Shown here in pieces: positions 1-41,187 of a stretch of 41,187 nt of DNA. The translations under genes and the position numbers were made by a program. How positions within the stretch are numbered: position 1 is the stretch's first letter; every line of letters begins with the position of its first letter. The notes under the pieces were generated by a model. That model was not told the DNA's origin. It did no database searches and was given only the letters and a program-made list of their open reading frames with translations. Source of the DNA: Azoarcus indigens (GTDB lineage Bacteria > Pseudomonadota > Gammaproteobacteria > Burkholderiales > Rhodocyclaceae); assembly GCF_004361735.1 (NCBI RefSeq), contig NZ_SNVV01000033.1:1-41187 (forward strand), in the 5' to 3' direction.

Positions 1-92
1 TCAAGGTCATCAAGCGCATGGCCTACGGATTCCGCGACTCAGCCTATTTCTTCCTGAAGATCAAGGCCGCCTTCCCCGGAAAGGCGCGATGA
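1..92 (+). pseudogene. ISL3-type transposase, C-terminal end only
   Basis: The window opens inside a reading frame (codons in phase from base 3) that ends at the TGA at 90-92. Its last ~29 residues include RMAYGFRD and YFFLKIKAAFPG, which resemble the C-terminus of ISL3-family DDE transposases. The rest lies left of the window, so I cannot tell whether the element is intact. No convincing terminal inverted repeat or target duplication is visible just after the stop. Listed as partial. Confidence 0.7.
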
Positions 93-125
93 ACCTTTTC
101 TTTTGGGGCGGATAGGCGCCGCGCC

Positions 126-332
126 GTGCCAGGGCGAAGGGGGAGATGCCGGCTCTGGCTGACGGTGAAAGCCCACTGCAGCGAGGAGGACGTGGCGGAA
201 TGGATCGAGTTCCAGATCACCAACAAGGGCAGGACGGTGGTGAAGTACATCGACGCCCGCAACCACTACTTCACCCGCGAGGACGGGGCGGCCCTGCGCA
301 AGAAGGTGCTCAAGTTCGCCAAGGAGCGTTGA
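126..332 (+). CDS. small protein of unknown function (68 aa)
   Basis: This short frame starts at GTG 126 and reads through EEDVAEWIEFQIT and VKYIDARNHYFTRED to a basic C-terminus (KKVLKFAKER). I do not recognise the family. The amino-acid composition looks like real protein, unlike the Arg/Pro-rich shadow frames nearby. The upstream part is poor in protein-like sequence and no good ribosome binding site is seen, so it may be the 3' remnant of a longer gene cut by the adjacent transposase. From 333 to 455 there are only short broken frames, for example one ending REFGKAAKAL. The whole stretch looks like debris next to an insertion sequence. Confidence 0.4.
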   Translation: MPGRRGRCRLWLTVKAHCSEEDVAEWIEFQITNKGRTVVKYIDARNHYFTREDGAALRKKVLKFAKER

Positions 333-486
333 TGCGGCACGCCTTGCTCGATACCGCGGACGTCGAAGCCGAGTTGAATTCCTGAGCAGGACTGGCAGCA
401 ACGGCGGCGGGAAATCCTGGACCGCGAGTTTGGCAAGGCGGCCAAGGCGCTTTGATGCCGAGGGGGGTGGCCTGCCGCCCCGGCAT

Positions 487-2193
487 TCAGCTGGACTGCC
501 TTTGTACGCCTCGCCGCGCCTGCGGCGAGGCGTGTTCGCCCTTCCCGCGCCGCAGCCGCCGCCACCCGATCACCGTGCCGCTTGCCGCCAGCGCCAGTCC
601 GCCGAGGCTCAGCAGGATCAGCGTGGCGTCGCGCAGGCTGCCCAGTGCCAGCAGGGCGGGGAGGTCCCAGCTGTGGAGGAAGTAGAACAGCCAGCGGCCG
701 ACGCGCTGGCTGCGGGCGAGGGCTTGTTCGACGTCGCCGCTGTGGAGGTCGATGTAGAGGCGGGTGCGGTTGGCGTCGGCGAAGTCCAGGCGCAGGGCGG
801 GCAGGCGGCGGGGCTGGGCGCCGTTCATGGCTTCGGCGTGGCGGGCGTAGTAGTAGGCGTCGTGGGCGTCGAGGCGCAGGTGGTGGGCGATGGGGGCGTC
901 GAACAGGCGGGCGGCGGCCTGGCGGATTTCGGCTTCGCTCCAGGTGTCGCGGATGCGCGGGGCCTCGGGCGGGCCATCCAGCAGGCGGCTGTTGCCCCGC
1001 GCGTCCAGCGCGTAAAGGTAGGGCTGGCCGGCGAGGCTGCGCCAGGCGAGTTCCACTGGCTCGAAGCCGGCGGCGCGGAGCTGATGGATGGCGAGGGCGG
1101 CGGGGTAAAGCGCGTTCGGGCCGGCGCCGCCCGGCGGGCCCGGCTGGGCGCTGGCGGCTTGCGCCGGCGGCTGCGGCAGGGGGCCGCCCTGGTAGGCGGC
1201 GAGCCTGGGGCCGGGGCCGGCGGGGTCGAAGATGCGCAGCGGGTTCATCGACATCAGGCCGCTGAAGATCCAGGTGCAGACGAAGGCGGCGAAGAGCAGG
1301 CCGATGAGGTGGTGCCAGCGCATCCAGCCGGCGCGGTAGGGCGAACGGGAGCCGGAGGCATAGCGGCTGCCGAAGCGCCAGCGCCACAGGCCGACGACGG
1401 TGCCGCTGAGGGCGGTGAGGGTGCACAGGGCGGAGAGCAGGATCACCGTCCAGCTCCATACCGGGTCGACCGGGCGGTCGCGGAACAGATAGAGCCAGTG
1501 CAGCCAGGCGCCGAGGTAGTTCCAGCGCTGCTGGGCGAGGGGAGCGTCGAGCACGAGCTGGCCGGTGGTGCCGGAGATGTAGAGGGTGACGGCGCCGAGC
1601 TCGCCGCCGCCTGCCGGGTCCTGGCCGCCGCTTTCCATTTCCACTTTATGCAGCGGGCGGTGGGCGTCCAGGCCGCGGGAGTGGGTCCAGCGATCTTCCG
1701 CCACTTGGCCTGCATAGTGGGCGATGGCGCCGGGGAGGTAGCTGCGCGCTTCGGCGAGGGCGGCTTCGGCGCTCACTGGAGAGCCAGGGCGTGCCGTGTT
1801 GCCGTTTGCTTCCAGCACGCGGAACTGTCCGTCGGTCTCGCGCAGCAGGTAGCGCGGCTGGCCGGCGATGGTGGTGAGTACCAGGCTGCGGGCGGTGGCG
1901 AGCCGGGGGCCCGGCTGGGCTGGCGGATCGGCGGCGGAAGCTTGTGCCGATCCGCCCGCCAGGCCCGCCGCCCCGCCGATGTCCGCCGCCAGCGCCGCCT
2001 CCGGCGACAGCAGCCCCCCGGCCGCCAGCGGCGGCAGCGCGCCCAGCCTTTCCCAGGGCGTGAGCTTGGGGTAGCCGACGAAGAGCATGACCACGCCGCT
2101 GAGGAACCACAGCGCCATCAGCAGGCAGCCGGCGATGCCGGTCCAGCGGTGCAGCAGGTAGGTGAGGCGCCTGGCGCGGGCGGCGGGTTTCAT
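487..2193 (-). CDS. PepSY-domain / PepSY-associated TM helix membrane protein
   Basis: 568 aa. The N-terminus has the family hallmark HRWTGIAG leading into a transmembrane helix (about 18-40) that ends LSGVVMLFVGYP. Further helices are visible at about 244-268 (WSWTVILLSALC), 295-315 (HLIGLLFAAFVCTWIFSG) and 513-545, with large periplasmic segments between them. Such proteins are commonly found beside TonB-dependent siderophore or metal receptors and are thought to act in inner-membrane reduction or handling of the imported metal complex. The gene starts 10 bp after the stop of the receptor gene on the same strand, so the two are almost certainly co-transcribed. The ribosome binding site is weak, suggesting translational coupling. 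The exact function is not determined by sequence. Confidence 0.85.
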   Translation of the reverse strand: MKPAARARRLTYLLHRWTGIAGCLLMALWFLSGVVMLFVGYPKLTPWERLGALPPLAAGGLLSPEAALAADIGGAAGLAGGSAQASAADPPAQPGPRLATARSLVLTTIAGQPRYLLRETDGQFRVLEANGNTARPGSPVSAEAALAEARSYLPGAIAHYAGQVAEDRWTHSRGLDAHRPLHKVEMESGGQDPAGGGELGAVTLYISGTTGQLVLDAPLAQQRWNYLGAWLHWLYLFRDRPVDPVWSWTVILLSALCTLTALSGTVVGLWRWRFGSRYASGSRSPYRAGWMRWHHLIGLLFAAFVCTWIFSGLMSMNPLRIFDPAGPGPRLAAYQGGPLPQPPAQAASAQPGPPGGAGPNALYPAALAIHQLRAAGFEPVELAWRSLAGQPYLYALDARGNSRLLDGPPEAPRIRDTWSEAEIRQAAARLFDAPIAHHLRLDAHDAYYYARHAEAMNGAQPRRLPALRLDFADANRTRLYIDLHSGDVEQALARSQRVGRWLFYFLHSWDLPALLALGSLRDATLILLSLGGLALAASGTVIGWRRLRRGKGEHASPQARRGVQRQSS

Positions 2194-2203
2194 GCGCTGG
2201 CGC

Positions 2204-4390
2204 TCAGAAGCGGTGGTTCAGCGTGAGTTCCACCCGCCGGCCCGGTCCGTACAGCCACTGGGTGGCGGTGTAGTAGGCGGTGGTGAAGTATTCCTTGTCG
2301 AACACGTTGTAGCCACTCAGGGTCAGGCTGGTGCTGCGCGCCATGTCCCAGCGCAGGGAGAGGTCGGTGGTGGTGTAGGCGGGCAGCTTCAGGGTGTTGG
2401 CGTTGTCGGCGTAGCGCTTGCCGACGTGGCGCAGGCCGGCGTTGGCGGTCCATTGCGGCAGGAAGTGCCAGCTCAGCCACAGGTTGGCGAGGCGCTCCGG
2501 CACATTGGGCGGTGTCTTGCCGTCGCGGGAGGTGGCAACGCCGCCGACGGACTCGGTGAAGTCGTCGTAGCGCGCCCGCAGCAGCGCGGCGTTGGCTTCC
2601 ACCCGCCAGCCGGCGGCGAAGTCGGCGGCCACGCTGGTTTCGAGGCCGCGGCTGGATTGCTGGCCCACCTGCACCCGCAGCGCAGGGTTGGCGGCGTCAC
2701 GGGTCAGCATGTCGGTCTTGACGATCTCGTAGGCGGCCAGCGTCCATTCGCCCTTGCCCTGCCAGAAGCGCTGCTTGAGGCCGATCTCGCTCTGGCGGCC
2801 CCGGGCAAGGTCGAAGGCGCTGTTGGCGGTGCTCAGCATCAGCAGCGCGCTCACCGGGTCGGCGGCTTCGGCGTACTGGGCGTAGAGGGCGAGGTCGGGG
2901 TTGAGCTGGAACACCGTGCCCAGGCGCCAGCCGGTGTCGTCGTAGGTCTGCTCGAAGGCGCGGCTGCCGGTGAGCAGATCCTTGCGGCTGATGTCGGCAT
3001 GGTCGCGGCGCAGGCCGGCGATCAACGTCCATTGCGCGTTCAGCGCCAGCTTGTCCTCGATGAAGACGGCATGCTGTTCGGCGGTGTTGCGGTAGCGCGG
3101 AATGGTCGGGATGCTGCTCTGGAACGCGCCCGGCACCGGGTCGTAGGGATCGACCGGACCGGAGCTGCCGACATAGGTGTTGTTGCTGTGGCGGAAGCGG
3201 CTGCGGTTTACATCGAAGCCGACGGACACGGTGTTGTCCAGCCCGAACAGCTGGCCCTCGAAGGCGGCGTTGGCGGTGAATCCGGTCTGGCGCTGGTCGT
3301 GCTGGATGTCGGTGTTGTCGGAGCGGTCTATCAGCCCGGTGCCGGCGTTGTAGACATAGCGCTCGGCGTTGCGCCAGTTGCGCTGGCTTTCGATGTGGTA
3401 GAGGCGGGCGCGCACGGTGGTCGCGGCGTTGGGCGTCCAGGTGGCGTCCAGCGCGGTCCAGTCGTCCCGGTAGCGGATCTCGGCGTCGGCCACGTTGTAG
3501 TTCTTGTCGCGCAGGGCGCTCAGCTGGCGGCCGTTCACCAGCGGCGTGCCGAAGTAGCGCATCGGCTCCTGGTAGCCGTGGGCGTGGCTGAGGCGCAGGC
3601 TGAGTTCGGCCGAGGGATCGAACTGCAGCGCGCCGGAGAAGGTGGCGTCGCGGTTGTCGCCGCGGTCCACCCAGCCGTCGCTGCGGCTGCCGCTGAGGTC
3701 CACCCGGTAGGACCAGCGCTCGTCGATGGCACCGCCGCTGCCCAGGCCCAGGCGGGCGGTGCCCAGGGTGCCCACGGTGGCTTCCACCTCGTTTTCTATC
3801 GGGCCGCGCGTCGGCTTCTTCGGGATGACGTTGACCACGCCGCCGATGGCGCCATCGCCGTAGATCACCGAGGCTGGCCCGCGCAGCACCTCGATGCGTT
3901 CCACCGACCAGGTGTCGAAGGGGAAGGTGACGCCGATGCCGCCGTACTGGCGCAGGCCGTCGTACAGCCGCATCACCGAGGTGCCGTCGGTGAAGCCGCG
4001 GGTGGAGAGCGCGCTGCCGCCATTGCCGGGGTGGCCCATGGCGCTGATGCCGGCGGCGCGGGTGATGGCGTCGTTGAGGCTGCGGTCGCCGCGCTGTTCC
4101 AGCTGCTCGCGGCTGATGACGTCCAGGCTGGCCGGCGTTTCCATCGGCGTGAGGCCCAGCGTGGAGCCGGTGGCGGCGGGTGCCTTGAGCGACAGGCCGG
4201 CGCCGCCTTCGCTGGCGCTGACGACGACATCGGCCAGCGTCCGCTCGCTGTCCTGCGCCAGCGCGGCGGCGGGGGCGAGCAGGAGCAGCAGGGCGGCGTT
4301 CAGGCCGAGGCCGGCGCGGGCCGGGCGGGTGGAAGGGCAGATGCTGTGGCTGAAGCGGGTGAAGCGGCTGAAGCTGATGGTGTCGGACAT
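2204..4390 (-). CDS. TonB-dependent receptor, siderophore/metal type
   Basis: 728 aa outer-membrane receptor. A long N-terminal export signal (hydrophobic stretch ALLLLLAPAAALAQ) is followed by a TonB-box-like segment (TLADVVVSAS). The plug domain includes ETPASLDVISREQLEQRG, LRGPASVIYGDGAIGGVVN and VIPKKPT. The rest is a beta-barrel of alternating aromatic strands ending VELTLNHRF with the C-terminal Phe needed for outer-membrane insertion. There is no STN signalling domain, so it is not a sigma-regulator-type transducer. The start at 4390 is supported by AAGGA six bases upstream. It pairs with the PepSY gene downstream and the DUF2946 gene upstream, which suggests iron-siderophore or copper uptake. 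The ligand cannot be read from the sequence. Confidence 0.92.
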   Translation of the reverse strand: MSDTISFSRFTRFSHSICPSTRPARAGLGLNAALLLLLAPAAALAQDSERTLADVVVSASEGGAGLSLKAPAATGSTLGLTPMETPASLDVISREQLEQRGDRSLNDAITRAAGISAMGHPGNGGSALSTRGFTDGTSVMRLYDGLRQYGGIGVTFPFDTWSVERIEVLRGPASVIYGDGAIGGVVNVIPKKPTRGPIENEVEATVGTLGTARLGLGSGGAIDERWSYRVDLSGSRSDGWVDRGDNRDATFSGALQFDPSAELSLRLSHAHGYQEPMRYFGTPLVNGRQLSALRDKNYNVADAEIRYRDDWTALDATWTPNAATTVRARLYHIESQRNWRNAERYVYNAGTGLIDRSDNTDIQHDQRQTGFTANAAFEGQLFGLDNTVSVGFDVNRSRFRHSNNTYVGSSGPVDPYDPVPGAFQSSIPTIPRYRNTAEQHAVFIEDKLALNAQWTLIAGLRRDHADISRKDLLTGSRAFEQTYDDTGWRLGTVFQLNPDLALYAQYAEAADPVSALLMLSTANSAFDLARGRQSEIGLKQRFWQGKGEWTLAAYEIVKTDMLTRDAANPALRVQVGQQSSRGLETSVAADFAAGWRVEANAALLRARYDDFTESVGGVATSRDGKTPPNVPERLANLWLSWHFLPQWTANAGLRHVGKRYADNANTLKLPAYTTTDLSLRWDMARSTSLTLSGYNVFDKEYFTTAYYTATQWLYGPGRRVELTLNHRF

Positions 4391-4688
4391 GATCCTTGCT
4401 GCTCATGGTGTTGTCCGGGCAGGGCGGCCGGCCGGCGGCGCGCCGGCGCGTTCTGTACGCAGGCGTGGTCGGCGCGCAGCGCGCCGGCGCAGCGTGGGGC
4501 TAGCGGGTGCCGGTCAGGCTGGCGACGCCGGCGGTGCTTGCCGCAGGCGTGCGGGTGGCCTGATGCGGACAGCCGCTCGCGCTGCGGCCGCAAGGCCGGC
4601 GAACTGCCATGTCCCGGAGGATGAAAGTGGCCGCGGACCCGTTCGCGCCAGCGATGAATGCGGCGGCGGACGGCGGGCGTGGAGAGGA
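4391..4688 (-). other. 298-bp leader between DUF2946 gene and receptor
   Basis: No coding sequence is supported here. The DNA is rich in GC inverted repeats (for example GCCGGC-GGCGC-GCCGGC). It forms a long potential untranslated leader for the receptor on the minus strand. No Fur box was seen. A faint likeness to a cobalamin riboswitch is discussed in the findings. Confidence 0.4.
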
Positions 4689-5084
4689 TCAGGCCGCCAG
4701 CGGCGGGGCCCTGGGCTGGGCAGTCGCCCAGACGAACAGCGGATAGGGTGCGCGGTAGAACAGTGGCGGCGGATCGCCACCGAGCACCGGCAGGCTGGCA
4801 ACCGTCAGCGTTTCATTGGCCGGCGGCGTGGCCGGCTGGAAGCACAGCAGGCAGTGGCCGGTGGGCGAGGCGGCAGGCTGGCCGTCGGCCTTGCCGGCGC
4901 CATCGCCCATGTCCATCTCCATGGGCATGGACACCAGGCCGTCCATGGTGCAGATCTGCATCCAGGGCGGACTGTCCGCGCGCTGCAGGAAGGCGGGCGC
5001 GGCGCTGGGCGCGAACAGGACGAAGAGGAAGGCGACCAGCGCCATCCAGCTGCTCCGTACCCGTGTTCGGCGGTTCATGCCCAT
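4689..5084 (-). CDS. DUF2946 family protein
   Basis: 131 aa from ATG 5084, with a second in-frame ATG two codons later at 5078. An N-terminal hydrophobic segment (WMALVAFLFVLFAPSAAPAF) acts as signal peptide or anchor. It is followed by the family pattern: MQICTMDG in the first half, a Met-rich stretch (MPMEMDMGD), and GHCLLCFQPA with a CxxC pair. Cys, Met and His clusters fit metal contact in the periplasm. DUF2946 genes are often found near copper-responsive TonB receptors, so its position upstream of the receptor/PepSY pair raises the possibility that the unit handles copper, not iron. The long in-frame extension further upstream has shadow-like composition and was not used as the start. 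Confidence 0.75.
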   Translation of the reverse strand: MGMNRRTRVRSSWMALVAFLFVLFAPSAAPAFLQRADSPPWMQICTMDGLVSMPMEMDMGDGAGKADGQPAASPTGHCLLCFQPATPPANETLTVASLPVLGGDPPPLFYRAPYPLFVWATAQPRAPPLAA

Positions 5085-5371
5085 CTGTCGCGTGTCGTCG
5101 TTCCGTTGCCCCGGCCCGCCCGGCGGCCGGCAAAGAGCGGTGGATGCTACACCAGCAATGCCGCCGCGGGGAGGCCTGGCCGCTGAGGCGAAAGTGGTAC
5201 TCCCCGGCCTGGGAATCCCTAGCCATTCCATGTGCTTATGAGGCCAGCGCCACCGCGGGCCGGAGCGCCAGGGCGGCAATCCCGGCATCGAGGATTGCGT
5301 TCGGTGCTGTACTGCGTGCCCCGATCGCCTATGCTCCCAGGATGGCCGCGGGGCGGCCCGGGGAGAGAGCG

Positions 5372-5950
5372 ATGCCGATCCGATTCGTGATCGACGCCCG
5401 CGCGGCAAGCGCCGACGAGCTGGCGGAATTCCAGTTGCACCAGGAGCAGCGCCTGCTGGGCGCGCTGGCGGGCGGGCCACAAGCGGGGCAGGCCGGCCGC
5501 GTCGTCAGCCTCGAGTACCGCCTGCCACGCAGCGAAACCTCGCAGGCCGCGGTACCGCCGGCCACCGCCTACCAGGAGACCATGGCCACGCTGCGCTACT
5601 ACGGCGGCGTGCGCTACATCCTGCTGCCCATCTACCTGTCCATCGTCGGCGCGCTGGCCGGGCAGTACTACAAGAGCGGCAACCCGGTGCCGGAGATGCT
5701 GCTGATCTGCACCGGCATCTTCCTGTCGCTGCTCTTCCTGGTGTTCGAGATCGGCCTGTCGAAAAACCTCAAGAAGCTGTGGGCCGCGGTGGGCGAGATG
5801 CTGGGCAACCCGAAGGACTCCAAGGGCCATCTCATCGGACCGCTCGCCCACCGCGACAACGCCGCCTGGTTGAGCTTCCTGCGCTGGGCGCTGGCGGCGC
5901 CCTATGTGGTGGGGGTGTTGCTGGGGGGATATGCGTGGCTGGGGCGCTAG
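5372..5950 (+). CDS. integral membrane protein of unknown function (192 aa)
   Basis: The start at ATG 5372 follows a purine-rich GGGGAGAGAG site. The first ~75 residues are soluble and contain an acidic/Gln-rich helix (ADELAEFQLHQEQRLL). Transmembrane helices lie at about 82-100, 108-129 and 171-190. A basic cytoplasmic loop (KNLKKLW) and the segment NPKDSKGHLIGPLAHRD lie between helices 2 and 3. I do not recognise a family. The gene is divergent from the DUF2946 gene. A longer in-frame extension exists upstream but has the Arg/Pro composition of a shadow frame. Confidence 0.75.
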   Translation: MPIRFVIDARAASADELAEFQLHQEQRLLGALAGGPQAGQAGRVVSLEYRLPRSETSQAAVPPATAYQETMATLRYYGGVRYILLPIYLSIVGALAGQYYKSGNPVPEMLLICTGIFLSLLFLVFEIGLSKNLKKLWAAVGEMLGNPKDSKGHLIGPLAHRDNAAWLSFLRWALAAPYVVGVLLGGYAWLGR

Positions 5951-6306
5951 GGCTTGCGGCAGATGGCGCTTCCTCCAGGCGGCTGACATCGGGTGCTTGC
6001 CCGCCTGTGCGGCGTGCCGCCCCGGCTGCTCTGACGCTGCGGGAGCCGCCTCAACTGGCCGGACTGCGCCGGCGCAGCGTGGTAATGACCGGCGTTCGCG
6101 AGCTGGGCTAGTCGCCACCTTTGCGGATTCGGGAGTGCGGCTGCGAGGCGCAGGGCTGTTTCCACCTGTTCGATGGAAGGCAATGCGCGTTTCCGTGGAG
6201 CACCGATTGCCTCGGTCCGCAGGGGTTGAGGCTGGTTGATCGCGGGGCTTTGCCGGTGTGGTGCAGCGTCTATGCTGGTCATATCCGTCTTGTTCCAGGT
6301 GCGCTT
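5951..6306. other. gene-free stretch
   Basis: 356 bp between two plus-strand membrane-protein genes. I see no convincing gene, promoter or terminator in it. Open frames here on both strands look like GC-driven shadows. Confidence 0.5.
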
Positions 6307-6846
6307 ATGGTCCGCGAGCCGTCTTCTCCTTCCCTGACCCGGGTGGATCGCTTCCTCCTGTGGGCGCGCAGCAACCGCTTCGTCTCCAGCCTGATCATCC
6401 TCGGCATCGTCCTGGGCGGCATCGCTACCTTCAGCGACTCCGCGCGCAGGCTGGCGGGGCTGGGCGGGGAGATCGCTTCGGCGCTGTCCGGGCCGGGGGC
6501 GGAGGAGCGGGCGACACGGGAGAAGGTGAAGCATGCGGCGGAGCTGTTCGATGGCTATTTCACGCGGGCCATCGCGGAGCAGACGCTGGACTTCCGGCGG
6601 CCGGTGGACGAGGAGTACGAGGCGATGCAGTCGGAGTTGCGCCAGCTGCAGGTGGTGTTCATCGCGCAGAAGCAGCTGGAGCGGGCGCGCATCGTGGAGG
6701 ACGGGATGGCGCTGCTGAAGCAGATCGCGCCCTACGGTTTCATGCGGCCGGAGCGCTGGCAGCAGCCGGTGCTGGAGCGGCAGCAGGCGGAGTGGCGGGG
6801 GATATTCGCGGCGCTGGGGTATGAGGCGTCGGGGGGAGCGCGCTGA
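6307..6846 (+). CDS. single-pass membrane protein of unknown function (179 aa)
   Basis: Starts at ATG 6307. A basic N-terminus precedes one transmembrane helix at about 25-42 (FVSSLIILGIVLGGIATF). The remaining ~130 residues are helical and charged, with coiled-coil-like periodicity (EYEAMQSELRQLQVVFIAQKQ). The ribosome binding site is poor (CAGG about eight bases upstream), so the start is not certain. No family recognised. It shares strand and general architecture (short membrane protein with a charged helical part) with the gene at 5372, but the 356-bp gap argues against one operon. Confidence 0.65.
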   Translation: MVREPSSPSLTRVDRFLLWARSNRFVSSLIILGIVLGGIATFSDSARRLAGLGGEIASALSGPGAEERATREKVKHAAELFDGYFTRAIAEQTLDFRRPVDEEYEAMQSELRQLQVVFIAQKQLERARIVEDGMALLKQIAPYGFMRPERWQQPVLERQQAEWRGIFAALGYEASGGAR

Positions 6847-6855
6847 GCGGAGGGT

Positions 6856-6895
6856 TCTCCCTCCTCCCTGGCGGGGGAGGGCCGGGGAGAGGGGG
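6856..6895. repeat. GC-rich palindromic intergenic repeat, copy 1
   Basis: A pyrimidine block, a GGCGGGGGAGGG core, then GGCCGGGGAGAGGGGG. Related copies lie at 10484-10519 (same orientation) and 10562-10603 (inverted). It sits between two convergent genes and could also act as a transcription stop. Confidence 0.55.
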
Positions 6896-7093
6896 CGCCC
6901 GCCAGGGGGAGGGGCTGAACGGAGCGGCTGCCTTCTCCGGCTCCCGGACGCCAGAACCCGCGCGCTGCAATCCGGCCCCGTGCCCGACGTAGCGCCCCAT
7001 TCCCTGCGCCCATGGCCTGGCGCTCAGTGCCCGGGCCCGGGACCGGCTCCAGGACCGGTCTGACACCCTGCTCCCCGGCGTTCCTGCCCCACC

Positions 7094-10000
7094 TCAGCCC
7101 AGGTCGCAGCAGGCCCGCCTCACCTCTGCCACCCATTGCGGATCGTGCCACCAGTAGCCCTCGGCGCTGGCGTAGTGGCGGTCATGGGCGGAAGGGCTGG
7201 CTGCGGGGGCGGGCGGCAGATCGTTCTTGCCGGCGTAGGGGGCGATCAGCTCCTCCACGGTGTGCAGGCGGCCGCCGACCATGACTGCGCGGATGGCAGC
7301 GGCGTGTTCGATATGCGCCAGCGGGTCGCCGTCCACGATGGCGAGGTCGGCGAGCTTGCCGGCGGCCAGCGTGCCGAGATCGGGGTGGAGTTCGGCGCCG
7401 GGCACGCTGGTGGCGCTGCGCAGGGCGTCGGCGGGGGCGATGCCGTGGCGGACCATGGCGCGCAGGTTGAGGTGCAGCGAGATGCCGCCGGCGGCGATGG
7501 GGAAGTCGCTGCCGCTGACGATGCGCACGCCGGCCGCCAGCATGCGGCGGATGGCGTCGATCTGGCGCACCACCGCCGGCAGCGGGCGGTAGGGGCCGCC
7601 GCGGGCGGCTTTTTCCAGCGCAGCGCGTTCGGCGGGCGGGAACAGGGTCTGCACCCGCGGGTCGTCCAGCACCAGTTCCGGGGTGTCGCCGAGCAGGCCT
7701 TCGAGACCGAACACCGTGGGGGTGCGGCACAGGCCGGCGGCGGCGCTGAGGGCGAGCACGTCCTGGTACATCACGCCGGTCTGGCTGCCGGTGCGGGAGT
7801 AGCCGAAGCGGCTGGTGCCGCCCATGTGCTCGTAGCCGTCGGCACCGAAGGCGGCGGCGGGGAAGAGATAGTGGGAGGTGATGGGAATGCCGAGCGCATG
7901 GGCGCCGGCGGTGGCGCGGCGGTGCAGGGCGGGCGGCAGGCGCACGTAGGTCTTGATGAGGTCGTAGTCCAGCGCGCGGGCGCGCTCCAGTTCCCGCGCC
8001 ACCGCGGCTTCGTCGCTCACCGGGTGCATGTTGTCGTAGAACACCCGGCGGCCGTCCAGCGCTTCGCCGGTGCCGAAGTGGCGCGGGCCGATGCGGGCGC
8101 CGGCTTCCACCGCTTCGCGGTTCTGCAAGAAGAGGTAGGCGTTGTCGCTGAGGCCGCGGGTGGTGGTGATGCCGAAGGCGAGGAAGATGCGCGGCTCGCG
8201 GTCGCCCAGCTGGTTGCCCATCTCGCGGTGGGTGTGCATGTCGATGAGGCCGGGCATGACGCAGTGGCGGCTGGCGTCCACCCAGCGCACGCCGCTGCGT
8301 TCGGCGCGGTGGGGCTCGATGGCGGCGATGCGCTGGCCGTGGATGACGAGGTCCACGTCCCGCAGGTAGTGGTCGGCGCGGCCGTCCCACAGGCGGCCGG
8401 CGTGGATCACGGTGGTGCCGGTGGGCCAGGCGGGCTGCCAGCGGAGGTCGAGGGGGATGTCCTCGATGCGGTGTTGGCCGGCGCCGCCGCCCGTGGGGGA
8501 AGACGAGGCGAGGTGCAGGCGGCGCAGGCGGCCGTGGTGCAGGTAGTCCAGCGCGCGGCCGTGCAGTGTCCAGCACAGGGCGTCGCTGTCTTCGGCGTTG
8601 AGCGCTTCGGCCTCGCCGGCGGGGCTGCCGTCGGCGGCCACCGGCAGGCGCCAGATCACCCGCGCCATGATGAGGGCGAGGTGGCGGCCGTCCGGGGACC
8701 AGCAGGGGCCGGCGGCGTTGCGCACGTCCACTCCGCTGCCGGCGCGCGGCAGGTGGTAGTGCGCCCGGCCACTGGCGAGTTCGTGCACCAGGATGGCGTT
8801 GAGGCCTTCGCGGTAGCGGGCGCCGTAGGGGCGCACGGCGGCGTAGGCGAGGAAGCGGCCGTCCGGCGACCAGCTGGGGCGGCCGGACCACACCGTCTGC
8901 CGCAGCAGCGGGCGCATGGCGCCGCTGTCGGCGTCTACCAGGTAGATGCGGCCGTCCTCGCCGGCGCAGGCGATGTGCTGGCCGTCCGGCGCCCAGGCGG
9001 CCTGCTTCAGCGGCACAGGGCTGCGGGTGAGGCGGCGTTCGGCGCCGCTGTCGGCATCGAGCAGCCAGAGGTCGTAGTTGCCGTCGCGGTCGCAGGCGTA
9101 GGCGATGCGCCTGCCGTCCGGCGCCCACGCGGGGTAGGTCTTGCCGTAGCCGTCGTGGGTGAGGCGGCGTGGCGTGGCGGTGCCGACCTGCAGCAGCCAG
9201 AGCTGGTTGAGGGCGCCGAAGACGATGCGGCTGCCGTCCGGCGAGCTTTGCGGGAAGGCAATGCCTTTCACCGGCCGCGGCTGGTTGTCGTCGAAGTCGC
9301 GGTAGCGGCGGGGGTAGCTGCCGGCCGGGGTGACGGCGAGGCGCGCGGAGAAGGGGATGTCGGTGCTGGCGGTTGAACTGCCGCCTCCGCCGGCGGGGGC
9401 GGCCAGCTGCCGGCGGCGCAGGCGGCCGTCGGCGGCGTAAAGCACTTCCTGCGCGCCCAGCCAGGCCGCCGCGCAGGGAAAGACGTCTTCGCCGGCCTCG
9501 CTCAGGGCGACGCGGTAGGGCCAGCCGGCGCGCGCCGCGCTGCCGTCATCCGGCTGCTGCCAGTCGATGCGGCTGCGGCACAGGCGGCTGGCGCGCAGGT
9601 CGCGGCCGCTGCCTTCGAGCAGCCGATAGACCAGGGCGCCGCCGTCCGGCGTCCATGCCGGCGCGCTGGCGCCGGGGCCGGCAACGGCGACGTGCGGCGC
9701 GGGCGCCTGCCCGGCCGGCGGATGCGCCTCCGCTACCAGGATGCGGCCGCTGCTGGAGAAGGCGAGGTGGCGACCGTCCGGGCTCCAGGCCGGTTCCCCG
9801 TCTTCGCCGTCGCTGTCGGCCACCAGCCGGATGGCGCCGCTCTCCAGTGCCAGCGCGTAGATGGCGTAGCGGCCGCCGCGGTCGGAGGCGAAGGCGAGTT
9901 CGCGGCCGTCCGGCGAGTAGCAGGGCTCGCGGCAGTCGTGTTCGCCGTCGGTGTGCTGGCGCAGGTCGCTGCCGTCGGCGCGCACGCTCCACAGCTGGAA

Positions 10001-10438
10001 ACCGCCGCTGCGGTAGGACTGGAAGGCGACCCGCTGGCCGTCCGGCGACCAGGCCGGGCGGGCGATGTCGTCCAGGTCGCCGCCCAGCCGCCGGGCTTCG
10101 CCGCCCTCCAGCGGCAGCGTCCATAGCAGGCCCTGCAGGTCCAGCGCCAGGCTGCGGCCGTCCGGCGACAGGGCGAAGGCGAGGTTGGTGCCTTCGGTGA
10201 GGGTGACCGGGAGGCTGCCGGTGAGCGGCGGCGGGCGGAAGGGAGGCAGGCTTGCGGTCTCCGCCGCGGGGGCGGCGGCAGCGATGGCGGGCGGCGGCGC
10301 GTCGCGCAGTGCCAGCGCGCCGCAGGCGGTCAGCGTGGGTGAGAGCGCGAGCAGCGGCAGGCTGCCGCCGGCTTTCAGCAACTGGCGGCGGGCGGGGTCT
10401 TCAGGTGCGTCATCGGCGGGGTGGGGCGCTGTGGGCAT
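7094..10438 (-). CDS. Tat-exported lipoprotein: TolB-like beta-propeller fused to amidohydrolase
   Basis: 1114 aa. The N-terminus has a twin-arginine signal (R17-R18 in ARRQLLKAG), a hydrophobic stretch, and a lipobox LTAC with Cys39, so it is predicted to be a Tat-exported lipoprotein. Residues ~60-670 carry about ten PD40/TolB-type repeats (W-SPDGR-x-LAF pattern), enough for one or two beta-propellers. From ~676 an imidazolonepropionase-like amidohydrolase follows: HxH near 734 (IDMHTHRE), a Lys in DLIKTY, His in TSHYLF and GYEHMGG, and Asp near 975 in SGSDFPIA, giving a full metal site. The family is usually annotated as TolB/amidohydrolase and may hydrolyse peptides or cyclic amides in the periplasm. 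The substrate is unknown. Palindromic repeats lie at both ends of the gene. Confidence 0.9.
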   Translation of the reverse strand: MPTAPHPADDAPEDPARRQLLKAGGSLPLLALSPTLTACGALALRDAPPPAIAAAAPAAETASLPPFRPPPLTGSLPVTLTEGTNLAFALSPDGRSLALDLQGLLWTLPLEGGEARRLGGDLDDIARPAWSPDGQRVAFQSYRSGGFQLWSVRADGSDLRQHTDGEHDCREPCYSPDGRELAFASDRGGRYAIYALALESGAIRLVADSDGEDGEPAWSPDGRHLAFSSSGRILVAEAHPPAGQAPAPHVAVAGPGASAPAWTPDGGALVYRLLEGSGRDLRASRLCRSRIDWQQPDDGSAARAGWPYRVALSEAGEDVFPCAAAWLGAQEVLYAADGRLRRRQLAAPAGGGGSSTASTDIPFSARLAVTPAGSYPRRYRDFDDNQPRPVKGIAFPQSSPDGSRIVFGALNQLWLLQVGTATPRRLTHDGYGKTYPAWAPDGRRIAYACDRDGNYDLWLLDADSGAERRLTRSPVPLKQAAWAPDGQHIACAGEDGRIYLVDADSGAMRPLLRQTVWSGRPSWSPDGRFLAYAAVRPYGARYREGLNAILVHELASGRAHYHLPRAGSGVDVRNAAGPCWSPDGRHLALIMARVIWRLPVAADGSPAGEAEALNAEDSDALCWTLHGRALDYLHHGRLRRLHLASSSPTGGGAGQHRIEDIPLDLRWQPAWPTGTTVIHAGRLWDGRADHYLRDVDLVIHGQRIAAIEPHRAERSGVRWVDASRHCVMPGLIDMHTHREMGNQLGDREPRIFLAFGITTTRGLSDNAYLFLQNREAVEAGARIGPRHFGTGEALDGRRVFYDNMHPVSDEAAVARELERARALDYDLIKTYVRLPPALHRRATAGAHALGIPITSHYLFPAAAFGADGYEHMGGTSRFGYSRTGSQTGVMYQDVLALSAAAGLCRTPTVFGLEGLLGDTPELVLDDPRVQTLFPPAERAALEKAARGGPYRPLPAVVRQIDAIRRMLAAGVRIVSGSDFPIAAGGISLHLNLRAMVRHGIAPADALRSATSVPGAELHPDLGTLAAGKLADLAIVDGDPLAHIEHAAAIRAVMVGGRLHTVEELIAPYAGKNDLPPAPAASPSAHDRHYASAEGYWWHDPQWVAEVRRACCDLG

Positions 10439-10483
10439 AGGGGGTATCCCTGCATGTCTCGGCGGGTCGGTTGGTTTTCTCTT

Positions 10484-10519
10484 CTCGCCCCTTGCGGGAG
10501 AGGGGCCGGGGGAGAGGAG
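10484..10519. repeat. GC-rich palindromic intergenic repeat, copy 2
   Basis: Contains CGCCCCTTGCGGGAGAGGGG followed by CCGGGGGAGAGG. Together with the inverted copy at 10562-10603 it can form a large cruciform or hairpin upstream of the Tat amidohydrolase gene. Confidence 0.6.
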
Positions 10520-10561
10520 GCGGTGCTCGCGGCGCTGACAGGCAGCCGCCTCTGCGGGGCG

Positions 10562-10603
10562 ACCCCCTCTCCCCGGCCCTCCCCCGCAAGGGGGAGGGGG
10601 AAA
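10562..10603. repeat. GC-rich palindromic intergenic repeat, copy 3 (inverted)
   Basis: Contains CCCCCTCTCCCCGGCCCT and then CCCCCGCAAGGGGGAGGGGG, the reverse complement of the motif in copies 1 and 2. The short internal stem CCCCC-GCAA-GGGGG is perfect. Confidence 0.6.
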
Positions 10604-10780
10604 GACCGCGCGTGTCAGGCGGGCATCTCATCTCCTGGTACGTCTTTGGCGGGGTGTTTGGGAGTGTGGCGCGTGCCCGGCGGGCCTTTCATCCAGCTTG
10701 CGCTGACGATCTCCGATCCGGGAGGGGAGGGACCGCGCAGTGGGGCGGCTTGGGCTCCGCCGGGTCAGAAACCCTGCTGC

Positions 10781-10879
10781 CCGCAGTCACCGCAGTCACC
10801 GCAGTCACCGCAGTCACCGCAGTCACCGCAGTCACCGCAGTCACCGCAGTCGCCGCAGTCACCGCAGTCACCGCAGGCC
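10781..10879. repeat. 9-bp tandem repeat (CCGCAGTCA), 10 units
   Basis: Ten head-to-tail units of CCGCAGTCA run from 10781 to 10870. Nine are exact and one (10844-10852) ends in G. A broken eleventh unit follows. The 679-bp region around it (10439-11117) holds the two palindromic repeats and no gene I can support. The unit length is a multiple of three, so the array stays open in several frames and creates false ORFs (Ala-Val-Thr, Ser-Pro-Gln and Arg-Ser-His repeats). Confidence 0.95.
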
Positions 10880-11117
10880 TGGAGGCGGGGGGACCTCCGG
10901 CTGCGGCGTATTTCCGGCGAGGATGCTAGAGGAGCGCCCGCGTGGCGGGTGTGGCCTTTTGGGCTACACCGGCGTGCGAAAAAAGCGATGCGTTTCGCTG
11001 GCCTGTTGGCGGTTTCAGTCAGGTGGCATGCCGGCTGCCGGCCGTTTTTCGCCCCGTCGGGGTGCGTTTGCGATATCCCCGCACCAGAGTGGTGTGCCAC
11101 CTATGTGCATGGGGCGC

Positions 11118-12125
11118 TCAGGCGGTACGCAGCAGCGGGACGGGGGCGTCGCCGGCGTCGTCGTCCCCGGCATCGGGCTTGCCGCCGGGGGCTTCGCCAT
11201 CGCCGCCGGCCAGCGGCAGGCTGCGCATGTCGTCCAGGCGGCGGGCCAGTTGTTCGGCGAACTTGGCCGCGGCCACCGGCAGGTTGCGGCCGCGCAGCTG
11301 GCCGAGCACCAGCGGGCCGTGGGCGGAATCGACGTTGTCCAGCGGGCGCACCGCCAGCGTGGGGTCGTCGCGCCACAGGCGGGCGCCGATGTCGATCTGG
11401 AAGGTCAGCGCGTTGCTGTGGCGCACGAAGTCGGACAGCAGCTCGAAGGAGTTGGCCTCCATCACCGGGTTCACCCGCGCGGTGCCGCGCGACAGCACTT
11501 CGTCTATCACCTGGCGGCCGGAGAAGCTGGTGTCCGGCAGGGCGATGTCGTACTGCAGGCATTCGCGCAGCCGCAGCACTGCCTTTTCCGCCAGCGGATG
11601 GTCGTGCGCCATCACCGCCACCATGCCCTGGCCGATGGACATCAGCGGCTGCAGTTCGGCGGCGTGCACCGGGCGGAAGACGAGGATGAGGTCGGTCTCG
11701 TACTGGGTCATCGCCCGCATCGCGGTGTCATGGTCGGAGACGGTGACCTTGAACTTCACCAGCGGGTGCTGGGCGCGGAAGCGGTTGATTTCCTCCAGCA
11801 GCAGGCTGCGCGCGGCGGCCTGGCTGACGTGGATGCGGATCTCGCCGCGGCGCAGGCCGGACAGCTCCTCGATCTGCGAGCACACCCGCTGCAGCTCGGC
11901 GTTCTGGGTGCGCACCCAGCCGATGAAAAGCTCGCCGGCGGCGGTGAGCTGCACGCCGGAGGCATTGCGCTCGAACAGCGGTGTGCCGAGGTCGAACTCG
12001 ATGTCCTGGATGCGCCGCAACAGTGCGGACGGGGTGACATACAGGCGCTCCGCCGCGTGCCGCACCGATCCCGCCTTGACCACTTCCTCTAGATAGCGCC
12101 AGACGCGCATGTTCCTGAAGGCCAA
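11118..12125 (-). CDS. LysR-family transcriptional regulator of locus A
   Basis: 335 aa if translation starts at TTG 12125, which has AGGAG six bases upstream. An ATG at 12110 would give 330 aa but lacks a site. The TTG start places the N-terminal helix (RVWRYLEEVVKAGSVRHAAE) at the position usual for LysR proteins. The winged helix-turn-helix covers about residues 1-65 (SVRHAAERLYVTPSALLRRI), followed by a linker helix and a substrate-binding domain (from ~95, EIRIHVSQAAA). An acidic tail (GKPDAGDDDAGDA) extends the C-terminus. It is divergent from the SDR gene at 12386 across 260 bp that contains a 7-11-7 inverted repeat, so it most likely controls locus A and itself in response to a pathway compound. 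Confidence 0.9.
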   Translation of the reverse strand: MAFRNMRVWRYLEEVVKAGSVRHAAERLYVTPSALLRRIQDIEFDLGTPLFERNASGVQLTAAGELFIGWVRTQNAELQRVCSQIEELSGLRRGEIRIHVSQAAARSLLLEEINRFRAQHPLVKFKVTVSDHDTAMRAMTQYETDLILVFRPVHAAELQPLMSIGQGMVAVMAHDHPLAEKAVLRLRECLQYDIALPDTSFSGRQVIDEVLSRGTARVNPVMEANSFELLSDFVRHSNALTFQIDIGARLWRDDPTLAVRPLDNVDSAHGPLVLGQLRGRNLPVAAAKFAEQLARRLDDMRSLPLAGGDGEAPGGKPDAGDDDAGDAPVPLLRTA

Positions 12126-12196
12126 TTCATTCTCCTGGGGCTGGGAAACCGCGCGTCGCCCGGGCGGGAAGCGCGCAGTTTCTAAAAGGGCAACGA

Positions 12197-12221
12197 GGGG
12201 ATGCGGTTTTGGCACATCCCC
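12197..12221. promoter_or_regulatory. candidate LysR operator (7-11-7 inverted repeat)
   Basis: GGGGATG at 12197-12203 and its exact reverse complement CATCCCC at 12215-12221 are separated by 11 bases. It lies between the divergent LysR and SDR genes. LysR boxes are typically short dyads with an ~11-base spacer, so this is the best operator candidate. Assignment is by position and symmetry only. Confidence 0.55.
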
Positions 12222-12385
12222 GCGCAAGCCAGTCACGTATCGTTTTGTGGCGGTCGGTCTTGAAGCGCGCGGGTCCTTGGGGGGGAACGCCGCCTTGCCG
12301 GCCTGGACGGTGCACTGCAACTTTGGTGCCATTCGGAGAACGACCGGCGGGCGACAGCGCGCCGGCACCCCACGGAGCGCAGCGG

Positions 12386-13177
12386 ATGGATTTGAAACTC
12401 GGCAACAGGGTCGCGGTGATCACCGGCCCGGCCAAGGGCATGGGCGCGGCCATCACCCTGGCCTTCGCCCGCGAGGGCTGCCGCCTGGTGCTAGCGGGCC
12501 GCGACATGGCAGCGGTGGCAGAGGTGGCGGCGCAGGCGCGCGCCCTCGGCGCCCAGGTGCTGCAGGTGCAGTGTGACGTCACCCGCAGCAGCGAGACCGA
12601 GGCGCTGGCGGCCGCCGCCATCGAGGCCTACGGCCGTATCGACATCCTGGTGAACGTGGCCGGCGGCACCGGTCCGCTGGGGCGCACCGCCTGGACCACC
12701 AGCCGCGCGGAGTTCGACCAGATCGTCGAGCTCAACCTCACCGGCTGCTTCAACACCATGCATGCGGTGCTGCCCGGCATGGTGGAGCAGCGCTACGGCA
12801 AGATCGTGAATGTCGGCGGCACCTTCGGCATGCGTGGGCGCGCCGGCCGCATGGCCTATTCCACCTCGAAGTGGGGACTGCGCGGCGCCACCAAGTCGGC
12901 GGCGCTGGAGGCCGGCCCCTTCAATGTGAATGTGAACATGGTGGCGCCCGGCATGGTGGACGGCGAGCGCTTCCGCACCAAGGTCATCCCCGAGATGATG
13001 AAGCGCGAGGGCCTCAGCGAAGAACAGGCGGTGGCCCGCCACGCCGCCGACTACGCCCTGCGCCGCATCAGCGACGACGAGGACGTGGCCGCCGCCTGCC
13101 TCTTCCTCGCCTCCGACGTGTCGCGCCAGATCACCGGTGTTGACCTGCCGGTGGATGGCGGCTGGGCCATGCTGTGA
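12386..13177 (+). CDS. short-chain dehydrogenase/reductase (SDR 1)
   Basis: 263 aa Rossmann enzyme. The cofactor motif TGPAKGMG lies at residues 13-20, followed by DILVNVAGG and the catalytic AYSTSKWGL (Tyr and Lys). Thirteen residues before the Tyr, where classical SDRs have the catalytic Ser, this protein has Gly (NVGGTFG), with Thr next to it. The C-terminal ITGVDLPVDGGW is typical of the family. It would oxidise an alcohol or reduce a carbonyl with NAD(P)(H). It is the first gene of the plus-strand unit facing the LysR gene, and its stop overlaps the next start (GTGA). Two paralogues with the same active-site change occur at 20976 and 35847. Confidence 0.92.
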   Translation: MDLKLGNRVAVITGPAKGMGAAITLAFAREGCRLVLAGRDMAAVAEVAAQARALGAQVLQVQCDVTRSSETEALAAAAIEAYGRIDILVNVAGGTGPLGRTAWTTSRAEFDQIVELNLTGCFNTMHAVLPGMVEQRYGKIVNVGGTFGMRGRAGRMAYSTSKWGLRGATKSAALEAGPFNVNVNMVAPGMVDGERFRTKVIPEMMKREGLSEEQAVARHAADYALRRISDDEDVAAACLFLASDVSRQITGVDLPVDGGWAML

Positions 13178-14673
13178 GCATCAACGCCCGCGCCGCGGCC
13201 GGCAGCGCGCCGGCTACCGTATTGCGGGTGGCGGCGGTGCTGGCCGATCCGGCCGCCGGCCGCCTCGACGGCCCGGCCGAGATCCGGCTGGAGCACGGCC
13301 GCATCGCCGCGCTGACGCCCTTGGGCAATGGCTTGCCCGAGGACGCATCCGAAGTGCAGCCGCTGATCGCCCTGCCGGCGCCGGCCAATGCCCACGACCA
13401 CGGCCGCGGCCTGCGCAGCGCCGCCTTCGGCGCCCATGACGAGGCGCTGGAAACCTGGCTGGCCGGCCTCGCCCGCGAACCGCTGGTCGATCCTTGGCTG
13501 CGCGCCGCGGTGGCCTTCGGCCGCATGGTGGAAGGCGGCGCCGGCATCGCCAACCACTGCCACAACACCCAGCGCGGCGACCGCCTGCTGCAGGAGGCGC
13601 AGGGCGTGGCCAAGGCCGCCGCCGACGTCGGCCTGCGCATCGCCTTCGCCCTGCCTTTCGCCGGCCGCAACGCGGTCGTGTATGGCGAGCTGGACCGCCT
13701 GCTGCAGCGTGTGCCGCCGGGCGATCACGACGCCCTGCGCGCGATGCGCGCCGGCGGCCGCAGCCTGGCGGAGAACCTGGCGCTGATGGAGCAGGCCGCC
13801 GCCTTCGAGCACGCGGGCTTCCAGCTGCAATACTGCCCGGTGGGGCCGCAGTGGGTGGATAACGCCACCCTGGCCGCCATCGCCCGCGGCTCCGCCGACA
13901 GCGGCCGCCGGGTGCACATGCACCTGCTGGAGACGCGCTACCAGCGCGAGTGGGCGGACGCCCATTACGCGGACGGGCTGATCGCCCACCTGGACGCCAT
14001 CGGCCTGCTCAGCCCGCGCCTCACCGTCGCCCACGCGGTGTGGCTGACGCCGGCCGAGTGCGAGCTGCTGGCCGAGCGCGGCGTCATCGTCGCCGCCAAC
14101 GCCTCTTCCAACCTGCGGCTGCGCTCCGGCATCGCCCCGGTGCGCGCCTTCCGCGCCAGCGGCCTGCGCTTCGGCATCGGCATGGACGGCATGAGCCTGG
14201 ACGACGACGACGACCTGCTGCGCGAAATGCGCCTGCTGCGCCAGCTCAACCGCGGCACTGCCGGCGAGCCGGATTTCGACGCCGGCGCGCTGTTCACCGC
14301 CGCCTGCGTGGATGGCCGCCGCAGCGTGCTCGGTGACGATGGCGGCGGCCGCATCGCGGTCGGCGCGCCGGCCGACCTGCTGCTGCTGGACAGCCGCCGC
14401 TTCAGCCGCGACTGCCTTGCCCCCGGCCGCGACCAGTGGCTGGCGCTGATGCTGACGCGCATGCGCGCCGAAGACATCGCCGCCCTCTACATCGGCGGCC
14501 GCGCGGTGGCAGTCGGCGGCCGCGCCTGCGGGGTGGACCTGCCGGCCCTGGAGGCCGAACTCACCGCGCTGGCGCGCGCCGCACGCGCGCTGGCACCGCC
14601 GGACGAGAGCCGCATCGGCCGCCTGCGGGCCGGCGTGGAGGACTACTACCGGGCGGGCTGCCATGGCCCCTGA
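13174..14673 (+). CDS. ATZ/TRZ-like metal-dependent amidohydrolase
   Basis: 499 aa, starting at GTG 13174 inside the stop of SDR 1. The fold signatures run in order: a beta-sandwich N-terminus, the HxH pair (H74, H76 in ANAHDHGRG), HCHNTQRG, a metal His in MHLLETRYQ, AHAVWLTPAE, and the catalytic Asp in GIGMDGMSLDDDDD. These match the cytosine-deaminase/chlorohydrolase branch of the amidohydrolase superfamily, whose members remove an amino group or open a ring on N-heterocycles. The normal NAHTH is NAHDH here, but both His are kept. The gene belongs with SDR 1 under likely LysR control. The substrate is not recognisable; deaminase or cyclic amidase are both possible. Confidence 0.88.
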   Translation: MSINARAAAGSAPATVLRVAAVLADPAAGRLDGPAEIRLEHGRIAALTPLGNGLPEDASEVQPLIALPAPANAHDHGRGLRSAAFGAHDEALETWLAGLAREPLVDPWLRAAVAFGRMVEGGAGIANHCHNTQRGDRLLQEAQGVAKAAADVGLRIAFALPFAGRNAVVYGELDRLLQRVPPGDHDALRAMRAGGRSLAENLALMEQAAAFEHAGFQLQYCPVGPQWVDNATLAAIARGSADSGRRVHMHLLETRYQREWADAHYADGLIAHLDAIGLLSPRLTVAHAVWLTPAECELLAERGVIVAANASSNLRLRSGIAPVRAFRASGLRFGIGMDGMSLDDDDDLLREMRLLRQLNRGTAGEPDFDAGALFTAACVDGRRSVLGDDGGGRIAVGAPADLLLLDSRRFSRDCLAPGRDQWLALMLTRMRAEDIAALYIGGRAVAVGGRACGVDLPALEAELTALARAARALAPPDESRIGRLRAGVEDYYRAGCHGP

Positions 14674-15007
14674 CTGAGGCCGGGCCGCGCCCGACGCTCC
14701 GCCGGCGGCGAACGCCGGCGAGGGCCTTCCCCGCCGATGCAGAACGCATCGCCGCCCGCCTTCCGCAAGGGAAGCGCGGGCTGCAGCCGCTCGCCTTCTC
14801 CTGGGCCGGAATGCCGCCGCTAGTTATTGTTTGCAAAGCGTTTTTTGCGTAGACCTTTCGGTCATACCGCAGCGCAAAAAGAGCACCCGTGCGCTGCCCC
14901 CATCGCCGCTAATCTGCCCTTCGACGGACGACCGGCCAGCCCTTTCCCCGAAGCCGGTCCCGCACCCCCGACCCCCGCCCATTGCCATCTTGCTCATGGA
15001 GTCCAGG
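14674..15007 (+). other. 334-bp gap before the receptor gene
   Basis: No gene is supported here. It contains short GC hairpins (CGATGC-AGAAC-GCATCG near 14735-14752) and the long inverted repeat at 14842-14880. A separate promoter for the receptor-ExbBD-TonB group is plausible but I cannot assign -35/-10 boxes. Confidence 0.45.
14842..14880. promoter_or_regulatory. inverted repeat upstream of receptor gene
   Basis: TTTTTGCG at 14842-14849 is exactly complementary to CGCAAAAA at 14873-14880. The 23-base spacer contains a smaller dyad, GACC-TTTC-GGTC. It is AT-rich against a GC-rich background and lies ~130 bp before the receptor start, so it may be an operator or an RNA hairpin. Confidence 0.45.
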
Positions 15008-17368
15008 ATGAAGAATCGAGTGCTAATCAGCTGTCTGCTTGCCGGCGCGGTATTGCCCACCGCCGCCCTGGCGCAGACCACCGACATCGGCCGCGTCGGT
15101 GCCACCGGAGGCGCCAGCGGCGGCACCGCCGACGAGCTCGACGCCCCCACCGCTACCGGCGTCACCCGCAAGGAAGTGGCCGGCGGCCTGATGGTGGAAG
15201 AAGACGTGCCCAAGGCCAAGAGTTCGGTCACCCGCGACTTCATCCAGAAGCAGCAACCCTCGGCCGACGTGTTCCAGATCATGAAGCTTTCGCCCGGCGC
15301 CAACGCCGCCGCCGGCGACGCCTACGGCCTCAACCAGGGCCTGATCTCGGTGCGCGGCCTGGAAGGCGGCCAGATGGGCTTCAACTTCGAAGGCATGCCG
15401 CTCAACGTCGCCTCCAACTGGTCGGTGTTCCCCGGCCAGTGGATAGACACCGAGAACACCGATGTGGTGACGCTGAACCAGGGCACCGCCGACCTCGCCT
15501 CGCCCAACGTCACCGCCACCGGCGGCGTGGTCGATCTCTTCCTGCACAACCCGGAGAAGGAGCGCGGCGGCCTGGTGGATTTCTCGGTCGGCACCAACAA
15601 CTTCAAGCGCGGCTTCTTCCGCTATGAGACCGGCGAAATGGGCGACAGCGGCATGCGCGCCTTCTTCTCCTACTCCCACGCCGAGGCCGACCACTTCCGC
15701 GGCCCCGGCCGCGACCAGAAGGACCACTTCGCCGCCGCGCTGGTGAAGGACTGGGGCGGCGGCAGCAAGACCAAGCTGGCCATGACCTACACCAAGATGC
15801 TGCGCGACGTGTACAAGAACCCGACGCTGGCGCAGTGGAAGGCCGATGGCCTGCAAGGCGACCAGACCAACTACCTGGACCACTACGACACCAGCACCAC
15901 CGGCACCCGCACCAGCTACTACAAGCAGATGCGCAATCCGTGGGAGAACCTGCTGATCTCCGCGCCCAGCGAGTTCGTGCTGTCGGATGACTTCCGCCTC
16001 AGCGTCACCCCCTACTTCTTCTACGGCTACGGCGCTTCCGGCGGGGCGACGGTGTTCGCCAGCGAAAGCTCGGTGGCCTACGGCAACCAGAGCCAGGCGG
16101 TGGATCTCAACGGCAACGGCACCACCACCGACACCGGCGTGCTGGTGTATGCGCCCATCTTCGAGGACAACAAGCGCTACGGCATCACCGTGAAGGGCGA
16201 CTACACCTGGAACAACCACCAACTGGTCGCCGGCATCTGGTACCAGTACTCCCGCGACGAGCTGTACCGCCCCTACAGCACCATGGACGCCGACGGCACG
16301 CCCAGCGACTACAAGGGCGAATCCCACTACGTGCGCACCGCCGACGGCCACAAGATCTACCAGTGGTACCAGGACACCCGCGACCGCTTCAAGGCGCTGT
16401 TCGTCGGCGACACCATCAGCTTCCTAGACGACGCCCTCAAGCTGGACGTCGGCGTGAAGCGCCTGCTGGTGACCCGCGAGGGCGTGAACAAGGTGCCGAA
16501 CGACGTCGGCGACACCGAAGCCAACCGGGATGCCACCCTGCCCACGCTGGCGGTGCGTTACCAGTTCGGCGCCGGCCACCAGGTCTATGCCAGCGCCGGC
16601 AAGGGCTACCGCGTGCTCGCCGCAGGGGCCTTGTATCCGCGTTACAACGCCAGCTCCGGTGCGCTGGCCACCCGCGCCAACCCGGACCAGCCCTCCGAGG
16701 AATCCACCGCCTTCGAGGTCGGCTACCGCTACCACGGCTCGCTGCTCAACCTCTCCACCTCGCTGTTCAACTACCAGTTCAAGAACCGCCAGATCTCCGC
16801 CTCGGTGTGCGATCCGGCCTGCCTGTCGCAGCCCATTAACGGCGGCAAGCAGCGCGCCACCGGCATCGACTTCGAGATGGGCCTGAAGCCGTGGAACAAC
16901 CTGCGGCCCTACTTCTCCGCCGAGTACATGGACACCGAGATCCTCAGCGACCTGGAGACCGGCGGGAACGTGCTGCCGACCAAGGGCAAGAACGCGGTGC
17001 GCAGCCCGAAATGGCAAGCGGCGGCGGCGGTGGATTACGACACCGGCGTGGAGTTCGCCAACCTGGCGGTGAAGTACGTCGGCTCCCAGTACGCCACCTT
17101 CATGAACGACCAGAAGATTCCCAGCTACACCACGGTGGATGCCACCCTGGGCTACCGCTTCCACAGCGCCGGCTTCCTGAAGCGGCCGGAAGTGCGCCTG
17201 AACCTGCTCAACCTGTTCGACAAGCGCTACCTCTCCGGCGTGTATAGCCCCACCTTCAACGCCAATGCCACCACCAGCGTCGGCGGCGCCACCGTGGGCG
17301 GCACCGCGCCCAGCTACCTGGTGGGCAACAGCTTCACCGCCGTCCTCACCTTCGCCACGGGGTTCTGA
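15008..17368 (+). CDS. TonB-dependent receptor of locus A
   Basis: 786 aa from ATG 15008, with GGAG six bases upstream favouring this over the ATG at 14996. A clear signal peptide (MKNRVLISCLLAGAVLPTAA, cut after ALAQ) is followed by a plug domain: EEDVPKAKSSVTRDFIQKQ, PGANAAAGDAYGLNQGLISV, then NEGTAD/LNQG-type strands. A beta-barrel follows, ending in Phe (TFATGF). A Cys pair (CDPAC) sits in one extracellular loop. There is no STN domain. The gene is followed one base after its stop by ExbB, ExbD and TonB genes, so it has a private energising complex. With a LysR activator and amidohydrolases around it, it more likely imports an organic nutrient than a siderophore, but that is inference. 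Confidence 0.93.
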   Translation: MKNRVLISCLLAGAVLPTAALAQTTDIGRVGATGGASGGTADELDAPTATGVTRKEVAGGLMVEEDVPKAKSSVTRDFIQKQQPSADVFQIMKLSPGANAAAGDAYGLNQGLISVRGLEGGQMGFNFEGMPLNVASNWSVFPGQWIDTENTDVVTLNQGTADLASPNVTATGGVVDLFLHNPEKERGGLVDFSVGTNNFKRGFFRYETGEMGDSGMRAFFSYSHAEADHFRGPGRDQKDHFAAALVKDWGGGSKTKLAMTYTKMLRDVYKNPTLAQWKADGLQGDQTNYLDHYDTSTTGTRTSYYKQMRNPWENLLISAPSEFVLSDDFRLSVTPYFFYGYGASGGATVFASESSVAYGNQSQAVDLNGNGTTTDTGVLVYAPIFEDNKRYGITVKGDYTWNNHQLVAGIWYQYSRDELYRPYSTMDADGTPSDYKGESHYVRTADGHKIYQWYQDTRDRFKALFVGDTISFLDDALKLDVGVKRLLVTREGVNKVPNDVGDTEANRDATLPTLAVRYQFGAGHQVYASAGKGYRVLAAGALYPRYNASSGALATRANPDQPSEESTAFEVGYRYHGSLLNLSTSLFNYQFKNRQISASVCDPACLSQPINGGKQRATGIDFEMGLKPWNNLRPYFSAEYMDTEILSDLETGGNVLPTKGKNAVRSPKWQAAAAVDYDTGVEFANLAVKYVGSQYATFMNDQKIPSYTTVDATLGYRFHSAGFLKRPEVRLNLLNLFDKRYLSGVYSPTFNANATTSVGGATVGGTAPSYLVGNSFTAVLTFATGF

Positions 17369-17369
17369 G

Positions 17370-17972
17370 ATGAGTTTCGCAATCGACCAGGATCTGCTGC
17401 ACGCCATCACCATAGACTTGCTCTATGTGTGCGTGGCCATCCTCACCTTCGTCATCATCGAGCGCCTGTTCTACTACGGCTACCTCGGCAGCAGCCGGCG
17501 CAGGATCGCCCGCGCCATCGAGGCGGCGGTGGCGAAGGATGCCTCCCGCCCGCTGCCGGAGCTGCCCGCCGGCAAGGACGTGCTGACGCGCTCGATGGAG
17601 GAATACGTCGCCGCCCAGCGCGGCGGCGAGGTGCCGCGCAGCCGTATCGAGGATCTGTCGGCGGCGCTCTTCCTGCGCGTGGATGGCGGCATCAACCGTG
17701 GGCTGTGGATCCTGGACACCATCGTCACCGCCGCGCCGCTGCTGGGCCTGCTCGGCACCATCCTCGGCATCATGGACACCTTCAACGCCCTCGCCGCCGG
17801 CGGGGTGTCCGATCCGGGCGCGGTCAGCCGCGGCATCGGCTCGGCGCTGTTCGCCACCGCCATCGGCATCGGCACCGCGGTGTATGGCCTCATCGGCCAC
17901 AACATCCTGCACCGCATCGGCGAATGCATCACCGAGGACTTCAAGGGCTTCCTGCTCGAAACCACGGCATGA
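17370..17972 (+). CDS. ExbB-type proton channel subunit (MotA/TolQ/ExbB family)
   Basis: 200 aa. A first helix near the N-terminus (LLYVCVAILTFVIIERLFYY) is followed by a long cytoplasmic loop and then two helices (TAAPLLGLLGTILGIMDTF and ALFATAIGIGTAVYGLIGH). The GLLGT.LG.M..F motif is diagnostic for the family. The protein forms the proton-conducting ring of the inner-membrane motor that powers TonB. Its ATG lies one base after the receptor stop, showing tight coupling to that receptor. It is followed by 72 bp with two hairpins before the ExbD gene. Confidence 0.93.
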   Translation: MSFAIDQDLLHAITIDLLYVCVAILTFVIIERLFYYGYLGSSRRRIARAIEAAVAKDASRPLPELPAGKDVLTRSMEEYVAAQRGGEVPRSRIEDLSAALFLRVDGGINRGLWILDTIVTAAPLLGLLGTILGIMDTFNALAAGGVSDPGAVSRGIGSALFATAIGIGTAVYGLIGHNILHRIGECITEDFKGFLLETTA

Positions 17973-17984
17973 CGAGCGCGTGAC

Positions 17985-18033
17985 CGGCGGCGGGCAGCCG
18001 ACGCCGCCGGGCGCGTTCCGCGCAATACGGAAC
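17985..18033 (+). promoter_or_regulatory. two perfect hairpins between exbB- and exbD-like genes
   Basis: CGGCGGCG (17985-17992) pairs with CGCCGCCG (18002-18009), and GTTCCG (18015-18020) pairs with CGGAAC (18028-18033). No T-run follows, so they are not ordinary terminators. They could stabilise or process the mRNA and set the ExbB:ExbD ratio. Confidence 0.4.
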
Positions 18034-18044
18034 GGGACACCAGC

Positions 18045-18452
18045 ATGAGAGTCTTTCCCCAACGCAAGCAGCGTCAGGCGCGCATCGAGATCATCCCGAT
18101 GATAGACGTGATGATGTTCCTGCTCGCCTTCTTCGTCCTCATCAGCACCAATGTGCTGCCGGCGCTTGGCCTCAAGGTCGACCTGCCGCAGTCGGCGCAG
18201 ACCGAGCGCATCAAGGAACCCAAGCGCCTCACCCTCACCATCGACGCCGAGGGCCACTACTACCTGGAAGGCGAGGCCATCGAGGCCGGCGCGCTGGTGG
18301 GCAGGCTGCGCGGCATGGCGGCCAGCGACGACAAGCCGGCGGTGATCATCGCCGGCGACGGCGGCGCCAACCTGCAGAAGCTGGTGGATGCGCTCGACCT
18401 GCTCAAGGAAGCCGGCATTCCGGCGGCATCCATCATCGCCAAGGCCAAGTGA
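18045..18452 (+). CDS. ExbD/TolR-type biopolymer transport protein
   Basis: 135 aa. The short cytoplasmic N-terminus and single helix carry the family signature IIPMIDVMMFLLAFFVL, with the proton-relay Asp at position 21. A periplasmic domain follows (LKVDLPQS, then LTLTIDAEGHYYLEGEAI and a C-terminal LVDALDLLKEAGI). It works with the ExbB-type protein as stator and proton path for TonB. The stop overlaps the start of the TonB gene by GTGA. Confidence 0.94.
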   Translation: MRVFPQRKQRQARIEIIPMIDVMMFLLAFFVLISTNVLPALGLKVDLPQSAQTERIKEPKRLTLTIDAEGHYYLEGEAIEAGALVGRLRGMAASDDKPAVIIAGDGGANLQKLVDALDLLKEAGIPAASIIAKAK

Positions 18453-19147
18453 GCATGGCGCGCGACCCGATGGAACGCTACTTCAACGGCGCGGCGCTGC
18501 TGCTCACCGCTGGCGCCACCGCGGCGCTGCTGGCGTTGCCGCCGGTAACGCGCGCGGTGACACCGCCGCCGCCGGAGGAGGCCAGCATCACGGTGGCGCT
18601 GGAAGAACCGCCGCCGGCACCCGAGCCGCCGCCGCCCCCACCGCCCAAGCCCCCGGAGCCGAAACCGCTGCCGCCCAAGCCGACCCCGAAACCGCCGCCG
18701 CCCAAGGCGCCGCCGCCGCCCGTTGCGCTGCCGGAGCCGGCGATTCCGGTGCCGCCGCAGCCGGCACCGCCGCCTCCGCCACCGCAGCCGGTGCAGCCGC
18801 CGCCCCAGCCGCAGGCCGCGCCGCAGCCGCCCCGGCCCAGCACCGCCAGCCTGGAGGCCGGCTACGTTGCCCGCCTGCGCGGCTACATCCGCGGCATCAC
18901 CGAGTACCCGACCTCCGGGGAAGCCCGCCGGCAGCGGCCGGAAGGCGCGGTGGTGGTGCGCTTCACCCTGGACCGCGCCGGCAAGCTGGTCGACGCCGAG
19001 GTGGAAAAGGGCTCCAACTCCCGCATCCTGGACAAGCAGGCGCTCGCCATCGTGCGCGGCGGCAGCTACCCGGCGATGCCGGCGGAGCTGTGGGCGGGCG
19101 AGGGTAAGCATGAATTCACCGTCACCGTGGAGTTCGTGCTGCCATGA
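18449..19147 (+). CDS. TonB-type energy transducer
   Basis: 232 aa if started at GTG 18449, which overlaps the ExbD stop; an ATG two codons later (18455) is an alternative. One N-terminal helix (ALLLTAGATAALLALPP) anchors it. A very Pro-rich spacer (about residues 38-130, with PPKPPEPKPLPPKP-type runs) spans the periplasm. The C-terminal TonB domain (from ~YVARLRGYIRGITEYPTSGE, then GAVVVRFTLDRAGKLVDAEV) ends in EFVLP. It transfers motor energy to the receptor encoded at 15008. Its stop overlaps the next start by ATGA, so the transport and enzyme genes are translated as one unit. Confidence 0.94.
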   Translation: MSMARDPMERYFNGAALLLTAGATAALLALPPVTRAVTPPPPEEASITVALEEPPPAPEPPPPPPPKPPEPKPLPPKPTPKPPPPKAPPPPVALPEPAIPVPPQPAPPPPPPQPVQPPPQPQAAPQPPRPSTASLEAGYVARLRGYIRGITEYPTSGEARRQRPEGAVVVRFTLDRAGKLVDAEVEKGSNSRILDKQALAIVRGGSYPAMPAELWAGEGKHEFTVTVEFVLP

Positions 19148-20103
19148 TCCCCGGCGATTCCTTCATGCGCGGGCCGCTGCCGCCCGCCGCCGGCATGGAC
19201 GACCCGGCGGCACTGCGCCGCGCCATCCGCAAGGGCGAGTTCCGCGGCTTCACCAACCTGGTGGCGCGCAACCATGTGCAGGCCAACCTGATGATCCTGC
19301 CGGCCGAACATGCGGACGCCTTCGAGGCCTACTGCCGGCGCAACGCCGCCGCGCTGCCGCTGCTGGCGCGCAGCCGGCCGGGCGAGGTCGGCATGCCGCA
19401 GCTGGCGGCCGACCTCGACCTGCGCCGCGATGTCGGCGGCTACATGGTGTTCCGCGAGGGCAAGCTGGTGGCCACGCCGGCCGACATCCGCGAGCTGTGG
19501 CGCGAGGACTTCGTCGCCTTCGCCATCGGCTGCTCCTTCTCCTTCGAACGGGTGCTGCAGGTGGAGGGCGTGCGCCTGCGGCACCTGGACGAGGGCAACG
19601 TGTCGGCGATGTATGTGACCGACATCGAGACCGTGCCGGCCGGCCGCTTCGGCGGTCCGCTGGTGGTGTCCATGCGGGCGCTCACCGCCGCCGACGCCAT
19701 CCGCGCCACCATCGTTTCGGCGCGCCACCCGCAGTTCCACGGCGCGCCCATCCACCTCGGCATGCCGCAGGCCATCGGCATCGATGACCTCGCCCGGCCC
19801 TACGGCGGCCACGGCCTCACCTCGCTGCGGGCGGACGAGCTGCCGGTGTTCTGGCCCTGCGGCGCAACCGCCCAGCTCGCCGCGCTGCGGGCGGCGCTGC
19901 CGCTGTGCATCACCCATTACAAGGCTCACATGCTGGTCACCGACCTGCCCATCGCCGACGTCGTCGGCGCGCCGGCGGGCTGGGGGCCGGGCCATGCGCA
20001 AGAGCCGCCTTCAAGCTCTTTCATCCACACCTCCGCACACAACACCGACACACCGGCGGCCGCGCCAGCCACGGCGCCGCGCCCCGGCGGGCAACAGGAG
20101 TAA
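19144..20103 (+). CDS. DUF1445 / putative hydro-lyase (D-glutamate cyclase-like) family protein
   Basis: 319 aa. The family N-terminus is clear (LRRAIRKGEFRGFTNLVA, then HVQANLMILP), as is the core (DIRELWREDFVAFAIGCSFSFE) and the end of the domain (LCITHYKAHMLVTDL). Members are annotated as putative hydro-lyases; mammalian relatives convert D-glutamate to 5-oxoproline. Here a C-terminal tail of ~45 low-complexity residues (Pro/Ala/Thr) exceeds the usual length. Start ATG overlaps the TonB stop. In this context a role in removing water from, or closing, an amide-containing intermediate is possible but unproven. Confidence 0.8.
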   Translation: MIPGDSFMRGPLPPAAGMDDPAALRRAIRKGEFRGFTNLVARNHVQANLMILPAEHADAFEAYCRRNAAALPLLARSRPGEVGMPQLAADLDLRRDVGGYMVFREGKLVATPADIRELWREDFVAFAIGCSFSFERVLQVEGVRLRHLDEGNVSAMYVTDIETVPAGRFGGPLVVSMRALTAADAIRATIVSARHPQFHGAPIHLGMPQAIGIDDLARPYGGHGLTSLRADELPVFWPCGATAQLAALRAALPLCITHYKAHMLVTDLPIADVVGAPAGWGPGHAQEPPSSSFIHTSAHNTDTPAAAPATAPRPGGQQE

Positions 20104-20107
20104 TCCC

Positions 20108-20974
20108 ATGGACATGAACAGTCTGCTGCAGCAATACCAGAGGGACGGCTATGTGGTCGTGCCCAACCTGCTGAGCGCCGGGGAGCTGCAGACCCTGCGC
20201 GCCATCACCGACGAGGTGAGCGCCAGCGCCATCGGCAAGAGCGAGGACGACAGCGTGTTCGACTTCGAAGACGGCTCCACGCCGGAAGCGCCGCAGATCC
20301 AGCGCATCAAGAAGCCGCACCGTGTGCATCCCTACTTCTTCGACCTCGCCCGCCACCCCGGCATCCTCGGCTTCATCCAGGCGGTGTGCGGGCAGGGCGT
20401 GCGCCTGTCCCACTCCAAGATGAACATGAAGGCGGCGCGCGTCGGCTCGCCGCTGGAGTGGCACCAGGACTGGGCCTTCGCCCCGCACACCAATATGTCG
20501 ACCTGCGTGGCCTCGGTGCTGCTGGACGACGTGAGCCTGGAGAACGGCGCCATGCAGGTGCTGCCGGGCAGCCACCTCGGCCCGTTGCTGGAGCACCACA
20601 ACGAGCGCAACAACTTCGTCGGCGCGGTGGACGTGGTGCGCGACGGCCTGGACCTGTCGCAGGCGCAGGCCCTCACCGGCCCGGCGGGCACGGTCTCCTT
20701 CCACCACCCGATGACCCTCCACGGCTCCGGCGCCAACCGCTCCGGCAAGCCGCGCCGCATCCTGTTCCTGGAATACGCCGCCTCGGATGCCTTCCCGCTG
20801 TTCTATCAAGTGGATTGGGCGGAATACAACAGCCGCATCGTCGCCGGGCCGGAGACCAGCGCCGCGCGCTGCGAGCCCAACCCCATCAAGCTGCCCTTCC
20901 CGGCCGAGGCCGGCATCTCGATCTACAAGAGCCAGGCGCAGGTCAGTTCCCGTTACTTCGAAAAGGTGGCCTGA
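20108..20974 (+). CDS. phytanoyl-CoA dioxygenase (PhyH)-family oxygenase
   Basis: 288 aa, with AGGAG eight bases before ATG 20108. It has the non-haem iron triad of Fe(II)/2-oxoglutarate dioxygenases: H119 and D121 in EWHQDWAF, and H205 in TLHGSGANRS with the 2-oxoglutarate-binding Arg at 211. The central VLLDDVSLENGAMQVLPGSH segment is typical of PhyH proteins. Such enzymes hydroxylate unactivated carbons. Placed between a hydro-lyase-like gene and an SDR, it could introduce a hydroxyl that the SDR then oxidises. No CoA-ligase is nearby, so the substrate need not be a CoA ester. Confidence 0.9.
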   Translation: MDMNSLLQQYQRDGYVVVPNLLSAGELQTLRAITDEVSASAIGKSEDDSVFDFEDGSTPEAPQIQRIKKPHRVHPYFFDLARHPGILGFIQAVCGQGVRLSHSKMNMKAARVGSPLEWHQDWAFAPHTNMSTCVASVLLDDVSLENGAMQVLPGSHLGPLLEHHNERNNFVGAVDVVRDGLDLSQAQALTGPAGTVSFHHPMTLHGSGANRSGKPRRILFLEYAASDAFPLFYQVDWAEYNSRIVAGPETSAARCEPNPIKLPFPAEAGISIYKSQAQVSSRYFEKVA

Positions 20975-20975
20975 A

Positions 20976-21788
20976 ATGGATGACATCGTATTCGGCGGCA
21001 TGAACGGCGGCGGCCAGATCGCCCTGGTGACCGGCGCCAGCAGCGGCACCGGCGCCGACCTGGCGCTGGCGCTGGCGGTGGATGGCTACCACGTCGCCCT
21101 GCTGGGCCGCCGCGCCGAGGCGCTGAAGGAGGTGGCCGAGCGGGTGAAGCAGCTCGGCAGCGCCGCCTGCACCCTGGTGTGCGACCTGCAGGACGAGGAA
21201 GCGGTGGCCGCCAGCATGAAGACCTTCCTGAAGTGGTCCGGCGACCGCATCGACCTGCTGGTCAATGTCGCCGGCATTCCCGGCCCGGTCGGCGTGCCGG
21301 TGGGCGAGCTGGCGGTGACCGACTTCGACGCGGTGATGGCGACCAATCTGCGCGGCCCCTTCCTCACCATGAGCCACCTGCTGCCGGTGATGTGCAAGCT
21401 GGGCCGCGGCCGCGTCATCAACATCGGCGGCAACCACGGCATGCGCGGCCGCGCCGGCCGCTCCAGCTACTCCGCCTCCAAGTGGGCGCTGCGCGGCCTC
21501 ACCCGCAGCGCCGCGCTGGAAGTGGGGCGCTACGGCGTCACCGTGAACTACATCGCCCCCGGCCCGATCGCGGTGGACCGCATGCGCGCCGGCTGGGAAA
21601 AGCGCGCCGAGGACGAAGGCGTGGATGTGCAGACCTCGATAGACCGCTACATCACCGAGATGGGCGCGGTGCTGCGCCGCCCCAGCGAAACCGCGGACGT
21701 GGTGGAGATGGTGCGCTTCCTCGCCGGCGACGGCGGCCGCAACATCACCGGCCAGGAGCTGGTGGTCGATGGCGGGGTGATCGTATGA
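20976..21788 (+). CDS. short-chain dehydrogenase/reductase (SDR 2)
   Basis: 270 aa, beginning one base after the dioxygenase stop. The cofactor motif TGASSGTG, LLVNVAGIPG, and the active site SYSASKWALRG are present. The classical Ser, 13 residues before Tyr, is Gly (INIGGNHG), as in SDR 1. The stretch GMRGRAGR is identical in SDR 1 and SDR 2, so these are close paralogues by duplication. The C-terminus ITGQELVVDGGVIV is standard. Likely oxidises an alcohol made by the upstream dioxygenase, by inference from order. Confidence 0.92.
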   Translation: MDDIVFGGMNGGGQIALVTGASSGTGADLALALAVDGYHVALLGRRAEALKEVAERVKQLGSAACTLVCDLQDEEAVAASMKTFLKWSGDRIDLLVNVAGIPGPVGVPVGELAVTDFDAVMATNLRGPFLTMSHLLPVMCKLGRGRVINIGGNHGMRGRAGRSSYSASKWALRGLTRSAALEVGRYGVTVNYIAPGPIAVDRMRAGWEKRAEDEGVDVQTSIDRYITEMGAVLRRPSETADVVEMVRFLAGDGGRNITGQELVVDGGVIV

Positions 21789-21819
21789 CGGCGGCCGTGA
21801 ATGTGAGGGAGGCGCGCGC

Positions 21820-23310
21820 ATGGCAACGGTAGATCTGGTCATCCGCGGCGGCCTGGTGGTGTCGCCGGAGCGCGTGGTGGCGGCCTCGGTGGCGATAGAC
21901 GGCGGCCAGATCGTCGCCGTCGGCCATGACGACCTGATGCCCGCCGGGCGCGAGGAATTCCGCGCCGACGGCCTGCACCTGCTGCCCGGCGCCATCGACA
22001 GCCACGTCCATTTCCGCGACCCCGGCTATCCGCACAAGGAAACCTGGAAGACCGGCTCGGCCGCGGCGGCCTGCGGTGGCGTCACCACGGTGTTCGACAT
22101 GCCCAACACCAAGCCGGCCACCGGCACCGTGGAAGCGCTGCGGATGAAGCTGAAGGCGGCGGAAGCCTCCTACGTGGATTTCGGCATCCATGCGCTGCTG
22201 GGCGACGACACCGTGCAGCGGCTGGAAGAACTTATCGAGCACGGCGCCACCAGCTTCAAGGCCTTCGTCGGCAACACCTTCGGCAACCTGCCGGCGCCCA
22301 CCGACGGCGCCCTGCTGGAAGCCTTCGAAATCCTCGCGCCGCTGGGCTACCGCACCGTGGTGCATGCGGAGAACTCCTCCATCATGGCCCGCCGCGGCCA
22401 GCGCATGCAGGAGGCCGGCCGCCACGACGCGCTCGCCCACTTGGCGGCGCGGCCGGAGGTGTGCGAGATCGAGGCGGTGAGCCGCATCATCCACTTCGCC
22501 GAATGGACCGGCGCGCGGGTGCACATCGCCCACAAGAGCTCGGCCGACGCCCTGTGGCTGGTGCGCGAGGCCAAGCGCCGCGGCGTGGACATCACGGTGG
22601 AAACCTGTCCGCAATACCTGCTGCTCAACACCGACGACATGCTGCGCCTGGGCGGCGTGCTGCGGCTGAACCCGCCCATCCGCGAGCCGCGCCACAACCA
22701 GCCGCTGTGGGAGGCGCTGCTGGACGGCACGGTGGACATGATCGCCACCGACCACGCCCCGCACGCGCCGGAAGAGAAAACCGGCGCCGACATCTGGAGC
22801 TGCGACTGCGGCTTCCCCGGCGTGGAAACGCAGATGACGCTGATGCTCTCCGAAGTGAACAAGGGCCGCGCCAGCATCATGGACTACGTGCGCTGGAGCG
22901 CGGTGGCGCCGGCCAAGGCCTGGGGCCTGTACGGGCGCAAGGGCACCATCGAGGTCGGCGCGGATGCGGATATCGCCCTGGTCGACCTCGGCCGCTGCGG
23001 CGTGCTCTCCAACCGCCAACTGCACACCGTCGCCAAGCTGTCGCCGTGGAACGGCCGGCCGGTGCAGGGCATGCCCGTGCATACCCTGGTGCGCGGCCGC
23101 TTCGTCATGCGCGAAGGCAAGCTGGTGGAAGACGCCGCCGGCTGGGGCCGCTCCATCAAGCCGGTGCAGCAGATGCCGGCGCCGCAGCCGCGCAACACCG
23201 ACAAGGCCACAAGCGCGATACTCGCCACCCCGCCGGGCATCCCGGCGGACGCCACCCCGGCGGAGGTCGTCGCGCTCTACGCGCAGCAGAAGGAGGAAGG
23301 ATGGGGTTGA
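21820..23310 (+). CDS. dihydroorotase/allantoinase-like cyclic amidohydrolase
   Basis: 496 aa. The metal site is complete: H62 and H64 (SHVHFRDPG), carboxylated Lys147 (TSFKAFVG), H182 (VVHAEN), H238 (HIAHKSS) and Asp311 (ATDHAPH). FDMPNT and CPQYLLLNTDDM are typical of allantoinases and dihydroorotases, which open cyclic ureides or imides. The last ~60 residues (after about 435) form an extra Pro/Ala-rich tail ending EEGWG. The start at 21820 was chosen for GAGGGAGG about 12 bases upstream and the standard VDLVIRGG N-terminus. The gene overlaps the next by 10 bp. It is not a housekeeping pyrC by context. Confidence 0.9.
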   Translation: MATVDLVIRGGLVVSPERVVAASVAIDGGQIVAVGHDDLMPAGREEFRADGLHLLPGAIDSHVHFRDPGYPHKETWKTGSAAAACGGVTTVFDMPNTKPATGTVEALRMKLKAAEASYVDFGIHALLGDDTVQRLEELIEHGATSFKAFVGNTFGNLPAPTDGALLEAFEILAPLGYRTVVHAENSSIMARRGQRMQEAGRHDALAHLAARPEVCEIEAVSRIIHFAEWTGARVHIAHKSSADALWLVREAKRRGVDITVETCPQYLLLNTDDMLRLGGVLRLNPPIREPRHNQPLWEALLDGTVDMIATDHAPHAPEEKTGADIWSCDCGFPGVETQMTLMLSEVNKGRASIMDYVRWSAVAPAKAWGLYGRKGTIEVGADADIALVDLGRCGVLSNRQLHTVAKLSPWNGRPVQGMPVHTLVRGRFVMREGKLVEDAAGWGRSIKPVQQMPAPQPRNTDKATSAILATPPGIPADATPAEVVALYAQQKEEGWG

Positions 23311-23906
23311 ACAGCATCGCCGTGTTCTGCGGCTCTAACTTCGGCAACTCGCCGGCCTATGCCGAAGCCGCCGCCGCACTCGGCCGCTGCCTGGCGGCGC
23401 GCGGCATCCGCCTGGTCTACGGCGGCACCCACAAGGGCCTGATGGGCGTGCTCGCCGACGCGGTGCTCGCCGCCGGTGGCGAAGCCTACGGCGTCATCAC
23501 CGAACGCCTCGCCGCCAAGGGCCATCTGCACCAGCAGCTGAGCGCCCACGAGGTGGTGGCCGACATGCGCGTGCGCAAGGCGCGCATGGCCGAACTGGCC
23601 GATGGCTTCATCGCCCTGCCGGGCGGCCTGGGCACGCTGGAAGAACTGTTCGAAGCCGCCACCCTGACCCAGCTCGGCGACCAGGCCAAGCCCTGCGCCG
23701 GTCTCAACGTCAGCGGCTTCTTCGACCCGCTGCGCGCCCTGCTGCAGCACATGGCCCAGGCCCAGTTCCTGCGCCAGGAACACTGCGACATGGTGCTGCT
23801 GGACGCCGACCCGGACGCGCTGATCACCACCATGGCAGCATGGACGCCGCCGGTGGTGGAAAAGTGGTTCGCCCCGCCCGCCGCAACCGCAGGAGCAAGC
23901 GCATGA
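23301..23906 (+). CDS. LOG-family phosphoribohydrolase (TIGR00730-like)
   Basis: 201 aa. Motifs include VFCGSNFG at the N-terminus, VYGGTHKGLMG, the catalytic RKARM (92-96) and PGGLGTLEE (107-115), the signature of LOG proteins. Known members hydrolyse the N-glycosidic bond of nucleoside 5'-monophosphates (cytokinin nucleotides and ordinary NMPs), freeing the base. AGGAGG upstream of ATG 23301 lies inside the preceding gene, with a 10-bp overlap. Its place beside two amidohydrolases of base-degrading families hints that the substrate of the locus could be base- or nucleotide-like. LOG proteins also occur widely as solitary genes, so this link is inference. Confidence 0.92.
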   Translation: MGLNSIAVFCGSNFGNSPAYAEAAAALGRCLAARGIRLVYGGTHKGLMGVLADAVLAAGGEAYGVITERLAAKGHLHQQLSAHEVVADMRVRKARMAELADGFIALPGGLGTLEELFEAATLTQLGDQAKPCAGLNVSGFFDPLRALLQHMAQAQFLRQEHCDMVLLDADPDALITTMAAWTPPVVEKWFAPPAATAGASA

Positions 23907-24313
23907 GCCGCATCGCCATCCACGCCGGCGGTTTCGACTTCGCCGCCGAAACCCACCCGGACGCCCCCCTCACCGTCGCCGCCTTCGAAAAGCTGCTGCC
24001 CTACCGCCAGAAGCTCATCCACGTACGCTGGAGCGGCGAAGGCTGCTGGGTGCCGCTGGGCGACTTCCAGCTCGGCGTCGGCTTCGAGAACCACACCAGC
24101 CACCCTTCGGTGGGCGACATCCTGTGGTACCCCGGCGGCTACAGCGAAACCGAGATCATCCTGGCCTACGGCGCCTGCTCCTTCTCCAGCAAGCTCGGGC
24201 AGCTGGCGGGCAACCACTTCCTGACCATCGTCGAAGGCAAGGAGAACCTGCGCGCGCTGGGGCTGAAGTGCCTGTGGGAAGGAGCGCAGGAGATCGTGAT
24301 GGAGCGGTGCTGA
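23903..24313 (+). CDS. DUF3830 family protein
   Basis: 136 aa, start ATG 23903 overlapping the LOG stop by ATGA. Recognisable DUF3830 features are VRWSGEGCWVPLG, the central PSVGDILWYPGGYSETEI and GNHFLTIVEGKENL. The fold is thought to be cyclophilin-like, and the genes tend to sit with amidohydrolase and transporter genes, but no activity is assigned to them that I know of. It is the last gene of locus A. After it the strand, composition and gene content change. Confidence 0.8.
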   Translation: MSRIAIHAGGFDFAAETHPDAPLTVAAFEKLLPYRQKLIHVRWSGEGCWVPLGDFQLGVGFENHTSHPSVGDILWYPGGYSETEIILAYGACSFSSKLGQLAGNHFLTIVEGKENLRALGLKCLWEGAQEIVMERC

Positions 24314-24318
24314 GCGGC

Positions 24319-24475
24319 TCAATCCGCTGTGCCGTCGTCTCCCCGCAGCCATGCGGGGAGGCGCCGCATGCAGCACCCGCCAGATGTCGATAGGTTCGCC
24401 ATGTTCGACATAGAACAGGATGTGCGGATAGCGCTTCGGCGGCCAGCTACGCAGCCGGGCAGATCAAGCCCGTGA
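24319..24475 (-). pseudogene. ParE-family toxin remnant with two frameshifts
   Basis: Read on the minus strand, three frames line up into one ParE/RelE-type C-terminus: LDLPG, then (one base lost) LRSWPPKRYPHILFYVEH with GEPIDIWRVLHAA, then (second shift) LPAWLRGDD to the stop at 24319. These are the conserved last third of ParE toxins. No start region and no antitoxin gene is seen, so it is a dead fragment. Confidence 0.75.
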
Positions 24476-24565
24476 GCAGGGCGGGTTGAATCCGCTGAGA
24501 TGGGATAGGGGGATGGGCCTGCTTCCGCAAGCATCATTTGATGCTCTCGATTGATGGTTTTGCAT

Positions 24566-25099
24566 CTAGGGCTTTCTAGCGGGGGTGCTGATCGAGGTGT
24601 ATGCAAGCCACAAAAAGGCACATAAGCCCGCTGCCCATAGCCAGTGTTGCCATATTGAGAAGAACGCGAAGCGCGGTGCGATATCAACATCCATGAATGG
24701 CAGCTCGTAGAAATCGCATGATCCGGCAACCTTGGTCGATAGTTCTTTGCATGGCCCGGACATACGGAGGAGAAGCGAGGGGATTGAGCTGAGCGTCCAT
24801 GCCGTGAAGAGCAATCCGACGGTATTCAATATGGTCGCGGGAATGGCTGCAGATTTTTGTCTCTCCGTCAGCGCTCCGTCTTTCGCAAGGGCGGCCACCG
24901 CGCCCAGGGTCGCCACTTGTATGCCCGCCATCCAGATGGCCCAGTCTTTCATGAACTCCAGGGCGTCTTTAGCTGCCTCATATGTCGTCTCCACGACGTC
25001 ATGCGGTCGCCAATAGGGGCCGCCTGGTAGTACTTCCAGTACATAGGTCGCGACGAGAAGAACGAAAAGTGGGATTGAGGTGTTGCGAAGGCTTCTCAT
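24566..25099 (-). CDS. orphan membrane protein of unknown function (177 aa)
   Basis: Starts at ATG 25099 with GAGGG upstream. Transmembrane helices are predicted at about 8-24, 53-72, 88-110 and 144-168. Between helices 3 and 4 is a probable external loop with two Cys (GPCKEL, GSCDFYEL) that could form a disulfide. I recognise no family. Base composition is clearly lower in GC than the genes around it and third-position bias is weaker, which suggests recent transfer. It sits between a broken toxin gene and a strong hairpin. Confidence 0.72.
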   Translation of the reverse strand: MRSLRNTSIPLFVLLVATYVLEVLPGGPYWRPHDVVETTYEAAKDALEFMKDWAIWMAGIQVATLGAVAALAKDGALTERQKSAAIPATILNTVGLLFTAWTLSSIPSLLLRMSGPCKELSTKVAGSCDFYELPFMDVDIAPRFAFFSIWQHWLWAAGLCAFLWLAYTSISTPARKP

Positions 25100-25364
25100 G
25101 GCGAACCCTCATGCGCTTGAGGTTTGAGCTTGATAGACGAAGGCTTCCTTGGGGTCTTGTCTGCCACCAGGAGTAGAGGCGTCTCTATTTGAGCTGGGCT
25201 ATTTGGGCTGGAAGGAGCCAGCTATGGCATGGGTGGATGCTGCCATCAAGCCTCAAATGGGTGAGACAGGGGCCAGTGTGGGCACTGTTTGGCGATGAGG
25301 TGCGAGCGTATTCATGACCACCACAGGCGACAGCGTCGTCTGCAAGGCCTGTTGTCTGAGCGAG
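25100..25364. other. gene-free, lower-GC stretch
   Basis: This covers the first part of the 615-bp gap upstream of the orphan membrane protein. No gene is supported. The composition matches that gene and not the catabolic genes. The rest of the gap holds the hairpin and the receptor fragment listed next. Confidence 0.5.
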
Positions 25365-25406
25365 AAAGCCCGGCTGTCTCTGACAATGCAGAGACAGCCG
25401 GGCTTT
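25365..25406. terminator. strong 18-bp perfect hairpin, terminator-like
   Basis: AAAGCCCGGCTGTCTCTG (25365-25382) and its exact complement (25389-25406) enclose the loop ACAATG. The plus-strand arm ends in TTT followed by TCTT, and the opposite strand also ends in a T-run, so it could stop transcription in both directions. No complete gene ends directly at it, so it may be left over from a lost gene. Confidence 0.75.
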
Positions 25407-25485
25407 TCTTGCATGGAGCTACAGGGCTGAAGGGTTCGCGGGCTGGCCGGATGTCTTGAAGCGCGGCCTGCGGTGAACCGAGTAC

Positions 25486-25708
25486 TTACCAGCGATAAGT
25501 CGCCGTCGCCACCGCCGAGCGCGCAGCGCCGTAGAAGCAGGTCGAGGAGCAGGTCTCAGATTGTTGATGTTCAGCGACAGCTGCCATTGCGGGGTGAACT
25601 GGTAGCTGAGCAGGGCGTTGCCACGATGAAATCGGAGGCCTTGACGGTGTTGGCGCCGTCGTAGCTTTCGCCGTAGCAGCGCAGGCTGCTGCCGGGTTTC
25701 GGTGCCAG
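25486..25708 (-). pseudogene. 3' fragment of a TonB-dependent receptor gene
   Basis: This stretch is a diverged copy of the last ~220 bp of the receptor gene at 28927. Both end ATYRW-stop, and share a segment coding for the final strands and the GAVERSFY-like Cys-containing turn on the same strand. Small deletions are visible (for example ~20 bp lost near 25555), which break the frame. The rest of the gene is missing. It ends just before the protease gene. Confidence 0.8.
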
Positions 25709-25714
25709 TCCGGA

Positions 25715-26704
25715 TCAGGCCGTCAGCGCCATCAGCACGTCGGCGTACCAGGCGCAGTTGAGCCCCAGCGATTCGTCCTGCGCGAGATCGCGGGCGCCCA
25801 TGTCCATGCGGGTGGAATGGATGCCGAGCAATTGCCAGGGCAAGGGGTCGCCGCTGTTGCTGACGCCGCTGCGCCGCAGTACCGGCGCGCCGCTGCTGCC
25901 GCGGTGGGTGCGGGCGTCGGTGAGGAAGTAGCCGTGGCCCTGGAAGCGCACGCCATAGGCCGAGGCGATGGAGGCGTTGCGGACCACCGGCAGGTGATGC
26001 ACGGTATCGTGGAAGCCCAGCGGGAAGCCGACGATGGCCAGGGCATCGCCGACCTCCACGGCGCCGTCGGGTGCGAGATGCCGGGGTTCGAAGGCATGGA
26101 GGATGGTGCCCCCGGGCAGGCGGGCCATGTCGATCTCGATGGCGGCCACATCCACCGTGCCGGCGCTGTCGTCCGCCTGTCGCCAGAGGCTCAGGCCACC
26201 GGAATAGAGCGGGATGGCGTAGCCGGTGCTGCAGGTGAGGTCGCTGGGGTGAGTGTGCAGGTCGATCTCGATGCGGTCGGGAAAATGGTGGCTGGGCTCA
26301 TCGAAGAGCACATGGCGGCTGGTTATCAGGAACAAGCGCTCGCCGCGGCGGAAGAAAAAGCCGCTGGCACCGGTCAGCGGGTTGCCGCCGCCAAGGGTGC
26401 GGATGCGTGTCGTGGTGAACAGCACCGGATCGCCGGCGTTGCGCGGTGGAGCGTGCACGGGTTCTGCTAGCAGCTTGTGGAGGTGGGAGACCTGGCGCTC
26501 GAAGGCGTTGAGCACATGGTCCGAGACCGGCGCATGCAGCAATACGGTGCGGGCGGTTTCGGCGTTGCCATCGAAAGCGGCGGCCAGGGCGCTGCGCCCT
26601 GCGGTCGGCTGTGCGTCGAGGAGCGCGGGCAGCAGGGCATCGATGGCAACCAGGCTGCCCTTGAGTTCACAGACGCGTTCGGTGACATCCTGCAGGTTCT
26701 TCAT
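25715..26704 (-). CDS. trypsin-like serine protease, cytosolic
   Basis: 329 aa from ATG 26704 with AAGGAGG eight bases upstream. The first ~90 residues are a helical region with no signal peptide. The protease domain has all three catalytic residues: H131 (ITSRHVLF), D185 (GTVDVAAIEID) and S271 in HRGSSGAPVL. VGFPLGFHD resembles chymotrypsin-fold proteases of bacteria that act inside the cell. Substrate unknown. It follows the cold-shock gene by 83 bp with a terminator-like hairpin in between, so expression may be partly read-through from the csp promoter. The reading frame continues further upstream but only as a shadow of csp. Confidence 0.85.
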   Translation of the reverse strand: MKNLQDVTERVCELKGSLVAIDALLPALLDAQPTAGRSALAAAFDGNAETARTVLLHAPVSDHVLNAFERQVSHLHKLLAEPVHAPPRNAGDPVLFTTTRIRTLGGGNPLTGASGFFFRRGERLFLITSRHVLFDEPSHHFPDRIEIDLHTHPSDLTCSTGYAIPLYSGGLSLWRQADDSAGTVDVAAIEIDMARLPGGTILHAFEPRHLAPDGAVEVGDALAIVGFPLGFHDTVHHLPVVRNASIASAYGVRFQGHGYFLTDARTHRGSSGAPVLRRSGVSNSGDPLPWQLLGIHSTRMDMGARDLAQDESLGLNCAWYADVLMALTA

Positions 26705-26728
26705 CGCATGCGCCTCCTTGAAAAGGAA

Positions 26729-26749
26729 AAACGCGGACGAGCCGCGTTT
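26729..26749 (-). terminator. intrinsic terminator of the cold-shock gene
   Basis: On the minus strand AAACGCGG-CTCGT-CCGCGTTT is followed by a T-rich tail (TTCCTTTT). It lies about 40 bp after the csp stop and just before the ribosome binding site of the protease gene. Confidence 0.7.
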
Positions 26750-26787
26750 CTCCGGGTGCGGGCCGGGCCCGGACGGGCCCGCCGGAC

Positions 26788-27000
26788 TTACTCCGTTGCG
26801 CGGATGTTGGAGGCCTGGGGCCCCTTGGCGCCTTCGGTGACTTCGAACTGGACACGCTGGTTTTCCACCAGGGTCTTGAAGCCGCCGGTCTGGATGTCGC
26901 GGAAGTGAGCGAACAGGTCCTTGCCGCCGCCGTCGGGGGCGATGAAGCCGAAGCCCCGGCCTTCGTTGAACCATTTCACGGTTCCGGTTTTTGTCGTCAT
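26788..27000 (-). CDS. cold-shock protein (CspA family)
   Basis: 70 aa with both RNA-binding motifs, [14 protein letters not shown] (RNP1) and DLFAHFRDI (RNP2-like), and the usual ending [14 protein letters not shown]. The start has AAGGAA seven bases upstream. The long AT-richer leader above it (to about 27110) is typical of cold-shock genes, whose 5' UTR controls translation. It acts as a single-strand nucleic-acid chaperone. Some family members are induced by cold and others are constitutive, and the sequence alone does not say which. Confidence 0.96.
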
Positions 27001-27222
27001 GTCGATTCCTTGCAATATTGGCCGGCAGCGAAGATGCATCCGGCGCAGAGATGCGAAGAAAATCATCGGTGGGAGAGTCGACGGCATCCGCCTTCAGGCC
27101 GGCGGGGAGGCGAGGAAAAACCTAGGGAGTGACGGTCTTGCACATGTCCACGCGACCCATCCTACTCGCTTTCCCGGGGGGCGTCCGATTAGTTTCGGCA
27201 GGGCGGGGGCGGCGCCGGTGCT

Positions 27223-28572
27223 TCAGCCGCCCGCCCGGCCGCTGCGTGCCGCCGGCGGGCGGCGCAGGGCCAGCAGCGCCAGGCCGGCCGCGGCGGAGAA
27301 CAGGGAGGCGAGGAAGATGCCCATCTTGGCGCTGTCCATCAAGGCCGGGGCGATGGCCAGGTGGGCGATGAACAGGGCCATGGTGAAGCCGATGCCGGCG
27401 AGCAGGCTGCCGCCGGCAAGCAGGCGCCAGTCCAGGCCGGGGGGGCGGGTGGCGATGCCGATGCGCAGCGCCAGCCAGCAGAACAGCAGCACGCCGGCCG
27501 GCTTGCCGACGGCGAAGCCGAGGAAGACCGCGGTGGCGAGGGCGCTGTCTATTCCCGTCCAGGCCAGTTTCACGCCGGCATTGGCGAAGGCGAACAGGGG
27601 CATGACGCCGAAGGTGACCCAGGGGTGCAAGGCCATCAGCAGGCGCTCGACCGGGGAGAGGGATTCCCTCGCCGCCCGTTCGGCCAGCCTCAGCGTGGCG
27701 CGGTCGCGGGTGTCGCCGCTGCCCTCGTTCCCGGACGGATAGGCGACGACGCGGTCGAGGATGGCGTAAAGGCGGACGTCGTCCACCCAGCGCCGGGCAG
27801 GCGTCATCAGCCCCAGGGCGACGCCGGTGAGGGTGGCGTGTATGCCGGAGGCGTCGATGGCAAGCCAGACTGCCGCGCCGATGAGGCAATAGACCGGGAT
27901 GCTGCGCACGCCGGCGGCCGCGGCCATGCGCAGCAAGAGCAGGAAGCAGGCGGCGAGCGCGAGCATGCGCCAGTCCATCTGGTGGCTGTAGCCGATGGCG
28001 ACGACGAGGATGGCGCCGATGTCGTCGGCGATGGCCAGGAACAGCATGAATGCCCGCAGGCTGTGCGGCACGCGGGGGCCGAGCAGCGCCAGGCAGGCAA
28101 TCACGAAGGCGGTGTCGGTTGCCATGACGATGCCCCAGCCGCTCTGCCCGGGCGCGTTCCACTGCAGCAAGGAGTAGAGCGCGGCCGGCACCGCCATGCC
28201 GCCGAGCGCGGCGGCGATGGACAGCGCCGCCATCCGCGGCGAGCCCATCTCGCCCAGCACCAGCTCGCGCTTGAGCTCCAGGGCGACGAGGAAGAAGAAG
28301 AGGGTCATCAGCCCATCGTTGATCCACGCGTGCAGGCTGCGGCTGAAATCCACCTCGCCGAAGTGAAGTCCCAGCGGTATCTCCCACAGCTGCGAGAAGG
28401 CCGTCGCCCACGCCGAGTTGGACAGCGCTACCGCTGCCAGCGTGAAAGCCAGCAGCACCGTGCCGCCGGCCGCCTCGATGCGCAGGAAGCGGGCGAAGGC
28501 CGGCGTGACCCTGTCGAGCAGACGCGCGGGCAGGGTGGAGGTGCTGCCGCGATTTCGCCGGCCGGTGTTCAT
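27223..28572 (-). CDS. nhaA: Na+/H+ antiporter NhaA
   Basis: 449 aa, about twelve transmembrane helices. Key NhaA residues are present: MATDTAFVIA (the Asp133 region), LAIADDIGAILVVAIGYS (the Asp163-Asp164 pair), and GIGFTMALFIAHLAI near the C-terminus. It extrudes Na+ in exchange for protons across the inner membrane. A central insert (YPSGNEGSGDTRDRATL) lies in a cytoplasmic loop as in many NhaA homologues. The start at 28572 fits the family N-terminus (RFLRIEAAGGTVLL after ~25 extra residues), although no good ribosome binding site is visible. Monocistronic by context. Confidence 0.96.
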   Translation of the reverse strand: MNTGRRNRGSTSTLPARLLDRVTPAFARFLRIEAAGGTVLLAFTLAAVALSNSAWATAFSQLWEIPLGLHFGEVDFSRSLHAWINDGLMTLFFFLVALELKRELVLGEMGSPRMAALSIAAALGGMAVPAALYSLLQWNAPGQSGWGIVMATDTAFVIACLALLGPRVPHSLRAFMLFLAIADDIGAILVVAIGYSHQMDWRMLALAACFLLLLRMAAAAGVRSIPVYCLIGAAVWLAIDASGIHATLTGVALGLMTPARRWVDDVRLYAILDRVVAYPSGNEGSGDTRDRATLRLAERAARESLSPVERLLMALHPWVTFGVMPLFAFANAGVKLAWTGIDSALATAVFLGFAVGKPAGVLLFCWLALRIGIATRPPGLDWRLLAGGSLLAGIGFTMALFIAHLAIAPALMDSAKMGIFLASLFSAAAGLALLALRRPPAARSGRAGG

Positions 28573-28926
28573 GGGGCGGTGGGCGGGGTGGGTAAGGACA
28601 TGCGTGGTCTCCGGTTTGCGCGGTACGGAGTGCGCTGCTGCGAACGGAGGAGGGGGATGAAGGCCAGCATACGCGCTCGTCGCGATGCCGGGTGAGGGCG
28701 GGCTTTCTGCGGCTGCCGCTGGGCTCAGAGGCCAGCAGCCGGATGGGCCTGTGCTGCAGGAGCTCGCGCGGGCGGGCAAGGGGCGTCCCCGCGGGAGTAC
28801 CCGCGCGAGGCCGTTACGCTGCGGGGGCATGCGCCCGGGGCAGGAGGCCGCGGCGCGGTGCACGGAGGTTTGTTTCGCGAGCCGCCGGAAGCGCCCGGCC
28901 AGGCGTCCCCGGCGGCGGGCGGAGAT
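28573..28926. other. gene-free stretch upstream of nhaA
   Basis: 354 bp between nhaA and the end of the receptor gene, both on the minus strand. No gene is supported. I looked for an obvious ion-sensing leader or terminator and could not identify one by eye. Confidence 0.45.
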
Positions 28927-31335
28927 TTACCAGCGGTAAGTGGCCGTCGCCACCGCCGAGCGCGAGGCGCCGTAGAAGCAGGCGTAGGAGCAGGTCGCGT
29001 AGCGCTCGTCGAACAGGTTGTTGATGTTCAGCGACAGCTGCCACTGCGGCGTGAACTGGTAGCTGAGCATGGCGTCGGCGACGGTGAAGTCGGGGGCCTT
29101 GGCGGTGTTGGCGCCGTCGTAGCTTTCGCCGTAATAGCGCAGGCCGCCGCCCAGCTTCAGCGCCGGGGTGAGCTGGTAGTCGGCCCACACCGAGGCGGTA
29201 TGCATGGGGACGCTGGCGCTGCGGTTGCCCTTGGTGCCGGAGTCGCTCTTGGTCACCTTGTTGTCGACGTAGCCGTAGGCCGCGATCACGCTGAGTCGTT
29301 CGGTGAAATGGGCGCGCAGTTCGACCTCGAAGCCCTGGGATTCCACCTCGCCTTCCTGGATGTACTCGCCCGGGTTGTTGAGGTCGTTGGTGGTGACGTT
29401 GGTCTGGGTGAGCTGGTAGGCGGAGGCGGTGACCGACAGGGCCTGGCCGGCCGGCTGGTAGCGCAGGCCGACTTCGTACTGTTTGCCTTCGGTGGGCTTG
29501 AAGGCACGGCCGCCCGCATCACGGCCGGTGGTGGGCTCGAAGGACTCGGCGTAGCTGAGGTAGGGGGCGAAGCCGTTGTCGAACAGGTACACCAGGCCGG
29601 CGCGGCCGGTGGTGGCGTCGTCGTCGTAGTCGGTGGCCGAGCTGCCGCTGAGGTAGTCCTTGGAGCGGCCATAGACCTTGTCATGCCGTCCGCCCAGCAT
29701 CACCACCCAGCGCTCGGCGATCTTCATGTGATCCTGCGCATAGATGCCGAGCTGGCGGGTGTTCTCGCGGAAGTGGCTCTGGGGCGTGGCATTCAGGATG
29801 ACCGGGCTGCCGTAGACCGGGTTGTAGAGATCGAGCGGCGCGGCGCTGCCGCCGTACTGCAGGCGCTTGAATTCCGACTCGGAGTAGTCGATGCCGACGA
29901 GCACCGTGTGCGCCACCGCGCCGGTCTGGAAGCGGCCTTCTAGCTGGTTGTCCACCGTCCACGAGCGGTTCTTGTCGTTGCGGGTGTAGGCGCCGCGGAA
30001 AATGCTGCTGTCGGTGGCGGCGAAGGAGTCGAGCCAGATGTCGCGGTAGTCGCTTCTGGCGGTGAAGTAGAGCAGGTTCTGGCGGAAGCTCAGCTGCTCG
30101 TTGAAGCGGTGGCTGAAGAGGTAGCCGACGGTGCTGTTCTCGGTCTCGAACTTGTTGAAGCCGGGCTCGCCGACGAAGCGGTCGCGCGGGATGCGGCCGT
30201 TGACGTTGTGACTGACGGTGCCGGAGGCCGGCAGGCCGTAGTTGTAGACGGTGTCGTTCTCCTGGTAGTTGGCGAACAGGGTGAAGGAGGTGTCGGCGCC
30301 GGGCTGCCAGCGCAGCGCGGCGGCGCCGAAGTTGCGGTCGTCGGGGACGTGGTCCACCGAGGTGTCGCTGCGGCGGACCAGGCCGGTGAGGCGGTAGGTG
30401 AGGCTGCCGTCTTCGTTCAGCGCGCCGGTGAAGTCGCCGGCGATCTGCTGGCGGTCGTAGTCGCCCAGCTGCAGCCTCACCTCGCGCTGGGTTTCGGCCT
30501 GCGGCAGCTTGCTCACCATGTTGATGATGCCGCCGGGCGCGGCGTTGCCGTACAGCACCGAGGCCGGCCCCTTCAGCAGTTCGATGCGCTCCATGGCGTA
30601 GGGCTCGGACACGCCGGAGAAGGTGTTGCGCGAGAGCTTGGTGCCGTTGAGGTACATCGGCGCCGAGCCGGTGACGTTGAAGCCGCGGATCACCATGCCG
30701 TCGCTGGTGGTGTTGTCGCCGCCCAGCGGATGCACGCCCGAGGTGTAGCGCAGCGCCTGGGCGAGGGATTCCGCGTTCTGCACCTCGATCTGCTCGGCGG
30801 TGACGATGGAGACCGACTGCGGCGTCTCGATCAGCGGAATGTCCGACTTGCTGGCGGTGATGCTGCGGGTGGCGATGTAGCCCTTGACCGGGCCGAGGGC
30901 GGTTTCCGCGCCCGCGCCGGCGGACGCGGTGACGGTGACCGGCGCCAGCGTGGTCTCGCGGCCCGGGGGCGGCGGCGCCTTGCGCAGGGTGTAGGCGCCG
31001 CCGCCGAGGTCGGCCAGCTCGTAGCCGCTGCCGGCGAGGATGCGGGCGAAGCCTTCTCCCACGCCGTAGCTGCCCTGCAGGCCGGGGCTGCGCAAGCCGG
31101 CGACCAGGGCCGGGTCGAAGGACAGGCGCACGCCGGTCTGCGCGGCGAACTGGGCGAGCACGTCGCCCAGCGGGCCGGCGGCGATCTGGTAGCTGCGGGC
31201 GGCGGCGGCCGGTTCGGCGGCCAGGGCTTGCGGCGCCAGCGCGGCGGCGGCGAGTCCGCCCAGCATCAGCCGGAGGGAGAGGGCGAGGGGCCGGAGGGCG
31301 AGCGGGCGCGGGCTGGAGGCGGGGCGGTGCGACAT
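28927..31335 (-). CDS. TonB-dependent siderophore receptor with STN signalling domain
   Basis: 802 aa. A long signal peptide (ending APQALAAE) is followed by an STN/secretin-like domain at about 45-120 (YQIAAGPLGDVLAQFAAQTG, then LQGSYGVGEGFARILAGSGY), which in FecA/FpvA-type receptors contacts the periplasmic FecR. Then come a TonB box (TLAPVTVTA), a plug (LIETPQSVSIVTAEQIEVQN, LLKGPASVLYGNAAPGGIIN) and a barrel ending ATYRW. Two Cys (TCSYACF) lie near the end. The start has AAAGGAAAG about seven bases upstream. It is downstream of the FecI and FecR genes on the same strand, so receptor occupancy probably feeds back on its own transcription. Ligand is likely a ferric siderophore. Confidence 0.95.
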   Translation of the reverse strand: MSHRPASSPRPLALRPLALSLRLMLGGLAAAALAPQALAAEPAAAARSYQIAAGPLGDVLAQFAAQTGVRLSFDPALVAGLRSPGLQGSYGVGEGFARILAGSGYELADLGGGAYTLRKAPPPPGRETTLAPVTVTASAGAGAETALGPVKGYIATRSITASKSDIPLIETPQSVSIVTAEQIEVQNAESLAQALRYTSGVHPLGGDNTTSDGMVIRGFNVTGSAPMYLNGTKLSRNTFSGVSEPYAMERIELLKGPASVLYGNAAPGGIINMVSKLPQAETQREVRLQLGDYDRQQIAGDFTGALNEDGSLTYRLTGLVRRSDTSVDHVPDDRNFGAAALRWQPGADTSFTLFANYQENDTVYNYGLPASGTVSHNVNGRIPRDRFVGEPGFNKFETENSTVGYLFSHRFNEQLSFRQNLLYFTARSDYRDIWLDSFAATDSSIFRGAYTRNDKNRSWTVDNQLEGRFQTGAVAHTVLVGIDYSESEFKRLQYGGSAAPLDLYNPVYGSPVILNATPQSHFRENTRQLGIYAQDHMKIAERWVVMLGGRHDKVYGRSKDYLSGSSATDYDDDATTGRAGLVYLFDNGFAPYLSYAESFEPTTGRDAGGRAFKPTEGKQYEVGLRYQPAGQALSVTASAYQLTQTNVTTNDLNNPGEYIQEGEVESQGFEVELRAHFTERLSVIAAYGYVDNKVTKSDSGTKGNRSASVPMHTASVWADYQLTPALKLGGGLRYYGESYDGANTAKAPDFTVADAMLSYQFTPQWQLSLNINNLFDERYATCSYACFYGASRSAVATATYRW

Positions 31336-31526
31336 GCGGTGCTTTCCTTTCAGAAGGGTGAGCCGGATGAGTGGGCATGCGCCTTGTTCTGGCGCTTTCA
31401 TCCGGTACACCGCATGAGCGGAAAAAAAGTGTCAGCGGCTTGCCGCCGGGAGTGCGGGACAGGGGCGGGGGATGCCGGCGTGATTCCCCGCGGCACGAAT
31501 GCCGGCCCCGGCCCGGTCGGCGGCTG

Positions 31527-32507
31527 TCACACGCCTTCCGGCGGCGCTTCCAGGCTGATCCAGTAGCGGGTGATGCGGCGGGCGGCCAGCGGGCGGGTCT
31601 TGAGCAGCAGATCGAGGCTGGCCTCGGTGTCCTGCAGCGGGAAGGCGCCGGAGACGCGCAGCTCGGCCACCGCCGGGTCGCAGCGCAGCACGCCGGGGCG
31701 GTAGCGGCCGATCTCGGCCACCCAGTCGGCCAGCCGCATGTCGCGGGCGACCAGCATGCCGTCTGCCCACAGGGCGTCGCCGGCGGCGGCCGGGCGGCTG
31801 GCGGCGATGGCGCCGCCATCGAAGCGGGCGCGCTCGCCGGCGGGCACGGTGCGCTCGGCACCGGCGCGGGTGTGGATGCGCACCGCGCCTTCATACACCG
31901 CCAGCTCGGTGGCGCCGTCGAACTGGCGTACCGAGAAGCGGGTGCCCAGCGGCAGCAGGCGGCCCTGGGCGGTGAGGACGACGAAGGGGCGGGGCCGGGG
32001 CTGCTTGTCCGGCGCGGTGGTGATCATCACCTCGCCTTCGATGAGACGCAGCTGGCGTTCATGTTCGGTGTAGCGGATGTCCACCGCGCTGGCGCTGGCC
32101 AGGGTGAGTAGGGTGCCGTCGGCCAGCTGCAGGCTGCGCTGTTCGCCGGTGGCGGTGCGCAAGTCCGCTTGCCAGGCGCTCCACGGCTGATGGCGCCACA
32201 GCAGCCAGCCGGCGGGCGCGGCCAGGGCGAGCAGGCCGAGGCCGCGCAGGGCGCCGCGGCGGCCGTGGCGCGGCAGGCCGTCCAGGGTGCGGCGGCCGAT
32301 CTGCCCCGGCACCTGGCGGAAGCTGCCCAGCACGATTTCCGCCTGCTGCCAGGCGGCGGCGTGCGCCGGGCTCTGGCCGCGCCAGCGTTCGAGTTCGCGG
32401 CGCAGCGCCGGGCTGTCTTCGCCGGCGTGCAGGCGAACCAGCCAGTCGGCGGCTTCTTCCAGCAGGGCGTCGCTGATCTCGCTGGCCACGGTGGCGCGGG
32501 CGCTCAC
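31527..32507 (-). CDS. FecR-type anti-sigma/regulatory protein
   Basis: 326 aa, GTG start overlapping the sigma-factor stop by GTGA. The cytoplasmic N-terminus has the DUF4880-like pattern (EEAADWLVRLHAG, then ELERWRGQSPAHAAAWQQAE). One helix follows (LRGLGLLALAAPAGWLLW, about 88-105), then the periplasmic FecR domain (TATGEQRSLQLADGTLLTLA, GEVMITTAPDK) and a C-terminal STN-like part (SGAFPLQDTEASLDLLLK) that should pair with the receptor's STN domain. It carries the signal from the receptor to the sigma factor. Confidence 0.95.
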   Translation of the reverse strand: MSARATVASEISDALLEEAADWLVRLHAGEDSPALRRELERWRGQSPAHAAAWQQAEIVLGSFRQVPGQIGRRTLDGLPRHGRRGALRGLGLLALAAPAGWLLWRHQPWSAWQADLRTATGEQRSLQLADGTLLTLASASAVDIRYTEHERQLRLIEGEVMITTAPDKQPRPRPFVVLTAQGRLLPLGTRFSVRQFDGATELAVYEGAVRIHTRAGAERTVPAGERARFDGGAIAASRPAAAGDALWADGMLVARDMRLADWVAEIGRYRPGVLRCDPAVAELRVSGAFPLQDTEASLDLLLKTRPLAARRITRYWISLEAPPEGV

Positions 32508-33001
32508 AGGGCTTTCAGGCAGGCGATGAAGCCGCTGCGCATGTGGCGTTTCACCGTGGCCAGGGAGACGTCCATGCGGCTGGCGATCTCGGCATAGCCC
32601 AGGCCGTCGAGCTGGGAGAGCAGGAAGATGTCGCGGGTGCGCGCCGGCATGCTGCGCAGCATGGCCTCGACGCGGTACAGGGCTTCGAGGATGAGCAGGC
32701 GGCTCTCCGGCGAGGGCGCTTCCGGTTCCGGCAGGTGGGCGATGGTCTCCAGGTAGGCGCGCTCCACTTCCTGCCGGCGCCAGTGGTCCACCATGATGCC
32801 GCGGGCGATGTGGGTGAGCAGCGCCCGCGGCTGGCCGAGGTCCAGCCGCCGCTGGCCGAGCAGGCGCAGGAAGGTGTCGTGGGCGACGTCCGCCGCATGG
32901 TGGCGGCAGCCCAGCTTGCGCCTGAGCATGGTGTGCAGCCAGCCGTAGTGGCCGCGGTACAGGTCGGCGATTTCGTCGGACGGGGCGCAGGCGTCGGTCA
33001 C
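32504..33001 (-). CDS. FecI-type ECF sigma factor
   Basis: 165 aa, GTG start at 33001. Sigma region 2 includes HHAADVAHDTFLRLL; region 4 includes RDIFLLSQLDGLGYAEIASR and the helix-turn-helix VSLATVKRHM. Length and order match FecI. It directs RNA polymerase to the receptor promoter when released by FecR. A Fur-box-like site lies 64 bp upstream, so expression should be switched on by iron limitation. Confidence 0.96.
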   Translation of the reverse strand: MTDACAPSDEIADLYRGHYGWLHTMLRRKLGCRHHAADVAHDTFLRLLGQRRLDLGQPRALLTHIARGIMVDHWRRQEVERAYLETIAHLPEPEAPSPESRLLILEALYRVEAMLRSMPARTRDIFLLSQLDGLGYAEIASRMDVSLATVKRHMRSGFIACLKAL

Positions 33002-33064
33002 TGCAGGCTCCAGGGGAAGCCGCCGCTGCGGCAGGCTTGCCGGCGGCGCGGGTAAAACTTAATC

Positions 33065-33083
33065 AATAATGGTTCTCATTCTC
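33065..33083 (-). promoter_or_regulatory. Fur box upstream of the ECF sigma gene
   Basis: Read on the minus strand the site is GAGAATGAGAACCATTATT, which matches the 19-bp Fur consensus (GATAATGATAATCATTATC) at 15 positions. It lies 64 bp before the sigma-factor start in an AT-rich patch that contrasts with its GC-rich surroundings. Confidence 0.85.
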
Positions 33084-33277
33084 TAGGCAAGGGCGGCGGC
33101 GGTCAATGTCCGCCTTCGCCCCGGCGGCGGGCGAGTCGGGAAGCGTGCCGGCGGGCGTAGCCAAACCGGCCCCGCCGCGGCGCGGAAATGGCATCTCCCC
33201 AGCCGCTGGCCATTGGTTAGTCTTGATTCCGACGAGGCGCGCCCGGCGCGTCCTTCCACGATTTCACGGACGCGACG

Positions 33278-34063
33278 ATGGCCGCCCTGGCAATAGACAA
33301 CATCAGCAAGACCTTCGACATCGACGGCCGCAGCGTGACCGCGCTCGATTCGGTGAGCCTGGACCTCGCCCCCGGCGAGTTCGGCGCCCTGATCGGCCCC
33401 TCCGGCTGTGGCAAGTCCACGCTGCTGCGCATGGTCGCGGACATCGTGTCGCCCACCAGCGGGCACATCTCGGTGGCCGGCGAGGCGCCACGCAAGGCGC
33501 GGCTGGCGCACCACATCGGCTTCGTCTTCCAGGATGCCACGCTGCTGCCCTGGCGCACGGTGAGCGAGAACATCCGCCTGCCGCTGGAGGTGGTGGGCGG
33601 GCGTCGCGCGGTGGACCCGGCGGCCATCCAGGCGCTGGTGGAGTTGGTGGGGCTGGCCGGTTTCGAGCATGCGCGGCCCTCCCAGCTTTCCGGCGGCATG
33701 CAGCAGCGCTGCGCCATCGCCCGCGCGCTGGTGACTTCGCCGCAGATGCTGTTGCTGGACGAGCCCTTCGGCGCGCTGGACGAGATCATGCGCTTCCGCA
33801 TGAACCTGGAGCTGTTGCGCATCTGGGCGGAGTCGCGCACCACCGCGCTGATGGTGACCCACTCCATCGAGGAGGCGGTGCTGATGGCCGACCGCATCTT
33901 CGTGATGGCGGCGCGACCGGGCCGCATCGTCGATGAGATCAAGGTGGACCTGCCGCGCCCGCGCCGGCTGTCGCAGATCGGCGAGCCGGACTTCGTCGCC
34001 CTCGTGGAGCGGGCGCGCAAGAGCCTGTTCGGCGACATGGTGGAGATGCTGCAGGATGCTTGA
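33278..34063 (+). CDS. ABC transporter ATP-binding protein (NitT/TauT family)
   Basis: 261 aa. Walker A GPSGCGKST (40-48), Q-loop FQDATLLPWRTV, signature LSGGMQQR (137-144), Walker B MLLLDEP (157-163), and switch His in VTHSIEEA. The LLPWRTV and FGALDEIMR wording is typical of the nitrate/taurine/aliphatic sulfonate/thiamine-precursor importer family. First gene of locus B. Its stop overlaps the next start by 8 bp. No gene for a periplasmic binding protein is present nearby. Confidence 0.94.
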   Translation: MAALAIDNISKTFDIDGRSVTALDSVSLDLAPGEFGALIGPSGCGKSTLLRMVADIVSPTSGHISVAGEAPRKARLAHHIGFVFQDATLLPWRTVSENIRLPLEVVGGRRAVDPAAIQALVELVGLAGFEHARPSQLSGGMQQRCAIARALVTSPQMLLLDEPFGALDEIMRFRMNLELLRIWAESRTTALMVTHSIEEAVLMADRIFVMAARPGRIVDEIKVDLPRPRRLSQIGEPDFVALVERARKSLFGDMVEMLQDA

Positions 34064-34850
34064 GATGCGCAGACCGGGCCGTGGCGCCGGCCGCGCCCTC
34101 ATTCGCTGGCTGCCGCCGGCGCTGGTCTTGCTGGCGGCGCTCGCCGGCTGGGAGGCGGCGGCGCGGCTGGGCTGGCTGCCGCTGACGGTGGCGCGGCCCA
34201 GCGCGGTGCTGCGGCTGTTGGCGGCGGAGTACGCCGGCCTGCTGGCCGAACTGGCGCCGACGCTGTTCGCTGCCGCCTGGGGCTATCTGCTGGCCCTGGC
34301 GGTAGCACTGGCGCTGGGCTCGCTGGCCTACCTGTACAAGTCGCTGGAGGGCACGGTGCTGACGGTAGGCGCGGTGTTCAACAGCATCCCCATCATCGCC
34401 ATCGCGCCGGTGCTCATCATCTGGCTGGGGCTGTCCTTGTCCACCCGGGTGGCGATCACCGCGGTGGTGTGCTTCTTCCCGCTGCTGATCGCCTTCGTGC
34501 AGGGGCTCAACACCCGCCGCGCCACGGCCGCCGAGCTGTTTACCGTGCTGGCGGCCACGCCGCTGCAGCGCTTCCGCCTGCTGGCGCTGCCGGGGGCGCT
34601 GCCCTACCTCTTCATGGGCATGAAGATCACTGCGCCCTTCGCGCTGCTAGGCGCGCTGGTGGGCGAATGGACCGGGGCGGAGTCCGGCCTGGGCGTGGTA
34701 ATGCTGAACGCGATGTTCGGCCTGCAGGTGGATCGCCTGTGGGCGACGGTGCTGCTGGCCTGCGTGGTGTCCACCGCCGCCTACGCCTACGTTTGCCTGC
34801 TGGAGCGGCTGGCACTGCCGGCCGACCTGCGCGAAGGGGAGGCGGTATGA
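34056..34850 (+). CDS. ABC transporter permease 1 (NitT/TauT family)
   Basis: 264 aa from ATG 34056. About six transmembrane helices; the first is LPPALVLLAALAGWEAAARL. The BPD_transp_1 domain covers about 75-250, with the ATPase-contact loop around FTVLAATPLQRFRLLALPGALPYLF (here in two parts: EAA-like TPLQRFRLLALPGA). It ends LREGEAV. It differs clearly from permease 2, so the channel is probably a heterodimer. The short ORF 34847-34921 that overlaps its stop (24 aa, MKRLFHPCARR) may couple translation to permease 2. Confidence 0.92.
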   Translation: MLEMRRPGRGAGRALIRWLPPALVLLAALAGWEAAARLGWLPLTVARPSAVLRLLAAEYAGLLAELAPTLFAAAWGYLLALAVALALGSLAYLYKSLEGTVLTVGAVFNSIPIIAIAPVLIIWLGLSLSTRVAITAVVCFFPLLIAFVQGLNTRRATAAELFTVLAATPLQRFRLLALPGALPYLFMGMKITAPFALLGALVGEWTGAESGLGVVMLNAMFGLQVDRLWATVLLACVVSTAAYAYVCLLERLALPADLREGEAV

Positions 34851-34917
34851 AGCGGCTTTTCCACCCATGCGCGCGGCGGGCGGCGCCGGCTGCCGGCCGG
34901 CCGGGGAGGGCGGTGCG

Positions 34918-35754
34918 ATGAGCGCGGTGACCTTGAGCAAGCGCGGCAGCCCCGCACTGGGCGCCATCCGTCGCGCCACCCTGGGCCGCGGTCTGCCGGC
35001 GCCTTTGCGGGTGACGCTGGCGCGGCTGGTCAATTACCTCGCCTGCCTGGGCCTGGCGCTGTTGCTGTGGCATGCGCTGGTGAGTGTGTTCCAGGTGCCG
35101 GCCTACCTCATGCCCAGCCCGGCGCAGTGCTTTGCCGCGATGGCGCGCGAGGGGGCCTTGTTGGCTGGCGCTGTGGGCTGGACGGTGTTCGCCACCCTGC
35201 TGGGCATGGCGATCAGCCTGGTGCTGGCGACGCTGCTGGCGGTGGGCTTCATCGCCTGCCCGCTGCTGGACCGGGTGGTGATGCCGCTGATCCTGCTGAT
35301 GCGCACCGTGCCGATGATCGCGGTGGCTCCCATCCTGGTGCTGGTGTTCGGCCGCGAGCAGGGCAACACCGTCGGCATGGTGGTGCTGCTCACCTTCTTC
35401 CAGATCATGCTGGCGGCGAAGAAGGGCTTCCAGGCGCCGGGCCGCAACCTGATGGAGCTGATGCACACCTGCGGCGCCGGCTTCTGGCAGACGCTGTTCA
35501 AGGTGCGCCTGCCGTGCGCGCTGCCCTACCTCTTCACCGGCCTGCGCATCGCCGCCGGCACCGCCATCCTGTGCGCGATGTTCGCCGAGTGGCTGTCCGG
35601 CGCGCCCGGCCTCGGCTCGCTGATGCTGGATGCCTACGCCCGGCAGGACTTCGCGCTGATGTGGGCGGCAGTGCTGGCCAGCACCAGCGCCGCCTACGTG
35701 TTCTTCACCCTCACCATCGCCTTCGAGGTGGCGGTGATCGAGTGGGGGCAGTGA
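34918..35754 (+). CDS. ABC transporter permease 2 (NitT/TauT family)
   Basis: 278 aa, ATG 34918 with GGGAGGG eight bases upstream. A soluble basic N-terminus (~35 residues) precedes six helices, starting LACLGLALLLWHALVSVFQV. YLMPSPAQCFAAM is typical of this permease family, as is the EAA-type loop LMHTCGAGFWQTLFKVRLP. With permease 1 and the ATPase it forms an inner-membrane importer; the usual system has one permease gene, so two unlike subunits is noteworthy. Confidence 0.92.
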   Translation: MSAVTLSKRGSPALGAIRRATLGRGLPAPLRVTLARLVNYLACLGLALLLWHALVSVFQVPAYLMPSPAQCFAAMAREGALLAGAVGWTVFATLLGMAISLVLATLLAVGFIACPLLDRVVMPLILLMRTVPMIAVAPILVLVFGREQGNTVGMVVLLTFFQIMLAAKKGFQAPGRNLMELMHTCGAGFWQTLFKVRLPCALPYLFTGLRIAAGTAILCAMFAEWLSGAPGLGSLMLDAYARQDFALMWAAVLASTSAAYVFFTLTIAFEVAVIEWGQ

Positions 35755-35846
35755 GCGCGATGAGCGTGTTCTCGGGCCCATTGCCCTCGCCATCTGCGGC
35801 GCAGGCGGCCTGTGTGGCGCGCGCTGGGTGCGGCGGAGCAACTGAC

Positions 35847-36671
35847 ATGGAAACAACCGGAATGGCCGCAAGCGAAAAACCACTGGCAGAGACCGGCGTG
35901 ATGCACGGCAAGGTCGCCTTCATCACCGGCGCCACCCGCGGCCTGGGCCGCGAGCTGGCGCTGATGCTGGCCCGGGCCGGCGCCGATGTGGCGCTGGTCG
36001 GCCGCGACCGCGAGGCGGGCGATGCGGTGGCGGCAGAGATCCGCCAGCTGGGCCGCGAGGCGCTGGCGCTGGCCGCCGACGTGACCGCCGGCGACGACAT
36101 GGAGTTGGCTGCGCGGGCCGCGCTGGCCTGCTTCGGCAAGGTGGACCTGCTGCTGTGCGTGGCTGGCGTCGGCAGTCCGCGCAAGCCGGTGTGGGAATGC
36201 GATGCCGCCGACTACCACGCCTGCTTCGACATCAACGTGCTCGGCGTGATGCTGGCGCTGCGCGCAGTGCTGCCGGCCATGGTGGCGCGCAAGCAGGGCA
36301 GGGTGGTGGTGATAGGCGGCACCTACGGCCACAAGGGCGTGGCCGGCTCGGCACTGTACGCCGCATCGAAGTGGGCCCTGCGCGGGCTGGTGAAATCGGT
36401 GGCGCGCGAAGTCGGCGAACACGACATCACCGCCAACCTGGTCTCGCCCGGCGGCGTCGCCGGCCCGCGGCTCACCAGGCTGTTCCAGCAATCCGCCGCC
36501 CGCGAAGGCATGAGCTATGAGGCGGTGCTGGAGCGCTTCACCGCCGGCAGCGCGCTCGGCCGCCTGGTGGAAGGCGAAGACATCGCCCGCGCGGTGCTGC
36601 ACCTGGCCTCGGACGCCGGTCGCATGTGCACCGGGCAGGACATCGTGGTGGATGCGGGCACGGTGGTGTAG
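35847..36671 (+). CDS. short-chain dehydrogenase/reductase (SDR 3)
   Basis: 274 aa from ATG 35847 (GGAG eight bases upstream); the frame is open back to an ATG at 35760, but those extra 29 residues do not look like the family. Cofactor motif TGATRGLG, DLLLCVAGVG and LYAASKWALRG. The catalytic Ser is again Gly (VIGGTYG), as in SDR 1 and 2, and the usual Asn of the NxAG motif is Cys here. ends CTGQDIVVDAGTVV. Its kinship with the two SDRs of locus A suggests that loci A and B serve one pathway. Confidence 0.9.
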   Translation: METTGMAASEKPLAETGVMHGKVAFITGATRGLGRELALMLARAGADVALVGRDREAGDAVAAEIRQLGREALALAADVTAGDDMELAARAALACFGKVDLLLCVAGVGSPRKPVWECDAADYHACFDINVLGVMLALRAVLPAMVARKQGRVVVIGGTYGHKGVAGSALYAASKWALRGLVKSVAREVGEHDITANLVSPGGVAGPRLTRLFQQSAAREGMSYEAVLERFTAGSALGRLVEGEDIARAVLHLASDAGRMCTGQDIVVDAGTVV

Positions 36672-36761
36672 CGGCGCTGCGGCGCAAGCAACCCGGCCCG
36701 AAGGTAGCGCGTATCCGCAAGCCACAGCCCCGAACCAGAACGAACCAAATACAGAGAGAAC

Positions 36762-38006
36762 ATGAGCGATACCCCAGCCCCTTCCGCCGCAGCGCTGCCG
36801 CCCGGCGCCGATCCCGCACTTGCCGGCTACGGCATAGACACCGTCGCCCTGCACGCAGGCCGCCACCCTGAGCGCTTCCACGGCGTGGTCAATCCGCCCG
36901 TCTATCACGCCTCCACCTTCATCTTCGAAACGGTGGAGCAGCTCATCGACACCCGCCACGAACGTGCCGGCGGCGCCTTCGAGCAATTCACCTATGGCCG
37001 CGAAGGCACGCCCACCACCCGCGCGCTGGAAGACGCGGTGAGTACGCTGGAGGGCGGCTACCGCGCGGTGGTCACCTCCTGCGGGCTGGGCGCCATCGCC
37101 GCCTCGCTCACCGCCTTCCTGTCGGCGGGCGACCACCTGCTCATCATCGACAGCGTGTATGGCCCGGCGCGCGCCTTCTGCGACGAATTCCTCATCCGCT
37201 TCGGCGTGGAAGTGACCTACTTCGACCCGCTGATCGGCGCCGGCATCCGCGAACTGTTCCAGCCGAACACCAAGGTGGTCTACCTGGAATCGCCCTGCTC
37301 GCTCACCTTCGAGGTGGTGGACGTGCCGGCCATCGCCGCCGCCTGCCGGGAGCGCGGCATCACCACCATCATGGACAACACCTGGGCCTCGCCGCTGTGC
37401 TTCCGCCCGCTGGACCATGGCGTGGACGTCTCGCTGCATGCCGCCACCAAGTACATCTCCGGCCACTCCGACCTGATGCTGGGCATCGCGGTGTGCACCG
37501 AGCCAGCCTTCATCCCGGTGAAGAAAACCGCCTCCGGTTCCGGTTACTGCGGCGGCCCGGACGACGTCTACATGGCGCTGCGCGGCCTGCGCACCCTGCC
37601 CATCCGCATGAAGCGCCACCAGGAAACGGCCACCCATGTGGCGCGCTGGCTGCAGCAGCGGCCGGAAGTGGCGCGGGTGATGTACCCGGCGCTGTCCGAC
37701 GACCCCGGCCATGCACTGTGGAAGCGCGACTTCCACGGCGCCTCCGGCCTCTTCGGCGCGGTGCTGCAGCCCTGCTCGCCGGCGCAGCTCGCCGCCATGC
37801 TGGACCACATGGAGCTCTTCCGCATGGGCTATTCCTGGGGCGGCTACGAAAGCCTGGTGGTGCCCACCTGGCCGGCCACGCTGCGCACCGCCACCGAGTG
37901 GAAAGACCCCGGCCCGGCGCTGCGCTTGCACGCCGGCCTGGAAGACCCGGACGACCTCATCCGCGACCTGGAAAAAGGCTTCGCCCGCCTCGCCGCGGCA
38001 GCCTGA
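36762..38006 (+). CDS. Cys/Met-metabolism PLP-dependent enzyme (cystathionine beta-lyase-like)
   Basis: 414 aa fold-type I PLP enzyme. Features in order: VNPPVYHASTFIFET, FTYGREGTPTTRALE, YLESPCSLTFEVVD, TTIMDNTWASPLCFRPLDHG and the PLP-binding Lys230 in HAATKYISGHSD. YCGGPDDVYMALRGLRTL is close to the MetC-type beta-lyase branch, and the C-terminal YSWGGYESLVVP is typical. It would cleave a C-S (or similar beta/gamma) bond, releasing thiol, ammonia and keto acid. Biosynthetic or catabolic role cannot be told apart by sequence; being downstream of a transporter and an SDR suggests catabolism. Confidence 0.9.
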   Translation: MSDTPAPSAAALPPGADPALAGYGIDTVALHAGRHPERFHGVVNPPVYHASTFIFETVEQLIDTRHERAGGAFEQFTYGREGTPTTRALEDAVSTLEGGYRAVVTSCGLGAIAASLTAFLSAGDHLLIIDSVYGPARAFCDEFLIRFGVEVTYFDPLIGAGIRELFQPNTKVVYLESPCSLTFEVVDVPAIAAACRERGITTIMDNTWASPLCFRPLDHGVDVSLHAATKYISGHSDLMLGIAVCTEPAFIPVKKTASGSGYCGGPDDVYMALRGLRTLPIRMKRHQETATHVARWLQQRPEVARVMYPALSDDPGHALWKRDFHGASGLFGAVLQPCSPAQLAAMLDHMELFRMGYSWGGYESLVVPTWPATLRTATEWKDPGPALRLHAGLEDPDDLIRDLEKGFARLAAAA

Positions 38007-38028
38007 ACGGGCCCACAGGAATCCACTC

Positions 38029-39534
38029 ATGCACGCACCCGATCCCGGCCTGATCGCCGCCATCAAGACCCGCCTCGCCGCCGGCCCGCAGCCCATGCTG
38101 ATCGGCGGCGACTGGACCCAGGCCGCCGCCGGCCAGACCTTCGACAGCCACGACCCCGCCACCGGCGAGCGGCTGGCGAGCGTCGCCCGCGCCGGCAGCG
38201 AAGACATCGACCGCGCAGTCGCCGCCGCCCGCGCCGCCTTCGACGGCCCCTGGGGCCGCATGCGGCCGGCCGAACGCCAGCGCATCCTGCTCAGGCTCGC
38301 CGACCTGGTCGAAGCGCACTTCGAGGAGCTGTGCATCCTCGACACCCTGGACATGGGCGCGCCCATCCGCCACACCCGCGGCGCCAAGGACTGGCTGCTC
38401 GGCCTGCTGCGCTACTACGCCGGCATGGCCACCGCGCTCTACGGCCAGACGGTGACCCCCTCCACCACCAGCGACATCTTCGCCTGCACCGTGCGCGAGC
38501 CGGTGGGCGTGGTCGGCGCCATCGTGCCCTGGAACGGCCCGCTCATCGCCTCCATCTGGAAAGCCGGCCCGGTGCTCGCCACCGGCTGCACCCTGGTGCT
38601 CAAGCCCTCGGAGGAGGCACCGCTGTCGCCGCTGCGCTTCGCCGAACTGGCGCTGCAGGCCGGCCTGCCGCCGGGCGTGCTCAACGTCGTGCCCGGCTAC
38701 GGCCACGATGCCGGCGCCGCGCTGGCCGCCCACCCCGGCGTGGACAAGATCGCCTTCACCGGCTCTGTGCCCACCGCCCAGGCCATCATGCGGGCCGCCG
38801 CCGGCAACCTGAAGCGGCTGTCGCTGGAGCTGGGCGGCAAGTCGCCCAACATCGTCTTCGCCGATGCCGACCTGGAAGCCGCGGTGCCGGCCGCCGCCTG
38901 GGCCGCCTTCGCCAACGCCGGCCAGGTCTGCAGCGCCGGCACCCGGCTGTTCGTCGAGCGCGCGGTGCATGACGACTTCGTCGCCGCCGTCGCCCGCTAC
39001 GCCGCCGGCCTCAAGGTCGGCTCCGGCCTGGACCCCGCCACCGAGATCGGCCCGCTGGTGTCGCCCCGCCAGCTGGAGCGGGTGCGCGGCTACGTCGCCG
39101 CCGGCGAGGAAGAAGGCGCCCGCCTGCTCGCCGGCGGCGACCGCCCCACCGGCGCCGCGCTGGCCGCCGGCAGCTACCTTGCCCCCACCGTGTTCGGCGA
39201 AGTCGCCGACCACATGCGGATCGCCCGCGAGGAAATCTTTGGCCCGGTGCTCGCCGCCATGCCCTTCGACAGCGCCGAAGAAGTCCTCGCCCGCGCCAAC
39301 GCCTCGCCCTACGGCCTGGGCGCCGGCGTATGGACGCGCGACGTCGGCCGCGCCCACGCCTTCGCCCGTCGCCTGCAATCCGGCTCGGTGTGGATCAACT
39401 GCTACAACGTCCTCGACCCCGCGCTGCCCTTCGGCGGCTACAAGATGAGCGGCTTCGGCCACGAATCCGGCACGCAGCAGCTGGAGGAATACATGCAGGT
39501 GAAGGGCGTGTGGATCGCGGGGGAGATGCGCTGA
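38029..39534 (+). CDS. NAD(P)-dependent aldehyde dehydrogenase
   Basis: 501 aa, ATG 38029 with AGGA nine bases upstream. Catalytic residues are all present: N169 (VPWNGP), E267 (LELGGKSP) and C301 (GQVCSAGTRLF). FTGSVPTA and EEIFGPVL are family motifs, and the C-terminus (GGYKMSGFGHESG) is standard for ALDHs. It oxidises an aldehyde to the acid. Last gene of locus B, followed by a terminator. In a chain with the oxygenase and SDR steps it would complete alcohol-aldehyde-acid oxidation, as inference. Confidence 0.95.
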   Translation: MHAPDPGLIAAIKTRLAAGPQPMLIGGDWTQAAAGQTFDSHDPATGERLASVARAGSEDIDRAVAAARAAFDGPWGRMRPAERQRILLRLADLVEAHFEELCILDTLDMGAPIRHTRGAKDWLLGLLRYYAGMATALYGQTVTPSTTSDIFACTVREPVGVVGAIVPWNGPLIASIWKAGPVLATGCTLVLKPSEEAPLSPLRFAELALQAGLPPGVLNVVPGYGHDAGAALAAHPGVDKIAFTGSVPTAQAIMRAAAGNLKRLSLELGGKSPNIVFADADLEAAVPAAAWAAFANAGQVCSAGTRLFVERAVHDDFVAAVARYAAGLKVGSGLDPATEIGPLVSPRQLERVRGYVAAGEEEGARLLAGGDRPTGAALAAGSYLAPTVFGEVADHMRIAREEIFGPVLAAMPFDSAEEVLARANASPYGLGAGVWTRDVGRAHAFARRLQSGSVWINCYNVLDPALPFGGYKMSGFGHESGTQQLEEYMQVKGVWIAGEMR

Positions 39535-39596
39535 TTGGGCTTGGCCGGCAGGCGTGCGGCCAGGCGGTGTTCTCTGCGGCTCCGTCTGTATAGGGG

Positions 39597-39628
39597 AAGG
39601 CCAGCCTCTCCTTCGAGAGGCCGGCCTT
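39597..39628. terminator. bidirectional terminator between locus B and the RTX gene
   Basis: AAGGCCAGCCTCTC and GAGAGGCCGGCCTT pair with one mismatch around the loop CTTC, with TCTTCC after it on the plus strand. It lies between the convergent ALDH and RTX genes and so may serve both. Confidence 0.75.
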
Positions 39629-39636
39629 CTTCCTTG

Positions 39637-41187
39637 CTACTGCCAGTTGGCGGCGATGACCGACGACAGGGCATCCTGGTAGCCCTGTGGCAGAGTGGTC
39701 TGACCGGAGCTGGGCGGCGCGAAGGCAGCCATCGCCGACACCAGGGCGTTGACCTGGCTATCGAGCAAGGTCAGTCCATCAGCGGTCTTGAGCTGTTCGA
39801 TGTGGTAGGCGTTACCCAGGTACCAACCGCTGATGGTGACTTTGTCCGTCGTGCCGATGAGGCTGATGTCCAGGTTGTCGCCACTGCGCTGGAACCAGAG
39901 CTGATCGGCGGCGATGTCGGCACCGAAGGCGAGGACGTCGGTGTTGCCGGTGGTGGTGTCGTAGTCGTAGAGGGTGTCCTGACCGCCGGAGCGGGCGAAG
40001 AGGTAGGTGTCGTTGCCGGTGCCTCCCGCGAGATAGTCGTCGCCTAAGCCCCCGTTGAGTAGATCGTTGCCGTTGCCGCCATAGAGCTTGTCGTTGCCTT
40101 CGCCGCCGTAAAGTACGTCGTTGCCGGCACCACCATCGATGGTGTCGTTGCCTTCCAGGCCCTGGACGATGTCATTGGTGGAGCCGAAGCTGACACTGTC
40201 GGCACCGGCCGATAGGGTGATGGGATAGGCGGCGAGCAGTTGCTCGAGGCTGAGGGTGACGCCATCGGAGAATTGGACACGGTCGATGTAGTAATAGGGG
40301 CTGAGGAAGTGGTTCTGGATGGAGACGGAGTCGGTGTCGCTGTAGGCGATGACGAGGTCGTTGCCGGAGCGGAGCAAGCGGATGGGGCTTGTGGAGGCGA
40401 GGTCTTCGAACCGGATGGTGTCGGTGTTGGTGGTTGCGGCGGCAGTGTCGTAGTTGTAGATGGTGTCGTTGCCGGAGCCTAGGCGCAGGAGGTAGGTGTC
40501 GCTGCCGGCGTCGCCGCTGAGGAGGTCGTTACCGGCGCCCCCGTCCAGAACATCTCCGTGGTCGCCACCATAGAGGGAATCATCGCCTTCGCCACCATAG
40601 AGGGCGTCACTGCCGGTGCCGCCATAGAGCTTGTCGTTGCCGAGGTTGCCGAAGAGGACGTCGCTGCCGGCACCACCATCGATGGTGTCGTTGCCTTCCA
40701 GGCCCTGGACGATGTCATTGGTGGAGCCGAAGCTGACACTGTCGGCACCGGCCGATAGGGTGATGGGATAGGCGGCGAGCAGTTGCTCGAGGCTGAGGGT
40801 GACGCCATCGGAGAATTGGACACGGTCGATGTAGTAATAGGGGCTGAGGAAGTGGTTCTGGATGGAGACGGAGTCGGTGTCGCTGTAGGCGATGACGAGG
40901 TCGTTGCCGGAGCGGAGCAAGCGGATGGGGCTTGTGGAGGCGAGGTCTTCGAACCGGATGGTGTCGGTGTTGGTGGTTGCGGCGGCAGTGTCGTAGTTGT
41001 AGATGGTGTCGTTGCCGGAGCCTAGGCGCAGGAGGTAGGTGTCGCTGCCGGCGTCGCCGCTGAGGAGGTCGTTACCGGCGCCCCCGTCCAGAACATCTCC
41101 GTGGTCGCCACCATAGAGGGAATCATCGCCTTCGCCACCATAGAGGGCGTCACTGCCGGTGCCGCCATAGAGCTTGTCGTTGCCGAG
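39637..41187 (-). CDS. RTX (haemolysin-type Ca2+-binding repeat) protein, C-terminal part
   Basis: At least 516 aa; the frame runs off the right edge, so the N-terminus is missing. Nonapeptide Ca2+-binding repeats (GGxGxDxLxGG pattern, e.g. NDKLYGGNGNDLLNGGLGDD) alternate with HCBP-related domains (IRLLRSGNDLVIAYSDTDSV, then QNHFLSPYYYIDRVQFSDGV). The C-terminus (QTTLPQGYQDALSSVIAANWQ, written here in pieces as QGYQDALSSVIAANW) resembles the type I secretion tail of RTX proteins. It is exported by a type I system and folds in outside calcium. The toxin, enzyme or adhesin role depends on the missing N-terminus. Inside it is a perfect long repeat (next entry). Confidence 0.95.
   Translation of the reverse strand, partial: LGNDKLYGGTGSDALYGGEGDDSLYGGDHGDVLDGGAGNDLLSGDAGSDTYLLRLGSGNDTIYNYDTAAATTNTDTIRFEDLASTSPIRLLRSGNDLVIAYSDTDSVSIQNHFLSPYYYIDRVQFSDGVTLSLEQLLAAYPITLSAGADSVSFGSTNDIVQGLEGNDTIDGGAGSDVLFGNLGNDKLYGGTGSDALYGGEGDDSLYGGDHGDVLDGGAGNDLLSGDAGSDTYLLRLGSGNDTIYNYDTAAATTNTDTIRFEDLASTSPIRLLRSGNDLVIAYSDTDSVSIQNHFLSPYYYIDRVQFSDGVTLSLEQLLAAYPITLSAGADSVSFGSTNDIVQGLEGNDTIDGGAGNDVLYGGEGNDKLYGGNGNDLLNGGLGDDYLAGGTGNDTYLFARSGGQDTLYDYDTTTGNTDVLAFGADIAADQLWFQRSGDNLDISLIGTTDKVTISGWYLGNAYHIEQLKTADGLTLLDSQVNALVSAMAAFAPPSSGQTTLPQGYQDALSSVIAANWQ
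40122..41187 (-). repeat. 543-bp-period perfect tandem repeat inside the RTX gene
   Basis: Bases 40122-40644 recur without a difference at 40665-41187, an offset of 543 bp (181 codons). The repeat unit contains one HCBP-related domain and one Ca2+-repeat block. It continues past the window's right edge, so the copy number is unknown. Confidence 0.95.

Follow-up and report, generated by a model that had tools for sequence, protein, structure and literature searches.

Two loci of Azoarcus indigens are probably parts of one accessory system for the uptake and degradation of a nitrogen-rich heterocycle

Main finding

Two loci of Azoarcus indigens, A and B, are probably the window's share of one accessory catabolic system. 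It would number up to about 28 genes and serve to import and degrade a heterocycle rich in nitrogen. Gene families and relatives point to an aminopyrimidine-like ring, either nucleotide- or nucleobase-like or thiamine-like, as its most likely substrate. The window is the whole stretch of DNA that was analysed, 41,187 nucleotides of contig NZ_SNVV01000033.1 (here C33). The earlier note had described the loci as one split uptake-and-catabolism system. This holds in that parts of A and B co-occur in a single cluster of a related genome, on shared contigs and in their pattern across 195 genomes; however, the core of locus A is often found without B. No description of this gene set was found in literature searches.

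Gene content of the window

Gene models and Pfam/NCBIfam scans bore out the 18 genes of the earlier note at their positions, all on the forward strand and with approximate starts. Locus A begins with SDR1, a short-chain dehydrogenase (12386..13177; Pfam/NCBIfam, with a Y-x-x-x-K motif read by eye), which is present at 55% identity or more in 70 of 79 related loci. Ahd1 (13174..14673; Amidohydro_1) is a TRZ/ATZ-type amidohydrolase and a probable aminohydrolase (deaminase). Its best NCBIfam model is 8-oxoguanine deaminase, although at 111.9 bits it falls far under the equivalog cut-off of 532. The uptake genes are a TonB-dependent outer-membrane receptor (15008..17368; Plug and barrel), ExbB (17370..17972; MotA_ExbB), ExbD (18045..18452; ExbD) and TonB (18449..19147; TonB_C).

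The DUF1445 protein (19144..20103), of a Pfam family now named 'D-glutamate cyclase', scores 307.6 with the NCBIfam putative hydro-lyase model, slightly under its cut-off of 324, and is 62-69% identical in the mapped clusters. The PhyH-type 2-oxoglutarate/Fe(II) oxygenase (20108..20974; Pfam) is found at 55-65% in 7 of 12 genomes tested, the remaining five having no match or one at E >= 2.5e-14. SDR2 (20976..21788; Pfam/NCBIfam) is 56-69% identical in the mapped clusters.

The AllB-like enzyme (21820..23310; Pfam/NCBIfam) is a cyclic amidohydrolase of the allantoinase/hydantoinase/dihydroorotase superfamily. Residues H62, H64, K147, H182, H238 and D311, which we take to be the binuclear metal ligands of cyclic amidohydrolases, are invariant in nine sequences, as are R66 and N96. 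The enzyme barely reaches one allantoinase model (TIGR03178, 358.3 against a cut-off of 357.85), falls short of PRK06189 (376.8 against 631) and PRK08044 (263.3 against 688), and exceeds the cut-off of one dihydroorotase subfamily (322.9 against 279.05). The LOG-type protein of the nucleotide N-glycosidase family (23301..23906) reaches the subfamily model TIGR00730 (167.4 bits, cut-off 96.35) but not the equivalog for cytokinin-riboside-5'-phosphate phosphoribohydrolase (NF058542, 103.1 against 300). The locus ends with a DUF3830 protein (23903..24313; PF12903, 101.6 bits), 53-73% identical in the mapped clusters where present and not seen in that of G395. DUF3830 is not specific to this setting, since SDR1 and AllB accompany it in 5 of 19 neighbourhoods inspected in the family, excluding the window.

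Locus B encodes the ATPase (33278..34063) and two permeases (34056..34850 and 34918..35754) of an ABC importer of the nitrate/taurine/ThiXYZ-like class (Pfam/NCBIfam). The importer read from this locus is confirmed in these three components but lacks a binding protein there. The ATPase is 66-69% identical in G395, G396 and G152. SDR3 (35862..36671; Pfam/NCBIfam) is 59-66% identical in G395, G396, G402 and G152 and 54% in RL4; the three SDRs share about 40% identity with one another. The PLP enzyme (36762..38006; Pfam/NCBIfam) belongs to the cystathionine beta-lyase family of C-S or C-N lyases, passing TIGR01324 (469.9 bits, cut-off 365.9) but neither PRK09028 (467.4, cut-off 655) nor PRK05967 (454.5, cut-off 649). 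An aldehyde dehydrogenase (ALDH; 38029..39534; Pfam/NCBIfam), 60-68% identical in the mapped clusters, completes the locus.

Two further genes, both on the reverse strand, are assigned to the window's share by their relatives. A LysR-type regulator (11118..12110; Pfam HTH_1 and LysR_substrate) lies divergent from locus A, is 66% identical to its counterpart in the G152 cluster and is represented in 53 of the 79 related loci by a relative at 40% identity or more. The other gene encodes a 1114-aa fusion of a beta-propeller and an amidohydrolase (7094..10438; Pfam PD40 and Amidohydro_1) and has relatives within the G152 cluster (55.6% identity over 1051 aa) and within the Telmatospirillum cluster (55% over 1050 aa). 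It is probably exported, its N terminus carrying, as read by eye, a twin-arginine-like motif and a possible lipobox.

Co-occurrence of the two loci

The genome G152, from the same family, contains a single 34-kb cluster of 28 genes (C1:1869640-1903787), consisting of homologues of all 18 listed proteins and the LysR regulator plus nine further genes. As all 19 proteins are matched within this one cluster, the grouping of A with B goes beyond chance. The PLP enzyme (72-81%) and the PhyH oxygenase (55-65%) also share a contig in seven genomes besides G152. The test that the earlier note set for its claim came out mostly in favour. Among 195 genomes of a single genus, PLP (at least 70%) and SDR1 are confined to the same eight; the probability of this pattern comes to 2.2e-14 on the assumption, untrue here, of independent genomes. 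Every PLP orthologue seen among these 195 was accompanied by SDR1, and in the sets tested orthologues at 70-81% occur only in genomes with SDR1 or an AllB-like gene. Eight genomes from the PLP search behind the shared-contig count also contain more distant PLP paralogues (56% or less).

It could be argued that A and B are unrelated systems adjacent by chance, as 9 kb of unrelated genes separates them and the core of A occurs more often without B than with it. This reading is close to refuted by the single G152 cluster, the shared contigs and the identical presence pattern. That the loci form parts of a single system is, on these comparisons, strongly supported.

Parts elsewhere in the genome

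The two-locus layout is correct for the window, but further parts are found on contigs C41 and C5, so that the system spans three contigs or more, C33 included. C41 encodes a binding protein, an IPNS-type 2-oxoglutarate oxygenase, HyuA and HyuB. The binding protein would be fitting for the locus B importer. Only two PDB relatives were found at E <= 0.001, 3ix1 (a formylaminopyrimidine-binding protein, 5.4e-20) and 4nmy; the ligand of the closest relative with a solved structure is a thiamine pyrimidine. Its NCBIfam match is a weak one to the SsuA family (48.8, cut-off 163.5). The best model for HyuA is caprolactamase alpha (443.9 bits, under the cut-off of 1000). C5 encodes a Rieske oxygenase, a ferredoxin reductase nearby and, adjoining the oxygenase, a glutamine-synthetase-like (GS-like) ligase whose best model is gamma-glutamylputrescine synthetase (253.7 against a cut-off of 650).

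The ABC-transporter version

Among the collected loci, the commoner form of the locus-A core is a simpler one that has an ABC transporter and no PLP gene of locus B. The core comprises LysR, SDR1, the AllB-like enzyme, the deaminase, LOG and DUF3830, some of which individual loci may miss. No PLP orthologue (at least 65%) occurs in 18 hand-picked genomes with this version, the best match being 54%. Independent occurrence of the loci, the earlier note's ground for refutation, is thus found on one side, A without B being frequent. The ABC version also encodes barbiturase-type and acetamidase/formamidase-family proteins, and in Skermanella its ring opener, of the cyanuric-acid-hydrolase type, passes the AtzD equivalog cut-off. 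The AtzD-type ring opener and the formamidase-like gene are both unmatched in the window and the mapped full clusters.

The receptor branch

In the receptor tree the window receptor pairs with that of Telmatospirillum, within a group of 11 rows (100/98) that includes receptors controlled by TPP riboswitches, these appearing in the next group out, and four Acetobacteraceae receptors of unassigned substrate. It is about 60% identical to the Telmatospirillum and G152 receptors and 28-38% to the remaining relatives, of which those linked to PnuC are at 34-37%. The relatives occur in two functional contexts: beside TPP riboswitches, accompanied by PnuC and a kinase-like (phosphotransferase) gene, or beside nucleotidase-, phosphatase- (PhoD-like) or purine-permease-like genes. 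ExbD-TonB-receptor-ExbB operons are kept in several genomes of the wider family. Judged by these relatives, the compound would be of nucleotide or thiamine type.

The window has no Rfam match to a TPP riboswitch, hence none upstream of the receptor. None was found in two Telmatospirillum stretches, the C5 and C41 stretches or seven loci of the ABC version, nor beside 16 receptor relatives from the same order. Neither PnuC nor the kinase is matched in the window, in the mapped full clusters or along the C5 and C41 stretches.

Proposed pathway

The compound would cross the outer membrane through the receptor with its own ExbB/ExbD/TonB and may be trimmed in the periplasm by the propeller-amidohydrolase. 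The ThiY-like binding protein and the locus B importer would carry it inward. Side groups and ring would be oxidised by the Rieske oxygenase with its reductase, two 2-oxoglutarate oxygenases, the GS-like gamma-glutamyl ligase, three SDRs and ALDH. Ahd1 may take off the ring amino group; the AllB-like enzyme, HyuAB and DUF1445 may open cyclic amides. Elimination of a beta substituent would be the part of the PLP enzyme, and cleavage of an N-glycosidic bond that of LOG. LysR probably regulates the system.

Candidate substrates

A clue to the compound class is the presence together in the window of LOG, allantoinase-like and 8-oxoguanine-deaminase-like enzymes (NCBIfam). The earlier guess of a modified purine, pyrimidine or hydantoin would fit the evidence. 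A modified nucleoside or nucleobase (oxidised, alkylated or a 7-deazapurine such as queuosine/queuine), imported as nucleotide or nucleoside, is a possible but tentative candidate. These three enzymes, the additional barbiturase-type and formamidase-family proteins of the ABC version and the nucleotidase-, PhoD- or purine-permease-like genes flanking the wider-family receptor operons all favour it. The window receptor, however, groups with the thiamine-type branch and not with the nucleotide-type receptors of the same order, and ordinary bases leave the PLP lyase and GS-like ligase unexplained. Thiamine (vitamin B1) or its pyrimidine half is rather unlikely; here the ABC version would degrade hydroxymethylpyrimidine, and the full version would add thiazole degradation and outer-membrane thiamine import. 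In the sister group, TPP riboswitches precede the receptors, which are accompanied by PnuC and a phosphotransferase, an arrangement like that of the Bacteroides OMthi/pnuT thiamine transporters (PMC5613172). Binding proteins are nearest ThiY and THI5 or 4nmy, and a deaminase and dehydrogenases, together with the acetamidase/formamidase-family protein that the ABC version has, would suit an aminopyrimidine with CH2OH and 2-methyl groups. This is countered by the low receptor identity to PnuC-linked receptors, the absence of a TPP riboswitch from the clusters searched, the lack of an obvious job for LOG or the cyanuric-acid-type ring opener, and the lack of a thiamine-cleaving enzyme among the genes identified. 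The acetamidase-family gene is absent from the window and mapped full clusters, for which thiamine was weighted slightly down.

A pterin or folate derivative is improbable. Pterin deaminases belong to the same family as the Ahd1-type deaminase, and an M20-type amidase/peptidase gene adjoins the receptor in G402; yet that gene was noted only there, and the transport clues point elsewhere. An s-triazine or cyanuric-acid-like pathway is more improbable still. It would account for the Skermanella ring opener and the TRZ/ATZ resemblance of Ahd1, but AtzD is unmatched in the window and mapped full clusters, and to our knowledge SDRs, a PLP enzyme and oxygenases are foreign to known triazine routes. 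The aminopyrimidine-like ring is the preferred reading.

Significance

About 15 to 28 conserved genes, common to distant proteobacteria and assembled whole in a single cluster within the family of the window, suggest an unrecognised complete catabolic pathway that provides its own uptake across two membranes. It is possible, though the odds are somewhat against it, that these genes form a previously undescribed pathway, at most about 28 genes in size, for the full degradation of a vitamin (thiamine, for example) or of a modified nucleobase such as a 7-deazaguanine (queuine-type) base. The compound would be scavenged at the outer membrane, trimmed in the periplasm, glutamylated and oxygenated several times, and each of its rings would be opened, with the simpler, commoner ABC version serving a related or partial substrate. 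We know of no degradation genes for such a compound. Through the system, DUF3830, DUF1445, LOG and a separate branch of TonB receptors would be linked to one process. Should thiamine, a pyrimidine vitamer or a modified base prove to be the substrate, the system would reveal how bacteria of soil and roots dispose of such compounds, and would offer candidate genes for this. The gene set is delimited sharply enough that a binding assay could name the compound.

Comparison with known systems

The allantoin/purine ureide route (AllB) is similar in that the AllB-like enzyme is at one curated allantoinase cut-off and malate synthase G, which could take up glyoxylate, lies near some clusters. It differs in that the enzyme is far under two other allantoinase models and over a dihydroorotase cut-off, and many additional oxygenases and dehydrogenases are present. 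Cyanuric acid/barbiturate catabolism (AtzD, barbiturase) shares the ABC-version ring opener and a TRZ/ATZ-like deaminase, whereas here SDR1 and the AllB-like gene are adjacent and AtzD is unmatched in the window and mapped full clusters. TPP-riboswitch thiamine uptake (receptor, PnuC/PnuT and kinase) resembles the system in its receptor branch and in the binding protein nearest ThiY; the present case differs in its large degradative gene set, with no PnuC or kinase match and no TPP riboswitch where searched. The ATP-dependent caprolactam/5-oxoproline amidases (CapAB, HyuAB) are similar in the best match of HyuA, but its score is under the cut-off and it forms part of a heterocycle-type gene set. 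Aniline-type routes combine amine glutamylation with Rieske oxygenation. The GS-like ligase, which adjoins a Rieske oxygenase and has a ferredoxin reductase close by, is similar to these, although its best model is gamma-glutamylputrescine synthetase, well under cut-off.

Gene content of the window

The 18 genes that the earlier note had named in locus A (12386-24313, SDR1 to DUF3830) and locus B (33278-39534, ABC ATPase to ALDH) were all recovered by gene models and Pfam/NCBIfam searches, at the same positions and in the same families, with gene starts being approximate. The three short-chain dehydrogenases, SDR1, SDR2 and SDR3, share around 40% pairwise identity. The reading of locus B as an ABC importer holds for the ATPase and two permeases, but the binding protein is absent from this locus. 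A propeller-amidohydrolase homologue is located at 7094-10438, outside the coordinates originally noted, and is 55.6% identical over 1051 aa to its counterpart in G152, a genome of the same family. The Rfam search of the window gave no match, and PDB relatives of SDR1 and of the TRZ/ATZ-type amidohydrolase Ahd1 were generic matches only.

The two loci are separated by a trypsin-like peptidase gene and a Na+/H+ antiporter 1 gene (25715-28863), and by a minus-strand siderophore group (28927-33001) consisting of a FhuA-like receptor, FecR (31527-32507) and an ECF sigma factor (32504-33001). The FhuA-like receptor scores 525 bits, below the NCBIfam cut-off of 803. The siderophore group keeps its position in the congener G130; the peptidase and antiporter stretch is not found between the loci there. 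At the window start, a PepSY-type membrane protein (487-2193) adjoins another TonB-dependent receptor (2204-4390). At the other end lies an RTX calcium-binding nonapeptide-repeat protein (39637-40920), part of whose gene (39638-40098) matches two places on the G130 contig.

Loci A and B as one system

A single cluster of 28 genes in G152 (C1:1869640-1903787) unites the two loci. It begins with SDR2, PhyH, DUF1445, TonB, ExbD, ExbB, the receptor, ALDH and the cystathionine beta-lyase-family PLP enzyme, followed by SDR3, permease 2, permease 1, the ABC ATPase, a binding protein, an IPNS-type oxygenase, HyuA and HyuB. The order continues with the propeller-amidohydrolase, LysR, a second SDR1, Ahd1, ferredoxin reductase, a GS-like ligase and a Rieske oxygenase, and ends with SDR1, the AllB-like cyclic amidohydrolase, LOG and DUF3830. 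No clear stranger gene was seen between the members when reading frames of 120 codons or more were considered. Each of the 19 window proteins that were compared, LysR and the 18 from the two loci, has a homologue in this cluster. For 17 of them identity is 60-80% and the alignment spans 79-100% of the window protein; the receptor aligns as two overlapping segments at 56-60%, and TonB at 71% over 102 of 232 residues. Homologues of both loci also occur together in one stretch of a Novosphingobium sp. RL4 plasmid.

Several parts missing from the window are encoded elsewhere in its genome. Contig C41 carries HyuA (67% identity), HyuB (73%), the IPNS-type oxygenase (58%) and a binding protein (59%); contig C5 carries the Rieske oxygenase (64%), the GS-like ligase (54%) and a ferredoxin reductase (59% to its G152 counterpart).

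The PLP enzyme of locus B was sought in eight genomes picked as TonB/Hyu-type or similar. An orthologue (72-81%) was found in seven, where other full-length matches reach at most 56%; the best match in the eighth, G401, is just 53%. In the same seven genomes a PhyH orthologue (55-65%) shares the contig with PLP, and five other genomes of this search gave no PhyH match or one at E >= 2.5e-14. Maps of the seven contain Ahd1, the AllB-like gene, SDR1, LysR, HyuA, HyuB, the IPNS-type 2OG oxygenase, SDR3, PLP, DUF3830, ALDH, LOG, SDR2, PhyH and DUF1445, not each gene being present in each genome. The Rieske oxygenase and GS-like ligase are additionally present in those stretches that were checked. 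The ABC genes of locus B were mapped in G395 and G396 only, and the mapped stretch of G395 has no LOG and no DUF3830. The G402 contig starts at HyuB and its AllB-like and Ahd1 genes therefore sit on another contig (L115); SDR1 and LysR were not seen in this genome.

The earlier note proposed that the loci form one split system whose genes should recur together across genomes. This was borne out in Novosphingobium, the genus of G399, where PLP (70-78%; next best 52%) and SDR1 of locus A (E <= 1e-75) occur in exactly the same 8 of 195 genomes, with up to 9 (PLP) and 13 (SDR1) first-look candidates scored per genome, so that a missed orthologue is possible. Full overlap by chance has a probability of 2.2e-14 assuming independent genomes, although the genomes are not independent and the genes are linked. 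The alternative that loci A and B are unrelated chance neighbours was rejected on the joined clusters, this co-occurrence and the contigs shared by PLP and PhyH, and the two loci are regarded as one system.

Distribution and related loci

The congener G130 matches window positions 10669-24494 and 28927-38009 at 95-96%, with the two closer together and nearly all of the intervening 24.5-28.9 kb (approximately) missing. G130 also shares the Rieske, GS-like and HyuA genes with the window's genome. A second congener, G026, gave no DUF3830 and no receptor match, and the system therefore looks accessory from these sequence comparisons.

A scan of 84,980 species genomes with a nine-sequence AllB-like alignment returned at least 79 loci, which do not constitute a census. 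Many loci end at contig ends, so the gene counts among the 79 listed are lower bounds, at set identity limits: at least 70 for SDR1, 53 for LysR, 53 for the binding protein SBP1, 34 for an Ahd1-type deaminase, 28 for DUF3830, 21 for an AtzD-type ring opener, 17 for LOG, 16 for a formamidase/acetamidase-family protein, 6 for HyuA and 4 for PLP. SDR1 is present in 50 of the 52 listed loci of at least 20 kb.

In the loci collected, a simpler locus-A core with an ABC transporter and no PLP gene, termed the ABC version, is the commoner form. A PLP orthologue of at least 65% was found in none of 18 self-chosen genomes of this type (best 54%); the nineteenth genome in that search, G152, has PLP at 80%. 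In six ABC-version loci (L032, L057, L058, L083, L084 and L134) the neighbours of the AtzD-type ring-opening amidohydrolase gene are SDR1, the AllB-like gene, two genes for NMT1-type binding proteins and one for a deaminase. A further module, seen in L069, L111, L127 and L130, combines an AllB-like protein, which is the second such copy in L111 and in L130, with a second deaminase and a protein of the ornithine-cyclodeaminase family (Pfam assignment on L127).

DUF3830 was considered as a specific marker and rejected: it is present in 48 of 395 family genomes, and SDR1 and AllB accompany it in just 5 of 19 examined neighbourhoods besides the window. A second context within the family, lacking SDR1 and AllB, is found in L037 and L045-L053. 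In L049 DUF3830 adjoins a DUF4147/MOFRL (glycerate-kinase-type) gene, relatives of which recur in five second-context loci. DUF3830 has no PDB relative at E 0.1. No literature mention of it was found, nor a pathway matching the gene combination or thiamine, pterin, queuosine or hydroxymethylpyrimidine catabolism; subscription journals were thinly covered, making both absences weak.

Predicted substrate and uptake

Import is predicted to proceed through the receptor and the ABC importer, as follows from their protein families. The order in which oxygenation, glutamylation, deamination, ring opening and beta-elimination would occur is one that we infer. The family of the PLP enzyme allows cleavage of C-S and C-N bonds, and the enzyme could act on either. 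A reading of the PLP enzyme as a mimosine-type C-N lyase was rejected: it found no support in this analysis, and the papers listed for it concern plants.

Four lines of clues, none decisive, come from the binding protein, the receptor, the enzymes and the AllB-like residues, and an aminopyrimidine-like heterocycle is therefore the favoured substrate class, with thiamine-type and nucleoside-type compounds both kept as readings. The enzyme clues are the deaminase, the AllB-like hydrolase and LOG. R66 and N96 are invariant in the nine-sequence AllB-like alignment and are reminiscent of the carboxylate-binding pair of dihydroorotase. The AtzD-type ring opener of the ABC version scores 549.6, over the equivalog cut-off of 360; the window and the mapped full clusters gave no match to it or to the formamidase-family gene. 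At E <= 0.001 the PDB contains two relatives of the C41 binding protein: the formylaminopyrimidine-binding protein 3ix1 (5.4e-20) and 4nmy (1.2e-16). Sphingomonas formosensis has a homologue of the C41 protein in L079. SBP1 and SBP2, the binding proteins of the ABC version, match THI5 too, and a taurine-binding protein weakly.

The receptor is matched by 14 of 72,556 plasmid records at E <= 1e-40. PnuC and a phosphotransferase accompany the receptor relative in 5 of 11 opened neighbourhoods (L171, L175 and L192-L194), four of which have a TPP riboswitch upstream; these four receptors are sphingomonad relatives. Of the mapped Telmatospirillum, RL4 and Sphingomonas formosensis loci, Rfam covered two Telmatospirillum stretches, in which no TPP riboswitch was found. 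In the receptor tree the window and Telmatospirillum receptors are sisters (100/100), and the pair joins the TPP/PnuC and Acetobacteraceae receptors (100/98). Next is a Methylosinus receptor adjoining a cyclic-nucleotide phosphodiesterase gene.

The receptor is matched at E <= 1e-70 in 15 of the 399 genomes of the window's taxonomic order, the window's own genome among them. In several of these cases ExbD, TonB, receptor and ExbB stay side by side and are flanked by 5'-nucleotidase-, PhoD- or permease-like (L197-L212; in part purine-permease-like) genes. Six flanking genes were confirmed by Pfam, one only as a metallophosphatase, the remainder being named by similarity or by eye. L197-L212 are possible outer-membrane nucleotide uptake systems. 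No TPP riboswitch was found near the 16 other same-order receptor matches. Calling the substrate thiamine from the receptor alone was rejected, given the riboswitch in four sphingomonads versus none of these 16, several of which flank nucleotidase- or phosphatase-like genes. In Bacteroides, thiamine is reported to be able to enter via a TPP-riboswitch-controlled outer-membrane receptor together with PnuT (PMC5613172).
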